A stretch of DNA of 64,000 nt, from the NCBI RefSeq assembly GCF_013340845.1, contig NZ_AP020335.1, positions 1,612,001 through 1,676,000 of the forward strand, given 5' to 3'. A model generated the notes under the pieces. The model did no database searches. It saw only the letters and a list, made by a program, of their open reading frames with translations, and was not told the DNA's origin. This stretch comes from Hydrogenovibrio marinus (GTDB taxonomy: Bacteria; Pseudomonadota; Gammaproteobacteria; Thiomicrospirales; Thiomicrospiraceae). The translations under genes and the position numbers were made by a program. Of the stretch, positions 1 to 64,000 are shown in pieces. Every line of letters starts with the position of its first letter. Within the stretch, counting starts at the first letter, position 1.

Positions 1-741
1 ATATTGCGCCCCCGTGTTCTCACGAACAGGCTGCAGCACATCTCTTGATACGTTTGGTGCCACCATGCTTGGCGACTCGGTCAACTGACTACCGGTTTCC
101 AACATTTTCTCATTCAAATATCCTAAATCACGAATTCGACGATTTAATTCCAGTTGGTAACCAGACAACAAGTTGGAAATATCTCTGCCACCGTAACCAT
201 CTGTTGTCACCACTTGGGCGATCGCCAGTTTTGGCTGATATTGGTTACCTGGATAATTACTACATGCCAGTGGATCTTCGGTCAGGCAGACTTTCAGTGT
301 CACTTGGTAGGTTTTAGAACGCGTGTCTTTTAAAGGCTTGCCGTCTTTATCAAACTGCTCATCGAAAGGCAGTTCTTTATAGCCTTCTCTGACAACTTTA
401 AATCCAGACACTTTAGAATGCGTTGTAAAACGCGTGACATCATTTGATATTGCGTAGTCTTTAACTTCTTGTGCACTGGAGACTCGAAGGTTGTTTTGCA
501 TGCTTGCTAACTTCAAAGCATCACGGATTGCCATTTTTCTGGCATAAGCTTCTGTCACACCGTCGGTTGATGCCGTTCCGGTGACAGTTACGCACTTTAT
601 AGGGTAAGGATTTGCAGAATTACTTTGAGGTGCCTGTTGAGGTAAATCACGTTGTTGATATGCAGCTTGCTCGGCAAAACTTTGAAAAGACACTGTCAGG
701 CCAAAAGCCAGCCCCAAGGCCATTAACCAAAATTTTGTCAT
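1..741 (-). CDS. flgT: FlgT-like flagellar assembly protein, N-terminal part (cut by window edge)
   Basis: The reading frame is open from an ATG at 741 to the window edge (247 codons), so the C-terminus is missing. Residues 1-23 form a signal peptide (hydrophobic stretch ending SFA-EQ). Residues about 48-100 resemble the FlgT N-terminal domain, with VTGTASTDGVTEAYARKMAI followed by DALKLASMQNN. FlgT is a periplasmic protein of the H/T ring around polar, sodium-driven flagellar motors. The neighbours cheV, flgA, flgM and flgN are the same company flgT keeps in Vibrio, which supports the call. Family assignment is by recall of the motif, without a profile search. The gene is probably expressed separately from cheV, 84 bp upstream on the same strand. 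Confidence 0.6.
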   Translation of the reverse strand, partial: MTKFWLMALGLAFGLTVSFQSFAEQAAYQQRDLPQQAPQSNSANPYPIKCVTVTGTASTDGVTEAYARKMAIRDALKLASMQNNLRVSSAQEVKDYAISNDVTRFTTHSKVSGFKVVREGYKELPFDEQFDKDGKPLKDTRSKTYQVTLKVCLTEDPLACSNYPGNQYQPKLAIAQVVTTDGYGGRDISNLLSGYQLELNRRIRDLGYLNEKMLETGSQLTESPSMVAPNVSRDVLQPVRENTGAQY

Positions 742-825
742 AGAAACAAATCCTGAACTTTGCAAAACCAACCGCCTTGTATCAACTTTTACTCAACGCC
801 AAACAAATCAAACATCAACTTAAAT

Positions 826-1797
826 TTAAGCAGACTTTTCAATCTGAGACTTTACTTCATCAATGCGATCAATAATCGCTTGTGCCAACTCTTCAGGATG
901 CCATTTCGACATAAACTTGTTCGCACCGACCTTCTCGGTCAAAGATGCATTGAACCCACCACTCAAAGAAGAACTCAATACAACATAGATATCGCTTAAA
1001 CGAGGATCTTTTCGGATATTCGTGGTTAGGGTGTAACCATCCATCTCTGGCATCTCAATATCTGAAATCACCATCAAGACGCGTTGCCCAACCGGCTCAG
1101 AAATACCTTTATCAGCATCGTCAGCCCACTTCTTCAGGAAGTCCAACGCAATGCGACCGTTGGTAACGATCTTATTGGCGATACCCAGCTTATCAAGCGT
1201 AACTTTTAACTGGTTACGCGCAACCGCGGAATCATCCGCACCCAGCACAAAGAAGTTGTGTCCTGCTGTCTTGTCTTGGTTTGCATGCAAAAACTCGTCT
1301 GACATTTCTTCTTGACGACCCGATACTTCTGCCAAGACTTTTTCGACATCGACAATTTCAACAATGCGATCTTGGGCACGGGTAATACCTGTGAGATAGT
1401 TGACGTTCTGCAAAGAGTCCGGCGGTGGCAAGATATCTTCCCAACGAAGATGCACGATGCGATCAACATCTTCCACCAAGAACCCCTGAACCGAACTGTT
1501 AAACTCTGTCACAATGGTCAGAGAATCACTGTATTTATCCTTCGGAATTGAAGGAAGATCCAAAGCTTTTGCCAGATCAATCATCGGCATGGTCTGCCCA
1601 CGAATATCCGCTACGCCAACAATACGCGAGTCAGCCTTAGGAACAGGTGAAATAAAAGGTGTACGAATGACTTCGCGAACTTTAAACACGTTTATTCCAA
1701 ATAACTGTTCACCTTGAATCTTAAACAACAACAACTCCATACGGTTCATCCCCGCAAGAGACGTTCTTTGGTCAACCCCTTTTAGAAAACTAGACAT
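826..1797 (-). CDS. cheV: Chemotaxis coupling protein CheV
   Basis: The 323-residue protein has an N-terminal CheW-like domain (about 20-160, with GINVFKVREVIRTP and VGVADIRGQTMPMIDLAKAL) and a C-terminal receiver domain (about 182-315). The receiver has acidic residues D188/D189, the phospho-acceptor aspartate near D246 in ISDIEMPEMDGY, a serine-rich LSSSL strand and the conserved lysine near K298. CheV couples chemoreceptors to CheA, and its receiver tunes adaptation. In many polar flagellates cheV lies beside flgA/flgM, as here. It is divergent from flgA, with 67 bp between the two starts. The start ATG at 1797 gives a normal family length. Confidence 0.95.
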   Translation of the reverse strand: MSSFLKGVDQRTSLAGMNRMELLLFKIQGEQLFGINVFKVREVIRTPFISPVPKADSRIVGVADIRGQTMPMIDLAKALDLPSIPKDKYSDSLTIVTEFNSSVQGFLVEDVDRIVHLRWEDILPPPDSLQNVNYLTGITRAQDRIVEIVDVEKVLAEVSGRQEEMSDEFLHANQDKTAGHNFFVLGADDSAVARNQLKVTLDKLGIANKIVTNGRIALDFLKKWADDADKGISEPVGQRVLMVISDIEMPEMDGYTLTTNIRKDPRLSDIYVVLSSSLSGGFNASLTEKVGANKFMSKWHPEELAQAIIDRIDEVKSQIEKSA

Positions 1798-1864
1798 GTA
1801 AAGCCACCTTTATTATCTACCTTAGAAAGCAATCTCCCTTTACATCGCACCGCAATCGGCAACA

Positions 1865-2716
1865 ATGAAAAGCGAGAAAATTGATTTCAATTCAGTTAAT
1901 ATAACTGAAATTTTCTATGCAATCAAAACGAAACCCAACACTGGATTAGAGTGCATTTTGACACATTATCCCACTTATTATTCATCCAACCTCTTTTCCG
2001 GCTCTGCTTTTAATCGGCTTCTCGCCATAACACTATGGACAATCTTGCCGTTTTCCTTCGCTCATGCTGATTCAAACACTAATAAAAGCGTTTATCAGTC
2101 CGCAGAAAGCCTTGAAAAACAGGTTTACGACTTCGTAAAGCAAAAAGTCGACCAACATTTACGAAACCCGAAAATCGACATCAGCCCAATCAGCTCCAGA
2201 CTTCAGTTGGGCGTTTGTAAGCAAGCGGTCAATCTGGAAGACAAGACTCCAGACAAAGTCGCTGGACGCATGAGCTTTCGCCTCAGTTGTGATGACCCTG
2301 ACTGGACGTTGTATGTCATCGCAACGGTTGATGGCGAAGTGCCTGTCATTATTTCGACAAGAGGCATTCTAAGAGATGCAACAATCAAATCTTCGGATAT
2401 TCAGCAGGCATACGTTCCTTATAAGCAGGCAAAACGCAACTCGATGATGCACATTAAAAACGTTATCGGCATGAGAGCCAAAATGGGCATTGGCCCTAAC
2501 AGCATCATTACCGTAAAAATGTTGCAACCGCCCTATTTAGTTTTCAAAAATCAGCCGATAAAAATAGTGACCTTTGCAGGTAGCGTAAGAGTAGAAACTG
2601 AAGGCATTGCTTTGGAAAGCGGGACGAACCGGCAACAAATACCCGTTCGCAACGCCAGTTCCAAAAAAGAACTAAAAGGCATAGTTATTGCTCCGAACAC
2701 TGTATTGGTTCCGTAA
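1865..2716 (+). CDS. flgA: Flagellar P-ring assembly chaperone FlgA
   Basis: FlgA is a periplasmic chaperone for assembly of the P-ring around the flagellar rod. The C-terminal two thirds fit the FlgA/SAF fold: VPVIISTRGILRDATIKSSD, then IGMRAKMGIGPNSIITVKML and a closing GIVIAPNTVLVP. A signal peptide is visible but starts unusually late (NRLLAITLWTILPFSFAHA, about residues 50-68). The first 45 residues are therefore probably not translated or not needed, and the true start may be a non-ATG codon such as the in-frame TTG near 1961. No ATG lies between 1865 and the signal sequence, and 1865 has no good ribosome binding site. It is followed by flgM on the same strand. Confidence 0.88.
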   Translation: MKSEKIDFNSVNITEIFYAIKTKPNTGLECILTHYPTYYSSNLFSGSAFNRLLAITLWTILPFSFAHADSNTNKSVYQSAESLEKQVYDFVKQKVDQHLRNPKIDISPISSRLQLGVCKQAVNLEDKTPDKVAGRMSFRLSCDDPDWTLYVIATVDGEVPVIISTRGILRDATIKSSDIQQAYVPYKQAKRNSMMHIKNVIGMRAKMGIGPNSIITVKMLQPPYLVFKNQPIKIVTFAGSVRVETEGIALESGTNRQQIPVRNASSKKELKGIVIAPNTVLVP

Positions 2717-2752
2717 ACAGATAAAAAAGTGATGTTTCTGCTTATTTTTTAC

Positions 2753-2778
2753 TAAAGTAATTCTATGTCTGCCGATAA
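2753..2778 (+). promoter_or_regulatory. Sigma-28 (FliA) flagellar promoter of flgM
   Basis: TAAAGTAA at 2753-2760 and GCCGATAA at 2771-2778 are separated by 10 bases. This is almost exactly the enterobacterial FliA consensus (TAAAGTTT, 11 bases, GCCGATAA), with a perfect -10 element. It lies about 62 bp before flgM. FlgM is the anti-sigma factor of FliA, so this gives the usual autoregulatory loop. Confidence 0.85.
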
Positions 2779-2839
2779 AAAGACTAGAAAACAGAATATT
2801 ACTTATTTAGAATGACACATACATCGGTAGGGAAAAGCC

Positions 2840-3151
2840 ATGGATATTAAAAGATTAGCGACCGGAGGACTGGAGAGTCGATTGACAGATCCTTCTTCTG
2901 GCAACACAACCGGAAAAGCGTCAGCAAACAACGCGAAATCTGCGTCGACATCTGCTGATACAGTAACGTTGTCTTCAATGAAAGACATTAAAACATTAGA
3001 ACAGAAAGCAAAAAGCTCTTCTGTAGATAACAGTGCACGCATTGAAGAATTGAAACAAAAAATTCAAGACGGCACTTACCGTGTCAACCCTGATCAAGTT
3101 GCAACCAAACTGATTGCAACTGAACTACTTACATCAGGAAACAACGGGTAA
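2840..3151 (+). CDS. flgM: Anti-sigma-28 factor FlgM
   Basis: FlgM holds FliA (sigma-28) inactive until the hook is complete and FlgM is exported. The 103-residue protein has a low-complexity, Ser/Thr/Ala-rich N-terminal half. Its C-terminal half is characteristic: SARIEELKQKIQDGTYRVN followed by PDQVATKLIATELL, the sigma-binding helices. The start ATG at 2840 follows the purine-rich AGGGAAAAGCC. It is preceded by a clear FliA promoter and followed after 15 bp by flgN, so the two probably form one unit, as in most flagellates. Confidence 0.95.
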   Translation: MDIKRLATGGLESRLTDPSSGNTTGKASANNAKSASTSADTVTLSSMKDIKTLEQKAKSSSVDNSARIEELKQKIQDGTYRVNPDQVATKLIATELLTSGNNG

Positions 3152-3166
3152 CGTGAGCCTATTGGA

Positions 3167-3649
3167 ATGATGCTTAAAGCAGTTGATTTAGACAAACTTT
3201 CCCTACAGCTAAGTCAACTGTTAGATTCTCTCAACGCCTTTGAAACCATTCTTGATAAAGAAGCTGAAACGCTAAAGTCTTCAGATATAACTCCTCTGAC
3301 CGATATTGTTGACCAAAAGAGAACCGCTTCCGAAAGCATTGCCGTGCAATATGATTCTCTAATCGAATCACTTTCCGACACGCCAATCTCTCTCAAAGAA
3401 TTTATGTTATTGGACGACTTCGCCAACCTACCAAAGTCTGCCCAAAAGCAATTTGAAGAACTGACGCAGCAAATCATTAACTGTAATGAGAAAAACACCG
3501 CAAACGGTCTAAGCGTACAAGCACTTAACACTCTAAACGAAACCTTGATTCAAATTTTCAAAGGTCAAGACCTACAGAACAAAACCTACACCGCTTCTGG
3601 AAGTGCTTCAACGCCCCCTACCCCAACCAATCCACTTGGCAAAGCCTAG
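3167..3649 (+). CDS. flgN: Flagellar export chaperone FlgN
   Basis: FlgN is the cytoplasmic export chaperone for the hook-filament junction proteins FlgK and FlgL. The 160-residue protein is almost all helical heptads (LDKLSLQLSQLLDSLNAFET, later LTQQIINCNEKNTANG). It carries the family's C-terminal NKTYTASG stretch followed by a flexible Pro/Thr-rich tail. It lies 15 bp after flgM. The first two codons are both ATG (3167 and 3170), and either could start. Sequence identity in FlgN is low, so the call rests on length, helical pattern, the YTASG motif and position. Confidence 0.88.
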   Translation: MMLKAVDLDKLSLQLSQLLDSLNAFETILDKEAETLKSSDITPLTDIVDQKRTASESIAVQYDSLIESLSDTPISLKEFMLLDDFANLPKSAQKQFEELTQQIINCNEKNTANGLSVQALNTLNETLIQIFKGQDLQNKTYTASGSASTPPTPTNPLGKA

Positions 3650-3757
3650 GTAATTTTTTGTACTACTCACAAAAATAAAAATGTTTGGCGTAATTAATGC
3701 TTTCATTTAGACAATTAATTTGTAAACTTAGTAAGTCTAATTTTAAGAGAATGTAGT

Positions 3758-4339
3758 ATGAGCACGCAAAATAACCGCTCTTTTTTCCGAATTGATGTCA
3801 TGCTACCTTGTAGCTATCACGTTATTTCTGAAGAAGAAAGCATTGAAAACCCTTTACCGACCTCTCCTGATGCCAGTTATATTGAAAAATATTTCTTGCA
3901 GGACTTACAAGGTTTGGACGAGCAAATCACAGATATTATTGAGCAAATCAACCAGAAAAGTAGTCTACTTGCTAGAGCGTTGACGGCCATGAACAGCAAG
4001 ATCAATTTCATTTTACAAACAATTGATCAAAAACAACTGTCTCGTACTATCCCTCAACGTATGGTAAACATCAGTGCAGGTGGATTGGCGTTTAAAGTCC
4101 ATGAAGCGGTTACGACCTCCGACAAGATCGACATTTTGATTCAGCCTCTTGCAGAAGAACCGCCGGTATTGGCTCGTTGTAATATCGTCAAAATCATTCC
4201 TGAGTCAGATGGTAACAACACTGTGGCCTTGGAATACCAAGGGCTGAATGAAGATGATCGTCGGAAACTTGTTTATTTCATTCAGACAAAAGAAATCGAA
4301 GCCGCTACTCAGCAACGTAACGAAGCGGCTAAAAAGTAG
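3758..4339 (+). CDS. PilZ-domain cyclic-di-GMP binding protein
   Basis: The 193-residue protein starts with RSFFRID, the RxxxR arm of a PilZ domain, and has NISAGGLAFKVHE (about 103-115), the D/NxSxxG element. These together form the c-di-GMP site. Between the two motifs lies an unusual insert of about 85 residues, predicted helical, with polar heptads (LDEQITDIIEQINQKSSLLA). It may be a dimerising coiled coil. Residues after 120 complete the barrel. It is the last gene of the flagellar group, 108 bp after flgN, so a role in c-di-GMP control of motility is likely but inferred. A strong hairpin follows the gene. Confidence 0.75.
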   Translation: MSTQNNRSFFRIDVMLPCSYHVISEEESIENPLPTSPDASYIEKYFLQDLQGLDEQITDIIEQINQKSSLLARALTAMNSKINFILQTIDQKQLSRTIPQRMVNISAGGLAFKVHEAVTTSDKIDILIQPLAEEPPVLARCNIVKIIPESDGNNTVALEYQGLNEDDRRKLVYFIQTKEIEAATQQRNEAAKK

Positions 4340-4347
4340 CCCGTTCT

Positions 4348-4380
4348 CAACCATCTCTCATCAAAGAAGAGAGATGGTTG
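4348..4380. terminator. Convergent hairpin between pilZ gene and umuD
   Basis: CAACCATCTCTC at 4348-4359 is the exact reverse complement of GAGAGATGGTTG at 4369-4380, giving a 12-bp stem with a 9-base loop. It sits between two convergent genes and overlaps the umuD stop codon. There is no T-run on either side, so its action as a terminator is plausible but not certain. Confidence 0.55.
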
Positions 4381-5023
4381 AAGTCACCACTCCCCAAATC
4401 ACCACATCCGATTCTTCACGAATCAATATCGGCGGATAATGATCGTTTTCCGGTACCAACCAAGTTCCCGTAGATTTGATTGAAAGGCGTTTGACCGTCA
4501 ACTCACCGTCTACAGCCGCGATAACAATCTTGCCATCCGAAGGCGTCAGACTTTTATCAACAACCAGAATATCACCATCCTTGATGCCGATTTTTTTCAT
4601 TGAGTCCCCTTGAACCGTCAATAAAAAAGTCGCTGCCTTATTGCGCACCAATTTTTCATTAAGATCCAACACCATTTCCACATAGTCATCTGCCGGGCTT
4701 GGAAACCCTGCAACCACTTTATGGCTATACAATGGTAAAAGCACTTCATTACTTGCCGCAGGTATCTGAACCTTAGCCTTGCCCTGAGCGGCACGTTGTA
4801 AAGCATCCAGTTCTTCTGCTTGCTGCTCACTGCCCGCAGCCTCTTCAAGCCAATCTTTTATCAAACTGACTTTGGATTCGGGAACACGCATGACTTTAGT
4901 CGGTTCGCCGTAAGCGCCGCTCCCCTTCTTTCTACCCGCACCTTCACGTGCGCCGCCATGCGTATTGCTGTTTTTTGATGTCGGTTTGACCGACTTAGTG
5001 GTTTTAAGTGTGCGCGTTTTCAT
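4361..5023 (-). CDS. umuD: UmuD-type S24 autoprotease of DNA polymerase V, with N-terminal extension
   Basis: UmuD self-cleaves in the SOS response to give UmuD', the accessory subunit of the error-prone polymerase UmuC. The catalytic domain is clear: cleavage site A105-G106 in KVVAGFPSP, nucleophile Ser141 in VQGDSMKKIGI and general-base Lys178 in ELTVKRL. At 220 residues it is about 80 longer than E. coli UmuD. The extra N-terminus contains GGAREGAGRKKGSGAYGEP and TKVMRVPES, a basic, glycine-rich segment that may bind DNA or a partner. Unlike the usual umuDC operon, umuD is divergent from umuC, with 142 bp between starts. I could not find a convincing LexA box in the gap. Confidence 0.88.
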   Translation of the reverse strand: MKTRTLKTTKSVKPTSKNSNTHGGAREGAGRKKGSGAYGEPTKVMRVPESKVSLIKDWLEEAAGSEQQAEELDALQRAAQGKAKVQIPAASNEVLLPLYSHKVVAGFPSPADDYVEMVLDLNEKLVRNKAATFLLTVQGDSMKKIGIKDGDILVVDKSLTPSDGKIVIAAVDGELTVKRLSIKSTGTWLVPENDHYPPILIREESDVVIWGVVTSTISLL

Positions 5024-5165
5024 ATCAGACCCTTTTAAGGATTCAAATGCCTGTTTTAAAAAAATGATTTGCTCTTTGGTGAGTCTTATTTTTAAAATAG
5101 TGTAACACTTTTCAAGTTTTCTTCTTTTAAATTTTTATGAAACCTGAGGTTTGAAACACTTATCT

Positions 5166-6518
5166 ATGTCGATGTTCGCTCTGATTGATGGCAACAATTT
5201 TTATGCTTCTTGTGAGATGGCATTCAACCCTGCTTTGTGGAATCGCCCGGTTGTTGTACTCTCAAACAACGACGGCTGTATTGTCTCTGCCAACGCGCTT
5301 GCCAAGAAAATCGATTTTTCCGAACACGCCCACCACCAACGCCTGGGAGTACATGGGTTTCGTTCCGCCAAAGCCAACAGCATGATGTTTCAGCCTTACT
5401 TCAAGGTTAAAAGCCTACTGGAAAAACATCATACTGCTGTTTTCAGCTCCAATTATGAACTTTATGCGGACATGTCAAACCGCATGCACGCGGTAACTGC
5501 CCAATTTGCCCCTCAGCAGGAAATCTACTCCATTGACGAAAGTTTCTTAAACCTTTCCGGCCTGAAAGACGTCAACCTCAGCGACTTGGCAACCGACATC
5601 AGGCACACTGTGTTTCAATGGCTACACCTGCCTGTTGCCGTAGGAATTGCACCCACCAAAACTTTGGCAAAACTCGCAAACCATTGGGCGAAGCAGTACG
5701 ATGATAATCAGGGCGTTCTAAACCTTGCTGATTTATCAGAGGCGACCAAAACGCATCTTTTTCAGAAAACCGATGTCGGCAAAATATGGGGCGTTGGCAA
5801 CCGACTTGCCAACCAGCTAAAAGCTAAAGGCATTCATACGGTTGAAGACTTAAAAACCCTACCGCTTAGCCGAGTGCGGAAAAACTTTTCCATCACATTA
5901 GAGCGTACGGTAAGAGAACTCAATGGCGAATCCTGTTTGAAAAGCCGCGATACCGATGACAAAAAACAAATCATTTCCTCGCGTTCTTTCGGAACGCTTG
6001 TCACCAGTCCAAAAGATATGGAACAAGCCTTGATTTCACATGTCGCCATCGCCTCCCGTAAGCTGCGCAAGCAAAAGTCCACTTGCCAGTTGCTCACCGT
6101 TTACTTCAGAACCAGCCCTTTCAACAAACCGAGCAATAGCTACTGTCCGACCATAACAATACCGTTAGACTATCCAACCGATAACACGATTCTTCTGGCA
6201 AAAGCCGCCAAAGTGGGCTTACAGAAAATATGGCGTGCCGGATATGCTTACCATAAAGCGGGGATCGTCCTATCTGAAATTACCAACAACCTTTCTTATC
6301 AGGCAGACTTATTCCTGCCACAGATTGACGAAGCCTATCAACAAAAAGTCACACGAATGGTCTCGCTTTCAGATGAACTCAACCAAAAACTCGGCAAAAA
6401 CAGTCTTTATCTACTCTCTGAAGGTATTAAAAATAAAACCGCTTGGCAAATGAAGCGTCAACTAATGTCTTCGCGTTATACCACCCATTGGGACGAGCTA
6501 TTAACCCTTCATGTCTGA
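5166..6518 (+). CDS. umuC: DNA polymerase V catalytic subunit UmuC
   Basis: UmuC is a Y-family polymerase that copies past damaged bases. The N-terminal palm motif ALIDGNNFYASCE, NDGCIVSANALAKKI, the catalytic YSIDESFLNL and the KTLAKLANHWAK segment are all present. The helix-hairpin-helix region (VGNRLANQLKAKGIHTVEDL) and the little-finger domain follow. About 450 residues is close to family length (E. coli 422). The start is ambiguous between ATG 5166 and ATG 5172; an in-frame TTG at 5151 sits too close to the GAGG at 5146-5149. It is transcribed away from umuD. Confidence 0.93.
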   Translation: MSMFALIDGNNFYASCEMAFNPALWNRPVVVLSNNDGCIVSANALAKKIDFSEHAHHQRLGVHGFRSAKANSMMFQPYFKVKSLLEKHHTAVFSSNYELYADMSNRMHAVTAQFAPQQEIYSIDESFLNLSGLKDVNLSDLATDIRHTVFQWLHLPVAVGIAPTKTLAKLANHWAKQYDDNQGVLNLADLSEATKTHLFQKTDVGKIWGVGNRLANQLKAKGIHTVEDLKTLPLSRVRKNFSITLERTVRELNGESCLKSRDTDDKKQIISSRSFGTLVTSPKDMEQALISHVAIASRKLRKQKSTCQLLTVYFRTSPFNKPSNSYCPTITIPLDYPTDNTILLAKAAKVGLQKIWRAGYAYHKAGIVLSEITNNLSYQADLFLPQIDEAYQQKVTRMVSLSDELNQKLGKNSLYLLSEGIKNKTAWQMKRQLMSSRYTTHWDELLTLHV

Positions 6519-6707
6519 AAACTTTGATCTCAATATGATAGTTTCGAGACAATCTACTTTCCGTTCTTGATTTTTGCCTAGCAGTTGTTTAACTTAAAGG
6601 TGAATACTGCTGTTTCTGCCTTTTATGACAGTTAACCGCATTGTGTGGACAACGAGGTTCACTCTGTTCAGAGACCATCACAGCATTCAAAAAGACAGTT
6701 GAGAATT

Positions 6708-7250
6708 ATGAAAATCGAACCTCCCGCTCGCCAGACCTATATTGAAAACCTTTGCTTTATCTTGCCTTTATCTCCGCTGAGAAATACGCCTAAGGTTCAG
6801 TTTTTCAGCATCAATAACGTATTGGAAGACCTCTCCGGTATTGACCTCGTCATACACGGCAAGGACGGTCGTAGCCCGTTGATTGACGGTGATGATACTT
6901 GGTACTGGTATATGCATACCGACCAAGAAGATAAACTGGTTGTGCATCAAGGCAAACGCGTTGTCGAACTCTACTCGCAACAACACGGGCAAGTGGAAAC
7001 CTTTGAAGTCACCACCGATGCCATCTATCACAATGGCGAAAAAATCCATGATGGCGCGGCAATTCTGGGCTGGGTTCCTTATGTCTTCCATCGAGTACAT
7101 TCACCAGAAGGCAGTATTTCCACCAACTATGCCAGACGTTTGAAAGACTTTGATTTAGACACCAACTTCAACATCTATCAACTGGATACGGAAACAGGAA
7201 ACTATGAAGTCGCTCGCATTGGTTCGCTAGATCAACCAAAAGCATCATAG
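6708..7250 (+). CDS. Conserved hypothetical protein, cupin-like beta barrel
   Basis: I do not recognise a named family. From the ATG at 6708 the product is about 180 residues with no signal peptide or membrane segment. The central part alternates short strands with polar turns (WYWYMHTDQEDKLVVHQGKR, later GWVPYVFHRVHSPEGSIST), as in small cupin/RmlC-like double-stranded beta-helix proteins. Histidines in these strands could bind a metal, but the pattern is not a canonical cupin motif. An upstream in-frame GTG at 6645 would add 21 residues of low-complexity character, so the ATG is preferred. It stands alone between umuC and a drug exporter. Confidence 0.6.
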   Translation: MKIEPPARQTYIENLCFILPLSPLRNTPKVQFFSINNVLEDLSGIDLVIHGKDGRSPLIDGDDTWYWYMHTDQEDKLVVHQGKRVVELYSQQHGQVETFEVTTDAIYHNGEKIHDGAAILGWVPYVFHRVHSPEGSISTNYARRLKDFDLDTNFNIYQLDTETGNYEVARIGSLDQPKAS

Positions 7251-7330
7251 TAAAGCGCGTCCATACACTTAAAACACCTGACTAGACTAGACGCGACATT
7301 CGAGTTGCACTAAACTTACTGCTTCTTTTT

Positions 7331-7348
7331 CCCCGGCAACTGCCGGGG
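7331..7348. repeat. GC-rich palindrome upstream of exporter gene
   Basis: CCCCGGCAACTGCCGGGG is a perfect 8-bp inverted repeat around a 2-base centre. It ends 29 bp before the start codon of the Bcr/CflA exporter. No T-run follows, so it is more likely an operator or an mRNA 5'-end hairpin than a terminator. Confidence 0.5.
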
Positions 7349-7377
7349 ATGCCTGCCACTAATCCGGGAAAATCCGA

Positions 7378-8589
7378 ATGTCACACCTGTCAGCAAAATA
7401 CCTGGCGCCACGATTGGGTGCTTTGGTCGCTTTAACACCTTTTTCGGTCGACACCTATTTGCCTGCCATGCCTGCCATTTCCTCACAAATGGAAGCAACA
7501 CTTAATCAGGTCAGCATTACCGTTCCATTGTTTTTAATTGGCTTTGCGCTAGGTCAACTGATCGGGGGGCCTTTATCGGATAGGTTTGGTAGAAAGCCGA
7601 TCGCCATCATCGGTTTGAGCATATTTTTTGTCGCCTCGGTTTTAATGACGTTTGCTGAGCACATCGACCAATTTTACTGGATTCGCGCCATGCAAGCTCT
7701 AGGCGGCGGCTTTGCCACCGTTGTTGCCTCTGCGATGGTTAGAGATTTATTTTCTGGTAAAGAGAGTGCTCGAGTGTTTTCCATGATTGCATTAGTGATG
7801 TTGATTGCCCCTTTAATTGCACCCGGTATCGGTTCGCTCATCTTGCATTTCAGCCACTGGCATAGCATCTTTTTGTTTTTAGCCTTTTACGCTGCGTTGC
7901 TATTTTTCCTAGTCAAAATCACCTTACCGGAGACCGTCACGGTTGAACACAAACTGCAAAAACGGCAACAAGCTCTCAGTCAATTGCTGAGCAACTATAA
8001 ATCGGTTCTCACCCATAAACGCGCTATCGGTTTCTTACTGGCACAAGGCTTTGCCAGCAGCATTTTGTTTATTTACATTTCCGAGTCGCCATTTATTTAT
8101 ATGGAGCTTTTCAAGGTACGTCCGGAAAGTTTTCCATTCTATTTCGGGTTGGTGGTACTGGGCGTTATCTTCTTCAACCGCGTCAATATTGGGTTGCTGA
8201 AACACTACGAGCCTAGACAAATTGTGCTCGGCATCATTCTCGCCCAGGCATTTTTCTCTTTTGTACTGATTGGTTATGAATGGCTATTCACTCCAAATGT
8301 CTTTGTCGTCTTACTGTTAATGTTCTTCGTCATCGGGTTGTTGGGCGCAATCACCCCAAACATTCTGGCAAGTTACATGGATTTCTTCCCACATATATCC
8401 GGTACGGCAAACGCTCTCATTGGCTCAAGCATTTTCGCCTTTGGTGGTGTGATGGGGGTTGTGATGAGTGAAGTGCACGATGGGACTTTGCAGCGAGTTT
8501 CCAGCTTTACGCTGTTGATGAGTTTAATCAGCTTGTTCAGTTTATTATTGCTGGCAAAAGTCCGTCAGCCAATCAATATCCCGGATTAA
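7378..8589 (+). CDS. Bcr/CflA family drug efflux transporter (MFS)
   Basis: This 403-residue inner-membrane protein has the major facilitator plan of 12 hydrophobic segments. The Bcr/CflA signature is evident: LTPFSVDTYLPAMPAI near the N-terminus, motif A GGPLSDRFGRKP between helices 2 and 3, and RAMQALGGGFATVVASAMVRD in helix 4. Members export drugs such as bicyclomycin, or sulfonamides, in exchange for protons; the substrate cannot be read from sequence. A perfect GC palindrome lies just upstream. Its last 4 bases overlap the end of the convergent mobA gene. Confidence 0.9.
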   Translation: MSHLSAKYLAPRLGALVALTPFSVDTYLPAMPAISSQMEATLNQVSITVPLFLIGFALGQLIGGPLSDRFGRKPIAIIGLSIFFVASVLMTFAEHIDQFYWIRAMQALGGGFATVVASAMVRDLFSGKESARVFSMIALVMLIAPLIAPGIGSLILHFSHWHSIFLFLAFYAALLFFLVKITLPETVTVEHKLQKRQQALSQLLSNYKSVLTHKRAIGFLLAQGFASSILFIYISESPFIYMELFKVRPESFPFYFGLVVLGVIFFNRVNIGLLKHYEPRQIVLGIILAQAFFSFVLIGYEWLFTPNVFVVLLLMFFVIGLLGAITPNILASYMDFFPHISGTANALIGSSIFAFGGVMGVVMSEVHDGTLQRVSSFTLLMSLISLFSLLLLAKVRQPINIPD

Positions 8590-9236
8590 ATCAAATCCAC
8601 TTGGTGGTTTAAGTTCAAAAACCGGCTTTTGCCACCAGCCACATCCGCATAACAACTCTGACGATAATCTGTCTTATCAGAAAACTGTGCCAACCATCCT
8701 TTGATGGAACGCTCCCCGCTATTCAGATAGGCCGTTACTTCAGACAACAGCTCACAGGGCAAGGACAGGTTAGCAAAATGGTCGCGTTCATTGGCCTGCC
8801 AAACGCCTAAACTTCCAGCTTTGACTGAAGCCATTTGATACAGATAATCGGTAGGCACTTCGGGTGAATCAACCGGATAAGTAATCCAACGCTCAATGTC
8901 GGGGTTGTTGTATTGCCCTGCCAACATTACTGACTCCACACCAGACAAAGGCCCACAAAACCCTTCCCGCTTGTCACTAACCACCGGGCAACCCAGCGTT
9001 AAATAATCTTCCAGATTTCGGTTAGCACTAATGAAAATATCACGAGTGAACTGCCCGGATCGGCAAAGCTCTCGATACTGCTCAGTCAAAGCTGATAAAA
9101 CCTGCCGTACAAACGGTTTTTGCTGATAAAGACACCAACCTTTATCTACACCGCCCATGCGCCTGCCTTCGCCACCGGAAAGCAGGATAATCCCTATCCT
9201 TGGTAACTTACTTAGCAACCTACTTTGCACAATCAT
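8586..9236 (-). CDS. mobA: Molybdenum cofactor guanylyltransferase MobA
   Basis: MobA attaches GMP to molybdopterin to make the bis-MGD cofactor that NasA needs. The nucleotide-binding motif LLSGGEGRRMGGVDKG near the N-terminus is a clear match to the family LAGGxxxRMGxxDKG. CGPLSGVESVM and YPVDSPEVPTDYL correspond to the later substrate-binding motifs. I chose the ATG at 9236; the reading frame also opens from a TTG at 9251. Either start overlaps the end of moeA, indicating translational coupling. This is the last gene of the long nitrate assimilation series. Confidence 0.92.
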   Translation of the reverse strand: MIVQSRLLSKLPRIGIILLSGGEGRRMGGVDKGWCLYQQKPFVRQVLSALTEQYRELCRSGQFTRDIFISANRNLEDYLTLGCPVVSDKREGFCGPLSGVESVMLAGQYNNPDIERWITYPVDSPEVPTDYLYQMASVKAGSLGVWQANERDHFANLSLPCELLSEVTAYLNSGERSIKGWLAQFSDKTDYRQSCYADVAGGKSRFLNLNHQVDLI

Positions 9237-10452
9237 ATTCCCAATACTCAACCAAAGCGTCTTGATGATAATCTACATTCGGTAACAATCGAATAAACCC
9301 ACTCGCCCCCGACAAAACGCTCAATTGGCTGGCAGATACATTTGGCATCGGCAATACGCCCTGCTCCGTTTTCAGGACTTGAATCCATCTTGCCTTATCC
9401 GAATTAGCCGGCATCTCGGAAAGTAATATTTGATTGACAGATTTTCGCTGCCAGGATGTTTGGCCAGACAGTTTTAGCAATGCCTCAAATGCAAATAGCT
9501 GAAAGCTCATAAACGCCGCCAACGGGTTTCCTGGTAACGCCAGAATCCAAGCTGCCTTTTCCTGACGAGCCATCGCAAAAGGCTTCGCTGGTTTCATCGA
9601 CAGTTTCCAAAACCAAGATTCGTCATAGGATGCCATCACCGTTTTGATAAAGTCCTTCTGTCCTGCCGATGCGCCGCCCAATGTCAACACCACGTCTACT
9701 TGTTGCGACCAATCGTTTAAAGATTTGGAAACACTTTCAACATCATCAGGCAGCCGCTCACAAGCCACCACTTCAACAGGCAAGGACGCACACAGAGCTG
9801 CAATCTGATAACTGTTGGCATCATAGGTTTTGCCAAGACTGTAAGCTTCACCCGGCACCAACAGCTCATCTCCCGATGCCAAAATAGCCACTCTGACTTT
9901 GCGAACCACTTTCACTTGATGAATCCCGACGGATGCAATCAAGCCAATATCTCTGGTAGAGAGTTTATGGCCTTTTGCCAACAACACTTGTCCGAGCTTC
10001 ACATCCGACCCTACCGGTTTAACGTGCCGCCCCAACGCCAAATGCGCAGGCTTCAGCAACTTTTCAGCGCTCTCAGTGTCAGCGTTAGAGTCAGACTGAA
10101 CCATTGCTTCTTCAAACGGCACCACGGTATCTAAGCCTTCAGGCAACAGAGCCCCAGTCATGATTCTCACCGCAGCATTAGCAGGAATTTGCTTAGGAGA
10201 TTCCCCTGCATAAAGACAACCGACTACTGGCAGAAAATCATTATTGGCTTGGCTGGAGAATGCATAACCGTCCATCGCACTTTGCGGCCAACTCGGTAAA
10301 CTCAAAGGAGATGCCACGTCTTCAGCCAATACACGCCCGACTAAATCCTGCAAAGGCAATACTTCAGTTTCCTGTAACGCCAAAAACTGCGCGTGAACAA
10401 ATGCCTTCACTTCCTCGTACTGACTCAAGTTGTTTGGATTTTTCTGCAACAT
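9220..10452 (-). CDS. moeA: Molybdopterin molybdenumtransferase MoeA
   Basis: MoeA inserts molybdate into adenylylated molybdopterin. The 410-residue protein shows LPSWPQSAMDGYAF near the N-terminus, the MPT-binding TLGGASAGQKDFI, and ALPGNPLAAFMSFQLF in the C-terminal half. Length matches E. coli MoeA (411). It precedes and overlaps mobA, so the two probably supply molybdenum cofactor for the nitrate reductase encoded upstream in the same direction. A copy of the 18-bp dispersed repeat (10498-10515) lies in the 83-bp gap to the TrpD2-like gene. Confidence 0.95.
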   Translation of the reverse strand: MLQKNPNNLSQYEEVKAFVHAQFLALQETEVLPLQDLVGRVLAEDVASPLSLPSWPQSAMDGYAFSSQANNDFLPVVGCLYAGESPKQIPANAAVRIMTGALLPEGLDTVVPFEEAMVQSDSNADTESAEKLLKPAHLALGRHVKPVGSDVKLGQVLLAKGHKLSTRDIGLIASVGIHQVKVVRKVRVAILASGDELLVPGEAYSLGKTYDANSYQIAALCASLPVEVVACERLPDDVESVSKSLNDWSQQVDVVLTLGGASAGQKDFIKTVMASYDESWFWKLSMKPAKPFAMARQEKAAWILALPGNPLAAFMSFQLFAFEALLKLSGQTSWQRKSVNQILLSEMPANSDKARWIQVLKTEQGVLPMPNVSASQLSVLSGASGFIRLLPNVDYHQDALVEYWEYDCAK

Positions 10453-10497
10453 ACAAACACCTACATTAAATACCGCTAAATACTTCTGATATTGTTG

Positions 10498-10515
10498 AAA
10501 ATCTGCCAGGTTGGG
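10498..10515 (+). repeat. Dispersed 18-bp repeat, copy 1 (exact)
   Basis: AAAATCTGCCAGGTTGGG, followed by two more G. It lies between the TrpD2-like gene and moeA, which are both on the minus strand. It is an exact copy of the element found ten times in this window. Confidence 0.9.
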
Positions 10516-10535
10516 GGAAACACCACCAACACAAC

Positions 10536-11525
10536 TTAATCATTTCGCTTTTGCCAAAACTGCTTGGCTTGCAAAACCGACTCATCAATTGATAAATCTT
10601 TCGTCAACATCAGTGCCGAAGCCACGCTGGCAATCACTGCCCCTTCGCCATAAACATCTTCAACTTCCCCGCGCCATAAACGCATCACATCATCCGGTTC
10701 CCAGGTTTTCGGGCGTGTTTGACGTTCAATAATGCCTTTAAAAGCAATCGACTCGGGTACTTCACCCGGAGAGGTAAGCCGAGACACAAACAAATTCGTC
10801 AAGGCATCAGGGCGAATTTCCGCCTCGCCGCCTTCACCTTTGAAAACCAAATTTTTCGGTGTTGCCAGCGCTTGCGCAGCAGCATGATGCAAGTTCTCTA
10901 CACCCTTATGGAAAATACCTTGGATTGCGCAAGGCGCGTTCAGCGGATTCAGCAACTTCACCGCCGTGTTAAATACGGTGCGCACGCCCAACTCCGACTT
11001 CAAATGCAAAATCTCGCGCAACTGCGGGGCATAAGCCGATAAGGGTAAATACACCAACTCACCTTGAGCAATATGTTGCTCGGCATCTGCCACACTGGTT
11101 GCCTCGTAAGCCCCTAAATCTTCTAAAAACGCCTGTGCATAATGCCGGTTGTTAAACTGACCGTCATCACCGTGCAAACAAACTCGAAAGCCGTTTTGCA
11201 CCAGCAACTTCACACTCAACAGATAGTAAGGCGGATAACGCCACTTCCCTGCATAAGATGACCAATCCAAATCCACATTTGATGCCGGACCTTCTAACCC
11301 TAAGGCACTTCTCAAGCCTTTGACGAACCCTATCAACTCTGATGGTGTTTCGCCGTTGGCGCGCATCAGCAACAGAAACGCGCCCAGTTGTTTATCGGTC
11401 ACCTCGCCTGCCAATATCATTGCCAATGCGTCCGCTGCTTCCTCTTCAGTCAAAGGACGACGACTTTTCGGGCCTTTGCCTAAAATGCGAAGATAATGAC
11501 TGAATGGATGATCGCTTAATGTCAT
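10536..11525 (-). CDS. ybiB: TrpD2/YbiB-family glycosyltransferase-fold protein
   Basis: The 329-residue protein has the anthranilate phosphoribosyltransferase fold. An N-terminal helical domain (LTEEEAADALAMILAGEVTD, then GAFLLLMRANGETPSELIGF) is followed by the alpha/beta domain with KLLNPLNAPCAIQGIFHKG and a GEGGEAEIRPD loop. The sequence fits the TrpD2 (YbiB) group, which lost the enzyme activity; E. coli YbiB binds nucleic acid. It starts 2 bp after the stop of cysG and precedes moeA, so it is embedded in the nitrate assimilation unit. What a TrpD2 protein does there is unknown. Confidence 0.82.
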   Translation of the reverse strand: MTLSDHPFSHYLRILGKGPKSRRPLTEEEAADALAMILAGEVTDKQLGAFLLLMRANGETPSELIGFVKGLRSALGLEGPASNVDLDWSSYAGKWRYPPYYLLSVKLLVQNGFRVCLHGDDGQFNNRHYAQAFLEDLGAYEATSVADAEQHIAQGELVYLPLSAYAPQLREILHLKSELGVRTVFNTAVKLLNPLNAPCAIQGIFHKGVENLHHAAAQALATPKNLVFKGEGGEAEIRPDALTNLFVSRLTSPGEVPESIAFKGIIERQTRPKTWEPDDVMRLWRGEVEDVYGEGAVIASVASALMLTKDLSIDESVLQAKQFWQKRND

Positions 11526-11527
11526 CT

Positions 11528-12982
11528 TTAAACCGCAACCCTATGAAGTGGCGGGCTTTGTTCCGCCTGCTGTACAAAACGCTTGGCGTTCTGGATGCGT
11601 TCGCGCACCTTGACGACTTCACCGACCACCAACAATGCCGGTGGTTTAATCGCTTGCTTGGCAATGGTTTCTGTCAACTTACCAAGAGAACTCACCGTCA
11701 CCTTCTGGTCAGCACGTGTACCACGTTCGATAATCGCTGCTGGCGTGCCTGGATTCATACCATGCGCAATCAAACCTGCTTGGATTTTTGGTGCATTCTT
11801 GATTCCCATATAGAAAACCATCGTGTCGCCAGAATGCGCCAATCGACCATAATCTATAGCATTGCCACCTTCTTGCTGATGCCCTGTCACCAACGCTACC
11901 GACTGAGAAAATTCACGATGCGTCAAAGGGAAGTCTGCATAAGCTGCACAACCAGCCGCCGCGGTAATGCCGGGTACCACTTGATAAGCAACACCGGCTT
12001 TCGCCAAGATTTCAACTTCTTCACCACCGCGTCCGAAAATATAAGGGTCTCCTCCCTTCAAACGTGCCACTTTTTTACCTTGCTTGGCATACTCGACCAA
12101 CATACGGCAAATATCTTCTTGCGGTACGGCGTGATGTTTTGATTTTTTACCAACATAAACACGCTCGGCTTCGCGACGCGCCATATCAACAATCTCTGGA
12201 GAAACCAAGCGGTCATACAGCACCACATCCGCTTGTTGCAACAGTCGTTGTGCCTTGAAAGTCATCAATTCCGGATCACCCGGTCCTGCCCCAATCACAT
12301 AAACCTCGCCTACTGCTGCCTCTTCAAAGTTGTCTGCCTGTTCAAGTTTTTTCTCCAGCAAAGCCTCTGCCTCACCGTCTAATCCATGCACGGCTTTGTC
12401 GATAAACAAACCATCCAACAAGCTTTCCCAAAATGCCTTACGACCATCAATAGAAGATATTGCAGCTTTGACCTTGTCGCGATAACGTCCGACTAAATCT
12501 GTCAATCGACCAAATCCGTGAGGAATCATTGTTTCCAGTTTGGCTTTCATGACTCTCGCCAACACTGGTGAGCGACCACCAGTTGAAATCGCAATAGTCA
12601 TCGGCGCTCTATCGACAATCGCCGGTAGAATGAAATCACAATATTCAGTTTGATCCGCCACATTCACCGGGATACCCGCCGCCTGACAATATTCATAAAC
12701 AGCGATATTCACCGCTTGATTGTCGGTTGCAGAAATCACCAGTTTCGGCAACTGCTCACCAAACACATCAGCCATCACCTTCGGGCTAAATACGCCCTGA
12801 TGCCAAGTCACTTTGTTTTGGTTCAAAAAAGACTGCATCTCCGACTTTAGCGCTGGCGCAATCACCATCACCTGTGCACCAGATTGAATGAACAAATCCG
12901 CTTTACGCGCAGCTACCACGCCGCCGCCAACAATCAAGCAGGCTTGCTGTTTAATATTCATGAAAATCGGTAAGTAATCCAT
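11528..12982 (-). CDS. cysG: Siroheme synthase CysG (trifunctional)
   Basis: CysG converts uroporphyrinogen III to siroheme, the cofactor of the NirB nitrite reductase encoded nearby. The N-terminal half (about 1-210) is the NAD-dependent precorrin-2 dehydrogenase/ferrochelatase with CLIVGGGVVAARKADLF and the STGGRSPVLARVMKAKLE segment. The C-terminal half (about 225-465) is the SAM-dependent methyltransferase with VYVIGAGPGDPELMTFKAQR, VVLYDRLVS and RLKGGDPYIFGRGGEE. Length 484 is usual (E. coli 457). It lies 20 bp after nasA, so it is probably cotranscribed with it. Confidence 0.96.
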   Translation of the reverse strand: MDYLPIFMNIKQQACLIVGGGVVAARKADLFIQSGAQVMVIAPALKSEMQSFLNQNKVTWHQGVFSPKVMADVFGEQLPKLVISATDNQAVNIAVYEYCQAAGIPVNVADQTEYCDFILPAIVDRAPMTIAISTGGRSPVLARVMKAKLETMIPHGFGRLTDLVGRYRDKVKAAISSIDGRKAFWESLLDGLFIDKAVHGLDGEAEALLEKKLEQADNFEEAAVGEVYVIGAGPGDPELMTFKAQRLLQQADVVLYDRLVSPEIVDMARREAERVYVGKKSKHHAVPQEDICRMLVEYAKQGKKVARLKGGDPYIFGRGGEEVEILAKAGVAYQVVPGITAAAGCAAYADFPLTHREFSQSVALVTGHQQEGGNAIDYGRLAHSGDTMVFYMGIKNAPKIQAGLIAHGMNPGTPAAIIERGTRADQKVTVSSLGKLTETIAKQAIKPPALLVVGEVVKVRERIQNAKRFVQQAEQSPPLHRVAV

Positions 12983-13002
12983 ATCACACCTCCAACAACA
13001 GG

Positions 13003-15813
13003 TTAAACCAACTCGGTCACTTCCATTAAAGTTTCTTGTAGAATTTCTTGTAGTTCAGGCACACAACTGCCACAGTTGGTTCCCGCTTTTAATGCCTGAC
13101 CGATGGCTTCCACCGACGTCAGATGATCGTTTTGTATGGCTTCGACAATCGTATTGAAGCCGACACTGAAACAAGAACAGATAATCTTGCCGGCATCCTT
13201 CGCACCACTGGCTTTACCAGCCAATAAACTTCTTCTTTCCATTGATGCCAGTTCATCCTGTTCGAACAACATGCCCAACCAATCACGACTAAGTAGCGGC
13301 CAAGGCTTACCTGATGGTGATGTTCCCTCGCTCACCGGCGCAATAAACATGACCGCTTGCAATCGGTTATCTGACAAACACGCCAAACGGATTTGCTTGC
13401 GGTTCTCATCTTCATATTCCATCCAATCCAATTCATCTATTTGTTTGTCATGGCCAAGTTCAGACTGCATCAACAAGGTTTGAAAAGCCTGCAAATTACT
13501 CTGTAAATCAAAGTTGCCCGCCAACTCGTAACGATAGAATCCTTGCCCTTTGATCTTTACCCAATAAAGTTCGTCAGACGATTGCGTTGCATGCATCAAT
13601 TGCGCGGTAATTTCTGTCATATTCATAGCAACTCGGCTTAATACCACAGCCTGCCAACGAGTGTTGAATGCTTCGACTTTTACCACCGAATGCTTGGATT
13701 CAGGTTGACCCGACATTGGGTCAACGTTCGGTGCCACCAAAATATCAACCTTGCCATGACTGGTGTATTGATTGGTCCAATGCATTGGCGCAAACACTTC
13801 TTTTGGTCTCTGAGCATCGCTGATTTCTACACGACCGATAAACACGCCAAGCTCATTAGAAGCTCTTACCAATCCGTCCTTTTGCAAGCCAAGCGCGTCT
13901 GCATCTTTAGGGTTTAATGACAAATAAGGTTCATCACGGTGAGCCATCAATTTTCCAGTTTTGGCAGTGCGCGTCATGGTGTGCCATTGATCTCGAATAC
14001 GCCCGGTATTGAAGACAAAAGGCTTATCTTTGGTTGGCAGACTCTTTGGCGGCATTGGCGTAATGGGAATAAAGCGCGCTTTACGATTTGGGGTAAAGAA
14101 TAAACCGTTCTCAAACATTCTCTGGGTGCCTTGAGGGTTTCCTTGTGCATCTTTGGTCACCACAGGCCATTGGATAGGTTTCAAATCAAGGTAATCTTCT
14201 TCGCTCAAACCCACCAAAGCAGACAGATCGAAATCGCGCAAAGATTGTCCTGCACCACTCCCATTTTCAAAAGCGGATAAACGTGCATGCTCGTCAAAGA
14301 TATCTGCCGGAGAGGCATAATCGAACGCAGAGGCGAAGCCCATACGTTTTGCCACTTCGCAAATCAACCACCAATCGGCTCTTGCTAAGTCTGGACCTTG
14401 CATGAATTGACGTTGAATAGAGATGGTACGGTCTGAGTTGGTGACGGAACCCGACGTTTCCCCCCAAGTCAGTGCCGGTAGCAAAATATCAGCAACCTCA
14501 GTGGTATCGGTGCTTTGCATACAGTCCGAAACCACTACAGTTTCGCAAGCCTGTAGTGCGGCCTTAACCGCATCGGCATTCGGCATGGAAACGGCTGGAT
14601 TGGTGTTCATAATCCAAATCGCTTTAATCTTGCCGTCCGCCACGGCTTGGAACATATCCACCGCTTTGAGGCCTTCTCGCTTCGCCATGTTCGACGCCTG
14701 CCAAAACCGAGCAACACGGTCGACGTTTGCAGCCTGAGTGAAATCCATATGCGCTGCCATCTGGTTTGCCAGGCCACCGACTTCACGCCCACCCATCGCA
14801 TTCGGTTGCCCGGTAATGGAAAAAGGCCCTGCCCCTTCATAACCGATTTTGCCGCCCGCCAAATGACAGTTGATGATGGCATTGGATTTATCCACGCCAC
14901 TGCTGGATTGATTCACGCCTTGAGAATAGAGCGTCACCACCTTGCGACTCTCTGCAAACCAAGCAAACCATTGCGCCAAATCCTGTTCACTGACATCGCA
15001 CTGCTCCGCAACCTCAGCGATTCCATTTTGTCCGCTGGCTGCCGCCAACGCATCCTCAAAACCTTCGGTGAAGAGCTTGATATAGTCGGTATCCACTGCG
15101 TCGTTGGTCACAAGATAATTCAACAGACCGTTGAACAAAGCGGCATCCATCCCCGGACGAAGTGCCAAGTGAATATCGGCAATTTCACAAGTCGCGGTGC
15201 GACGTGGGTCAACCACCACCACTTTCATATTTGGGTTGTTTTTTTTCGCCGCAGCAATGCGTTGATAGACAACCGGATGTGCCCAAGCGGCATTGGAGCC
15301 GACCAGCGTAATCACATCCGCCTGCTCCAAATCTACATAACTACATGGCACGGTATCCGAACCAAACGCGCGCTTATAGCCCACTACGGCAGACGCCATG
15401 CACAAGCGGGAGTTGGTGTCGATGTTTGAGGTACCGATAAAGCCTTTAATTAATTTATTGGCAACGTAGTAATCCTCGGTCAGCAACTGCCCTGAAACAT
15501 AAAATGCCACGCTGTCAGGACCATGCTCGGCAATCGTCTTTTGGAATCGTGAGGCCACTTCCGTCAAAGCGGTTTCCCAATCCACTACTTCGCCATTGAT
15601 TTGCGGCGCCAGCATTCTGCCTTCAAAATCCAGCGTTTCACCCGTCGCCGAACCTTTGACACACAAACGCCCAAAGTTAGCTGGGTGTAACTTGTCGCCA
15701 ACGACTTTCACCTTGCCCAGTGTCGATGTCGGCGTGACATCAATGCCGCAACCAACGCCGCAATAAGGGCAAGTAGTTTTGATGGTGTTTGGCTTTTGTT
15801 CCGCGGATTGCAT
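13003..15813 (-). CDS. nasA: Assimilatory nitrate reductase, molybdopterin catalytic subunit
   Basis: NasA reduces nitrate to nitrite in the cytoplasm. The 936-residue protein begins with a [4Fe-4S] site (TCPYCGVGCGIDV, then RLCVKGSATGETL). It continues with the bis-MGD catalytic domain (SRLCMASAVVGYKRAFG, TGQPNAMGGREVGGLANQMA) and the molybdopterin dinucleotide-binding domain (TGRIRDQWHTMTRTAKTGKL). It ends with a BFD-type [2Fe-2S] domain (KIICSCFSVGFNTIV and GTNCGSCVPEL). The C-terminal iron-sulfur domain is typical of NasA that takes electrons from a NasB-like flavoprotein. A leader with terminator and -24/-12 promoter precedes it. Confidence 0.96.
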   Translation of the reverse strand: MQSAEQKPNTIKTTCPYCGVGCGIDVTPTSTLGKVKVVGDKLHPANFGRLCVKGSATGETLDFEGRMLAPQINGEVVDWETALTEVASRFQKTIAEHGPDSVAFYVSGQLLTEDYYVANKLIKGFIGTSNIDTNSRLCMASAVVGYKRAFGSDTVPCSYVDLEQADVITLVGSNAAWAHPVVYQRIAAAKKNNPNMKVVVVDPRRTATCEIADIHLALRPGMDAALFNGLLNYLVTNDAVDTDYIKLFTEGFEDALAAASGQNGIAEVAEQCDVSEQDLAQWFAWFAESRKVVTLYSQGVNQSSSGVDKSNAIINCHLAGGKIGYEGAGPFSITGQPNAMGGREVGGLANQMAAHMDFTQAANVDRVARFWQASNMAKREGLKAVDMFQAVADGKIKAIWIMNTNPAVSMPNADAVKAALQACETVVVSDCMQSTDTTEVADILLPALTWGETSGSVTNSDRTISIQRQFMQGPDLARADWWLICEVAKRMGFASAFDYASPADIFDEHARLSAFENGSGAGQSLRDFDLSALVGLSEEDYLDLKPIQWPVVTKDAQGNPQGTQRMFENGLFFTPNRKARFIPITPMPPKSLPTKDKPFVFNTGRIRDQWHTMTRTAKTGKLMAHRDEPYLSLNPKDADALGLQKDGLVRASNELGVFIGRVEISDAQRPKEVFAPMHWTNQYTSHGKVDILVAPNVDPMSGQPESKHSVVKVEAFNTRWQAVVLSRVAMNMTEITAQLMHATQSSDELYWVKIKGQGFYRYELAGNFDLQSNLQAFQTLLMQSELGHDKQIDELDWMEYEDENRKQIRLACLSDNRLQAVMFIAPVSEGTSPSGKPWPLLSRDWLGMLFEQDELASMERRSLLAGKASGAKDAGKIICSCFSVGFNTIVEAIQNDHLTSVEAIGQALKAGTNCGSCVPELQEILQETLMEVTELV

Positions 15814-15878
15814 TGTTTAAATTTTCCTTTTGCATCCGTTCAGCGCCTCTTTCAATATTTTCAGAAGCCCTAAAACGC

Positions 15879-15922
15879 AAAAAGGCCCACCTGGCCTTTC
15901 GACCAAGTGAGCCTCATAACTC
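15879..15922 (-). terminator. Leader attenuator of nasA (predicted NasT antitermination)
   Basis: Read on the minus strand, AGGCTCACTTGG pairs fully with CCAGGTGGGCCT (12 bp, 8-base loop) and a run of five T follows. This is an intrinsic terminator 65 bp before nasA. Overlapping its left arm is a small alternative hairpin, GAGT-TATGAG-GCTC (15909-15922). Its six-base loop has G at position 4, as in the RNA sites of ANTAR regulators. Only one of the two structures can form. The shape and the GCTCAC/GTGGGC pairing recur before four other genes here. Confidence 0.8.
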
Positions 15923-15946
15923 AACTATTAACTATGTTTAATGATT

Positions 15947-16068
15947 AGCTGGATGTATTCCAGTTACAGACAAACACTTTATTTTCAATAATTTAGCGTA
16001 TTTTTCATGCTAAATAGCGTTGCCTTTTTAAGTCGCAAAAATCCCCAAAATACAACTTTTGCACCAAC
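15947..16068 (-). promoter_or_regulatory. Sigma-54-type promoter and NtrC-like box of nasA
   Basis: On the minus strand CTGGAATACATCCAGCT (15947-15963) has GG and GC separated by 10 bases, the -24/-12 spacing of sigma-54 promoters. The box TGCACCAAC (plus strand, 16060-16068), like half of an NtrC site, begins 97 bp upstream. The promoter ends 25 bases before the leader hexaloop hairpin. No experiment is implied; this is pattern matching supported by four similar cases in the window. Confidence 0.65.
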
Positions 16069-16090
16069 TCAGCGCTCATTTTGATAACAA

Positions 16091-16414
16091 TCAACTGACG
16101 GCAACCTCTACCGTTTCGCCAACTACTCGCACCGGATAGACTGAAATAGCAATCCCTTCTTTGTCCAGACATTGACCGCTTATCAAGCTGTAATGTTCTT
16201 TGTGCAAGGGAGATGCCACTGTCAACTCGCCTTGACGGTCACCAGTCATACCGCGAGACATGACATTGGCTTGCCCCAAAGGATCATAGTTATCCGTGGC
16301 ATAAACCTGCCCGTCGATATAGAACAATGCGACTTGCTTATTGTTCACCAATGCCGCAACACCGGCATCCTTCACCAAGTCGTTTACCGAACATACTTGT
16401 AAAAACTCGCTCAT
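16091..16414 (-). CDS. nirD: Nitrite reductase small subunit NirD
   Basis: NirD is the Rieske-fold partner of NirB in NADH-dependent reduction of nitrite to ammonium. The 107-residue product has VCSVNDLVKDAGVAALVNNK, then FYIDGQVYATDNYDPLGQAN and SPLHKEHYSLISGQCLD. The usual Rieske Cys-His pairs are absent, as is normal for NirD, which binds no cluster. It follows nirB by 89 bp. The gap holds an inverted pair of the 18-bp dispersed repeat, so there may be an mRNA hairpin between the two genes. Confidence 0.93.
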   Translation of the reverse strand: MSEFLQVCSVNDLVKDAGVAALVNNKQVALFYIDGQVYATDNYDPLGQANVMSRGMTGDRQGELTVASPLHKEHYSLISGQCLDKEGIAISVYPVRVVGETVEVAVS

Positions 16415-16444
16415 TTCTTATTCCTATACTTTGCTGTTCCCCCC

Positions 16445-16462
16445 CCCAACCTGGTAGCTTTT
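16445..16462 (-). repeat. Dispersed 18-bp repeat, copy 2 (2 mismatches)
   Basis: On the minus strand it reads AAAAGCTACCAGGTTGGG, two mismatches from the consensus. With copy 3 (16477-16494, opposite strand) it forms a near-perfect inverted pair with a 14-base spacer, between nirB and nirD. Confidence 0.75.
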
Positions 16463-16476
16463 GAAGCTTTCTCACC

Positions 16477-16494
16477 AAAATCTGCCAGGTTGGG
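16477..16494 (+). repeat. Dispersed 18-bp repeat, copy 3 (exact)
   Basis: AAAATCTGCCAGGTTGGG, exact. It ends 9 bp beyond the nirB stop codon and faces copy 2. The pair could fold into a hairpin of about 18 bp in the nirB-nirD mRNA. Confidence 0.9.
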
Positions 16495-16503
16495 TAGTGG
16501 GCC

Positions 16504-19068
16504 TTAAACCAGTTCTTGGACTTGGACGGCGATACCTTCCAACTTGTCCGATTCGTTTGCTGGGCGGATTTGACCGCGCTCAAGGACAAACAACTGCTCC
16601 GCTTTTTCTTCACTGTTGGCGAAAGAACGGAATCGCTTGCGATATTCATCCGACTCAATGGCACGTTTCCAGTCACACTCATAGGTGTCTCTGATGCCTG
16701 CCATTTGCGCTTCCATGGCATCGCCAATGCCCAATGAATCTTCGATCACCACTTTACGCAGATAGTCCAAGCCGCCTTCCAGATTTTCCATCCAGACTGA
16801 AGTACGTTGCAGTCTGTCCGCGGTTTTGACGTAGAACATCAACAAACGGTCGACATACTTAAAGACTTCTTCTTTGCTCAGATCCGTTGCGAACAAATCA
16901 GCATGACGAGGTTTCATGCCGCCATTTCCACACACATACAGGTTCCAACCATTTTCAGTAGCGATAACACCAACATCCTTCGCCTGAGCTTCGGCACACT
17001 CACGCGTACAACCTGAAACGCCCATCTTAATTTTGTGCGGTGAACGTAACCCTTTGTAACGATTTTCCATATCAATCGCCATGGTGACGGAGTCATCTAC
17101 CCCAAAACGACACCAAGTCGAACCGACGCAAGACTTCACGGTACGCAAAGCTTTGGCGTACGCTTGACCAGACTCGAAACCAGCATCTATCAAGGTTTTC
17201 CAGATATCCGGCAAATCATTCATCTGCGCTCCGAACAACACAATGCGCTGACCGCCGTTGACCTTGGTGTAAAGCTTGTATTTCTTAGCGACTTCACCCA
17301 ACACAATCAATTTGTCTGGCGTGATTTCCCCGCCCGGTACACGTGGAATCACCGAGTAAGTGCCATCTTTCTGCATATTCCCCAGATAGTTGTCATTGGT
17401 GTCTTGCAACGGAATCTTGTCGGACTCCAGCGCATAGCTATTCCATAAGGATGCAAAGATACTACCCGCCGCTTGCTTACAAACCGGACAACCATGGCCT
17501 TTACCATGCTTTGTCAGCAACGTATCAAAACTGTGGATTTCCTCTACCTGGCACAAGTGATACAACTCTTGTCGGGTATAGGCAAAGTGCTCGCAAATGT
17601 CGGTATTCACCTCAACACCGCGTTTGGTCAATTCGGCATTCAAGACATTGGTGACCAACTGGGTACAACCGCCACAGCCTGTACAGGCTTGGGTTGAGGA
17701 TTTGATATCCGCCAACGTCTGACAACCGGCATCGACGGCTTGAATCACATCACCTTTGCTTACGGCATAGCAAGAACAAAGCTGTGCGGTTTCCGGCAAA
17801 GCATCGGGACCAAACAGTTCAGAGGCACTGCCATCACGGTTCGGCAGTATCAATGCATCTGGATGCTCGGGTAACTCCATGTCGTTTAACATCAATTGCA
17901 GCAGGTTACCGAAGTCTTCAGCATCCCCCACCAACACTGCACCCAATAGTTTTTTGCCATCCGGTGTGACGACGATTTTCTTGTAGATTTCTTCAGGTCC
18001 ATTTTCGTAAAGATAAGACAAGGCGTTTTCGTCATTACCATGCGGGTCGCCAATAGAGGCGACATCCACACCCATCAACTTCAATTTGGTGCTCATGTCC
18101 GCCCCGGTAAAGGCGTTTTGTTTGAGATTCAATTGATCAACCACCACTTGCGCCATGGCATAGCCCGGTGCGACCAAACCGTAAATCATGCCTTCGTGTA
18201 GCGCACATTCACCAATGGCATAAATCAACGGATCAGACGTCTGGCAAAGGTCGTTGATGACAATCCCGCCGCGAGTGCCCATTTCCAAACCACATTGTTT
18301 CGCCAATTCATCGCGTGGACGAATCCCTGCCGAGAACAACACAATATCCGTTTCCAAAGATTCACCATCGGCGAACTCCATGCGGTTCAAAGCCTCTTCA
18401 CCATCCACAATCTGCTGAGTCGCTTTACTGGCATGAACTTTTACCCCTAGGTTCTCGATTTTGCGTTTCAATAACGCCGCGCCACCTTCATCCAACTGTA
18501 CTGGCATCAAACGAGGTGCGAACTCGACCACATGGGTTTCCAACCCTAAATCTTTAAGCGCTTTGGCCGCTTCCAACCCAAGCAACCCGCCACCAACGAC
18601 AACACCGGTTTTGCTCTTTGACGCCATGGATTGAATCGCATCCAAATCTTCGATGGTACGGTAGACCAAACAACCGTCGCGGTCATTGCCATCAATCGGC
18701 GGAACAAAAGGATAAGACCCAGTTGCCAATACCAAACGGTCATAAGACAAGGTTTGACCTTTTTCAGAAGTCACCGTTTTAGCTTCTCTATCAATGCCAA
18801 CAATCTTGTCGCCCAAGATAATGTTCACACCATGTTCTTCATAGAAACCGGCAGGCACCAAGCAAAGGTCTTCTGCTGTTTTACCAGAAAAATAGGAAGA
18901 CAAATAAACACGGTCATACGCCAATCGACTCTCTTCGCCAAACACCGTCACGTCATAGTTTTGATAGGCTTCGCTCTTCACCAGTTTCTCTATGAAACTG
19001 TGACCTACCATGCCGTTTCCGACCACAATTACTTTGGTTTTATTTGCATTAATCTCTACAGCGCTCAT
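16504..19068 (-). CDS. nirB: Assimilatory nitrite reductase large subunit NirB
   Basis: NirB reduces nitrite to ammonium with NADH. The 854-residue protein has an N-terminal FAD/NAD(P)H module (KVIVVGNGMVGHSFIEKL, later VVVGGGLLGLEAAKALKDLG). A BFD-like [2Fe-2S] domain follows (QLCSCYAVSKGD and QACTGCGGCTQL). The siroheme/[4Fe-4S] C-terminal half holds the cluster cysteines in CVGSTWCRFG and SGCTRECAEAQ. The ATG at 19068 is preferred to the GTG at 19074 because AGGGG lies at a proper distance from it. It follows a second NirB-type flavoprotein gene by 11 bp, so the two are surely cotranscribed. Confidence 0.96.
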   Translation of the reverse strand: MSAVEINANKTKVIVVGNGMVGHSFIEKLVKSEAYQNYDVTVFGEESRLAYDRVYLSSYFSGKTAEDLCLVPAGFYEEHGVNIILGDKIVGIDREAKTVTSEKGQTLSYDRLVLATGSYPFVPPIDGNDRDGCLVYRTIEDLDAIQSMASKSKTGVVVGGGLLGLEAAKALKDLGLETHVVEFAPRLMPVQLDEGGAALLKRKIENLGVKVHASKATQQIVDGEEALNRMEFADGESLETDIVLFSAGIRPRDELAKQCGLEMGTRGGIVINDLCQTSDPLIYAIGECALHEGMIYGLVAPGYAMAQVVVDQLNLKQNAFTGADMSTKLKLMGVDVASIGDPHGNDENALSYLYENGPEEIYKKIVVTPDGKKLLGAVLVGDAEDFGNLLQLMLNDMELPEHPDALILPNRDGSASELFGPDALPETAQLCSCYAVSKGDVIQAVDAGCQTLADIKSSTQACTGCGGCTQLVTNVLNAELTKRGVEVNTDICEHFAYTRQELYHLCQVEEIHSFDTLLTKHGKGHGCPVCKQAAGSIFASLWNSYALESDKIPLQDTNDNYLGNMQKDGTYSVIPRVPGGEITPDKLIVLGEVAKKYKLYTKVNGGQRIVLFGAQMNDLPDIWKTLIDAGFESGQAYAKALRTVKSCVGSTWCRFGVDDSVTMAIDMENRYKGLRSPHKIKMGVSGCTRECAEAQAKDVGVIATENGWNLYVCGNGGMKPRHADLFATDLSKEEVFKYVDRLLMFYVKTADRLQRTSVWMENLEGGLDYLRKVVIEDSLGIGDAMEAQMAGIRDTYECDWKRAIESDEYRKRFRSFANSEEKAEQLFVLERGQIRPANESDKLEGIAVQVQELV

Positions 19069-19079
19069 CTCCACACCCC

Positions 19080-20348
19080 TTACTCATAACCCTGACCGAA
19101 AATCAGGGTATCTCTTAAATTGCTAATATCCACTTGGGCTTTAAGTTTGTCGAATAGCCAGTTGGCATCCGTGACATCACCGAATAACAATGCGCCCACC
19201 AGCTTGTTGTTCTGTAATACAAGCTTCCGATAGATTTGCTGTGCCTTATCACGGAAAACGATAATCTCCTTCTCGTTCTCGCTGTTCTTCCCGGCTTGAT
19301 CGGCACTCCCTTTGAAATCTCCTGCGGAAAACAGGTTAATCCCTGTCACCTTCAACATGGTTGATGTCAACGACCCTTGGTAATCCGCTTGGCAATCCAT
19401 CAACACTTGCGCCAGCACTTCTGCCTGCTCGTAAAGTGGTGCCACCAACCCATAAGTCTCACCGCGGTGTTCATTACACTCCCCAAGGGCATAAACATTG
19501 CCATTGGACGTTTGTAATTGGTCATTCACCAAAATGCCTTTGCTCACATCCAAACCGGCTTTTCTTGCCAGTTCGATGTTTGGTCGAATGCCGACCGCCA
19601 TCACCACCAAATCCGCCGGGATTTGCGTTCCATCATCAAACTGAACCGCTTCGACTTTGCCATTACCCAAAATCGCTGTCGTATTGGCGCCCATCTTGAA
19701 ATTCATTGCGGGAATCTCATCATTCCCCATTTCGAGTTTCGTTCTGAGAAGCTCACCGGCTTCTTCATCCATCTGCATATTCATCAACACCTGACTACGA
19801 TGCACAACCGTGACCTTCATGCCACGCTTGAGCAGCCCGTAGGCGGCTTCCAAGCCCAACAAACCGCCACCGATCACCACGGCATGCTGCTGTGTCTGTG
19901 CAACGGAAATCATGGCTTCCACATCACGGATATCACGAAAACTGACCACGCCCGGCAACTCAGCTCCAGGAACCGGCAACATAAATGGTTTTGACCCAGT
20001 AGCAACCACCAACTTGTCGTAAAAATAGGTTTCACCACAAAACGTGGTCAGCCTTTTTGCACGAACATCTATCGCCGAAATTTGTTTGCCGATATGGATA
20101 TGAATACCATGGGCTTCAAACCAAACTTCATCATGCGTCATGATGTCTGATACGGTTTTTTCACCCGCTAATACCGGTGACAGCATAATGCGGTTATAGC
20201 CGCCGACAGGTTCTTCATTGAACACTTCAATGTCATAGGCAGGCGTTTTAAAACCCTCTCTAGATGCTTCTTGCTCTAACTTGAGCAAATGCTCCAGAAA
20301 ACGCGTTCCCGCCATACCTGCGCCGATTAAAATTAACTTCTGCGTCAT
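19080..20348 (-). CDS. NirB-type FAD/NAD(P)H oxidoreductase (separate flavoprotein)
   Basis: This protein of about 422 residues matches only the FAD/NAD half of NirB. It has KLILIGAGMAGTRFLEHLL, YDIEVFNEEPVGGYNRIMLS, VVIGGGLLGLEAAYGLLKRG and YALGECNEHRGETYGLVAPL. It lacks the iron-sulfur and siroheme domains. Its likely role is NADH-dependent electron supply to NasA (a NasB/NasC-type subunit), since no other such gene is visible, but this is inferred. I chose the ATG at 20348 because CCGGGGG lies 7 bases before it; the ORF opens at 20366. It sits between nrtD and nirB, 33 bp from the ABC gene. Confidence 0.85.
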   Translation of the reverse strand: MTQKLILIGAGMAGTRFLEHLLKLEQEASREGFKTPAYDIEVFNEEPVGGYNRIMLSPVLAGEKTVSDIMTHDEVWFEAHGIHIHIGKQISAIDVRAKRLTTFCGETYFYDKLVVATGSKPFMLPVPGAELPGVVSFRDIRDVEAMISVAQTQQHAVVIGGGLLGLEAAYGLLKRGMKVTVVHRSQVLMNMQMDEEAGELLRTKLEMGNDEIPAMNFKMGANTTAILGNGKVEAVQFDDGTQIPADLVVMAVGIRPNIELARKAGLDVSKGILVNDQLQTSNGNVYALGECNEHRGETYGLVAPLYEQAEVLAQVLMDCQADYQGSLTSTMLKVTGINLFSAGDFKGSADQAGKNSENEKEIIVFRDKAQQIYRKLVLQNNKLVGALLFGDVTDANWLFDKLKAQVDISNLRDTLIFGQGYE

Positions 20349-20381
20349 TTCAACCCCCGGTTTCATTCAATTAGGTGAACC

Positions 20382-21176
20382 TTAGTGTTCGACCTTGCGT
20401 TGCTTCTCGTACAAGAAGCGCAACACTTCCGAACGATAATGGTTATATTGTGGGTCATCCGCCAGCGCCAAGCGGTCACGAGGATGTTCCAACTCAACAT
20501 GTAAAATCTCGCCGATAGTCGCTGCTGGACCATTGGTCATCATCACAATACGATCTGACAACAACACGGCTTCATCAACATCATGGGTAATCATGATGAC
20601 GGTGTTGTTCAAATCCTTTTGGATCTCCATCAACGAGTCCTGTAGATGTGCACGGGTTAAGGCATCCAAAGCGCCGAACGGTTCGTCCATCAACATGATT
20701 TTCGGCTGCATCGCCAAGGCACGCGCAATACCTACACGTTGTTTCATCCCTCCGGAAATCTCATCCGGGCGTTTGTGCATGGCGTGATCCATGTGAACCA
20801 GTTTTAGGTTGTGTTCGATCCATTCTTTCTTTTCCGCCGCAGACTTGGTTCTTTTAAAGACCTGATCCACCGCCAACTCAACGTTTTCATACGCCGTTAA
20901 CCAAGGTAATAACGAATGGTTTTGGAATACCACCGCTCTTTCCGGGCCTGGAGAGTTGACTTCTTTACCATCCAACAGCACGCCACCTTCAGTCGCTTCA
21001 TACAAACCGGCCACGATATTCAGCACCGTTGATTTACCGCAGCCCGAGTGGCCGATAAGGGAAATAAATTCGCCTTGTTCAATTTTCAGATTCACATCCT
21101 GCAAAGCTCTAAACGGCCCTTTCGGTGTGGGAAACTCGATGCCGACATTGGTGAGTTCTAAGTGAACTTCTGACAT
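20382..21176 (-). CDS. nrtD: Nitrate ABC transporter ATP-binding protein
   Basis: The 264-residue ATPase drives nitrate/nitrite import with the permease and binding protein encoded just upstream. Walker A is GHSGCGKST, the signature is ISGGMKQRVGIARAL, Walker B is IMLMDEPFGALD and the switch histidine is in THDVDEAVLL. The set matches the NrtD/SsuB/TauB group of ABC ATPases, and the nitrate role is taken from context. It lacks the extra NrtA-like domain found fused to cyanobacterial NrtC. Spacing to the permease gene is 28 bp. Confidence 0.92.
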   Translation of the reverse strand: MSEVHLELTNVGIEFPTPKGPFRALQDVNLKIEQGEFISLIGHSGCGKSTVLNIVAGLYEATEGGVLLDGKEVNSPGPERAVVFQNHSLLPWLTAYENVELAVDQVFKRTKSAAEKKEWIEHNLKLVHMDHAMHKRPDEISGGMKQRVGIARALAMQPKIMLMDEPFGALDALTRAHLQDSLMEIQKDLNNTVIMITHDVDEAVLLSDRIVMMTNGPAATIGEILHVELEHPRDRLALADDPQYNHYRSEVLRFLYEKQRKVEH

Positions 21177-21204
21177 ATTTTTCTCCTTTAAACTCTATGG
21201 ACGC

Positions 21205-22209
21205 TTAACGCAACGCAACCGATTTATCCCAAGACACTGCACGTTGAATCATCAACATGCCTCTGTCGAGAATAAATCCAACAATACCGATGACAATCAC
21301 CGCCACCATGATGCGCCCTAAAGAGTTGGTGCTCCCGTTTTGGAACTCATCCCATACAAACTTGCCAAGCCCTGGGTTCTGCGCCAGCATTTCTGCAGCG
21401 ATCAATACCATCCAAGCAATCCCTAATGAAATACGTAGTCCTGTGAACATCATTGGAATCGAGCATGGCAACACGATTTTGCGAACGTGCGTCCACCAGC
21501 TCAGTTGCAACACCTGACTGACGTTTTTCAAATCTTGCGTTACAGTCGCCACACCAGCAGCGGTGTTGATAATGGTTGGCCATAGACAACACAACAACAC
21601 GGTGAACATCGAGTTTAAGAAAGCCTTATCGAACATCGGATCATCAGAGGTATAAACTGCGGAAACGACCATGGTCACCAAAGGCAGCCAAGCTAAAGGT
21701 GAAACGGGTTTAAATATCTGTATTAAAGGGTTCATTGCAGAGTAAGCGTTTGAACTTAACCCAATCACAATACCAATCGGAATCGCAATCAACGATGCCA
21801 AGATGAAACCGCTCATCACCGTAATCAAACTACGACCGATTTGATCAAAAAATGTTGGTGGTCCGACATAATCACGGACACGCACCTTAGCATCTGGATT
21901 CTTTTCCAGACGTTTCGCATTACGTTCCTCTTGTCGCTGATAGAACGCTTTTTCTTTTTGGCCTTCCGCTTTTGCCTCGTCTTCCAACGCGACAAATTGC
22001 TGATAGGTTTGAACAGGCCCAGGGAACTGTCCTAAAGAAGTGTGAATGTGAGAAGAGGCCCCCTGCCATAGTAGAAGGAAAACTAATATCCCGGCAAGCG
22101 GCAACCCGATGCTACGAACCATCGCGTTGATTTGACCTTTTCGGTCCTCTCCGATAATGAGCTTGTAAACAGGCTCAACAAAAGACCATTTAAGTGGATT
22201 CATAAGCAT
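21205..22209 (-). CDS. nrtB: Nitrate ABC transporter permease
   Basis: The 334-residue inner-membrane permease has a first transmembrane segment at about 33-50 (GLPLAGILVFLLLW). A long charged periplasmic or loop insert follows (about 75-125, rich in Lys/Glu/Arg). The binding-protein-dependent transport domain comes next, with the ATPase contact loop LRISLGIAWMVLIAAEML near residue 265. The charged insert is typical of proteobacterial NrtB. It lies 171 bp after nrtA, a gap with a long inverted repeat, and is coupled to the ATPase gene downstream. Confidence 0.92.
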   Translation of the reverse strand: MLMNPLKWSFVEPVYKLIIGEDRKGQINAMVRSIGLPLAGILVFLLLWQGASSHIHTSLGQFPGPVQTYQQFVALEDEAKAEGQKEKAFYQRQEERNAKRLEKNPDAKVRVRDYVGPPTFFDQIGRSLITVMSGFILASLIAIPIGIVIGLSSNAYSAMNPLIQIFKPVSPLAWLPLVTMVVSAVYTSDDPMFDKAFLNSMFTVLLCCLWPTIINTAAGVATVTQDLKNVSQVLQLSWWTHVRKIVLPCSIPMMFTGLRISLGIAWMVLIAAEMLAQNPGLGKFVWDEFQNGSTNSLGRIMVAVIVIGIVGFILDRGMLMIQRAVSWDKSVALR

Positions 22210-22227
22210 TCACCTTTGAATAAAAAG

Positions 22228-22341
22228 GACATTGACTGATTCTTCGCGTTACGAGAGGTTAGCCGACAGTAGTAGCAATTAATCGGACACCCAATCTATA
22301 AGGAAGCGAATGGCGTCTTCGCAACGCTCCCAGTCAATGTC
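22228..22341. repeat. Long inverted repeat between nrtA and nrtB
   Basis: GACATTGACTG at 22228-22238 is the exact reverse complement of CAGTCAATGTC at 22331-22341. Smaller matches lie inside, with a GCGT/ACGC stem near 22315. In the polycistronic mRNA this could fold into a branched hairpin. Such structures after a binding-protein gene often stabilise its part of the message and lower permease expression; that role is inferred. Confidence 0.6.
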
Positions 22342-22380
22342 AAAGTTGTTGTTAAAGTTAGTGTTATTAAGTTATTACGA

Positions 22381-23808
22381 TTACGGTTGTTGCTTGTCTT
22401 TCAAACCGATTTTCAAGCTATCGATATAGGCATTCGGTTTTTTCGCATCGTATGGGATGTGATCCATAAAGTCGTCACGCACACCTCGGTAACCATCGGT
22501 TGTGAAAACCGCTGGTTCAAAGTCAGACTTCTTCATTTCACCGTCAGCAATCAAAGACTCAACCGCTTTCTTGTAGATGTCAGGGCGATAGACTTTTTTC
22601 GCCATGTCCTGATACCAGCTATCTGGCTTATAGGTCGGAATTTGACCCCAACGACGCATTTGCGTCATGTACCAGATGGCATCTGAGTAATAAGGATAGG
22701 TTGCGTTATAACGGAAGAACACATTGAAATCCGGCTCTGAACGCTTATCCCCTTTTTCATACTCAAAAGTACCGGTCATAGAGTTGGCGATAACCTTGTA
22801 ATCCGCCCCCACATAGTTAGGTTGAGACAGGATTTTCACCGCCGCAGGACGATTCTTGTTGTTCTGCTCATCCAACCAATAAGCCGCGCGAATCATCGCT
22901 TTAACAATACGAATGGTGGTGTTTGGGTATTTCTCATAAAAGTCTTCTCTCAAACCAAAGACTTTTTCCGGATTGTTGGTTTCGATGGAGTTATCAGAAA
23001 TCACAGGAACCCCAATCCCTTTGAACACGGCCTGTTGGTTCCAAGGTTCACCCACACAGTAACCTTCGATAGTACCGGCTTCCATCGTCGCTGGCATTTG
23101 AGGTGGCGGCGTAACCGATAGCAAAACATCCGCCCCGATGGTTCCAGAAGTATCCCCTTTTTGTGGCGCATACAACCCTGGGTTTAAACCACCAGCTGCC
23201 AACCAATAGCGCAACTCATAGTTATGCGTCGAGACCGGGAATACCATCCCCATCTTGAAAGGTTTACCCGCATCCTTATAGGACTTCACCACTGGCTTCA
23301 ATGCGCTGGCGCTGATTGGGTGAACCGGCTTGCCGTCTTTCATTGGCACGTACTTTTTCATCTCTGCCCAGGTTTTGTTGGAAACAGTAATTGCGTTTCC
23401 GTTCAAATCCATTGAGATGGGTGTAATGATGTGCGCCTTGGTTCCGTAGCCGATTGTCGCGGCAATTGGCTGACCCGCCAACATGTGCGCACCATCCAAC
23501 TCGCCGTCAATAACGCGATCCAACAATACTTTCCAGTTGGCTTGCGCTTCCAAGTTGACATAAAGCCCTTCATCTTCAAAGTAGCCTTTTTCATAAGCGA
23601 TTGCCAAAGGTGCCATATCTGTTAGTTTGATGAATCCGAATTTCAAATCTTCTTTTTCCGGTGCGCCCAACTTATCCGCAGCATAAGAAAGCGGTGAGTA
23701 GGCAACCCCGGACAAAGACATTGCCGTTGCCATGGCAAGTGTTGTTCTCTTCAAAAAATTTCTGCGACTTAACATTTTCGATGTCATGTTCATTTTTGTC
23801 ATTTCCAT
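22381..23808 (-). CDS. nrtA: Nitrate ABC transporter substrate-binding protein (Tat-exported)
   Basis: NrtA captures nitrate/nitrite in the periplasm for NrtBD. The 475-residue protein has a twin-arginine signal: SRRNFLK with Arg15-Arg16, a hydrophobic segment and probable cleavage after Ala43 (SYA-DK). The mature part fits the CmpA/NrtA family: KFGFIKLTDMAPLAIAYEKG, ELDGAHMLAGQPIAATIG and GYCVGEPWNQQAV. AAGGA lies before both ATG 23808 and ATG 23802. The cytoplasmic sensor NasS encoded upstream is a paralogue. A 358-bp promoter/leader region precedes the gene. Confidence 0.95.
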   Translation of the reverse strand: MEMTKMNMTSKMLSRRNFLKRTTLAMATAMSLSGVAYSPLSYAADKLGAPEKEDLKFGFIKLTDMAPLAIAYEKGYFEDEGLYVNLEAQANWKVLLDRVIDGELDGAHMLAGQPIAATIGYGTKAHIITPISMDLNGNAITVSNKTWAEMKKYVPMKDGKPVHPISASALKPVVKSYKDAGKPFKMGMVFPVSTHNYELRYWLAAGGLNPGLYAPQKGDTSGTIGADVLLSVTPPPQMPATMEAGTIEGYCVGEPWNQQAVFKGIGVPVISDNSIETNNPEKVFGLREDFYEKYPNTTIRIVKAMIRAAYWLDEQNNKNRPAAVKILSQPNYVGADYKVIANSMTGTFEYEKGDKRSEPDFNVFFRYNATYPYYSDAIWYMTQMRRWGQIPTYKPDSWYQDMAKKVYRPDIYKKAVESLIADGEMKKSDFEPAVFTTDGYRGVRDDFMDHIPYDAKKPNAYIDSLKIGLKDKQQP

Positions 23809-23920
23809 TTCCTTTATGGTTGTTCCACATATCTTGCCTGATTCGCCTATAAGACTTCGCTGCCTTATGCTCGTCTGTTTTTCATTAATTCAGAGCATTC
23901 AAACCATGAAAAAAAAACCA

Positions 23921-23982
23921 AAAAAAAACGCCCACAAAATCCGCCAATGTTCCATGACGAGATTCTGTGAGCGTCTATACTC
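23921..23982 (-). terminator. Leader attenuator of nrtA (predicted NasT antitermination)
   Basis: On the minus strand ACGCTCACAGAATC pairs with GATTTTGTGGGCGT over 14 bp (with G-U pairs) and is followed by eight T. Overlapping the left arm is GAGT-ATAGAC-GCTC (23969-23982), a 4-bp hairpin with a six-base loop that has A at position 1 and G at position 4, exactly the ANTAR RNA loop rule. The rest of the 358-bp gap (23809-24167) holds the promoter, and I saw no gene in it. Confidence 0.85.
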
Positions 23983-24005
23983 TAAATTAATTTTGATTCT
24001 TAATT

Positions 24006-24130
24006 AGAAAGCTTCAAGCCAAACTAAAATATTTACAATATTTACAACAACTTAACAATATTTCAGCGTTCTATTCACTGCCTTTACTCTACCCATATCA
24101 CAGCAATTGCACCTAAACGTGCACCAAAAT
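24006..24130 (-). promoter_or_regulatory. -24/-12 promoter and NtrC-like box of nrtA
   Basis: TTGGCTTGAAGCTTTCT on the minus strand (24006-24022) has the sigma-54 GG at -24, but TC in place of GC at -12. The same variant stands before the nitrite channel, nasT and the chemoreceptor. TGCACCAAAAT (plus strand, 24120-24130), matching the left half of an NtrC site, begins 98 bp upstream of the promoter. The promoter ends 24 bases before the hexaloop hairpin. Confidence 0.65.
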
Positions 24131-24167
24131 AAATCATGTCTATTAGGAGAAATAAGCGATGTTGATG

Positions 24168-25895
24168 CTACTTAATCAACAAATAGACCGTGGTTAAGAA
24201 GAACACTAGCGACACACTTTTCCAGAAAAGAACAGGATTACGTTCCATTAAAGGTGCTCGTGTTTTGTTTAAAAATACCAGGTTGGGGTGTCGCAAATCA
24301 AAGATGAATTCCGAGATTTCACGGTATCTTTTCATAGGCTCTGGTTGTAACGCTTTTCGTAAAGCCTCATCTATCCAAACAGGGGTATCACGATCTTCTT
24401 CCAACACAGAACGATAGTTCAATTTTCGTTGGTCGGCTCGAGTACGAATCTTGGCAACCTGCGTACCATAAGGCAAACGCCCTGAAAGCAGTTGATAGGC
24501 AATAACCGCCAACGAAAATTGATCGGACCTTGTTGACCCGGCTTCACCCACAAAATATTCCGGTGCAGTATATTGAGCGGTACCCAACAAATCCGGCTGA
24601 TTCAGAGGATTGGCAATTTCCGTTAGACCGGCAACGCGTGTCGAACCAAAGTCGATGATTTTCACCGTACCGCTCTGGTCAATCATGACGTTATTGGGGC
24701 GAATATCTTGATGCAACATTTCCAAGCGGTGAAATGCCCGCAACCCCTTGGCGATTTGCTCGATGATTTTGCGCACCATTTCGACATCCGGCTTAGGGTT
24801 GTCCAACACCCACTGAGCAAGGGTTTGACCTTCGATGTACTCGGTGGTGATATAGAGGTAATGCCGTTTACGGTTCTGCGCACTGGGCTTTAAGACATTC
24901 GCATGATCAATGCGCCTCGCAATCCACTCTTCTAACAAAAAGCGTTGCAAGTAAGCGGCATCTTCACGCAAATCAATGGATGGGACTTTCAACACGACCT
25001 GCTGCTGAGTTTCCAGATCTCGCGCCAGGTAAACATGACTACGGCTGCTGTTATGAATATCGCGCAGGATTTCATAGCCGTCAAACTGCATTCTTGCTTC
25101 CAACCTTGGCGGAAATGGCAATGTCGTCATTTGCTGGTAGACTTCATTCTCATCATAGTCCGGCAAGCTTTCTACTCGAAGCAGTTGCACCGTGAGATTA
25201 TCATCACTGCCCTGATGATATGCTTCGTCTACGATGGCTTTTGCGGCTATGTCCAAGTCGGCGGCATACTGCCGAATCAACTCGACCATCTTTGTGTCAT
25301 CCACAAACTCGTAAATGCCGTCTGTCGCCAGCACAAAAACATCTCCCATATCCAAACGGTGAGTTTGATAATCAATTTCCAACTGGTCCTTCACACCCAA
25401 TGCTCGACTAAGAAAACTTTCTTCTTTTGATAACCAGGTGCGATGGTCTTCGGTCAATTGTTCAAGACTATTCTGGGAGGCTGCAATGCGATAGATGCGG
25501 CTATCACCTGCATGAAAGAGATGGGCGGTCGTTGATTTGAGCACCAGGCTACTGAAAGTACAGACATAACCTTTGTCTTTGTTGTAGCGATATTGGCTAC
25601 GGCGTGTTTGTGCAAACAGCCAGGAGTTGACCGCCAGCAAGACACTTTGCGCAGAGGTTTTCACACTCCAAGCTTCAGACGTGCTGAAGTAATCTGTTAA
25701 AAAACCTTTAACAGCAGTCTCGCTCGCAATCTGACTCACTTGACTGCTGCTGATGCCATCTGCCAAGGCAATGGCAATACCTTTGGAACTTAATAAGGGT
25801 TCTTCAGGAATCAAACTTCCATAAAAATCCTGATTAAGTGCCTTCCGACCTTTGTCAGAATATTGTCCGATAGAAACGTTTAGTTGCTTTGTCAT
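24168..25895 (-). CDS. Fused PP2C phosphatase and Ser/Thr protein kinase, membrane-anchored
   Basis: Residues 1-240 are a PP2C phosphatase with metal-binding aspartates in ALADGISSS, HAGDSRIY, LATDGIYEF and GSDDNLTV. Residues 273-535 are a Hanks-type kinase with Lys303 (VVLKVPS), catalytic Asp397 (HQDIRPNN), Asp415 (IIDFGS) and APE (YTAPEYF). The kinase lacks the usual glycine-rich loop, having EILRDIHNSSRSHVYLA instead. A C-terminal membrane anchor (about 553-573) ends the protein, so both domains face the cytoplasm. It sits between the nitrite channel gene (55 bp) and nrtA. A PP2C-kinase beside nitrate transport genes also occurs in Pseudomonas. Its target is unknown. Confidence 0.9.
   Translation of the reverse strand: MTKQLNVSIGQYSDKGRKALNQDFYGSLIPEEPLLSSKGIAIALADGISSSQVSQIASETAVKGFLTDYFSTSEAWSVKTSAQSVLLAVNSWLFAQTRRSQYRYNKDKGYVCTFSSLVLKSTTAHLFHAGDSRIYRIAASQNSLEQLTEDHRTWLSKEESFLSRALGVKDQLEIDYQTHRLDMGDVFVLATDGIYEFVDDTKMVELIRQYAADLDIAAKAIVDEAYHQGSDDNLTVQLLRVESLPDYDENEVYQQMTTLPFPPRLEARMQFDGYEILRDIHNSSRSHVYLARDLETQQQVVLKVPSIDLREDAAYLQRFLLEEWIARRIDHANVLKPSAQNRKRHYLYITTEYIEGQTLAQWVLDNPKPDVEMVRKIIEQIAKGLRAFHRLEMLHQDIRPNNVMIDQSGTVKIIDFGSTRVAGLTEIANPLNQPDLLGTAQYTAPEYFVGEAGSTRSDQFSLAVIAYQLLSGRLPYGTQVAKIRTRADQRKLNYRSVLEEDRDTPVWIDEALRKALQPEPMKRYREISEFIFDLRHPNLVFLNKTRAPLMERNPVLFWKSVSLVFFLTTVYLLIK
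24273..24288 (+). repeat. Possible degenerate copy of the dispersed repeat
   Basis: The 3' part CCAGGTTGGGG is conserved inside the kinase gene, where it encodes HPNLV on the minus strand, but the 5' part is one base short and diverged. It may be a chance match, because HPN is a usual coding motif at this point of the family. Confidence 0.3.
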
Positions 25896-25950
25896 ACAAA
25901 AAGTAAGACCGCCCCTATATGGGAGCGGCCATCCAGTCGCGCTAAAACGC

Positions 25951-26763
25951 TTAGCCTAGCTTACGCTCAGGGCTTGTTTTAACGTGTGTGTAGTACAAAG
26001 GTAGACCAACGAACAAGAAACCACCTACCAAGTTACCTAGTGCAGTTGGCAATTCATTCCATAGCAAGTAGTCAGTTACCGTGAAACCACCGCCCATAAT
26101 CATTGAGAATGGGAACAAGAACATGTTTACGATTGAGTGCTCAAAGCCCATGAAGAAGAACAGCATGATTGGCATCCACATCGCAATGATCTTACTGGTC
26201 GCAGATGTAGAAATCATCGCGGCAACCACTCCCATGGAAACCATCCAGTTACATAGCATGCCGCGCATGAAGATAGTCAACCAACCTTCAAGCCCGTGCT
26301 CTTTGTAACCCAAGGTTCTGGCTTCACCGATATGTCCAACTTTTTGTCCAATGACACCTGGGTCAACGGAATAACCAAAAGTCAGAACAAACGACATGAT
26401 AAATGCCACCGTCAACGCGCCCCCTAAGTTACCAAGGAAAACCAATCCCCAGTTGCGCAACAGTTGCGTCATATCTGCCCCCGGACGTTTGTCGATAACC
26501 GCAAGCGGCACTAACATAAACACCCCGGTCAACAGGTCGAACTTCATCAGATAAAGCATGATGAACCCTACCGGGAATAGCAGCGCACCGATTAATGGTG
26601 AGCCTGTTTTAGTGGCAACCGTAATGGCGAACATCGCCGCCAATGCCAAAATTGCACCCGCCATAAACGCACGGATCAATGTATCTTTTGTGGACATGAA
26701 AATCTTTGACTCACCGGAATCAACCATTTTTGTCACAAATTCACTCGGTTCTAAGTAAGACAT
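25951..26763 (-). CDS. Formate/nitrite transporter family channel (NirC-like)
   Basis: The 270-residue inner-membrane protein belongs to the FNT (FocA/NirC) family of pentameric anion channels. It has six hydrophobic segments, GALLFPVGFIMLYLMKFDLLTG near segment 2-3, NWGLVFLGNLGGALTVAF in segment 3, GMLCNWMVSMGVVAA in segment 4-5 and GFEHSIVNMFLFP, which carries the central histidine. Given its place before the kinase and nrtABD and its NasT-type leader, nitrite is the likely substrate, but formate cannot be excluded. GAGGAGTT before the ATG at 26763 (GAGTTCTCT on the mRNA) makes this start plausible. Confidence 0.92.
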   Translation of the reverse strand: MSYLEPSEFVTKMVDSGESKIFMSTKDTLIRAFMAGAILALAAMFAITVATKTGSPLIGALLFPVGFIMLYLMKFDLLTGVFMLVPLAVIDKRPGADMTQLLRNWGLVFLGNLGGALTVAFIMSFVLTFGYSVDPGVIGQKVGHIGEARTLGYKEHGLEGWLTIFMRGMLCNWMVSMGVVAAMISTSATSKIIAMWMPIMLFFFMGFEHSIVNMFLFPFSMIMGGGFTVTDYLLWNELPTALGNLVGGFLFVGLPLYYTHVKTSPERKLG

Positions 26764-26886
26764 AGAGAACTCCTCAATAAAACTATGTAATCATGAAATA
26801 CACCTCAGTCTGCTGGTGTTGACGTCCTTGCTTTCCCCAAACATGACTAGAGAACCAGTTCGAGTGATGGATGTTGTACAAAATCC

Positions 26887-26948
26887 AAAAAAAAACGCCC
26901 ACAGAGTCGCCACGGAAAACCCGAGGCATTCTGTGAGCGTCTACACTC
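26887..26948 (-). terminator. Leader attenuator of nitrite channel gene (predicted NasT antitermination)
   Basis: On the minus strand ACGCTCACAGA pairs with TCTGTGGGCGT (11 bp, one G-U) and nine T follow. GAGT-GTAGAC-GCTC (26935-26948) overlaps the left arm and could form the competing hexaloop hairpin. Twenty bases around the hairpin are nearly identical to the nrtA leader. The rest of the 312-bp gap (26764-27075) holds the promoter and a copy of the dispersed repeat; no gene seen. Confidence 0.85.
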
Positions 26949-26969
26949 TAAACTAATTTCAAAGTATTA

Positions 26970-27093
26970 AGAAACTATTAAGCCAATGGAAATTTAGCTA
27001 TACATTTCATCTACTTAGTAGTCTTAACCACCCCCAACCTAGCAGATTTTTTGCGCCTTTGTCGGGCAAAGACTTTCAGTTCTGCACCAAAAT
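26970..27093 (-). promoter_or_regulatory. -24/-12 promoter and NtrC-like box of nitrite channel gene
   Basis: TTGGCTTAATAGTTTCT on the minus strand (26970-26986) keeps the GG and TTTCT positions of the nrtA promoter. TGCACCAAAAT (plus strand, 27083-27093) begins 97 bp upstream, inside the last codons of nasS. The promoter ends 22 bases before the hexaloop hairpin. Confidence 0.62.
27033..27050 (-). repeat. Dispersed 18-bp repeat, copy 4 (1 mismatch)
   Basis: On the minus strand AAAATCTGCTAGGTTGGG, one mismatch. It lies 26 bp after the nasS stop codon, between the NtrC-like box and the promoter of the nitrite channel gene. Confidence 0.85.
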
Positions 27094-28236
27094 AAATCGG
27101 TCTTCGCCAATCTCAACGCCGTCCAACAACCACGGCTCGGCATGTACCCCTTCTTCCTTGCGATTCACCGAAGGCAGCGCCACGCCTAGCTTGGAGACTA
27201 CCGAACGATAGACATCCGTGAGATAAACTTCTTCCGCCATGCCTTGGATATCGACCTCTTCAGGAATCTGATGCCAACGTTTCATCTGGGTCAGTATCCA
27301 CTCGGCGTGCGACTGCCAAGGAAAGTTGGCAAGGTGTTTAAAGGGCGAAAAGAAATCCGGAATATTGCGGCAAGTAGAACAACTCGGGTTGCACACTTCA
27401 CCATAAAACGCACTTTTGATCGACTCTCTCGGTGCGCCAACATATTGCGGCGACGACAGATAATCACTCAGCGTTTCGCGATTCTCAACCTGATCCAACC
27501 ACTCACTGGCACGATACAACGCCAAAATAATTTTTTCATGGGTGTCGGCATTTTGCTCTGCCCAGTCTTTACGAACCCCTAGCACTTTGTCCGGTGCGTT
27601 GTTCCAAATCTCATAACCGGTAATCAAGGTCACACCCACTTTACGCTTCACGGCATGGGTATTCCAAGGCTCGCCAACACAATAGGCGTCTATCAGATTC
27701 TCTTCCAACGCTTGCACCATGCTTGGCGGCGGCACAACAGTAAGGTGAACATCCTTATCGGCATCAATGCCACCTTCCGCAAGCCAATAACGCAATAGGT
27801 ATTGATGCATGGAAAACGGGAACACTACCGCAAAACGCAGTTTAGGCAGTCCTTTCTTCGCTCTGGCATCGATCACCTTTTTCAGCACACAAACACTCTT
27901 CTCCGGTTTTAACACCAACTGGGATTCATATTCACTCATTTCATCATAGAGCGCGTTGGAAACGCTGATGGCATTACCATTCACCGCAAAAGAATAGGCC
28001 GTCACCAACGGGCGCTTAATACCGCCCAACCCAAGTGTGGAAGACATGAGCATGGGTGCCAACATGTGTGCAGCCTCATACTCACCAAACACCAGCTTGT
28101 CACGGATGTTCGACCAAGACACTTCCCGGTGTAATTCGACGTTCAACCCTTGTTCTTCAAAAAAACCTTGTTCCTTGGCAACAATCAATGAGGCGCAATC
28201 ATTCAGTGGTATAAATCCGATTTTTATCTTATCCAT
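27076..28236 (-). CDS. nasS: Nitrate/nitrite sensor NasS (NrtA-like, cytoplasmic)
   Basis: NasS belongs to the CmpA/NrtA ligand-binding family but has no signal peptide: it begins directly with KIKIGFIPLNDCASLIVAKE. In known NasS-NasT systems it binds the ANTAR protein NasT and releases it when nitrate or nitrite is bound. Conserved stretches include GEYEAAHMLAPMLMSSTLG, DAYCVGEPWNTHAV and VCNPSCSTCRNIP (a cysteine-rich loop). It is cotranscribed with nasT, 16 bp downstream of it. The gene end contains the NtrC-like box of the next transcription unit. Confidence 0.92.
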   Translation of the reverse strand: MDKIKIGFIPLNDCASLIVAKEQGFFEEQGLNVELHREVSWSNIRDKLVFGEYEAAHMLAPMLMSSTLGLGGIKRPLVTAYSFAVNGNAISVSNALYDEMSEYESQLVLKPEKSVCVLKKVIDARAKKGLPKLRFAVVFPFSMHQYLLRYWLAEGGIDADKDVHLTVVPPPSMVQALEENLIDAYCVGEPWNTHAVKRKVGVTLITGYEIWNNAPDKVLGVRKDWAEQNADTHEKIILALYRASEWLDQVENRETLSDYLSSPQYVGAPRESIKSAFYGEVCNPSCSTCRNIPDFFSPFKHLANFPWQSHAEWILTQMKRWHQIPEEVDIQGMAEEVYLTDVYRSVVSKLGVALPSVNRKEEGVHAEPWLLDGVEIGEDRFILVQN

Positions 28237-28252
28237 TCTTCTTCCTCATTCC

Positions 28253-28840
28253 CTATTCCAGCACACTGATAATCGTTTCAGCCACTTCATATAATTTCTG
28301 ATTACTGTCCATCGAGCGTTTGCGTATCGCTTCATAAGCCTCTTGTTCGGTCACACCTTTTTGTTGCATCAACAGGCGTTTCGCCTTGTCGATCAACTTG
28401 TTCTGCTCTAACTCAGACTTAGTCTGTTTCAACTCGTCCTTCAACGCCTGATATTCTCTGAAGCGCGCAATCGCCACACTCATGATCGGCTTCACACGCT
28501 CCATATCCACACCTTTGACGATGTAACCACTTACCCCGGATTTAATCGCTTCTAGAATGACGGTTTCATTGTCTTCATCGGCGAACATCACCACTGGCAA
28601 CGGGTTGTGCTCGTTGAGTAGATACATGCTTTCGAGAATATCCCGATCTGGGGACTCGGTATCAATCACAATCATATCCGGCATGATCTGCGCGACCTTC
28701 GCCAGCAGGTTCGGGCCAGGCTCGACACGAGCAATCACCTCATAGCCATGATCCAGCAACGCCTGCGACAAAATTGCAGAACGCCCTGAGTCGTTATCCA
28801 CGAGCATCACTTTGATGGTTTCAAACTTAGTCTTAGGCAT
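28253..28840 (-). CDS. nasT: ANTAR-domain antitermination regulator NasT
   Basis: NasT is an RNA-binding response regulator. The 195-residue protein has a receiver domain (about 9-125; KVMLVDNDSG, MIVIDTESPDRD, PVVMFADED) and a C-terminal ANTAR domain (about 130-190; NKLIDKAKRLLMQQKGVTEQ, EAYEAIRKRSMDSNQKL). ANTAR proteins stabilise small hexaloop hairpins in leader RNAs, and so prevent terminators from forming. Five suitable leaders are visible in this window, including one before nasT itself, suggesting feedback. It is followed by its partner nasS. The divergent gene is a chemoreceptor with the same type of leader. Confidence 0.95.
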   Translation of the reverse strand: MPKTKFETIKVMLVDNDSGRSAILSQALLDHGYEVIARVEPGPNLLAKVAQIMPDMIVIDTESPDRDILESMYLLNEHNPLPVVMFADEDNETVILEAIKSGVSGYIVKGVDMERVKPIMSVAIARFREYQALKDELKQTKSELEQNKLIDKAKRLLMQQKGVTEQEAYEAIRKRSMDSNQKLYEVAETIISVLE

Positions 28841-28915
28841 CTTCTCGTCGTCTGCTTAAATCTTTTTTCACGTTATTCATTTCCAGTCAGGTTTTATCGT
28901 GTGCTTTCCACCAAT

Positions 28916-28971
28916 AAAAAAAGCCCACCCATTTCCTCCATCATAAAGAAAACGGCATGAGCATCTCCACT
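28916..28971 (-). terminator. Leader attenuator of nasT (predicted, weaker)
   Basis: On the minus strand GCTCAT pairs with GTGGGC and seven T follow; the inner stem is interrupted. The competing hairpin is shorter, AGT-GGAGAT-GCT (28960-28971), with G at loop position 4. It is the most diverged of the five leaders but keeps spacing and order. Confidence 0.6.
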
Positions 28972-28987
28972 AAATTACATTCAAAGT

Positions 28988-29108
28988 AGAAACAACCAAA
29001 CCAACCATGAAATTATGTTTCAAAAACAAACAATTATGTACATTTGTTTACTTTTTAAACACCATAAAAAATGCCTGTTTTCGAGGGCTTAAGTTTCATT
29101 TTGGTGCA
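28988..29108 (-). promoter_or_regulatory. -24/-12 promoter of nasT with shared NtrC-like box
   Basis: TTGGTTTGGTTGTTTCT on the minus strand (28988-29004) fits the shared layout, with GG and TTTCT in place. ATTTTGGTGCA (29098-29108) lies 94 bp upstream and, read on the minus strand, continues as TGCACCAAAATGAAACT, which matches 12 of 17 bases of the NtrC consensus. The same box stands 88 bp from the divergent chemoreceptor promoter. Confidence 0.6.
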
Positions 29109-29195
29109 ACCAGCACGCTATTTATAAGATAAGAAACTGCTTATTTTTTACCCCAAAACCTACTAAACGTTTGATTTATATAACGTTACCTATCT

Positions 29196-29212
29196 ATGGT
29201 TTGGAAATTTCT
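29196..29212 (+). promoter_or_regulatory. -24/-12 promoter of the chemoreceptor gene
   Basis: ATGGTTTGGAAATTTCT has the same GG and TTTCT positions as the nrtA, nitrite channel and nasT promoters. It is 88 bp downstream of the NtrC-like box at 29098-29108 and 18 bases before the leader hexaloop. The 540-bp divergent region 28841-29380 holds these two promoters and two leaders, and I saw no gene in it. Confidence 0.62.
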
Positions 29213-29229
29213 TTATATAGCCTATGTTT

Positions 29230-29307
29230 GAGTAAAGACGCTCACAAAAAGCCCCCCTGTTCCAGCGAAACTTCAATGGTCAGTGTCGATTTTTGTGGGC
29301 GTTTTTT
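29230..29307 (+). terminator. Leader attenuator of chemoreceptor gene (predicted NasT antitermination)
   Basis: ACGCTCACAAAAA (29238-29250) pairs with TTTTTGTGGGCGT (13 bp, one G-U) and six T follow. GAGT-AAAGAC-GCTC (29230-29243) overlaps the left arm and makes the competing hairpin. Its loop has A at position 1 and G at position 4, the ANTAR rule. The arms are the same as in the nrtA leader, while the loop is unrelated, so the pairing is conserved by selection or recent copying. Confidence 0.85.
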
Positions 29308-29380
29308 ATGGTCGTTCATTTGCACACTGATTGTGAAATAAATCATCAAAGAGAGTTGATAGAACAAGGATTCAAGCGTT

Positions 29381-32011
29381 ATGGATAAACACGAACAAGA
29401 AAAAGATTTCAAACATCTCGGCACACTTGTTATAAAAATGGACTTTTCCGGTTCCTTTCTGGAAATAAACGATGCATTCGTTGAAGCCAGCGAATTCACC
29501 AGAACCGAACTTGCAGGAGAAAACTTCTCCCAATTGCTTCATGAAGACACGCCAGCCAAGCTGACAAAGGATTTATGGCAAACGCTGAAATCCGGGAAAC
29601 CTTGGGTTCAAATCCTGAAAATCAAATGCAACCACGGCAAGTATCTTTGGGCGGAAGCCAATATGGCGCCGGTACTGGAAAACAATAAAGTCATCGCAGC
29701 GCTCGCCGTACTTAAACCCCTAACCAATCAAACTCTGGTTAGCTCAGCAGAAGACGCCGCAACGCTCTATAAAAAGATACGCCACAGTGCTATTCGCAAC
29801 GGCATTCTGCTGACACCTGCGCAGAACCTATGCCTGTTTCACAAAATCCACCCGATCAATCTGATGGTTTCAAGTATTGCGGTAATTGGCGTTCTAGCAA
29901 CTCTACAGCAATTTCATATCACAAATCTGCCAGGTTGGGGTATCCCGGCAATCAGTGCCTTTCTTTTCCTCTACGCGCTTGCTGGACGAAAATACGCCTT
30001 CCAACGCTTAGGCAAAGCAAAAGTCCTGATCGACAAGATGCGCCAGGCAGACTTTAACGGCCAAGTGGATTTCTACGGTGACCACTCGCTAAGCCGTTTG
30101 GTCTCTGCCGTGAAAATGATGCAGGTACAACTGGGCGCAATGGTGGAAGATACCAAAGCGCAAATCAACCGTAGTACTCGGCTCAAGTCTGCATTGGACA
30201 GTGCCTCTGCCAACATCATGATGGTCAGCAACAAAGGCCGGATTATGTATTTCAACGACGAGTTGAAGCAGTTTTTCATCAAACACGAAAGCAGCTTGAA
30301 ACAGGCCTACCCGAAATTCGACATCACCTCACTCATCGGTCAGCCTTTGGCAGAGATTTTCCATACCGATAAGTTCAACAATCTTCAAGAAAACAAACAG
30401 GAAATTGATGTAGAAGAACCCTTTGCTGACCTATTGATTAACCTTAAGATCAAACCGGTGTTTGATGCGCAACAGCACGTGATCGGCTCTGTGGTGCAGT
30501 GGGATGATCTAACGCAGCAACGCAAGATAGAAGAAAACCTCAAGTTCACGCTTGAGATGGCTTCTATGGGTCATACTGCGTTGAAAATCGACACCAATAA
30601 TCTATCCGGTTTCTTCTTGGATACCTCCAATAACATCAATGCTTTGCTGAGTGAGCTGAACCAGATTATCGAAAACATGGTATTTGTCATGACCAAGCTC
30701 GCCACCGGCGATTTGCAAGGTCGTATCGAAAAGAGTCTACAAGGTTCTTTGGCAGCAATGAAAGGCTCCACCCACGTATCTTTGGACAACTTAAGTGCCA
30801 TTGTTTACTACATCAAACAGTCCGCGGAAATGGTAAGTACTGCCGCGAGTGAATCCGCAAGTACCGCAATGGATCTTTCAGATAGAACACAAAGAGCCGC
30901 GGCAACCCTGGAACAAATCAACACCACCATGCAATCGGTACACAGCCGCCAAACGGAAAACACGCAAGAACTGATGCAAATCAACCAACTTGCCAGCAAG
31001 ACCGTTGAGAAAAACCTGGCTGCGAAATCCGCGCTGGAAGCAACGGTTATTGCCATTGATGAAATGCAAACCACCTCAGAAAAAATCGCCAACATCATCG
31101 GTATGATTGATGGCATCTCCTTCCAGACTAACCTGCTTGCTCTAAACGCCGCAGTAGAAGCTGCCCGTGCCGGAGAGCATGGCCGTGGTTTTGCCGTGGT
31201 CGCGGGAGAAGTCAGAAGTCTCGCACAGAAATCTGCTGGCGCGTCGGCAGAGATTCGCAAGTTGATTGAAGAGTCCATCACGAAAGTACACCAAGGGGTC
31301 AGCAAGGTTCAAGAAACCAATCAGGCATTCGATGAGGTTAACCAAAGCGTTTCCCACATCGGCAACTCATTATCCGAAGTGGTGTCTTCGATTGAGCAGC
31401 AACAGGTTGCCGTTTCTCGCATTGCGGAATCCATTAACTCCTTGGACGACAACTTACAGAGTAATGCTGCACTGGTAGAAGAAACTTCCGCTGCTTCCGA
31501 ATCTTTGAAAGACCAAGCCGTTCTACTCAGACGTGAAACAGACAAATTCACCATTGATGAAAGCAGAGCGAAATCCTTTATCCAAACTACACCGGATATT
31601 TCAGGCATTCGATTATCAGACGTGCGCCAGTCCATGCGTATATGGAAAGCCAATACCCAGGCTTACCTCAATGGGGTTAATGTGCCTATCGACTTGGATC
31701 ATGTTGGCGACCATCACGCCTGTGGCGTCGGTAAAGCCATCTCGCACCTGCTACAAGCGCACCCAAGCATAGAACATATGTCTGAGTACAAAGCGATGAA
31801 CGAGTTGCACATACGCCAACACAAGCTGGTACTTGATGTCCTTGAGCTGATGAAAGCCGATAACAATGATGCCGCCATCCTCAAACAAAAAGATGGTCTG
31901 TTGGATAACTTTGTTGACGTATCCGATCAGCTTGATGAAGCGTTAAAAGCACTTGATCTTGCCATTGCTCACAATTTGGATGTACCGGCTACTGCTCCAC
32001 TGCTACAGTAA
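29381..32011 (+). CDS. PAS-PAS methyl-accepting chemoreceptor with CZB domain
   Basis: This 876-residue receptor starts with an Aer-like PAS domain (about 12-112; [28 protein letters not shown]). Two membrane segments (162-178 and 188-202) join through a very short loop. Then come a second PAS domain (about 270-375), the signalling hairpin (tip near 580-605; [20 protein letters not shown]) and a C-terminal zinc-binding CZB domain (750-830; W755, H778/H779, C781, H810/H814). The sensing domains face the cytoplasm, which suggests energy or redox taxis. It is divergent from nasT and has a NasT-type leader. The loop TNLPGWG is encoded by a copy of the dispersed repeat. Confidence 0.93.
29922..29939 (+). 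repeat. Dispersed 18-bp repeat, copy 5 (inside chemoreceptor gene)
   Basis: CAAATCTGCCAGGTTGGG, one mismatch, plus one more G. In frame it encodes NLPGW in the short loop between the two membrane segments of the receptor. Confidence 0.85.
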
Positions 32012-32016
32012 CCGCT

Positions 32017-32089
32017 CCTCGCCATGCTATCAGTAACGACTTCTATTCTGCTAAGATAGATGCATTGATAGCATGTCTGCGATGCGAGG
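32017..32089. repeat. Extended inverted repeat between chemoreceptor and hydrolase genes
   Basis: CCTCGC and CATGCTATCA (32017-32032) are repeated in inverted form as TGATAGCATG and GCGAGG (ending 32089), with an asymmetric 8-base interruption. It can form a 16-bp hairpin without a T-run. It ends 6 bp before the next start codon, so it may shape the mRNA end or weaken translation start. Confidence 0.6.
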
Positions 32090-32095
32090 CTTAGC

Positions 32096-33013
32096 ATGTT
32101 TCTTTATTTCAGCGCCCCTATTTGCGAAAAGCACAGCAACAGCTGGGGGCATCCCGAAAGCGGTGAACGCATTATCCGTATTGAGCAAGCACTCAAAGAT
32201 GCCGGACTGATGCAACATGCCATTATCCATCCCTTTTCTCCTGCTACAGAGGAAGATGTGCTTCGAGTTCATCACCCAAGAACCTGGCAAACACTCAAAG
32301 ACAATCTTCCCCAAACTGGCTTCGTAAAAATAGATGAAGACACGGGCATGAATCCCTACAGCCTTGATGCCGCACTAATGGCAACTGGTGCGATGCTCGC
32401 CGCCATTGACGGTGTGATGAACAACCAAGCCAAAACCGCGTTTTGCAATATCCGCCCACCAGGACACCATGCCGAAATCAAACGACCAATGGGGTTTTGC
32501 CTCATCAATCATATCGCCATCGGTGCGGCTTATGCGCTTGAAAAATACCAACTACAACGCATCGCCATTGTCGATTTTGACGTTCATCATGGCAACGGCA
32601 CCGAGGATTTCGTGGAGAGCGAAGCGCGCATCGGTTTTGTCTCCAGCTATCAGGAAAATATCTTTCCTTTTGCATCGCCCTTTTCTGATTCAGACAATAT
32701 CCTAAAGTTACCGCTGAAAGCGCATAGTGATGGTGATGTTTTCATGGAGGCTTGGCAAGAAGGCTTTGCATTCGTCAGAAACTTCAAACCTGAATTGATA
32801 TTGGTGTCCGCCGGCTTCGATGCCCATCGACTTGACCCGCTCGCCAGCCTGAATCTGACAGAAGACGACTTTTATCGCTGGACACAACAGTTGGTAAAAA
32901 TTGCGGATGAGATGTGTGAAGGCAAAATTGTTTCCACCCTTGAAGGTGGCTATCATCTTGACGCACTTGCCGCCTCAGCTGTCGCTCATGTAGAAGCCTT
33001 TCTGAAACAATAA
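32096..33013 (+). CDS. Histone deacetylase family hydrolase
   Basis: The 305-residue cytoplasmic enzyme belongs to the class II-like HDAC/acetylpolyamine amidohydrolase family, zinc amidases that remove acyl groups from lysines or polyamines. The family motifs are present: HPESGERIIRIEQAL, RPPGHHAE with the charge-relay histidines, IVDFDVHHGNGTED and SAGFDAHRLDPLA with the zinc ligands, and TLEGGYH at the end. Bacterial substrates are mostly unknown. The TAA stop codon (33011-33013) overlaps a copy of the 18-bp repeat. Confidence 0.93.
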   Translation: MFLYFSAPICEKHSNSWGHPESGERIIRIEQALKDAGLMQHAIIHPFSPATEEDVLRVHHPRTWQTLKDNLPQTGFVKIDEDTGMNPYSLDAALMATGAMLAAIDGVMNNQAKTAFCNIRPPGHHAEIKRPMGFCLINHIAIGAAYALEKYQLQRIAIVDFDVHHGNGTEDFVESEARIGFVSSYQENIFPFASPFSDSDNILKLPLKAHSDGDVFMEAWQEGFAFVRNFKPELILVSAGFDAHRLDPLASLNLTEDDFYRWTQQLVKIADEMCEGKIVSTLEGGYHLDALAASAVAHVEAFLKQ

Positions 33014-33029
33014 AATCTGCCAGGTTGGG
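33012..33029 (+). repeat. Dispersed 18-bp repeat, copy 6 (exact)
   Basis: AAAATCTGCCAGGTTGGG; its first two A are the end of the TAA stop codon of the hydrolase gene. Confidence 0.9.
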
Positions 33030-33049
33030 CAAACATAAGAAATAATCAT

Positions 33050-33349
33050 ATGACAAGCAAACAGCAAAATGAAGACAGTACAAAGCAGTGATCTCAAGAT
33101 GTTACTGAGCATAGCAACGCACTTGATCTCGAACCCGGCGTATTCACTTGGCAAGATCCAAAAGCCATTGCCCGCTCACTCAAAAACTCAGCTGACACAA
33201 GCACGAGACGAAAATCCAGCCCTTACCACTCTGCCATGTCTATGCTCACTTTCTATATCAACCGTGCTGGCAAAAATTTAAGTGCTGAACAAAGAGAAAT
33301 ATTAGAAACCGTGAAAGAGGAATTACGGACACTTTATGGGCAACGCTGA
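33050..33349 (+). pseudogene. DUF3175-like gene interrupted by an in-frame TGA
   Basis: From ATG 33050 to TGA 33347-33349 there are 100 codons in one frame, with a single internal stop, TGA at 33089-33091 (codon 14). The translation after it, SQDVTEHSNALDLEPGVFTW and later SAMSMLTFYINRAGKNLS, is the core of the small DUF3175 family. In the relatives I remember, the position of the TGA is a tryptophan (TGG), so one G-to-A change would explain it. No alternative start codon follows the stop before the conserved core. Function of the family is unknown. It could be a recent nonsense mutation, a sequencing error or a read-through case. Confidence 0.78.
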
Positions 33350-33362
33350 CAATATGTTGGCC

Positions 33363-33380
33363 AAAATCTGCCAGGTTGGG
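33363..33380 (+). repeat. Dispersed 18-bp repeat, copy 7 (exact)
   Basis: AAAATCTGCCAGGTTGGG, exact, 4 bp before the end of hsdM. With copy 9 in the same orientation at 41862 it brackets the restriction-modification locus. Confidence 0.9.
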
Positions 33381-33384
33381 GTGT

Positions 33385-34863
33385 TCAGGTTTCTAAAAGT
33401 GTCTCTACTTGTCTGAACTCATCCAGAGCAGCTTCAAGTTGATCAACAATTTCAGCAGCCAGTACTTCAGGAGGAGGTAAGTTTTCAGAGTCTTCAAGTG
33501 ATTTGTCTTTTAACCAAAAAATATCCAAGTTGGTTTTGTCTCTAGCAATCAGTTCAGCATAATCATAACTGCGCCAACGACCATCCGGGTTCTCTTCGCA
33601 CCAGGTCACTTGACGCTTGCTAATGTCACCTGCTTTGTACAATGCAATAAACTCATCAAAGTCAGATTTCTTTAGTGGATTTTGCTTCAAGGTTTTATGC
33701 ACATTGGTTCTAAAATCATACACCCAAAGCTTCGTTGTCCATGCTGTTTTACTCGCAGGCTTCGCATCAAAAAAGATTACATTTGCCTTCACGCCATTGG
33801 CGTAAAAAATCCCTGTCGGCAAGCGCAACAAAGTATGGACATTGGTACGTTCTAGCAAGGTCTTACGAATGGTTTCACCCGCGCCACCTTCAAATAACAC
33901 ATTGTCCGGCAATACCACAGCAGCTTTACCATTTACCTTCAACATATTGGCAATGTGCTGCACAAAGTTGAGTTGTTTGTTAGAGGTAGTTGCCCAAAAA
34001 TCTTCACGCTCGTAAGTCAGTTTTTCTGCTTCCGCTTTACCCGACTTTTCGTTCACCACCGTAATAGAACTTTTCTTACCAAATGGCGGGTTCGCCAGCA
34101 CTATATCAACCTTGTCCTCACCCACCGATTTTGCCAAAGCATCTTGATTTAAAATTGGGCAATCAGCACCCCCTATGCCATGCAGGTATAAATTCATCGC
34201 ACACAAACGCACCACCGAGTCTACAATATCATTGCCTCTAAAGGCATCATTCCTTAAAAACTTTTTCTCAGGTTTAGAAGCCGCTTGCGGTGCCATGTAA
34301 TCATGTGCCGCCAGTAAAAATCCGCCTGTTCCACAAGCCGGGTCAGCCACTACATCCGTTGGTTTAGGTTGCATTACTTCAACCATGGCCTGAATCAGCG
34401 CACGAGGCGTAAAGTATTGCCCTGCACCGCCTTTTACATCCTGAGCATTACGCTCCAATAAACCTTCGTAAATTTCACCTTTTACATCCGCCGGTAAGGT
34501 TGACCAAGACTCTTTATCAATCATCTTAATCAAACGCTCCAGCTTCGCAGGATCTTGGATTTTATTTTGCGCCTTACGGAAGATGGTGCCCAACATTCCG
34601 CTCATCTTACCCAGGTTTTCCAAAGTGTGGCGATACTGGTTTTCTAAATCATCTCCATCCAACTTCACCAAATGTGCCCAGTCATATTCTGCTGGCACGC
34701 CAGTATCATCCATATTTGCTTGAGCGCGTTCAGCTGCCATTTTTAGAAAAATTAAATAGGTAATCTGCTCAACATAATCGCCATAGCCCACGCCATCATC
34801 ACGTAACACATGGGCATAGTTCCAAACTTTATTGACAACTTCTGAGGCTGCTTGATTTGACAT
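33385..34863 (-). CDS. hsdM: Type I restriction-modification methyltransferase subunit HsdM
   Basis: HsdM is the N6-adenine methylating subunit. It has the N-terminal helical HsdM domain (VNKVWNYAHVLRDDGVGYGD, EQITYLIFLKMA), GQYFTPRALIQAMVEVM, the SAM site VADPACGTGGFLLAAHDYM and the catalytic NPPFGKK. The ATG at 34863 (MSNQAAS) is preferred, because AAAGGA precedes it and it avoids overlap; the ORF opens at 34893. Unusually it is the last gene of the locus, separated from hsdS by hipB, hipA and an unknown gene, and follows hipA by 16 bp. Confidence 0.95.
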   Translation of the reverse strand: MSNQAASEVVNKVWNYAHVLRDDGVGYGDYVEQITYLIFLKMAAERAQANMDDTGVPAEYDWAHLVKLDGDDLENQYRHTLENLGKMSGMLGTIFRKAQNKIQDPAKLERLIKMIDKESWSTLPADVKGEIYEGLLERNAQDVKGGAGQYFTPRALIQAMVEVMQPKPTDVVADPACGTGGFLLAAHDYMAPQAASKPEKKFLRNDAFRGNDIVDSVVRLCAMNLYLHGIGGADCPILNQDALAKSVGEDKVDIVLANPPFGKKSSITVVNEKSGKAEAEKLTYEREDFWATTSNKQLNFVQHIANMLKVNGKAAVVLPDNVLFEGGAGETIRKTLLERTNVHTLLRLPTGIFYANGVKANVIFFDAKPASKTAWTTKLWVYDFRTNVHKTLKQNPLKKSDFDEFIALYKAGDISKRQVTWCEENPDGRWRSYDYAELIARDKTNLDIFWLKDKSLEDSENLPPPEVLAAEIVDQLEAALDEFRQVETLLET

Positions 34864-34879
34864 ATTTTTTGTATTCCTT

Positions 34880-36214
34880 TTATTCTTTCTCAATGGCAGC
34901 TAAATAACGCTTGCCTGCTTCAGCCTGCTTTGCCAACCCTTCAAAAATGGGCTTAGCAATTTCTTTAGGGAAATCTTCCGGCAGTTTCTTCTTCACTTCT
35001 TCTATTACTTGAGGCGTTTTGGAAAACATCTCTTTTAAGTGGCTTAGTGCCAACTTTTCAGAGTAACCAACCGCCTTTGCGGTGGTTAAAAAATGCCTCG
35101 GTAAAATAGAGTGCCAATTGTAATGCCGCTTTTTGCCTTGCACTGCCATAGCCATTTTAATCTTCTGCTTTTGCAACCCCGTTCCACCAATTAATGGATA
35201 AGCCGATAAAATGTCATACAAAGGCGTTAAATGAAAACCGTTATTCTGCTCTATAAACAAACTAAAATTCTTACCATGTCCATCCGGTGCCGCCAGCATC
35301 CAAAACAAAACCTGAGACTTAAACACCACTTCTCTATCAGCCTGAGCATTTTGTGAACCTCTCAGCATATCCATCATGTCTTTAATGCCCGGGCCACCAT
35401 CAGCTTCGTATTTAATCGCTGGTGCAACGCCCATGGCCTGACACATATCTTCCTGAGGCAATCTCACCAGTTTAGAAGCATTTACCCATTTACGATCAAA
35501 ACGCTCAACCGCCAGTACTTTTTGGTCTTCAAACATCACTACATCAGCTTCAGCGACGGGTAAACCATATGCTTTGGCAATCTGCATACATAACCACTCG
35601 TTTTCACAGCTTTGAGACAAATCTAGGTTGTTATAAGCCAGCTTCCCTATTGGGAGTTTCAATATATGCGTTGTGGGTGTGGTGCCTTTTGGTAAAAACC
35701 ACTCGCCTTCCATTTTTAATAGCGCCGTTTTTTCCTGAGCACCAGCAATGGAAATACGAAAATCTTCATCCTCATCCTGCATACCCAGTGGATTAGAAGC
35801 ATAGCCCTTAAGGATTTCCGCTATTTCAGCATCACTAAGTGGCTTCGCATGAAGGTTTTCATCATTTGCCAAGCGTTCGCTTGAAAGTTGTATCGCCCCC
35901 ACACAGTCACTTCCCACTGCGGCTAACAAATCAAATGGCTGAGTTGTTGTGGTATGGAAACGTGCTTGCATCTTTGCACGAATAGCATCATTATCCGGCA
36001 ACAAGTTGTCCAGAAAGTTATAAATCACATCACCTTCATAGACCTTTTTAGACAAGGGCAAAGAAAAAGACAAAGAACGCGCATAGGGTGAATCCAACCA
36101 CTCATCCGCATAACGAAACTGCAAAGCACCATTTTTCAATTTCCACAACTCGCCTACCAATAAGCCATTCATGGAAATAAATAGGTGATTAGAAGCCTGC
36201 TTTGCCATTTTCAT
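34880..36214 (-). CDS. hipA: HipA-family serine/threonine kinase toxin
   Basis: HipA toxins phosphorylate a tRNA synthetase or another target and cause growth arrest and persistence. The protein of about 444 residues has the N-terminal HipA domain (GELWKLKNGALQFRYADEWL), ISIAGAQEKTALL, and the kinase core. Catalytic Asp is near 313 in APDGHGKNFSLF, and the metal-binding Asp near 336 in YDILSAYP, equivalent to E. coli D309 and D332. The ATG at 36214 overlaps the hipB stop as TAATG, which fits translational coupling. It lies inside the type I R-M locus, between hsdS and hsdM. Confidence 0.94.
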   Translation of the reverse strand: MKMAKQASNHLFISMNGLLVGELWKLKNGALQFRYADEWLDSPYARSLSFSLPLSKKVYEGDVIYNFLDNLLPDNDAIRAKMQARFHTTTTQPFDLLAAVGSDCVGAIQLSSERLANDENLHAKPLSDAEIAEILKGYASNPLGMQDEDEDFRISIAGAQEKTALLKMEGEWFLPKGTTPTTHILKLPIGKLAYNNLDLSQSCENEWLCMQIAKAYGLPVAEADVVMFEDQKVLAVERFDRKWVNASKLVRLPQEDMCQAMGVAPAIKYEADGGPGIKDMMDMLRGSQNAQADREVVFKSQVLFWMLAAPDGHGKNFSLFIEQNNGFHLTPLYDILSAYPLIGGTGLQKQKIKMAMAVQGKKRHYNWHSILPRHFLTTAKAVGYSEKLALSHLKEMFSKTPQVIEEVKKKLPEDFPKEIAKPIFEGLAKQAEAGKRYLAAIEKE

Positions 36215-36465
36215 TACCAATCAAGTTTTGATGAGGTATTTTGATCAAAAGCACTGCCTTTTGGTCGAACCTCCAACTCTAAATCCAAGGCGGATAACAA
36301 CTTAAAAAGTGTTTCTAATTTTGCAGAGTCAGGCTTAGACTCAAATGCAGACACTGTTGCTTGACGCATACTCGCCAAATCTGCAACCGTGGTTTGTGAT
36401 AAGTTATTGGACACGCGTTTATCTTGAAGATAAACCGATAACTCTTTTGCTGAATTTACTCTCAT
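36214..36465 (-). CDS. hipB: HipB-family antitoxin, helix-turn-helix repressor
   Basis: The small basic protein (about 83 residues) has a Cro/C1-type helix-turn-helix: ELSVYLQDKRVSNNLSQTTV, then ADLASMRQATVSAFES. HipB neutralises HipA and represses its own promoter. The ATG at 36465 is chosen because AAAGG lies 8 bases upstream; the frame opens at a TTG at 36471. Three ATACG-N6-CGTAT palindromes lie directly upstream. It overlaps hipA by one base. Confidence 0.92.
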   Translation of the reverse strand: MRVNSAKELSVYLQDKRVSNNLSQTTVADLASMRQATVSAFESKPDSAKLETLFKLLSALDLELEVRPKGSAFDQNTSSKLDW

Positions 36466-36478
36466 AGTCAAAACCTTT

Positions 36479-36550
36479 ATACGCTAACCCGTATTGAAAC
36501 CAAATTATACGCTTAATCGTATAAAAATCAATCCATACGCTTTAGCGTAT
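36479..36550. promoter_or_regulatory. Three HipB operator palindromes with 28-bp period
   Basis: ATACG-N6-CGTAT occurs at 36479-36494, 36507-36522 and 36535-36550, each start exactly 28 bp after the previous one. They lie just upstream of hipB, between it and the unknown gene at 36568. The inverted arms and the equal phasing are as expected for cooperative HipB binding; E. coli HipB uses TATCC-N8-GGATA in the same way. They imply a promoter for hipBA-hsdM inside the locus. Confidence 0.82.
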
Positions 36551-36567
36551 GTTTTTTAAGTCAGAGT

Positions 36568-37509
36568 TCAATCCTTTAAAGGAAGTTCTTGCTGAGCTAA
36601 CTTCGTTTTTTTCATGTGCTTATAACTTCGGCCTTGATTTGTTTCAACTGTAGAAGCACCATCTACTTTCTTAATGACCATAATCACAGAACGATCTACG
36701 ACCTTCTCTTCTCCAACTTCATCCAATTCTTTATAGTTCACCAAAACTGCTTCAATTACCGTTCCATGTTGAAATGAATATTTACCCGCAAGCACATCTC
36801 TTTTGAACTTGAGGTCTTTCATATTAAAAGAGATCATTTCTCCCTTGAAAATTCCTCTCCATTTGGCATTACCTTCCTTTAAAACAGGCGCAACTATCTC
36901 AATGCGGGCATCTTCAAATGTTTCATCTGGCAAATTATCTGTGTGAAGGATAAAGTTATTGAATTGCTCTCTATGGATAATTGCTTCATCTTGAATAGGC
37001 TTATTTTCAAGATCTAGGTTTAAAAAACCTATATGACTTACTTTTGGCACTTGTTGTATTGATTTGTAAAAGTTTGATCTGCGTTTTCTGACTTTATTAC
37101 TTTTATCAAGTTCAAGGACTTTTGTTACAGTTTCCGAGGTCTTTTCATCGTCAACGCCCATTGATTTGAGCTTGGCTTCCAATTCCTTGATTTTAAGTTC
37201 TTTAATTTTTTTATCTTGTTCAGATGGGAAGGAGTTATAAGTTTGTATACCTAATAAAATTAGTGTCATTATTCCCGTAACCGCTATAACTTGATTACTG
37301 GTAGTAATCACCCAACGATTACGCAACCCACCTTCTGATAAAGCTTCCGCATCAATTAAAACTTCTATATCTAAGTGCTTTGCGACCTCTTTTAAAATCG
37401 CTAAAAACTCTGCTTCACACTCAAGCCGACTGAGCGCATCAAAATAATGTTGGTTATTTTCAAGGAAGTAATGAATTTCAAATTTTGCAGCAGAAGTATT
37501 GGGTAGCAT
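36568..37509 (-). CDS. Unknown membrane protein within the R-M locus
   Basis: I do not recognise this family. The 313-residue product has an N-terminal soluble part (FEIHYFLENNQHYFDALSRL, DAEALSEGGLRNRW), one membrane segment at about 71-90 (VIAVTGIMTLILLGIQTY) and a charged coiled coil (about 97-118). A C-terminal domain with beta-like stretches (IEIVAPVLKEGNAKWRGIFK) ends the protein. It overlaps the hsdS end by 32 bp, and GGAGAG stands 7 bases before its ATG, so it is translated with hsdS. The position suggests an accessory defence role, for example membrane-linked, but this is only inferred from context. Confidence 0.8.
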   Translation of the reverse strand: MLPNTSAAKFEIHYFLENNQHYFDALSRLECEAEFLAILKEVAKHLDIEVLIDAEALSEGGLRNRWVITTSNQVIAVTGIMTLILLGIQTYNSFPSEQDKKIKELKIKELEAKLKSMGVDDEKTSETVTKVLELDKSNKVRKRRSNFYKSIQQVPKVSHIGFLNLDLENKPIQDEAIIHREQFNNFILHTDNLPDETFEDARIEIVAPVLKEGNAKWRGIFKGEMISFNMKDLKFKRDVLAGKYSFQHGTVIEAVLVNYKELDEVGEEKVVDRSVIMVIKKVDGASTVETNQGRSYKHMKKTKLAQQELPLKD

Positions 37510-38947
37510 TCACTAACTCTCCTTTAAACGCCGAGGTGAGGATGGTTTGTTTTTGTTGTTGGGCTTGGGTGAGTTTGGTGTCGATTTCTGTCATTAGTCG
37601 ATCAGCGGCGGTGAGTTTTTCTTCAACAATTCGGACGATTTCTTTTTGTTCTTCCATTGGTGGTAAAGGCAAAGCCATTTCTGCCATAGATTTTGTATTG
37701 AAATGAGTAAGTGCTACCCCCACTTTTTGTGCAGCCACTTTGGTTTGAGTAATCGTATTCATATAGAACGACGCAAATTGTTGAACAACGCCTTTTGGTT
37801 GCTTAACAATAATTAAATCCGAGCAATTAGCAACTTGAAGAGAATCTGGAATTACACAAGTAACTCCAACACTTCCAGAACGAACTGTCACTAAATCACC
37901 TGGTTCTAATACAGACTTTTGAAGTCTAGAATGAAACTCCTCAGATATGTACATTAAACCTTTCGGATCAAACCTATTTTCTCTAACATTTTGTGATCTT
38001 AAAAAAGGTATTCCTTTTTCTACATACTCGTTTTTCATTGAGCCCACGTGACCAACGGTAACTCTTTCCCCTACCTGCTCAAAAGTGGCCCATTGCCACT
38101 CCTTTGGTAACTTATTCAAACCATCCAGATTGGGACTACAAGGTGCTTTATACTTCTCTTTCCACTTATCATTTTTAGGTATTTGGCCTTTGGCGACGAA
38201 TTGGTCGAGTTGTTGTTGCTCCCAGCGTTGGCGGCGTTCGGTGAGGATGCGTTGTAGGAGTTGGTCTGCGGGTTCTATTTTGTGTTGGTTGGCTTGTCGC
38301 CAGTCTTTGGTGAGTTCGCCGGTGACAGCGGCTTTAAGCACGGATTGGCGGTATTGCTTGAGTTTTTCTTTGGCGACTTTTAGACTTTCAACGCCAGCAT
38401 CAATATGCGAAAACAGCTCTTCAATTTTCGCTACGATTTGTTTTTGTTGTTGAATTGGGGCTATAGGTATTGGAGCGTTAAGAATATGCTCTCGCTTTAA
38501 ATTGTTGATATTTGAACCACTTGAAGAGCTAGAAATACGATTTATGTTTTCCTTTGAGGAATAAAAATAAAAGACATATCTAGCATCAATTTGCTCAGAT
38601 TTATTAACTCGTAAATTTGCACAAAATGCCCCAAACCCCATTGAAAGATCAGCATTAGCTTGAGCTGCCTTCCCCACTAAATGCTTGCTTCCACTAGACA
38701 TAGCTACAATGATGTCATTTTCTAAAATCTGTTGGGAACTCTTAACAAGCTTTTTTGGAACATAAACCAAATCATCAAAAATTAGATTCTGACCAATATT
38801 ATTTGCACGTAAGATTGGCATTAAACCTGAAAAAGACTTTGAGGAAGCATCCGTTTTCTTATAGCTTACTCCTCTAATGAGTTCTGCTATATCTCCATAG
38901 TGTTTCCATCGCCACCCTTCTGGCAATTGCATTTGTTGTTCTGTCAT
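37478..38947 (-). CDS. hsdS: Type I restriction-modification specificity subunit HsdS
   Basis: HsdS recognises the split DNA target of the R-M complex. It has two target recognition domains, each opened by a LPEGW/LPKEW motif (LPEGWRWKHYGDIAELIRG near the N-terminus, and LPKEWQWATFEQVGERVTVG near 278). Each is closed by a helical spacer (IDAGVESLKVAKEKLKQYRQ about 185-215 and LTAADRLMTEIDTKLTQAQQ near the C-terminus). Length 489 is normal for two TRDs. It follows hsdR by 38 bp, a gap filled by a copy of the dispersed repeat, and overlaps the unknown membrane gene. Confidence 0.94.
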   Translation of the reverse strand: MTEQQMQLPEGWRWKHYGDIAELIRGVSYKKTDASSKSFSGLMPILRANNIGQNLIFDDLVYVPKKLVKSSQQILENDIIVAMSSGSKHLVGKAAQANADLSMGFGAFCANLRVNKSEQIDARYVFYFYSSKENINRISSSSSGSNINNLKREHILNAPIPIAPIQQQKQIVAKIEELFSHIDAGVESLKVAKEKLKQYRQSVLKAAVTGELTKDWRQANQHKIEPADQLLQRILTERRQRWEQQQLDQFVAKGQIPKNDKWKEKYKAPCSPNLDGLNKLPKEWQWATFEQVGERVTVGHVGSMKNEYVEKGIPFLRSQNVRENRFDPKGLMYISEEFHSRLQKSVLEPGDLVTVRSGSVGVTCVIPDSLQVANCSDLIIVKQPKGVVQQFASFYMNTITQTKVAAQKVGVALTHFNTKSMAEMALPLPPMEEQKEIVRIVEEKLTAADRLMTEIDTKLTQAQQQKQTILTSAFKGELVNATQYFCCKI

Positions 38948-38969
38948 TTTTATTTTGTTTTCCTTCTAC

Positions 38970-38987
38970 CCCAGCCTGGCAGATTTT
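38970..38987 (-). repeat. Dispersed 18-bp repeat, copy 8 (1 mismatch)
   Basis: On the minus strand AAAATCTGCCAGGCTGGG, one mismatch, followed by one G. Its first two A belong to the TAA stop codon of hsdR (38986-38988), just as copy 6 does with the hydrolase stop. Confidence 0.85.
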
Positions 38988-41787
38988 AGGCGATTAAGTA
39001 GCCGTTAAGTTCTTGAATAATTTTATTTAGGTCTTGCCCGAAAAGTTGCCTTGCTTTGATAAGACCACCGTCTTGATTAAAGGGCGTGTATTCAAAGTCA
39101 TCTAAGGTCATCTCTGCGTTTTGGGCAATTTGGTCTTTGATTTTATTGAGCCAGTCAAGTTGCTCGGCATTAAAGGCGGTGCCGGTTTGTTGCATTTGGT
39201 TTAGCCAAACTTGGTAGTTTTTGTTGACGGTGTTTTCAAAGGGTTCTAACTCATTGACATTTTGCGTGGCAAAGCGAATCAAACTAACCAAGTTAGTCAG
39301 CAATTCTTTAGCGGGTACGCCTTTGACTTTCGCTTTTTCAAGCTGTTCATACGCCTTCCAGACTTCTAACGGAGCGATATGATACGGCGGCTGTTTGATT
39401 TCATCGGCGAGTTGTTCTATCAAGTCATAGCTTAGATGACGCTGCTGGTAGGGCTTTTGGTAAATAAGGGTAATGGCGTCCAATTCGTTTTTGTGGTCTT
39501 GTATAAACTGTTGCCAGTTTTGAATAAGCTGTTCGGCTTTTTCACTATCGTAACCTGTGCCTTCAATGAGCTCGTCCGCACTGTCGTCTATGATTTGTTC
39601 GGTGTCTTTGCGTAGCTCTTCTAGCAACTCTCGTAAGTCTGGGTTGTGGAAGGGTTTTACCAGCGAGTCTGCGGTGGGTTCAAATGTGCATTGAATGTCT
39701 TTATCAGACAGATCATCTTCTATTTTGCCGGTGGCAATCACGGCGTTTTGAATAAGGGTGTCTTCATTCGTGGCGTGAATCAACTCGCCTGCCAGCAAGG
39801 CCAGTGGTTTACCTGCGACTTGGCTGACTCTTTGGCGTTGTTTGTCACTGAGTTTTATGTCCAACCGCATGAGGCGATTGCCCAAACTACGCAGCGTATC
39901 TAAGTGGCGATCTCCGCGAGCGACTTGTTCCATGAGTTTAAAAGTAGAAACCGAGGGTTTGCTTTCTAAAGACTTGGATTCGGTTTTGTCTGTTTCGGTG
40001 ACGCCGACGGCATCGACCAATACAAAGCGTGTTTTGGCAACGGCGTCCGGTGTGACTTTTTGCAGGGCGTCGGCATCAATCACTCTCGTACCACGGCCTT
40101 TCATTTGCTCATAGTAGGCTTGGCTTTTGACATCTCGCATAAAGATAACGCATTCAAGCGGTTTGATGTCTGTGCCGGTGGCAATCATATCAACCGTAAT
40201 GGCAATGCGAAATATGGGGCTGGTGCGAAACTCGCCAATGGTTTCATCAGCGGTTTTTTTGCCGACTTTGTAGGTGACTTTTTTGCAGAAGTCATTGCCT
40301 TGGTTAAAGACTTCTCTCACGGCATCCATAATACGGTCTGCATGATCGTCATCTTTGGCGAAAATCAAAGTTTTGGGCACCCATTCCATGTGTTTATCTG
40401 TGCCTTGGCCTTGCCAGTGTCTTTCAGGAAAACACTCCGGAAGGCAGCGGTCTTTAAAGCCTTGAATAATGGTTCTGATTTGGTTGGGGGCAATCACACT
40501 GCGGTCTATTTGGGTGGCTTGGTAGGTTTCGTCTTCATCAAGCTTTTGCAGTCGTTTGGCTTTGGTGAGTTTGTCACGCACTTGCACGGTGGTGCCGGCC
40601 TCTATGGTGTCACCCTCTTCTGACTTTTTGGTTTTGATGCGGTAGATGTCATAACCGACATTGACCTTGTCGATAATGGCGTCTTCATGGGTGTATTCCG
40701 ACACAAGGTTTTGCCCAAAGAACCCAATGGTCTTTTTGGTAGGCGTGGCGGTTAGGCCGATGAGAAAGGCATCGAAGTAATCAATCACTTGTCGCCAAAG
40801 GTTGTAAATAGAACGGTGGCATTCGTCAATGATAATGAGGTCAAACTGCTCAATGGGAATGGCAGGATTATAGGAGACCTCTCTAACTTTTTGATTGGGC
40901 GCGCTTTCAATCTCGTAAGTGGAGTGTTCTTCGGTTTCGTCATCCATCTCTTTGCCGGACAACTGTGAATACAAGCGTTGAATGGTTGAAATAGTGACTT
41001 TGATGTCATCCCCCACGCCTGCGGCACCGAGCTGCTTAACGTTATAGAGACTGGTGAACTTACGGCCGTCATTCGGCACGGTGTAGTTTTCGAACTCGGC
41101 TTTGGCTTGACGACCAAGGTTACCTCTATCGACCAAAAACAAAATGCGTTTGGCTTTGGCAAACTTGGCGAGGCGATACACTTGGGTCACGGCGGTAAAG
41201 GTTTTACCGGCTCCGGTTGCCATTTGCAATAAAGCGCGGGGCTTGGCTTGCTTAAGGCTATTTTCTATGCCGTTGATGGCATCAATCTGGCAGTCTCGCA
41301 ACCCGGCTGGGTCAAGTTCTGGTAGGTTTTGGAGCCTGGCTCGGAAGGTTTGTTCTTCTTGTAGCCATTCATGCAGGGTTTCAGGTTTGTGAAAATGAAA
41401 GACAAAACGGGAACGAGGAATAGGATCTCTTTCATCGCGAAAGCGGATTTCAACATTGGTGGCTTCATACAAAAACGGCAGCGGTTGACCGTCTTCAGAC
41501 CAACGTTTTATATAGCTGGTATTGGATGTGCTATAGCGGCCGGATTGCTCGGCGACACTACCAAGCGAAGTACCTTCTCGCTTAGCCTCTATAATCCCGC
41601 AGGCCTTGCCATCAATAAAGAGCATGTAGTCTGCAGGACCTGTATTTGTATCCATTTCACGAATGGCAACCCCAAGACCTGCATAAAGATTCATTCTATG
41701 TTTGTCTTGAACGTGCCAGCCAGCTTGAGCTAATTTCTCATCAATCTGCTCTCTGGATAAAGCTTCATTTATGGAGTAGTTTTGCAT
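38986..41787 (-). CDS. hsdR: Type I restriction endonuclease subunit HsdR
   Basis: HsdR translocates and cleaves unmodified DNA. The 933-residue protein begins with a PD-(D/E)xK nuclease (D53, E67 and K69 in PADYMLFIDGKACGIIEAKR). A superfamily 2 helicase motor follows with Walker A MATGAGKTFTAV, IIDECHRS, GLTATP and the late motif MKGRGTRVIDAD. It is the first gene of the locus in the minus direction and is followed by hsdS after 38 bp. The order hsdR-hsdS-x-hipB-hipA-hsdM is unusual. No frameshift is seen, so the enzyme looks functional. Confidence 0.95.
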   Translation of the reverse strand: MQNYSINEALSREQIDEKLAQAGWHVQDKHRMNLYAGLGVAIREMDTNTGPADYMLFIDGKACGIIEAKREGTSLGSVAEQSGRYSTSNTSYIKRWSEDGQPLPFLYEATNVEIRFRDERDPIPRSRFVFHFHKPETLHEWLQEEQTFRARLQNLPELDPAGLRDCQIDAINGIENSLKQAKPRALLQMATGAGKTFTAVTQVYRLAKFAKAKRILFLVDRGNLGRQAKAEFENYTVPNDGRKFTSLYNVKQLGAAGVGDDIKVTISTIQRLYSQLSGKEMDDETEEHSTYEIESAPNQKVREVSYNPAIPIEQFDLIIIDECHRSIYNLWRQVIDYFDAFLIGLTATPTKKTIGFFGQNLVSEYTHEDAIIDKVNVGYDIYRIKTKKSEEGDTIEAGTTVQVRDKLTKAKRLQKLDEDETYQATQIDRSVIAPNQIRTIIQGFKDRCLPECFPERHWQGQGTDKHMEWVPKTLIFAKDDDHADRIMDAVREVFNQGNDFCKKVTYKVGKKTADETIGEFRTSPIFRIAITVDMIATGTDIKPLECVIFMRDVKSQAYYEQMKGRGTRVIDADALQKVTPDAVAKTRFVLVDAVGVTETDKTESKSLESKPSVSTFKLMEQVARGDRHLDTLRSLGNRLMRLDIKLSDKQRQRVSQVAGKPLALLAGELIHATNEDTLIQNAVIATGKIEDDLSDKDIQCTFEPTADSLVKPFHNPDLRELLEELRKDTEQIIDDSADELIEGTGYDSEKAEQLIQNWQQFIQDHKNELDAITLIYQKPYQQRHLSYDLIEQLADEIKQPPYHIAPLEVWKAYEQLEKAKVKGVPAKELLTNLVSLIRFATQNVNELEPFENTVNKNYQVWLNQMQQTGTAFNAEQLDWLNKIKDQIAQNAEMTLDDFEYTPFNQDGGLIKARQLFGQDLNKIIQELNGYLIA

Positions 41788-41861
41788 GCCTGCCTGTTCT
41801 TACATAAAACCTCTTATGAAGTATATATCAATTAGCGACAAACATGCATCTGCAAATGCTG

Positions 41862-41879
41862 AAAATCTGCCAGGTTGGG
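41862..41879 (+). repeat. Dispersed 18-bp repeat, copy 9 (exact)
   Basis: AAAATCTGCCAGGTTGGG, exact, in the 177-bp gap between the hsdR start and the outer-membrane protein gene. Confidence 0.9.
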
Positions 41880-41964
41880 TAAAGAGTTACACTTCAGCAA
41901 AATGATTATTTAGAATAATGAAATCAGTCTGCCTCAACAGACAACTTTCTTATAGTAGAGGGTT

Positions 41965-42828
41965 ATGAAAGCTTTTTCAGTGCTACTTAAAAAATGGCAA
42001 ATACAATTGGGAATAGCAATGGTTTGTGCAACAACATTGCCTTTCAATGCCTTTGCACAGCAAACCTTACCCAAATGGGAACTAGGTTTGGGGCCTGGGA
42101 TCATTTCTTACCCTGACTACCCCGGTTCTAAAGAACAGAACAACTTAATCATTCCTTTTCCTTATGTCACTTATCGCGGCAAAGATTTTGAGATTGACCA
42201 GCGCGAAGCAAAAAAACCGCTCTATGTTTTTGGAGAATGGGAGCTGGACCTAAGTCTGACGGGAAGTGTTCCGGTTTCAAGCAAAGACAATAAAATGCGA
42301 CAAGGTATGGATGACCTAGATACCACGGTTGGGTTTGGTCCCGTGCTAAAGTACCGCCTGATTCATCGCCACCTTAATGAGCTGAAGCTTGAAATGCCAG
42401 TTTACTGGGCAATCGCTACCAATTTCCGTTCACTGCATGATGAAGGCGTCAAAACCACACCCGGACTTTACTACTACTTCCGCAAAAGCTTTTCTTCTGA
42501 TCAACGCATCAAAATCACGCTTTATACCAATGCCAATTTTGCAACGGCAAAAAACAATAATTATTTCTATGAAGTTAAGGCTTATGAAGCGACTAGCTGG
42601 CGACCTGACTATAGAACCGAAGGTGGATTTGGCGGTTACAGCTATGGCGCCAGCGTGAACTGGCACTTTGGCAACTTTTGGCTGGGAGCATTTTATAAAT
42701 TGACGGACTTGTCCGAAGCCGTTTTCAGACACAGCCCTTTGGTTGAAACTACACGCGCAGAAACCTTTGGCGCAGCATTGACCTGGAACTTCTACAAGTC
42801 TTCCGAAACGGTCGAGGGATTGGAGTAG
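41965..42828 (+). CDS. MipA/OmpV family outer-membrane protein
   Basis: The 287-residue precursor has a signal peptide (cleavage near FAQQ, residue 31-32). The mature barrel has the MipA/OmpV pattern: WELGLGPGIISYPDYPGSKE, IPFPYVTYRGKDFEIDQREA and a terminal aromatic strand (AALTWNFYK). MipA of E. coli links murein synthase and hydrolase; other members act as outer-membrane porin-like proteins, so the exact role is open. It stands alone after the R-M locus and is followed by an intrinsic terminator. Confidence 0.9.
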   Translation: MKAFSVLLKKWQIQLGIAMVCATTLPFNAFAQQTLPKWELGLGPGIISYPDYPGSKEQNNLIIPFPYVTYRGKDFEIDQREAKKPLYVFGEWELDLSLTGSVPVSSKDNKMRQGMDDLDTTVGFGPVLKYRLIHRHLNELKLEMPVYWAIATNFRSLHDEGVKTTPGLYYYFRKSFSSDQRIKITLYTNANFATAKNNNYFYEVKAYEATSWRPDYRTEGGFGGYSYGASVNWHFGNFWLGAFYKLTDLSEAVFRHSPLVETTRAETFGAALTWNFYKSSETVEGLE

Positions 42829-42882
42829 TGTTAGTCGGCTTATCAAACTAATTTGATTAATGTATAGAAATTTCAGACATAA

Positions 42883-42908
42883 AAAAACCAGACAAAAGTC
42901 TGGTTTTT
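42883..42908. terminator. Intrinsic terminator after the MipA-like gene
   Basis: AAAAACCAGAC, four A, then GTCTGGTTTTT: an 11-bp perfect stem ending in a T-run on the plus strand and in an A-rich start that also makes it usable from the other side for the convergent tRNA gene. Confidence 0.88.
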
Positions 42909-42914
42909 GAATTT

Positions 42915-42991
<77 letters not shown>

Positions 42992-43077
42992 TTAATGATG
43001 TGCGTATTATAGGGTGTTACAGAATTATTGCAAGTCGAATTTGGGATTTATTCGAAAAGAGTCCTGAACGCTTAAAA

Positions 43078-43404
43078 TCAGGCACTCTTTTTAGCAGAAT
43101 GTATGAACTGCTTTAGGTTATATCTGTAGATAAACCCTGGGAATGCGAAAATCGCAAACATGAACAAGGTAACGACATAGAACTCCCAACCTTGCTCTTT
43201 GACGTGTCCCATTACCTTGTTCTGTAACAAGTAACTAAAGCCACCCATAATCAGAAAATATAAGAACCATTCGGCCAAATTAATCCAAATACTTTTCGTT
43301 GGCACTGTGATAAACACAAATAACTTGTTTTGCAAAATCCAAGGGACGTTTGCTAATACGATAGCTGTAGAAAGCAATATCCAAACAGCAGCATCTAATG
43401 TCAT
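43078..43404 (-). CDS. DUF2818 family membrane protein
   Basis: The 108-residue protein has three hydrophobic segments (AAVWILLSTAIVLANVPW, then IWINLAEWFLYFLIMGGFSY and FYVVTLFMFAIFAFPGFIYRY). It belongs to the DUF2818 group, which in beta- and gammaproteobacteria commonly follows nuoN. Function is unknown; the link to complex I is by position. It lies 53 bp after nuoN with a hairpin terminator between, so it is probably expressed by read-through or from its own promoter. Confidence 0.85.
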   Translation of the reverse strand: MTLDAAVWILLSTAIVLANVPWILQNKLFVFITVPTKSIWINLAEWFLYFLIMGGFSYLLQNKVMGHVKEQGWEFYVVTLFMFAIFAFPGFIYRYNLKQFIHSAKKSA

Positions 43405-43421
43405 ATTTCTACCCTTTTAAC

Positions 43422-43451
43422 AAAAAGCCCTAAGGATTAGTTAGGGCTTTT
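43422..43451 (-). terminator. Terminator hairpin after nuoN
   Basis: AAAAGCCCTAA and TTAGGGCTTTT form a perfect 11-bp stem with an 8-base loop ending in five T on the minus strand. It lies 6 bp after the nuoN stop and before DUF2818, so it should end most of the nuo transcript. Confidence 0.88.
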
Positions 43452-43457
43452 GAAATC

Positions 43458-44903
43458 TTATAAGCTGTTATAGCAAAGTGTGATCAACGATGATGGCATC
43501 AAACCAAGTATCAGTAATGCGACTGATACGAAACTCACTGCCCAGTTCAACTGTCTACTGACAGGCTCTGCCTTACTATTGTCATCCGGCTCATCAAAGT
43601 ACATAGTTTTGACGACTTTCAAATAATAGAATGCGCTGATAACGGCTGTTACAACAGCATAAACCGCTAACCATACAAAACCTGAACGAACGGCTTCTTG
43701 AATAACCGTTACTTTTGCATAGAAGCCAATGAATGGTGGGATACCTGCCATAGAGAACATAACAAACAACATCATAAGCGCTAACCAAGGATTGCGCTTG
43801 TTCATACCTTTGAAGTCTGAGACCTTATCAAAGGCATTGCCTGTTCTCGCAAGTGCGACGATCATACCAAACCCGGCAACACCGGTGATCGAATAAACAA
43901 TGATGTAGAACATCGCGGCTGAATAACCATCTGGTGTCGCTGCCACGATACCTAACAACATGAATCCCACATGCCCGATACCAGAGTATGCCAGAAGCCG
44001 TTTTAAATTGTCTTGAACAAGTGTGACGATTGCGCCAACTGCCAAAGATAGTACGGTGATGATGATAATCAACGTCTGCCAGTCTTGAACCAAGCCTGGA
44101 AGACCTTCAATCAAAATACGGTAAAGCATTGCAAATGCCGCAAGCTTTGGTGCGGTTCCCATAAACAGGGTTACGGCAGTTGGTGCACCATGATAAACGT
44201 CAGGCACCCACATATGAAACGGTACGGCGCCTAGCTTAAAGGCCAAACCGATGACAACAAATACAACACCGAAAGAAAGAACAACATCATCAGCTTTTCC
44301 TGAAGCAATAACTTGTGCCATTTTCGAGAATTGGATTTCGCCAGTTGCACCGTAAAGCATTGAGAAACCATACAACAACATACCGGTTGCCAAAGCACCT
44401 AGTACAAAATATTTCATCGCAGCTTCAAGGGCAAACTGATTGTCTTTACGCATGGCAACTAATGCATAGATAGCCAGAGACATGATTTCCAAACCTAGGT
44501 ACATTGTGATTAGGTTGTAGGCAGAAACCATGACGAACATACCTAGCACACCGAAAAGCCCTAGCGTGAAGTACTCACCTTTATAGAATTTCTTCTGTAA
44601 CAGATATTCTTTTGAGAACAAGAAGATACCTAGTGAGATTAAAACAATGAACAGTTTTAAGACATCACCAAAAGTGTCTCTTACAAAACTACCGCTAAAG
44701 GTAATGACTTGTTCTGTTGCAAAGCTCTCGAAGATGAGATAGCCGACAACCACCAAAATAACTTGAGTTGCATAGTAGGTTGCGAACTCATAACGCTTTG
44801 ACCAAATCGTATCAGCAACGAGAAGCAATGACGCCAAAACCAGTAATACGATTTCCGGCATTGCGGGTGCGAAACTTGGGATTACGAAATTCATATGATT
44901 CAT
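43458..44903 (-). CDS. nuoN: NADH-quinone oxidoreductase subunit N
   Basis: NuoN is one of three antiporter-like membrane subunits (L, M, N) that form the proton channels of complex I. The 481-residue protein is hydrophobic throughout and has the proton-translocation domain: YLGLEIMSLAIYALVAMRK with the key Glu, FKLGAVPFHMWVPDVYHGAP with Lys, and LKRLLAYSGIGHVGFMLLG. AGGTGA lies close to ATG 44903 and better spaced for ATG 44894 (MNFVIPS), so the latter start is possible. It is the last gene of the nuo operon. Confidence 0.96.
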   Translation of the reverse strand: MNHMNFVIPSFAPAMPEIVLLVLASLLLVADTIWSKRYEFATYYATQVILVVVGYLIFESFATEQVITFSGSFVRDTFGDVLKLFIVLISLGIFLFSKEYLLQKKFYKGEYFTLGLFGVLGMFVMVSAYNLITMYLGLEIMSLAIYALVAMRKDNQFALEAAMKYFVLGALATGMLLYGFSMLYGATGEIQFSKMAQVIASGKADDVVLSFGVVFVVIGLAFKLGAVPFHMWVPDVYHGAPTAVTLFMGTAPKLAAFAMLYRILIEGLPGLVQDWQTLIIIITVLSLAVGAIVTLVQDNLKRLLAYSGIGHVGFMLLGIVAATPDGYSAAMFYIIVYSITGVAGFGMIVALARTGNAFDKVSDFKGMNKRNPWLALMMLFVMFSMAGIPPFIGFYAKVTVIQEAVRSGFVWLAVYAVVTAVISAFYYLKVVKTMYFDEPDDNSKAEPVSRQLNWAVSFVSVALLILGLMPSSLITLCYNSL

Positions 44904-44913
44904 TCACCTATCT

Positions 44914-46428
44914 TTATAATTTTGACGTTGTCGCTTGAATCAGAAGATTCTCGACAGAAGTATGCATCACATCAATGACTGGCGCAGGGTAGATACCTAG
45001 CAAAATAACTGCAACAGCCAAGGTTGCCATGATTGTAAATTCACGTGCATTTAAGTCTTTTAGCTGGGCAACATTGTCGTTTGAAACCGGACCAAAGAAA
45101 ACGCGTTTCACCATCCATAGCGTATAGGCTGCTCCGATAATCAAAGTGGACGCTGCAACAATACCGTACCAAGGGTTCGCCTTGAAGGATGAAAGGATAA
45201 CCATGAACTCACCCACGAAACCTGATGTACCTGGAAGGCCGGCATTAGCCATTGCAAACAATACCGCAAAGAAACCAAACCATGGCATGGTGTTGACCAC
45301 ACCACCATAAGCACTGATTTCACGTGTATGCATACGGTCATACAGCACACCAATCATCAAGAACATTGCGCCGGAAATGAAACCATGCGAAATCATCTGA
45401 ATCATCGCCCCTTCCATACCGATCATAGAACCTTGCGTGGACTGAGTGTTTTGCAGGATATCGAATACAAGGAACATCCCTAGCGTAACGAAGCCCATGT
45501 GTGAGATTGAGGAGTAAGCAACCAGTTTCTTCATGTCTGATTGAACCATCGCTACCAAACCGATATAGAAAATAGCAATCAATGAAAGTGCAATCACTAA
45601 CCAGTCAAGCTCCATAGATGCATCTGGCGTAATCGGTAGGCTGAAACGAACGAAGCCATAGCCACCCATTTTCAACATAATGGCAGCCAGTACAACAGAA
45701 CCAGCAGTAGGTGCCTGTACGTGAGCATCAGGCAACCAAGTATGCACTGGGAACATTGGTACTTTAACGGCGAATGCAATCAAGAATGCCAAGAAGATCA
45801 AAATCTGTGCTGTCATGCCTAGGTGCATGGCTTGGAAATCCAGAATAGAGAAGCTCCCTGACTGGAAATACATGTATAAAAAGCCAACCAGCATGAATAC
45901 TGAACCGAAGAAGGTATACAGGAAGAACTTGATAGTCGCGTAAACACGATTTGGTCCACCCCACTTACCGATAACGATAAACATTGGGATCAACAATGCT
46001 TCCCAGAACACATAGAACAAGATACCGTCAAGCGCAACGAAAACACCGATCATCAGACCTTGCATGATCATGAAAGCACCCATGTATTGCTCTACACGCT
46101 CTTTAATCACTTCCCATGCAGAAGCAATGACCAAGATTTGAGTAAACGTTGTCAACAATACCAATGGCATCGAAAGACCATCAACCCCCAGGTAGTACTG
46201 GATGTTGAATTGCGGAATCCAGCTTGATCTTTCAACGAACTGCATCGCAGCAGTTGTTTTATCAAATTCCATCCAAAGTGGTAGTGAAGCAAGAAAAGTC
46301 AGTACCGAAACGATTAATGCAATCCATTTTGCAAGTTGGTCTCTATCTCGACCAACAAACAAAACAATCAACCCGCCAATAATAGGTAACCAAATCAGGG
46401 TACTTAAAATAGGAAAACCAAATATCAT
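44914..46428 (-). CDS. nuoM: NADH-quinone oxidoreductase subunit M
   Basis: NuoM is an antiporter-like subunit of the complex I membrane arm. The 504-residue, multi-helix protein shows VFWEALLIPMFIVIGKWGG with the channel Glu, FAVKVPMFPVHTWLPDAH with Lys and the discontinuous helix, and VQSDMKKLVAYSSISHMGFV. Length and order are standard. It is between nuoL (27 bp) and nuoN (10 bp), all on the minus strand. Confidence 0.97.
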   Translation of the reverse strand: MIFGFPILSTLIWLPIIGGLIVLFVGRDRDQLAKWIALIVSVLTFLASLPLWMEFDKTTAAMQFVERSSWIPQFNIQYYLGVDGLSMPLVLLTTFTQILVIASAWEVIKERVEQYMGAFMIMQGLMIGVFVALDGILFYVFWEALLIPMFIVIGKWGGPNRVYATIKFFLYTFFGSVFMLVGFLYMYFQSGSFSILDFQAMHLGMTAQILIFLAFLIAFAVKVPMFPVHTWLPDAHVQAPTAGSVVLAAIMLKMGGYGFVRFSLPITPDASMELDWLVIALSLIAIFYIGLVAMVQSDMKKLVAYSSISHMGFVTLGMFLVFDILQNTQSTQGSMIGMEGAMIQMISHGFISGAMFLMIGVLYDRMHTREISAYGGVVNTMPWFGFFAVLFAMANAGLPGTSGFVGEFMVILSSFKANPWYGIVAASTLIIGAAYTLWMVKRVFFGPVSNDNVAQLKDLNAREFTIMATLAVAVILLGIYPAPVIDVMHTSVENLLIQATTSKL

Positions 46429-46455
46429 CTAAAAAATTCCCTTATCTTCTTATTC

Positions 46456-48432
46456 TTACCACAATACCCAAACGAGCATGCCTAGTAGGCCAAAAATCAT
46501 TACAAACGCGTAATGGTACATATATCCAGTTTGTGCAGTTCTTAATGAAGCTGCCATCCCAGCAATTGACGTAAATGTATTGGTAACAATACCGGTATCA
46601 ATTGTCTTAACATCAATTCCTTTCCAGAAGAACTCACCTAATTTACGTGCGCCGCCAACGAATACGATTTCATTGAAGCGGTCAAACCCATACGCATGTC
46701 GTAAAACATAGGCACTACGGAAACAGGTTACTTTCAGCTTGTCAGTCAACCCAGGCGCTCTTAGGTATAAGAACCAAGCTAAAACAACACCAGACAAGGC
46801 TAGGATCACAGGTAGCGTCGTCAATGCATGAACAATCATGTCAAATGGGCCGTTGTAATGATGTGCATAGATTTCACCTAGTACATCATGCTGCGGCAAT
46901 ACATGGATTGCATCTGCAAAATAGCTACCAGACAGTACACCACCAATCAACGGGAACCCGATCAACACTGAAGGGATAGCCAACATAATCAATGGTAGCG
47001 TCACCACCCAAGGAGACTCCTTGATTTGATGGGTCTTGACATACTCCGACTCTTCTCCGTGGAAGACGATAAAGAACATTCTGAAACTGTAGAACGCCGT
47101 TACGAACACACCGATATAAAGCAGCACTTGCGCATAGCCGGCACCGAACAGATGAGAACCACCCACTGCCATCAAAATACTGTCTTTCGAGAAGAAGCCT
47201 GAAAAACCAGGGAAACCAATTAGCGCCAAGTTACCTATCAAAAGCGATACATAAGTGATTGGCATATACTTGCGCAGACCACCCATCTGACGGATATCTT
47301 GAATATGGTGCATCGCGATAATGACGGAACCCGCAGCCAAGAACAACAAGGCTTTAAAGAAGGCATGCGTCAATACATGGAACATCCCTGCCGCATACGC
47401 AGACACACCCAATGCTGCCGTCATATACCCCAACTGAGAAAGTGTTGAATAGGCAACGACACGTTTAATGTCATTTTGAACCATACCCAATAGCCCCATC
47501 ATAAAGGCTGTTGTGGCACCCACAATCAATACAAAGCTCAACGCCACTTCAGACAGCTCATAAGCTGGAGACAAACGTGCCACCATGAAAATACCGGCTG
47601 TTACCATCGTTGCCGCGTGAATCAAAGCGGAAATAGGGGTTGGGCCTTCCATCGACTCTGGCAGCCACACATGCAAAGGCATCTGTGCAGATTTACCCAT
47701 GGCGCCGATGAACAACAAAATCGTCATGACAGTAATCATTGACCATTCTGTACCAGGGAATAGGCTCATAGTTGTATCTTTGTGCGCAGCAAGGCCGTTG
47801 AAGAATTCAGTGTAATCCAAGGTATTGAAATACATAACAACGACAGCAATACCTAAAATAAAACCGAAGTCACCAACACGGTTCACAAGAAATGCCTTCA
47901 GGTTTGCTTGAATCGCAGACTCGCGCTTCATATAGAAACCGATCAAAAGGTAAGAAACCAAACCTACTGCTTCCCAACCGAAGAACAACTGCAAGAAGTT
48001 GTTTGCCATAACCAATGACAACATTGAGAAGGTAAATAGTGAAATGTAACTGAAGAAACGCTGATAGTAAGGATTATGATGATCATAGTCTTCATCGTGA
48101 TCCATATAACCAATTGTATACACGTGAACCATCAGAGATACAAACGTAACAACCAGCATCATGGTTGCCGATAGGCTATCAATCATATAGCCGATTTCAA
48201 AGCGAATACCGTCTGAAACCAGCCACGTATAGAGTGAATCGTTATATGGAGCATGCCCTTGCCAAACAAATAGATAGAACACATAAAACGATAGAATCGT
48301 CGAGACTGCTACACCGAAAATCGTAATGGTATGCGCCCCACGTCGGCCGATTCGACGACCGAACAAACCGGCCATCAAGCCACCAAACAGCGGTGACAAA
48401 AGAATAAGAGTTAAAATGAATTTTAATGCCAT
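46456..48432 (-). CDS. nuoL: NADH-quinone oxidoreductase subunit L
   Basis: NuoL is the distal antiporter-like subunit, with the long lateral helix HL at the C-terminus. The 658-residue protein has FLQLFFGWEAVGLVSYLLIG (channel Glu), MGKSAQMPLHVWLPESMEGP (Lys and helix break) and VQNDIKRVVAYSTLSQLGYM. The C-terminal segment after 560 provides the long helix and last transmembrane segment. Start ATG 48432 lies 8 bp after the nuoK stop. Confidence 0.97.
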   Translation of the reverse strand: MALKFILTLILLSPLFGGLMAGLFGRRIGRRGAHTITIFGVAVSTILSFYVFYLFVWQGHAPYNDSLYTWLVSDGIRFEIGYMIDSLSATMMLVVTFVSLMVHVYTIGYMDHDEDYDHHNPYYQRFFSYISLFTFSMLSLVMANNFLQLFFGWEAVGLVSYLLIGFYMKRESAIQANLKAFLVNRVGDFGFILGIAVVVMYFNTLDYTEFFNGLAAHKDTTMSLFPGTEWSMITVMTILLFIGAMGKSAQMPLHVWLPESMEGPTPISALIHAATMVTAGIFMVARLSPAYELSEVALSFVLIVGATTAFMMGLLGMVQNDIKRVVAYSTLSQLGYMTAALGVSAYAAGMFHVLTHAFFKALLFLAAGSVIIAMHHIQDIRQMGGLRKYMPITYVSLLIGNLALIGFPGFSGFFSKDSILMAVGGSHLFGAGYAQVLLYIGVFVTAFYSFRMFFIVFHGEESEYVKTHQIKESPWVVTLPLIMLAIPSVLIGFPLIGGVLSGSYFADAIHVLPQHDVLGEIYAHHYNGPFDMIVHALTTLPVILALSGVVLAWFLYLRAPGLTDKLKVTCFRSAYVLRHAYGFDRFNEIVFVGGARKLGEFFWKGIDVKTIDTGIVTNTFTSIAGMAASLRTAQTGYMYHYAFVMIFGLLGMLVWVLW

Positions 48433-48440
48433 CTTTAAAA

Positions 48441-48746
48441 TTATCCCTTCATTGAACCAAGATCATCAACGTTGATGCTCTTACGATTACGGAAAACTAG
48501 CACGATAATGGCAAGGCCAATGGCCGCTTCTGCTGCTGCTACCGTCATAATGAAAAATACAAAAATTTGTCCAGTGACATCATTTAAATAATGAGAAAAG
48601 GCAACCAAGTTGGTGTTTACAGCTAACAACAGCAACTCAATCGACATCAAAAGAATAATGATGTTTTTGCGGTTAAGGAAAATACCTGCCATGCTAATCA
48701 TGAACAAGACAGCTCCAAAAATTAAGTAATCTGAAAGCGCTATCAT
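48441..48746 (-). CDS. nuoK: NADH-quinone oxidoreductase subunit K
   Basis: This 101-residue membrane subunit has three transmembrane helices. The conserved glutamates of the proton path lie in [16 protein letters not shown] and [19 protein letters not shown]. It overlaps nuoJ by 4 bases (stop and start share the ATGA region), showing translational coupling. Length is normal. Confidence 0.97.
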
Positions 48747-49384
48747 TCGTCTTTTCCTTCTTCTTTTTTCACGTCTGCTTCAACAACCGCATCCATTTTG
48801 ACCATACGGAAACGATCTTCAGCACGCACTTTAACCTGCTTATCAATATCTTGATACAAGACTTCTGTTGTAGGACGACGGCGAAGCGTTAATGTAATTG
48901 CCGCAATAATACCGACCAAAAGCAAAACAGCCGCAAGAATGAATGCATAAGCATGCGTTGTATACAAAGGCACCGCGATAGCTTTTGTGTTGCTGTAATT
49001 CGCGCCAAACTCTTGTGGTGAAGGGTAATGCGACAAACCAAATCTGTCAGGCCCTAAAACCAAATACATCAAAGCAAAAATGGCGATAGATACCAATACA
49101 CCTAAAGGCAGGTAACGCGTAAACCCTTCTTTAATTTGGGCTACGTTGATATCTAACATCATTACCACAAATAGGAACAAAACCATCACCGCACCGACAT
49201 AAACGAGAATCAGGACCAAACCTAGAAACTCTGCTTGCGCCGTCAACCAAACACCTGCTGTTGAGATGAATGCCAATACCAGCCATAACGCTGCTTTAAC
49301 AGGGTTTTTGACACTAATCATCATCAACCCTGAAATCGCCGCTATACCGGCCAACACGTAAAAAATAAATTGTAAAAATGTCAT
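48743..49384 (-). CDS. nuoJ: NADH-quinone oxidoreductase subunit J
   Basis: NuoJ is a membrane subunit near the quinone-coupling region. The 213-residue protein has five hydrophobic segments; [20 protein letters not shown] is the characteristic third helix with its flexible GAVMVL part. The last 45 residues are charged and cytoplasmic ([20 protein letters not shown]). Order and 22-bp distance to nuoI are standard. Confidence 0.96.
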
Positions 49385-49406
49385 CTAATGTCTCTCTTGG
49401 TCTACA

Positions 49407-49898
49407 TTAACGGTACTTAGCGTCTGCTGCTCTATCAGCAGCAATTTGCGCTTCGTGCTTATCACCAAAAGCCAACAGCTTTTCTTTTGTCATAATATGA
49501 GGTCCTCTCTCGTGGAACTCATATTCAAAAACACGCGTTTCTACAATCGCATCTACTGGGCAGGCTTCTTCGCAGAAACCACAGTAAATACACTTGAACA
49601 TATCGATGTCGTATTGCGTTGTACGACGAGAACCATCTTCTCTCTCTTCTGATTCAATGGTAATGGCATTTGCTGGACATACTGCTTCACACAATTTACA
49701 CGCAATGCAACGCTCTTCACCATTCTCATAACGTCGAAGCGCATGGTGGCCTCTGAAACGAGGAGAAAGTGGTGTTTTTTCTTCTGGGTAACGAACGGTA
49801 ATCTTCTTTTTGAAAAGGTATTTACCTGTTACTGCCAAGCCTTTGAATAGTTCAATCAATCCAAAGGTTTTAACTTGATGTTTTAAAAATGCAATCAT
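49407..49898 (-). CDS. nuoI: NADH-quinone oxidoreductase subunit I
   Basis: NuoI carries iron-sulfur clusters N6a and N6b in the hydrophilic arm. The 163-residue protein shows two [4Fe-4S] motifs, [16 protein letters not shown] and [16 protein letters not shown], and the upstream [18 protein letters not shown]. It lies 12 bp after nuoH on the minus strand. Confidence 0.98.
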
Positions 49899-49910
49899 GA
49901 TGAACCTCTA

Positions 49911-50975
49911 TTAATTGAACCAAGGGCCAAGTTTGACATATTCCATGATCATCACAACGAACACCCATACGATTGTCACTGGAATCAAAACTTTCCAGCC
50001 CAGACGCATGATTTGGTCGTAGCGATAACGTGGGAAAGTCGCACGGAACCACAAGAACAAGAATAATAAGAAGGCAACCTTAGCAAACAACCAGATAAAT
50101 CCAGGAATCCAACCAAAAACTGCTTCCACCCCAGGAATACCGTCAAACGGCGATAACCAACCACCAAGGAACATAATCGCTGTCATAAAGGAGATCAGAA
50201 TCATCATCGAATATTCTGCTAGGAAGAATACGGCGAATGCCATACCAGAATATTCAACATGGAAACCGGCAACAATTTCAGACTCCCCTTCCGCAACGTC
50301 AAACGGCGCACGGTTGGTTTCTGCTAAACCGGAAATGAAGTAAACGAAGAACATTGGTAGCAATGGAATCCAGTACCAATGCCAAATACCCCCCTTCTGC
50401 CCATTAACGATGTCGGTCAGGTTCATGCTGTCAGCAACCATCAATACCGTTACCAACGCGAAGCCCATCGCGATTTCATAGGAAATCTTCTGTGCAGATG
50501 CACGAAGTGCACCAAGGAATGCATACTTAGAGTTGGATGCCCAACCAGAAATAACGATACCGTAAACACCAATCGAAGCCACAGCCAATACATAAAGCAC
50601 GCCTGCGTTGATGTTAGCAACCACGACACCATTCGCATCAAACGGGATAACCGCCCAAGCCGCTACTGCAGGCGCGATTGCCAATACTGGCGCGATAATA
50701 AACAGGTACTTGTTAGATTGGCTAGGGATAACCACTTCTTTGGTCAAGGCTTTAACCGCATCTGCAATCGGTTGCAACCAACCACCTGGACCGACTCGGT
50801 TAGGCCCCATACGAACTTGCATATAGCCGATGACTTTACGCTCAGCGTAAGTCAACCATGCAACCGTAATCATGACCGGCATGATAACAACCACTGCCTG
50901 GATTAATAACGTAATCAGCACAGCCAGCCAGTCATACATGAAAGAAGATAGCCAAGCTTGTAATGAATCAAACAT
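49911..50975 (-). CDS. nuoH: NADH-quinone oxidoreductase subunit H
   Basis: NuoH lines the quinone chamber of complex I. The 354-residue membrane protein has [20 protein letters not shown] and [19 protein letters not shown] near the N-terminus, and [20 protein letters not shown] in the conserved acidic loop. Length and position between nuoG and nuoI are standard. Confidence 0.97.
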
Positions 50976-50989
50976 AATGACAAATCTCC

Positions 50990-53080
50990 TTAATTAGATG
51001 CTGACGCATCAGGGGTTGCTTGCAAAGATGCTGAACGGCGCACCAGTGCATCTACCGAATAAATTGAAACAAGTGGTGTAGGAATTAAGCTTGCTTCATC
51101 ATTGGCCAACGACAATGCAGCATAATCAGCACTCGGAATTTCTGAATCCAAAACTTCAGCCAACACTTGATTAGAATGGGTTTGCTCAAAGCCTTCCAAC
51201 TCGAACATGTTGCCCAACACGCGGAAGATTTTCCAAGCAGGCTTTGCTTCGCCTTGAGGTTCAACTGCCATTTTGAATGACTGCTTCACACCCGTAGCAT
51301 TAACAAAAGTCCCTGCAGTTTCAGCGAATGTTGCGATTGGCAACATGACGTCTGCATAACTACGTTGCGCTTCCGTATCGAAGGCAGTCAATGACACAAC
51401 AAAGTCCGCAGACTGCATCGCTTGAAGTGCCATGTTCCCATCTTGAACATCATGTTCAGGTTCAATACCCAAGTTGATGAAAGTCTTCAAATTGTTTGAC
51501 AACATTTCTACGGTATTCAAACCACCTTCTTTTGGCACAAAACCAGTTAGCTGTGCCCCTACTTCGTTTCCTGCCATTGGCAAAATACTGAAGGTTGCTT
51601 GAGTCACTTTAGCGATGTCGTCACACAACTTAACGATTTGTGAATAACGTGCATCCATTTGCGCAATTTGTCCCAACATGATTGCTGATGGGTTGTTGTG
51701 CAAATGTGTTGCAATGTCTTTATGTGCATCAGTTACTTCAACTGAAGATAGGTAATTCGGAACATTTCCAGCCATTGACGTCGCAGCTTTTGCAACAGCT
51801 TTCAACTCGGCTAGAAGGTCTTCGTTAGCCAAAGTTTCAACATCATAGTTGAACTTAAAGTCTTGAGGATTCACCGCAAATACCCTAGCACCAGACAACT
51901 GTGCTTTACGAACACGGTGATTCAGCATTGGCAATTCTTTTCTTAAGAAGCTACCAACCAGAAGCACCGATTTCAAAGACTCTACTTCATCCAGAGAATG
52001 ATTTAGCTTAGACCCAACCTGGCAGATTTTATCCATTGAGAAATCTACTTGTCTCAATCTGTGGTCTAGATTGCGAACACCTAATCCTCTCGCCAATTTT
52101 TGCAACAAGTGCAATTCTTCTAATGTAGAAGACGGTGAAGCCAATACACCGATATCATTTGGTTCAGCCAAACGTGATTTTAGAGAATCAACAACAAATT
52201 CCAATGCCGTTTCCCAGTCAACTTTTTTCCATTGACCATTCTTCTTAATCATTGGAGCCGTTAGACGATCTTCACTGTTAATCCCTTCATAAGAGAAGCG
52301 ATCACGGTCAGAAATCCAAACTTCGTTGATGGCTTCGTTTTCATCTGGAACAACACGAAGTACTTTATTGTTTTTAGAATGGATAATGATGTTAGAGCCG
52401 ATACTGTCGTGAGGCGCAATAGACTTATGAGATTTCAACTCCCATGGTCTAGCTGAATAACGGAACGGCTTAGAGGTCAATGCACCTACTGGACACAAAT
52501 CAATCATGTTCCCGGACATTTCAGAAGAAACCGACTTCTCGATATACGTACCGATTTCCATCCATTCACTACGACCAGTAGCACCTAGCTCCATAATCCC
52601 GCCAATCTCTTGGCCGAAACGGACACAACGGGTACAGTGAATACAACGCGTCATATCGGTATGGATAAGCGAACCAATATTTTTATCACCTAGAATACGC
52701 TTGGCTTCCGTATATTTGGAAACATCATCACCATACTCCATTGCCACATCTTGCAGCTCACACTCGCCACCTTGGTCACAGATTGGACAATCCAGTGGGT
52801 GGTTGATCAACAAGAATTCCATGACTGATTTTTGTGCCGCAACTGCTTTAGAGGATTTAGTAAAGACCTTCATCCCATCCGTTACAGGGGTTGCACAAGC
52901 TGGCAAAGCTTTAGGCGCACCTTCAACTTCAACCAAACACATACGGCAGTTTGCCGCGATGGATAGCTTCTTGTGGTAACAAAAACGCGGAATAGAAATT
53001 TGAGCATCGTCAGCAACATCAATAAGCATGTCACCTTCACGAGCTTCAACAACTTGTCCGTTTATCTCAATTTTAACCAT
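50990..53080 (-). CDS. nuoG: NADH-quinone oxidoreductase subunit G
   Basis: NuoG is the largest peripheral subunit and carries several clusters. The 696-residue protein has an N-terminal [2Fe-2S] domain ([20 protein letters not shown]), [31 protein letters not shown], and the molybdopterin-like domain ([20 protein letters not shown]). A copy of the 18-bp dispersed repeat lies inside the gene and encodes KICQVG at codons 351-356, in a poorly conserved loop before [16 protein letters not shown]. The frame is intact, so the protein should work. Confidence 0.97.
52013..52030 (-). repeat. Dispersed 18-bp repeat, copy 10 (exact, inside nuoG)
   Basis: On the minus strand AAAATCTGCCAGGTTGGG, exact and in frame with nuoG (KICQVG). 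It is the only copy in the housekeeping part of the window. Confidence 0.9.
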
Positions 53081-53131
53081 AATTAAAACCTAAATTTGGA
53101 ACCTGTATAAGGAGTCCTGTCACTGGTTGGC

Positions 53132-54415
53132 TTAAGCTCTATCAAAGATGCTGCAACCGTGCTCAATGTAATGACGGAACTCGTGTTCGTAATGATCTAA
53201 GAAGCTACCGACTGGTATCGCCGCAGCATCACCCAAACCACAAATTACGCGTCCCATAATTTTTCCTGAAACATCTTTTAATAATTCGATGTCCTCTGGT
53301 CTACCTTTACCTTGTCTGATACGGTGAACGACTCGATACATCCATCCAGTACCTTCACGACATGGCGTACATTGTCCGCATGATTCTTCATAGTAGAACC
53401 ATGTCAAACGCTCTAATGCGCGAACCATATCTGTTTGATCATCCATAATGATCACAGAACCAGCTCCTAGAAAGGAACCCGCTTTCGCAATAGAGTCATA
53501 ATCCATATTCATTTCGAGCGCCTTCTCAGCAGGAAGCACAGCGGTTGAAGAACCACCAGGAATCACTGCTTTCAGTTTGCGTCCTTTCCAAACACCACCA
53601 GCCAACTCTAACAAGTCCTTAAATGGCGTTCCCATTCGAACTTCAAAGTTTCCTGGGTTACTGATATGCCCAGAAACTGAATAACACTTAGTTCCACCTG
53701 CATTAGGTGCACCGATATCTGCAAACCAGTCACCACCTTTCGCTAAGATCATTGGGATTGAAGCCAGTGTCTCAGTATTGTTGATAGTGGTTGGCTTACC
53801 ATACAAACCGTAGCTTGCAGGGAACGGCGGTTTAAAGCGTGGCTGACCTTTCTTACCTTCAACAGACTCAATCAGAGCCGTTTCTTCACCACAAATATAA
53901 GCGCCTGCCCCCAAGTGCGTGTAAAGATCGAAATCAAAACCTGAGCCAAGAATATTCTTACCAAGCAATCCTGCTTCTCTTGCTTGGTTTACAGCATTGT
54001 CGAAACGCTTGTATGGCTCCCAGAACTCACCACGAATATAGTTATACCCAGCACAAGCGCCAATCACATAACCAGCAATCATCATCCCTTCAACCAATTG
54101 GTGTGGGTTGTAACGCATAATATCGCGGTCTTTAAAAGTGCCTGGTTCACCTTCATCTGAGTTACATAAGATGTACTTTGGACCCGGTGCATTGCGGTTC
54201 ATGAAACTCCACTTCAAACCAGTTGGGAAACCAGCACCACCACGCCCACGAATACCGGAAGTTTTCACTTCATCAATAATCTCTTGAGGTGTAATTTCAC
54301 CTGCTAAGACTTTTTTCCATACCTCGTAACCACCATTGGCAACGTAAGTATCGATATCCCATGAGTTTTCTAAATGATTTAAACGGTAACAATTTTCATT
54401 CTGTGGAATCATCAC
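53132..54415 (-). CDS. nuoF: NADH-quinone oxidoreductase subunit F
   Basis: NuoF binds NADH and FMN and cluster N3. The 427-residue protein has [18 protein letters not shown] (FMN/NADH site), [37 protein letters not shown] and the N3 motif [19 protein letters not shown]. It abuts nuoE directly (54415/54416). Confidence 0.98.
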
Positions 54416-54907
54416 TTACTCCAATCCGTCTAAAATTTCATCAAGTGATTCTTCGGTAAGATTTTCATAATATTCTTTCCCGAGCATCATCATTGGAGCG
54501 CCTCCACAGGCACCTAAACACTCAACTTTTTTAATTGAGAATTTTCCATCAGGCGTCACTTCACCCACACCGACACCTAACTTTTTCTCTAGGTGTTCTA
54601 GAATCTCATCACTGCCGCGCAACATGCACGAAATGTTGGTACACAAACAAATCTTGTGTTTACCAACAGGCTTATGTTCATACATAGAGTAAAAAGTTGC
54701 GACTTCATAAACGGCAATTGGCGTCATTTCAAGATAGTCTGCAACTTGATCCATTAGTTCAGTAGTCAAACTACCACCACTAACTTCTTGAACGATTCTC
54801 AGCGCAGGCATAACCGCAGACTGTTTTTGATCTTCCGGGTAATGTGAAACCCAGCGATCAATACGCTCTTTCACTTCACCTTGAATAACATTCGCTGTTG
54901 CGCTCAT
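54416..54907 (-). CDS. nuoE: NADH-quinone oxidoreductase subunit E
   Basis: NuoE is a thioredoxin-fold subunit with the [2Fe-2S] cluster N1a. The 163-residue protein shows the four cysteines in [13 protein letters not shown] and [14 protein letters not shown]. It overlaps nuoD by 4 bases and touches nuoF, consistent with tight coupling. Confidence 0.97.
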
Positions 54908-56157
54908 CGGTCAATCTCCCCAAATACGATATCTTGCGTTCCGATAATAGAAACGACATCGGCAATCATGTGGCCTTTTGCCATTTCATCAAGCGAAGCC
55001 AAGTGAGCAAACCCAGGTGCCTTAACTTTTAGTCGGTAAGGTTTGTTCGCACCATCGGACACCATGTAAATACCGAATTCACCTTTTGGGTGTTCTACAG
55101 CGGTATAACTTTCACCAGCTGGTACCGCATAACCTTCGGTAAACAACTTAAAGTGGTGAATCAATGCTTCCATATTGGACTTGGCTTCTTCACGAGAAGG
55201 TGGTGCAACTTTATGGTCGCTAGTCATAACCGAGCCAGGATTTTTCTTCAACCAGTCAACACATTGCTTAATAATTTTGTTAGATTCGCGCATTTCTGCA
55301 ACGCGAACCAAATAGCGATCATAACAATCTCCAGTAGCACCGACTGGGATGTCAAAATCCATTTTGTCATAGACTTCATATGGCTGTTTCTTACGCAAAT
55401 CCCAAGCAATACCAGAACCGCGTAGCATAGGGCCTGTAAACCCTAGTTGCAACGCTCTTTCTGGTGAAACAATACCGATATCTACCGTTCTTTGTTTCCA
55501 GATACGGTTATCAGTCAATAGTGTTTCATACTCATCAACATAACCAGGGAAACGTTGTGTAAAAGCCTCAATAAAATCCAGCAACGAGCCTTCTCGAGTT
55601 TCATTCAACTTATCCAGTTTTTTACCAGAGTGCCATTTTGAAGCTTCATATTTAGCCATGGTATCTGGCAAATCGCGATATACACCGCCAGGACGATAAT
55701 AGGTTGCGTGCATACGCGCACCTGAGACCGCTTCATAACAATCCATTAAATCTTCACGCTCACGGAAGGCATAAAGGAAAACGGTCATCGCACCAATATC
55801 CAGTGCATGTGCACCTAGCCACATAAGGTGGTTCAATATACGAGTAATTTCATCGAACATCACACGAATATACTGAGCGCGCTCAGGCACTTCAACGCCG
55901 ATCATTTTTTCAATCGCCATCACATACGCATGCTCATTGGACATCATAGAAACGTAATCCAAACGATCCATATATCCAATCGACTGATTGTAAGGTTTAT
56001 ATTCCGCTAACTTCTCAGTGCCTCGGTGTAGTAAACCGATATGAGGATCAGAACGCACAATCGTTTCACCATCCAGCTCAAGGACCAAGCGCAGTACACC
56101 GTGCGCAGATGGATGCTGTGGACCGAAGTTAAGCGTATAGTTTCGAATTTCAGACAT
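54904..56157 (-). CDS. nuoD: NADH-quinone oxidoreductase subunit D
   Basis: NuoD forms the quinone-binding pocket with NuoB. The 417-residue protein, separate from NuoC, starts with [20 protein letters not shown], has [16 protein letters not shown] and ends with DIVFGEIDR, all typical. Separate nuoC and nuoD genes differ from the enterobacterial fused NuoCD. Confidence 0.98.
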
Positions 56158-56176
56158 AATGCTTTCCTAATTTCCT

Positions 56177-56845
56177 CTAAGCCGTCTTATCTTCGCGAAT
56201 TACGCGTGGAACATTAACACGGTTTTCAATTTCGACTGGTTCATAAACAACACGCCCTTTTTCAGAGTCATAGCGCATTTCAACATAACCCGTAAGAGGG
56301 AAGTCTTTTCTCAAAGGATGTCCCACAAAACCATAGTCAGTCAAAATTCTTCTTAAATCTGGATGACCTTTAAAAACGATCCCAAACATATCAAAGACTT
56401 CTCTTTCAAACCAGTTAGCTGAGTTCCAAACTTGAACGATAGAATCAACGATCGGCATTTGAGTATCTTCTGGGAACACCTTCACTCGAATTCGATAATT
56501 GTGTTCAACAGACAAGAAGTGATAAACAACAGCAAAACGTCTAGACATAAACTGTCCTTCGTCTGAAGAGTCTTCTTCATCAAAGTCAAACACACCACGG
56601 CTAAAACCTTTATTTGGTGCAGCCATCGTTTCCCAGTTAGCTTCACCATAGTGTAGATAGTCAACTGCTGTGACATCAATCAACTCGTCAAAGCCGAATT
56701 GGTCTCTTAAAGTCAAAAAAGCATCTAACGCTTTTTCTGGCGTCAACTCTATCGTCAATTCATTAAATTGAACTTTTGAGTCAACAACAGCTCCTGCCAG
56801 CAATTTGCTGACCTGAGTTTGTAAATCCAGTACCGACTGTTTCAT
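56177..56845 (-). CDS. nuoC: NADH-quinone oxidoreductase subunit C
   Basis: NuoC is the 30-kDa peripheral subunit. The 222-residue product has [20 protein letters not shown] and [20 protein letters not shown], the family signature, and ends after DKTA. It lies 30 bp downstream of nuoB and 19 bp upstream of nuoD. Confidence 0.97.
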
Positions 56846-56875
56846 AGAAATTTCACTCTTTAAACTCGGGAGAAA

Positions 56876-57352
56876 TTAACGAGCAATGGTATTTGTTCGT
56901 TTAATTTTCGCTTGAAGCTGGATAATCCCATATAACAAAGCTTCTGCTGTTGGAGGGCATCCAGGAACGTAGACATCTACAGGAACAATCCTGTCACAGC
57001 CGCGAACAACTGAATAAGAATAGTGGTAATAACCGCCGCCGTTAGCACATGAACCCATAGAGATTACCCAACGAGGCTCTGCCATTTGGTCATAAACTTT
57101 ACGCAAAGCTGGCGCCATCTTATTTACCAGAGTTCCAGCAACAATCATCACATCCGATTGACGCGGACTAGGTCTGAAAATAATTCCAAAGCGATCCAAG
57201 TCATAACGTGATGCACCTGCATGCATCATTTCAACTGCACAACAAGCCAGCCCAAAAGTCATCGGCCACAAAGAACCCGTTCTTGCCCAGTTAATCAGCT
57301 TATCTGCGGAAGTGGTAACTACCCCTTCCTTCAAAACGCCTTCTATTCCCAT
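56876..57352 (-). CDS. nuoB: NADH-quinone oxidoreductase subunit B
   Basis: NuoB carries cluster N2, the electron donor to quinone. The 158-residue protein has the tandem cysteines in [14 protein letters not shown], then [15 protein letters not shown] and [15 protein letters not shown]. It overlaps the end of nuoA by 10 bases. Confidence 0.98.
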
Positions 57353-57699
57353 TCAAGCGCTCCCTTTTTCCACTCATAAACAAAGCCGACTACCAGTAGT
57401 GATAAAAACCCTGCCATCGCCAACAATCCAAATGTACCCACTTCTTGCAACACAATTGCCCAAGGGAACAGAAATGCGATTTCCAAATCAAAAATAATGA
57501 AAAGGATCGCAACAAGATAGAAGCGAACATCAAATTTCATACGAGAATCTTCAAAGGCTTCAAATCCACACTCATATGGAGAAAGCTTCTCGGCATCAGG
57601 ACGGTTTGGTCCAAGCAGATATCCCATCAGGATCGGCCCTACACCAAATAATATGCCTAGCACAACAAACACTATGATAGGTAAATAATTTTCAAGCAT
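57343..57699 (-). CDS. nuoA: NADH-quinone oxidoreductase subunit A
   Basis: NuoA is a three-helix membrane subunit and the first gene of the operon. The 118-residue protein shows [20 protein letters not shown] in the conserved loop and [20 protein letters not shown] in helix 2. It lies 49 bp downstream of a tRNA-Leu gene on the same strand; no separate promoter was clear to me, so transcription may come from the secG side. Confidence 0.97.
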
Positions 57700-57748
57700 A
57701 TTAAACCCTTCTAACTTAGTAAACTAAGCTTATGGTCATTCAAAAAAA

Positions 57749-57833
57749 TGGTGCCGATGGCCGGATTTGAACCGGCACAGCTTGCGCCACTACCCCCTCA
57801 AGATAGCGTGTCTACCAATTCCACCACATCGGC
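57749..57833 (-). tRNA. tRNA-Leu (GAG)
   Basis: The minus strand folds into an 85-base class II tRNA with encoded CCA. It starts GCCGATGTGGTGGAATTGG, has the anticodon arm CTATC-TTGAGGG-GGTAG with anticodon GAG, and a variable arm of the leucine type. It sits between secG and nuoA, an arrangement common in gammaproteobacteria. Confidence 0.95.
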
Positions 57834-57840
57834 TATGTTT

Positions 57841-58164
57841 TTACTCTGGTACCACCGGAGCTTTTGTATCGTTATTATTCTTTTTCTCTGTTGTCACTAC
57901 AGGCTTTTGAACAACACTTTGATATCCTTTTACCTGTTTGGCGCCCAAATAGGCTAGCGTCAAACTTGTCATAAAGAAAATCGCCGCCACAACTGCAGTT
58001 ACTTTCAACAAAAAACTACTTGAACCGCCACCACCGAATACAGACTGGGAAGACCCACCTCCGAAATTCGCACCAGCGTCAGCACCTTTACCGTGCTGTA
58101 ATAGCACAAGCACGATTAAAATAAATGCCACTACCAAATGAATGGTTAGTACAAATGAAAACAT
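57841..58164 (-). CDS. secG: Preprotein translocase subunit SecG
   Basis: SecG is a small two-helix subunit of the SecYEG export channel. The 107-residue protein has [20 protein letters not shown] (helix 1), [19 protein letters not shown] (conserved loop) and a second hydrophobic helix ([18 protein letters not shown]), then a short Lys/Asn-rich tail. It follows tpiA by 2 bp and precedes tRNA-Leu by 7 bp, as in many relatives. Confidence 0.95.
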
Positions 58165-58166
58165 GA

Positions 58167-58925
58167 TTACTCTCCTGCAGCCTCACAAATGGCCATAAAA
58201 TCTTCAGCAACCAATGAAGCACCACCAATCAAACCGCCATCAATATCAGGCTGACTGAACAATTCCTTTGCATTATCCGGTTTCACACTACCACCGTACT
58301 GAATAATGATGCCACTTGCGACACCTTCATCATAGCCCGCCAATAGATTGCGAATAAATGCGTGAACTTCTTGTGCTTGCTCCGCAGTTGCCGTTTTACC
58401 AGTACCGATTGCCCAAACTGGCTCATAAGCAATCACTACGTTTTTAAAAGCATTAATACCAACTTTGGCTACGACTGCATTAATCTGTGTGGAGATAACC
58501 TCTTCCAACTGACCTGCTTCACGTTCTTCCAAAGTTTCTCCGACACACAATATTGGCGTCAAACCTGATCGAATCGCAGTATCGACTTTATTAGCAATCT
58601 CTGCGTCCGTTTCTTTATAAATAGCACGTCTTTCCGAATGTCCTAAAATAACGTACTGACATCCAAGATCTTTGACCATGTCCGCAGAAATCTCTCCAGT
58701 ATACGCTCCCTGAACAGGTTCTTCCGCGATATTCTGGACACCCAACTCGATATTTGATGCTGACAAAGAACGATTTACATAATCCACATACAATGCTGGT
58801 GGACATATGGCTACTTTAGCGTTTCCTGCACGGTCAGACATTGCATTAAGCCCCGTTATAAGGCTCTTAATATCAGCCTTATTGCCATGCATTTTCCAAT
58901 TACCTGCGACAAACATTTGTCTCAT
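58167..58925 (-). CDS. tpiA: Triosephosphate isomerase
   Basis: TpiA interconverts glyceraldehyde-3-phosphate and dihydroxyacetone phosphate in glycolysis, gluconeogenesis and the Calvin cycle. The 252-residue protein has the N-terminal [12 protein letters not shown], catalytic His in [15 protein letters not shown], catalytic Glu in [17 protein letters not shown] and the phosphate loops ending GGLIGGASL. It is 69 bp downstream of glmM. Confidence 0.97.
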
Positions 58926-58994
58926 TTCTTAGTCTCCGACACAAAATTCCGCCTATGTTAGCGATTTCTTTTTTGAATTACAATCTTGACAATC

Positions 58995-60329
58995 TTATGA
59001 AAATTCGCTTTCAACCACCTGTAACAGCGCATTTACTTCGGACTCAATCATTATCATGTCCTGTCCCTCAACCATCACGCGGATAAGAGGCTCTGTGCCT
59101 GATGCTCTAATCAAAACTCTTCCTTTCCCTGCCATTCTTGCTTCAGAATCACTAATAGCTGATTGCAATATCGCGTTTGAAGAAACATCCACTTTATCTG
59201 GTACACGTACGTTTTTCAGTAGTTGAGGCATCTTCTGCATTCCAGATGCTAACTCTTGAAGCGACTTTCCTGTTCTTGTCATAATTGACATAATTTGCAG
59301 TGCAGCAACAATACCATCACCGGTTGAAGTCTTATCCAAACACAACACATGACCGGAAGATTCCGCACCATAATCCCAGCCGTTTTCTTTCAGCGCTTCC
59401 ATAACATAGCGGTCGCCAACTTTTGTGCGAATAAAGTCTATGCCCAATTCTTTTAGTGCAACCTCCAACCCTAAATTACTCATCAGGGTTCCAACCACAC
59501 CAGAAACAGGCTTTTCTGAATTAGCTGCCAAGATATAGAGAATCTGATCTCCGTCTACGACCTCACCGGTATGATCAATCATCATTACTCTATCGCCGTC
59601 ACCATCAAAAGCAATCCCAACATTTGCAGATTCTGCAATCACCTTCTGCTTAAGGGCATCCAAATCTGTGGCCCCACACTTCAAGTTAATATTAATCCCA
59701 TCTGGGTCAACACCAATCGTTACAACATCCGCACCCAGCTCTTTGAAAACAGCCGGCGCGATATGATAGGTAGCACCGTTTGCACAGTCCAAGACCACTT
59801 TGATGCCATCGAGCTTTTTGCTCGATTCGTAAGTACTCTTACAGAACTCGGTATATCTACCGGCGGCGTCATCAATACGTCTTGCTCTTCCCAAATGAAG
59901 TGAATCAACCGTTTCCAAAGCTTGGTCAAATGCTGCCTCTACTTCCAACTCAACTTGATCGGAAATTTTTTGACCTTTAGCGGAAAAAAACTTGATGCCA
60001 TTATCATGATGTGGGTTATGAGAGGCGCTGATAACAATACCTGCATCAGCATGAAAGGTTCTAGTCAGGTAAGCTACTGCAGGTGTAGGCATTGGTCCCA
60101 ACAAAAGAACATCAATACCCGCAGCAATAAATCCCGCTTCCAACGCCGACTCAAACATATAGCCCGAAATACGAGTATCTTTGCCAATCATTACAGTCTT
60201 CTCACCGTAATCTCGCATCACCTTGCCTGTAGCCCAGCCAAGTTTTAAGATTTGATCGGGACAAATTAGTCCCTTACCCACCTCATTGCGAATACCATCG
60301 GTTCCGAAATATTTTTTTGTTTGCGACAT
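58995..60329 (-). CDS. glmM: Phosphoglucosamine mutase
   Basis: GlmM turns glucosamine-6-phosphate into glucosamine-1-phosphate for cell wall and LPS precursors. The 444-residue protein has [16 protein letters not shown], the active-site serine in [18 protein letters not shown], the magnesium loop in [13 protein letters not shown], and [15 protein letters not shown] at the C-terminus. It lies 20 bp downstream of folP, as in E. coli. Confidence 0.97.
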
Positions 60330-60349
60330 TGCAACTACCTAAAATTTAT

Positions 60350-61174
60350 TTACAGCAAAGTATGCATTACTTTGAATGCTTGAATCGTTTCTTCAAAATC
60401 ATGAACACGAATAACCCTAGCGCCTTTCATTGCAGCAATAATTGCCGCCGAAACGCTACCAATCACTCGTTTTTCGACAGGTAAACCACCCAATATGTCG
60501 CCAATCATTCTCTTGCGCGACACACCTACTAATATCGGGTGACCTAAACTGGAAAATTGCTCTAGTTGTTCGAATAATTTTACATTATGCTCAAGACTTT
60601 TACCAAATCCAAAGCCCGGATCAATCAGTATATTTTCGGACTTTATTCCATTAGAAATGCACTCTTTTGTCCTTAACGATAAAAAGTCAGACACTTCTTG
60701 AAATACATTTTCATAAACAGGATTGTCTTGCATATTTCCAGGCTCCCCCTTCTTATGCATCAAACAGGCCATCACACCTGAGGCGGCAACAACCTCTTCT
60801 GCCCCTTCTGACTGAAGGGCATTTATATCATTGATCAAATCCACCCCTAAATTAATGGACTCTTTCATAACTTCTGTTTTGTAGGTATCAATTGAAATAG
60901 ACATATCGGTCATTTGCTTAACCCACTCTATGACAGGCAATACTCTTTCTAACTCTTCATCCAGACTAACTATAGCTGCTCCAGGACGGGTAGACTCCCC
61001 ACCTATATCGACAACATCAACACCAGCGGACTGCATACACTCAAGCATACTCTTAATCTGATCTTCAGAATTATGCGCACCACCGTCAGAAAAAGAATCT
61101 GGGGTCACATTTAAAATCCCCATGACCAGAGGGGCATCCAAACTACTCGCATGAATTTTTTCAAAAAAAGTCAT
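60350..61174 (-). CDS. folP: Dihydropteroate synthase
   Basis: FolP joins p-aminobenzoate with a dihydropterin in folate synthesis and is the sulfonamide target. The 274-residue protein has VMGILNVTPDSFSDGGAHN, DIGGESTRPGA, NDINALQSEGAEEV and the pterin-binding ILIDPGFGFGKSLEHN. It follows ftsH after 59 bp that hold a terminator, and precedes glmM, the usual order. Confidence 0.97.
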   Translation of the reverse strand: MTFFEKIHASSLDAPLVMGILNVTPDSFSDGGAHNSEDQIKSMLECMQSAGVDVVDIGGESTRPGAAIVSLDEELERVLPVIEWVKQMTDMSISIDTYKTEVMKESINLGVDLINDINALQSEGAEEVVAASGVMACLMHKKGEPGNMQDNPVYENVFQEVSDFLSLRTKECISNGIKSENILIDPGFGFGKSLEHNVKLFEQLEQFSSLGHPILVGVSRKRMIGDILGGLPVEKRVIGSVSAAIIAAMKGARVIRVHDFEETIQAFKVMHTLL

Positions 61175-61187
61175 TCAGCACTCCATA

Positions 61188-61212
61188 AAAAAACCCCTAA
61201 AAAGGGGTTTTC
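61188..61212 (-). terminator. Terminator hairpin between ftsH and folP
   Basis: AAAACCCC and GGGGTTTT form an 8-bp stem around a five-base loop. On the minus strand a run of seven T continues beyond it, so it can end ftsH transcripts; folP would then need read-through or its own promoter. Confidence 0.85.
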
Positions 61213-61233
61213 GTGATTAACCAGTCACGTTAT

Positions 61234-63192
61234 TCAATGTAATTTTGGCTCTGCGTCATTAACTGAATCATCGTGATTATCTGAAAGATCGGTCTTAGTT
61301 GTTTCCTGAGATTGTGAGCTTGATAACTTCGAAGAACCATCGTCCTTTCCATCATCACTTTCCTTCCAGTCTTTTGGCTCACCGGACTCCTTACCTTCCA
61401 TCAAGTTTTTCACCTGATCCGCATCAATCGTCTCATACTTCATCAAAGCATCAGCCATTGCGTGCAAAATAGAAATATTATCCGTTAGAAGCTTTTCAGC
61501 GCGCTCATAGTTACGATCGATCAACTTACGAATCTCCATATCGATTTCCTTCGAAATCTCACCAGAAACATTCGCATTACGAGAACTTCCCATCAGAGAG
61601 CCATTATCTTCCTCTTCATACATAAGAGGTCCAAGCCTATCTGACAACCCCCATTTCGTAACCATATTACGGGCAATTTGCGTTGCTCTCATAATGTCAT
61701 TACTCGCGCCGGTAGTCACCGCTTCTGCACCAAAAATCATCTCTTCAGCAATACGTCCGCCATACAAACTAGACAACTGACTTTCTAACTTCCGTTTAGA
61801 GTAACTGTAAGAATCTTCTTCAGGCAGATACATGGTTACCCCCAATGCTCTACCTCGCGGCATAATACTGACCTTATAAACAGGATCATGTTCTGGCACA
61901 AGATACCCGACAATTGCATGCCCAGCTTCGTGATAAGCAGTGAGTTTTTTCTCTTCTTCACTCATCACCATACTCTTACGCTCAACCCCCATAAGGATTT
62001 TATCTTTAGCCTTTTCGAAATGAGCTTGAGTCACTAAACGCTCATTGCCTCGCGCAGCAAACAATGCGGCCTCATTAACCAAGTTTGCTAAATCTGCACC
62101 TGAAAACCCAGGTGTACCGCGAGCAATCAAAGCAGGCTTAACATCATCCGATAAAGGAACTTTACGCATGTGAACCTTAAGAATTTGTTCACGACCTCTA
62201 ACATCTGGTAACCCTACCGTCACCTGACGGTCAAATCTTCCTGGTCTCAATAACGCAGGGTCAAGAACATCAGCACGGTTAGTCGCGGCAATAACAATCA
62301 CCCCTTCATTCCCTTCAAAACCGTCCATTTCAACCAGCATTTGGTTCAATGTTTGTTCGCGCTCATCGTTTCCACCACCCATTCCGGCACCACGGCTACG
62401 ACCTACAGCATCGATCTCATCAATAAAGATAATACATGGCGCATGTGCTTTTGCTTGCTCAAACATATCACGAACACGTGAAGCACCAACACCCACAAAC
62501 ATCTCTACGAAGTCAGAACCAGAAATACTAAAAAAAGGCACTTTTGCTTCGCCAGCAATCGCTTTGGCCAACAATGTTTTACCGGTTCCTGGAGGACCCA
62601 CCATCAAAACACCACGTGGAATATTTCCACCAAGATTTTGATACTTTTCTGGGTCTCTTAAGAAATCAACGATTTCACCAACTTCTTCTTTGGCTTCATC
62701 TGCACCAGCAACATCTTCTAAAGTTACTTTAACTTGATCTTCTGTCATCATACGGGCTTTCGACTTACCAAAAGACATAGGCCCGCCTTTCCCGCCGATT
62801 CCACCACCCATTGAGCGCATAAAGAAAATCCAGATGGCAATCAATAGCAACATTGGGAACCAAGAAATAAAGATTTGCATCAAAACGCTTTGTTTTTCAG
62901 GTAAATGCGCAATGACTTTGACGTGATAGTCTAGCAAGTCCCCCATCAACCCTACATCACCAGGGTTAATCGTTGTAAATGCCTGACCATTGGTGTAAAC
63001 ACCATGAATGGTTTGACCATCAATAGAGACTTGACTAACTTGCCCGTTATGCACTTTCTGAATGAAATCAGAGTAGGCTAGCTGAGAGCTTTTTCCCATC
63101 ATCTGCTGCCCACTGAAGTGGTTGAATATCGACAACATGATGGTTGCCACCACTGTCCATATCAAGATGTTTTTTAACATGTCATTCTTCAT
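61234..63192 (-). CDS. ftsH: ATP-dependent zinc metalloprotease FtsH
   Basis: FtsH degrades unassembled membrane proteins and short-lived regulators at the inner membrane. The 652-residue protein has two membrane segments (about 6-24 and 104-124), AAA domain with Walker [14 protein letters not shown] and Walker [16 protein letters not shown], and the zinc protease motif HEAGH in [13 protein letters not shown]. The C-terminal tail is long, Ser/Asp-rich and probably disordered. AGGTGA 4 bases before ATG 63192 supports this start. Confidence 0.97.
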
Positions 63193-63330
63193 AATTCACC
63201 TGTGAACCGTACCATGTACTTACAATTTCATAACTTTATAGTGATAACTCTACCACATTTTCTCATAAATATTATTTATATTATTTATGTAAAAGTACGC
63301 TTAATTCTTATCCCAAAAAGCCTATAAAAT

Positions 63331-63951
63331 CTAATGTTTTTTACCTCTTGCCAAAAGATAGATTTCTTTGCTTCTGGCTCTGGAAGCCTTAGGTTTACGC
63401 GTTAAAACTTTTTGATAATTTCCTTTCAGAGTCGTTAACAACTGGTCATACCCCTCACCCTGAAACACCTTCATCAACAAGTCTCCGCCGGGCTTCAAAA
63501 CTTGTTCTGCTAGCTCGATACATAACTCAACCAAATACATGGATTTCGGAATATCCACCCCTTTGTTTCCGGTCATGTTTGGTGCCATATCAGACATCAC
63601 CAAATCGACGTCGCGCCCGTCTAGTGCATCCAGTAAATTTTGATAGACTTCATCCTCACGAAAGTCACCTTGGATAAAAGTCACACCTGCAAAGGGTTCA
63701 ACCGGCAAAATGTCCAGCGCGAACACGCGCCCATCTTCACCAATCTGCATTGATGTCCATTGAGACCATCCACCAGGAGCGGCTCCTAAGTCGACGACAG
63801 TCATCCCTTTTTTAAAAAGCAGGTCCTTTTCGTCTATCTCTTGAAGCTTGTAAATAGCGCGTGAACGCCAACCTTCTTGCTTAGCTTTATTGACATAATA
63901 ATCGTCAAAATGCTCTTTTAGCCATTCATTGCTTGATTTACTTCTTGCCAT
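63331..63951 (-). CDS. rlmE: 23S rRNA 2'-O-methyltransferase RlmE (FtsJ/RrmJ)
   Basis: RlmE methylates U2552 in the A-loop of 23S rRNA, a late step in large-subunit assembly. The 206-residue protein has RSRAIYKLQEIDEKDLLFK with the catalytic Lys, the SAM-binding VVDLGAAPGGWSQW, DLVMSDMAPNMTGNK, and LMKVFQGEGYDQLL. It precedes ftsH with 138 bp between, an ancient gene pair. The 49 bp from 63952 to the window end show nothing recognisable. Confidence 0.97.
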   Translation of the reverse strand: MARSKSSNEWLKEHFDDYYVNKAKQEGWRSRAIYKLQEIDEKDLLFKKGMTVVDLGAAPGGWSQWTSMQIGEDGRVFALDILPVEPFAGVTFIQGDFREDEVYQNLLDALDGRDVDLVMSDMAPNMTGNKGVDIPKSMYLVELCIELAEQVLKPGGDLLMKVFQGEGYDQLLTTLKGNYQKVLTRKPKASRARSKEIYLLARGKKH

Positions 63952-64000
63952 CTAGGTTTTTCTTATAAAATATGCAAATTAATCGCTTAGTCATTAATAA

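What the first reader, a model, noticed from the sequence alone, without database searches (positions are those of the whole stretch)
10498..52030. An 18-bp dispersed repeat, AAAATCTGCCAGGTTGGG, ten copies in 42 kb
Exact or near-exact copies (0-2 mismatches) stand at 10498, 16445(-), 16477, 27033(-), 29922, 33012, 33363, 38970(-), 41862 and 52013(-). Six are exact. An 18-mer should not recur by chance in 64 kb. Most copies lie between genes, but two are inside reading frames, so it is not simply a terminator or operator. It has no terminal inverted repeats or visible target duplications. Possible roles: a DNA uptake sequence, a residue of a small mobile element, a recombination or nucleoid-binding site. 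I know of no description.
Basis: seen in the sequence. Interest (0 to 1): 0.85.

Follow-up and report, generated by a model that had tools for sequence, protein, structure and literature searches.

The report
Likely new bacterial DNA uptake sequence
A short DNA word scattered about every 6,700 bases through this Hydrogenovibrio-type bacterium looks like a tag by which the cell recognises and takes up DNA of its own kind, a habit known from two other bacterial families, and its relatives carry their own spellings of the word.

Summary
The ten copies are confirmed (chance 0.09); the 2.49-Mb genome holds 371 (up to 2 mismatches; reversed control 0). The host is of the genus of Hydrogenovibrio sp. 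JE_KL2. In the host the copies form a sharply bounded 18-19 bp motif, AAAATCTRCCAGGTTGGG(G), about equally on both strands, mostly between genes, favouring convergent 3' ends, some as close inverted pairs, and within genes in all six frames. All 11 genus members carry a word of related build: 3 this one, 1 AAAATCGCCAGGGGTGG, 7 CCAGGCCTGG between A/T tracts. 30 of 62 family genomes, and 0 of 51 others by the same rule, are packed with the core. Against sister G004 copies stay while flanks diverge and change spelling in place; a nuoG copy arose without insertion. ComEC, ComEA and DprA are present throughout the genus. Best reading: a DNA uptake sequence with dialects, like Neisseriaceae DUS and Pasteurellaceae USS in behaviour, different in sequence. 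Untested by experiment; receptor unknown. Ten literature searches found no description.

The parts
10498..10515 (+). exact copy, between two co-directional genes
16445..16462 (-). copy with 2 mismatches, left arm of an inverted pair
16477..16494 (+). exact copy, right arm of the inverted pair
27033..27050 (-). copy with 1 mismatch, between co-directional genes
29922..29939 (+). copy with 1 mismatch inside ORF 29381-32011(+) (PAS and MCP-signal domains), sense, frame 1
33012..33029 (+). exact copy beginning inside the stop codon of ORF 32096-33013(+), in a convergent gap
33363..33380 (+). exact copy at the other end of the same convergent gap
38970..38987 (-). copy with 1 mismatch = the spelling of sister genome G004 (CCAGGCTGGG); overlaps by 2 bases the 3' end of a type I restriction R-subunit ORF (38986-41787, minus)
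41862..41879 (+). exact copy in a divergent intergenic region
52013..52030 (-). exact copy inside nuoG (ORF 50990-53080, minus), sense; used for the orthologue comparison

Best explanation
The repeat is a DNA uptake sequence. Double-stranded DNA that carries AAAATCTRCCAGGTTGGG(G) is preferentially bound by a pilin-type receptor at the cell surface, drawn in, and recombined by the ComEA/ComEC/DprA route. Because alleles that carry the motif are taken up and recombined more often, copies made by chance mutation are spread and repaired (biased conversion), so hundreds accumulate wherever they do little harm: intergenic 3' ends, inverted pairs that can double as terminators, and tolerant coding spots in any frame. 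When receptor specificity shifts, the copies follow, which gives species dialects. Shown here: number, distribution, sharp consensus, dialects in relatives, in-place dialect change, origin without insertion at nuoG, conservation above flanks, presence of competence genes. Inferred: that uptake is the force, that the receptor is a pilin (perhaps of the MSHA-like pilus), and the drive itself.
For: 371 copies against 0 in the control. Two same-genus genomes equally packed (G001 385, G004 275). All 11 genus members have a word of related build. Core CCAGGYYKGG: 30 of 62 family genomes have at least 100 forward matches and at least 20 times the forward control; 0 of 51 genomes outside the family meet both. 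In the host 50 of 71 sampled copies are intergenic against 9.8% of sequence; convergent gaps 22 of 50 (p=3e-6), divergent 4 of 50 (p=8e-4); 21 coding copies in all six frames with different peptides. All eight neighbouring pairs within 150 bp are in opposite orientation. No replication-strand bias. Core 66 perfect matches against 0.93 on average per one-mismatch variant. Against G004 the motif is 130/144 identical and the flanks 210/331; 6 of 8 aligned copies show the same T-to-C change of spelling; against G001 4 of 4 copies kept (70/72 against 138/160). nuoG: ten other family members have the same length and no motif at the window's site, and eight species of four genera share a CAGGCCTG copy at another site. 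ComEC, ComEA, DprA in 11 of 11 genus members; two PilT/PilU-family ATPases in the host.
Against: No uptake or transformation data for the genus turned up (hits of 20 and 49 seen as listings only). The receptor is not identified: GspH/FimT (PF12019) in 0 of 11 genus members. No PilQ over cut-off in any of 22 family genomes searched; the host's two secretin loci look MSHA-like and Tad-like. No PilT-family match over cut-off in G002 and G010, the two genus members richest in copies, nor in G014 and G015. ComEA of G008 is below cut-off. ComEC, ComEA and DprA also occur in relatives without a repeated word (G012, G018), so they do not discriminate. The intergenic preference of the host is not general: in palindromic relatives most core copies are coding (G005 12 of 12, G006 11 of 13, G015 10 of 12, G002 15 of 21), near the coding share of the genome. 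Across dialect groups positions are mostly not kept: of 8 host copies aligned to G009, G002, G008 or G013, 7 face no motif and 1 faces the G008 word in a gappy alignment. The motif is longer than DUS/USS with unusually few decayed copies. The palindromic core of most relatives could be read by a dimeric cytoplasmic protein.
Confidence: 0.73

Rival explanations
1. A highly iterated palindrome like cyanobacterial HIP1: the ancestral CCAGGCCTGG accumulates through a methyltransferase or repair bias, and the window's clade carries a derived, asymmetric version.
For: Palindromic core in seven genus members and other genera; core copies there mostly coding, without intergenic preference; contains CCAGG, a Dcm-type site (recalled).
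Against: The window's 18-mer is not palindromic and has a fixed A-tract and TCTR; CCAGG as such is not enriched (500 observed, 686 expected); strong intergenic and 3'-end preference in the host; one-mismatch core variants are rare; whole words change between species. Methyltransferases were not searched for.
Confidence: 0.1
2. A binding site of a chromosome-organising or nucleoid protein (a dimer in most relatives).
For: Even spread, 4-12 plus-strand copies per 100 kb over 1.4 Mb; palindromic form with A/T tracts about one helical turn from the centre.
Against: No ori/ter or strand pattern; spelling differs between species of one genus and no repeated word was seen in 100 and 80 kb of G012 and G018, unlike an essential signal; excess in convergent gaps and opposite-strand pairs.
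Confidence: 0.1
3. Intrinsic transcription terminators built from a common hairpin.
For: Convergent gaps favoured; one inverted pair folds at -32 kcal/mol; palindromic words with A and T tracts look like bidirectional terminators.
Against: A single host copy folds at only -0.9 kcal/mol, and 57 of 71 copies lie outside the seven pairs 22-58 bp apart; 21 coding copies in both orientations. Terminator use is better read as secondary, as for DUS and USS (PMC1852404, passages).
Confidence: 0.04
4. Residue of a small mobile element (REP or MITE).
For: Dispersed, mostly intergenic, near-identical copies.
Against: No shared flank beyond 19 bp; same-length motif-free orthologues at nuoG and gapless ones at L199:5356 (G016, G008); in-place change of spelling. 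A REP-associated transposase was not searched for, and intergenic copies could not be judged.
Confidence: 0.02

Closest known systems
DNA uptake sequence (DUS) dialects of Neisseriaceae (PMC3630211, abstract and passages)
   Same: Very many near-exact copies, species dialects that go with phylogeny, intergenic inverted pairs in terminators, intragenic copies in permissive places.
   Different: The word does not resemble the neisserial GCCGTCTGAA (quoted in PMC1852404); the three-base DUS core CTG does occur on one strand of CCAGG, too short to mean anything alone. 18-19 bp; palindromic in most relatives; no ComP-type receptor identified.
Uptake signal sequence (USS) of Pasteurellaceae (PMC12616744, abstract, passages, first part of Methods; PMC7811141, passages)
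   Same: Same layout as the extended USS quoted in PMC12616744: A-tract, GC-richer core, T-tract (five palindromic genus members; the window's word has the A-tract only); dialects; terminator pairs.
   Different: Unrelated core; the predicted Pasteurellaceae receptor PpdA/ComN is FimT/GspH-like, and PF12019 finds none in 11 of 11 genus members.
HIP1 highly iterated palindrome of cyanobacteria (PMC4390886, start of abstract; a term search in it returned nothing)
   Same: A palindrome repeated very many times in a genome.
   Different: The window clade's word is asymmetric and 18 bp, with strong intergenic preference in the host; whole-word dialects.

Membership tests
DNA uptake sequence (DUS/USS as a functional class) | Short motif far over chance throughout the genome | tested here: met
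   371 copies, control 0
DNA uptake sequence (DUS/USS as a functional class) | No orientation relative to replication, wide spread | tested here: met
   89 of 172 plus copies in the first half of the contig, p=0.70; 4-12 per 100 kb over 1.4 Mb (rests on the first 100 plus-strand places printed, which agree with the sampled stretches)
DNA uptake sequence (DUS/USS as a functional class) | Intergenic and 3'-end excess, inverted pairs | tested here: met
   Host only: 50 of 71 intergenic, 22 of 50 in convergent gaps, eight opposite-strand pairs. Not seen in palindromic relatives, where most sampled core copies are coding
DNA uptake sequence (DUS/USS as a functional class) | Dialects in relatives around a shared core | tested here: met
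   clade structure in a NuoG tree
DNA uptake sequence (DUS/USS as a functional class) | Copies arise by point change, not insertion | tested here: met
   nuoG: same length in G003, G007, G008, G009, G012, G013, G014, G018, G020, G021, one to several residues more or fewer in others; L199:5356 gapless to G016 and G008. Two coding sites only
DNA uptake sequence (DUS/USS as a functional class) | Competence genes present | tested here: met
   ComEC, ComEA, DprA in 11 of 11 genus members, ComEA of G008 below cut-off; PilT family over cut-off in 9 of 11, not in G002 and G010
DNA uptake sequence (DUS/USS as a functional class) | Type IVa PilQ secretin | tested here: inconclusive
   0 of 22 family genomes over cut-off; the host has an MshL-like secretin, 248.4 bits against a cut-off of 250.2
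DNA uptake sequence (DUS/USS as a functional class) | Receptor pilin that binds the motif | tested here: inconclusive
   PF12019 in 0 of 11 genus members; a prepilin cluster at 2.0357-2.0392 Mb of the host is the candidate; binding not testable here
DNA uptake sequence (DUS/USS as a functional class) | Preferential uptake of motif-bearing DNA | not testable with these tools
   needs an uptake assay
Neisseriaceae DUS proper | A word resembling GCCGTCTGAA | tested here: not met
   By reading the consensus words against the 10-mer quoted; the CTG trinucleotide alone is present on one strand of CCAGG
Pasteurellaceae USS proper | GCGGT core | tested here: not met
   no GCGGT in the consensus words
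HIP-type iterated palindrome | Palindrome | tested here: not met
   asymmetric in the window's clade and in G008; met in seven other genus members
HIP-type iterated palindrome | Cognate orphan methyltransferase | not tested
   no search run
REP/MITE mobile element | Hairpin or terminal repeats, insertion as a unit | tested here: not met
   single copy -0.9 kcal/mol; same-length coding orthologues

The most novel reading that the evidence does not exclude
A third, independently evolved uptake-sequence system, spread over a family of free-living sulfur-oxidising chemolithoautotrophs (lifestyle recalled), whose ancestral word was a palindrome (CCAGGCCTGG between A/T tracts) that turned asymmetric once in the lineage of the window, read by a receptor that is neither ComP nor FimT/ComN, on an MSHA-like pilus.
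Probability: 0.58. Interest if true: 0.9.

Novelty: new variant of a known kind. Interest (0 to 1): 0.82.

Why it matters
Strong preference for genomic uptake words is described for two families, Pasteurellaceae and Neisseriaceae, living mainly on mucosal surfaces (PMC7811141 and PMC4906244, introduction passages; methylation-based uptake preference in other bacteria is recalled and of another kind). A third case in a family of mostly marine sulfur oxidisers (lifestyle recalled) would show that it evolves repeatedly and is not tied to hosts full of foreign DNA. It would offer some thirty species with several spellings for receptor-motif co-evolution, and give Hydrogenovibrio workers a practical rule for transformation. 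The palindromic words raise a new question: how a pilin would read a two-fold symmetric site.

Tried and rejected
Mobile-element residue, terminator as primary role, replication-oriented signal and a Dcm/HIP-like palindrome were tested and set lower. Receptor by FimT/GspH homology: not found in the genus; the only 2 of 22 family genomes with a hit, G012 and G018, are barely over the cut-off and of one lineage, so carry no weight. Structure prediction of the candidate pilins was not run: few orthologues would have been admissible and a model would not show DNA specificity. G011 and G017 were sampled by only 18-20 kb and say little; G019 (4 kb) was not used for word counts.

Limits. One search compares with JE_KL2 loci fetched because they hold the motif, so it is biased; the unbiased comparison is, which leaves out motif-selected L009 and the loci. 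Genes were called by a longest-ORF rule, not a gene finder. The 464-kb sample gave 71 sites with the G spelling as reference and 75 with R and Y allowed. One search splits at half the contig length, close to but not exactly the terminus. The NuoG tree has long and open branches, and nuoG itself carries copies.

On re-checking I lowered the best reading from 0.75 to 0.73 and raised the palindrome and nucleoid rivals slightly, because core copies in palindromic relatives are mostly coding.

Literature: ten searches listed no paper that by title or abstract describes an uptake sequence in Hydrogenovibrio, Thiomicrospira or Thiomicrorhabdus; the library is open-licence only, so absence is weak evidence.
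Full report
Observation. The window is bases 1612001-1676000 of a single 2,491,293-base contig that holds 371 copies at up to two mismatches, 172 forward and 199 reverse, against 0 for the reversed control pattern: about one per 6.7 kb.

Host. Relative G001 has a first contig of 896,081 bases, the length of NZ_WBJR01000001.1 of Hydrogenovibrio sp. JE_KL2, which dominates the genome-contig scan. The window's genome is listed in the same genus as G001. That the family is the Thiomicrospiraceae/Piscirickettsiaceae group of sulfur oxidisers is recalled.

Anatomy. In a sample of 464 kb (window plus twenty spaced 20-kb stretches; 90% called coding) 71 copies with up to three mismatches give AAAATCT[G/A]CCAGGTTGGG, G in 54 and A in 17 at the variable place, with a further G in 51 of 71; information falls to background at once on both sides. 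Fifty are intergenic and 21 coding. Of the 50, 22 are in convergent gaps, which hold 16% of the intergenic bases counted, and 4 in divergent gaps, which hold 28%. The 21 coding copies use all six frames and encode unlike peptides (NLADF, NLPGW, ICQVG, SARLG, PPTWQ, QPGRF), so the constraint is on DNA. Eight neighbouring pairs closer than 150 bp are all in opposite orientation, seven of them 22-58 bp apart; one folds at -32 kcal/mol, a single copy at -0.9. GC skew changes sign near base 1 and between 1.22 and 1.32 Mb; 89 of 172 plus-strand copies are in the first half of the contig (p=0.70), 4 to 12 per 100 kb over the first 1.4 Mb. The 10-base core has 66 perfect matches in the sample while its 30 one-mismatch variants average 0.93, and CCAGG itself is not enriched.

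Relatives. With up to one mismatch the word is abundant in G001 (385) and G004 (275, the listed copies spelled almost all CCAGGCTGGG) and absent or single in the other eight genus members. Those have words of related build. Seven (G002, G003, G005, G006, G007, G009, G010) have CCAGGCCTGG with A/T tracts about one helical turn from the centre: A on the left and T on the right in G002, G003, G007, G009 and G010, the reverse in G005 and G006; not every copy has the tracts. G008 has AAAATCGCCAGGGGTGG, 22 core copies in 158 kb, 6 coding. Other genera vary again: G013 and G033 CCAGGCCTGG, G015 AGCAGGCCTGGT, G021 and G025 with AACAGGCCTG forms, G016 perhaps AAAAAGTCGGGGACCCCC. G012 and G018 show no repeated word in 100 and 80 kb. 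Counting CCAGGYYKGG in 113 genomes, 30 of 62 family genomes have at least 100 forward matches and at least 20 times the forward control; of 51 genomes of other families of the class only one reaches 100 forward (136, control 70). In palindromic relatives most sampled core copies are coding (G005 12 of 12, G006 11 of 13, G015 10 of 12, G002 15 of 21), unlike the host. In a NuoG tree the three AAAATCTR genomes form a clade (100/100) with G008 as sister (93/95), so the asymmetric words may derive once from the palindromic one.

Evolution of single copies. Against loci of G004 not chosen for the motif, eight host copies could be aligned: motif columns 130/144 identical, 20-base flanks 210/331 (p=3e-10); six show the same T-to-C change to the G004 spelling in place, one is unchanged, one is absent. 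Against G001, 4 of 4 are kept (70/72, flanks 138/160). Against G009, G002, G008 and G013, eight alignments show 7 without motif and one facing the G008 word across gaps. In nuoG the copy at window 52013 lies in a variable linker; ten other family members (G003, G007, G008, G009, G012, G013, G014, G018, G020, G021) have the same length there and no motif, while others differ by one or more residues. Eight species of four genera (G002, G003, G007, G009, G010, G013, G019, G021) share instead a CAGGCCTG copy about 90 codons further on, where the host reads NVPNYL; G005 and G016 have a copy elsewhere in nuoG. Coding copy L194:3430, in a 1184-residue ORF, faces CCAGGCCTGG in G033 (one alignment at 65% identity). 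Re-spelling in place and origin without insertion are what biased uptake and recombination predict and what insertion does not.

Machinery. ComEC: 26 of 28 genomes searched, 11 of 11 in the genus. ComEA: 33 of 37, 11 of 11 in the genus, G008 below cut-off; none in family members G014, G016, G020. DprA: 36 of 37. The host has two tandem PilT/PilU-family ATPases; G002, G010, G014 and G015 have only matches below cut-off. None of 22 family genomes reaches the PilQ cut-off. The host's two secretin loci are MSHA-like (MshL-like secretin 248.4 bits against 250.2; MshE-related c-di-GMP motif over cut-off) and Tad-like (TadA-type ATPase 333 bits against 373). A cluster of 178, 270, 304 and 411 residues lies at 2.0357-2.0392 Mb; two members have a prepilin start over a curated cut-off, a third falls below it, the fourth matches nothing. 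The 270-residue member is 94% identical in G001, 74% in G004 and 35-47% in the other genus members, against 98, 88 and 65-75% for NuoG. It is where I would look for the receptor; this is inference.

Comparison with the known. DUS of Neisseriaceae come as eight dialects with a shared CTG core, go with phylogeny, and sit in permissive places and inverted terminator pairs (PMC3630211, abstract and passages; PMC1852404, passages). The extended Pasteurellaceae USS are A-tract, core, T-tract words of two dialects, with FimT/GspH-like PpdA predicted as receptor (PMC12616744, abstract, passages, first part of Methods). The Hydrogenovibrio words share the main genomic properties that I could test, and not the sequence. 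So on present evidence the repeat works like a DUS/USS; it is a member of neither sequence family; the function remains to be shown.

Weak points. No assay, no receptor, competence genes that do not separate motif-bearing from motif-free relatives, no PilT over cut-off in motif-rich species, host distribution not matched in palindromic relatives, simple gene calling, and a palindromic core that a dimeric cytoplasmic protein could equally read.

Noticed in passing
window 38970-38987 (-): The only window copy with the G004 spelling (CCAGGCTGGG) lies at the 3' end of a type I restriction R-subunit ORF (38986-41787): perhaps the mark of an imported segment.
   Followed up: partly
L021 114-10262 (G004 C1:1-20000): 28 copies of a word spaced by about 318 bp, a long tandem array that looks like a very large repetitive protein.
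   Followed up: no
L016 about 1-210 (G001); L189 about 1466 and L200 about 11370 (own genome): A second repeat with GGGGTAAGGCGAG: six copies in tandem in G001, the last abutting an 18-mer copy; two related copies in the own-genome sample, none in the samples of G002, G004, G008, G009.
   Followed up: partly
L055-L057, L306-L308 (G016, genus g7): AAAAAGTCGGGGACCCCC, 9 clear copies in 120 kb: possibly a far dialect, in a genome where ComEA was not found.
   Followed up: partly
G012 and G018 (genus g3): No repeated word found, and they are the only 2 of 22 family genomes with a GspH/FimT match, barely over cut-off.
   Followed up: no
L303 7249-17481 (own genome): A Tad-like pilus cluster judged by gene order and a TadA-type ATPase match below its cut-off.
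   Followed up: no
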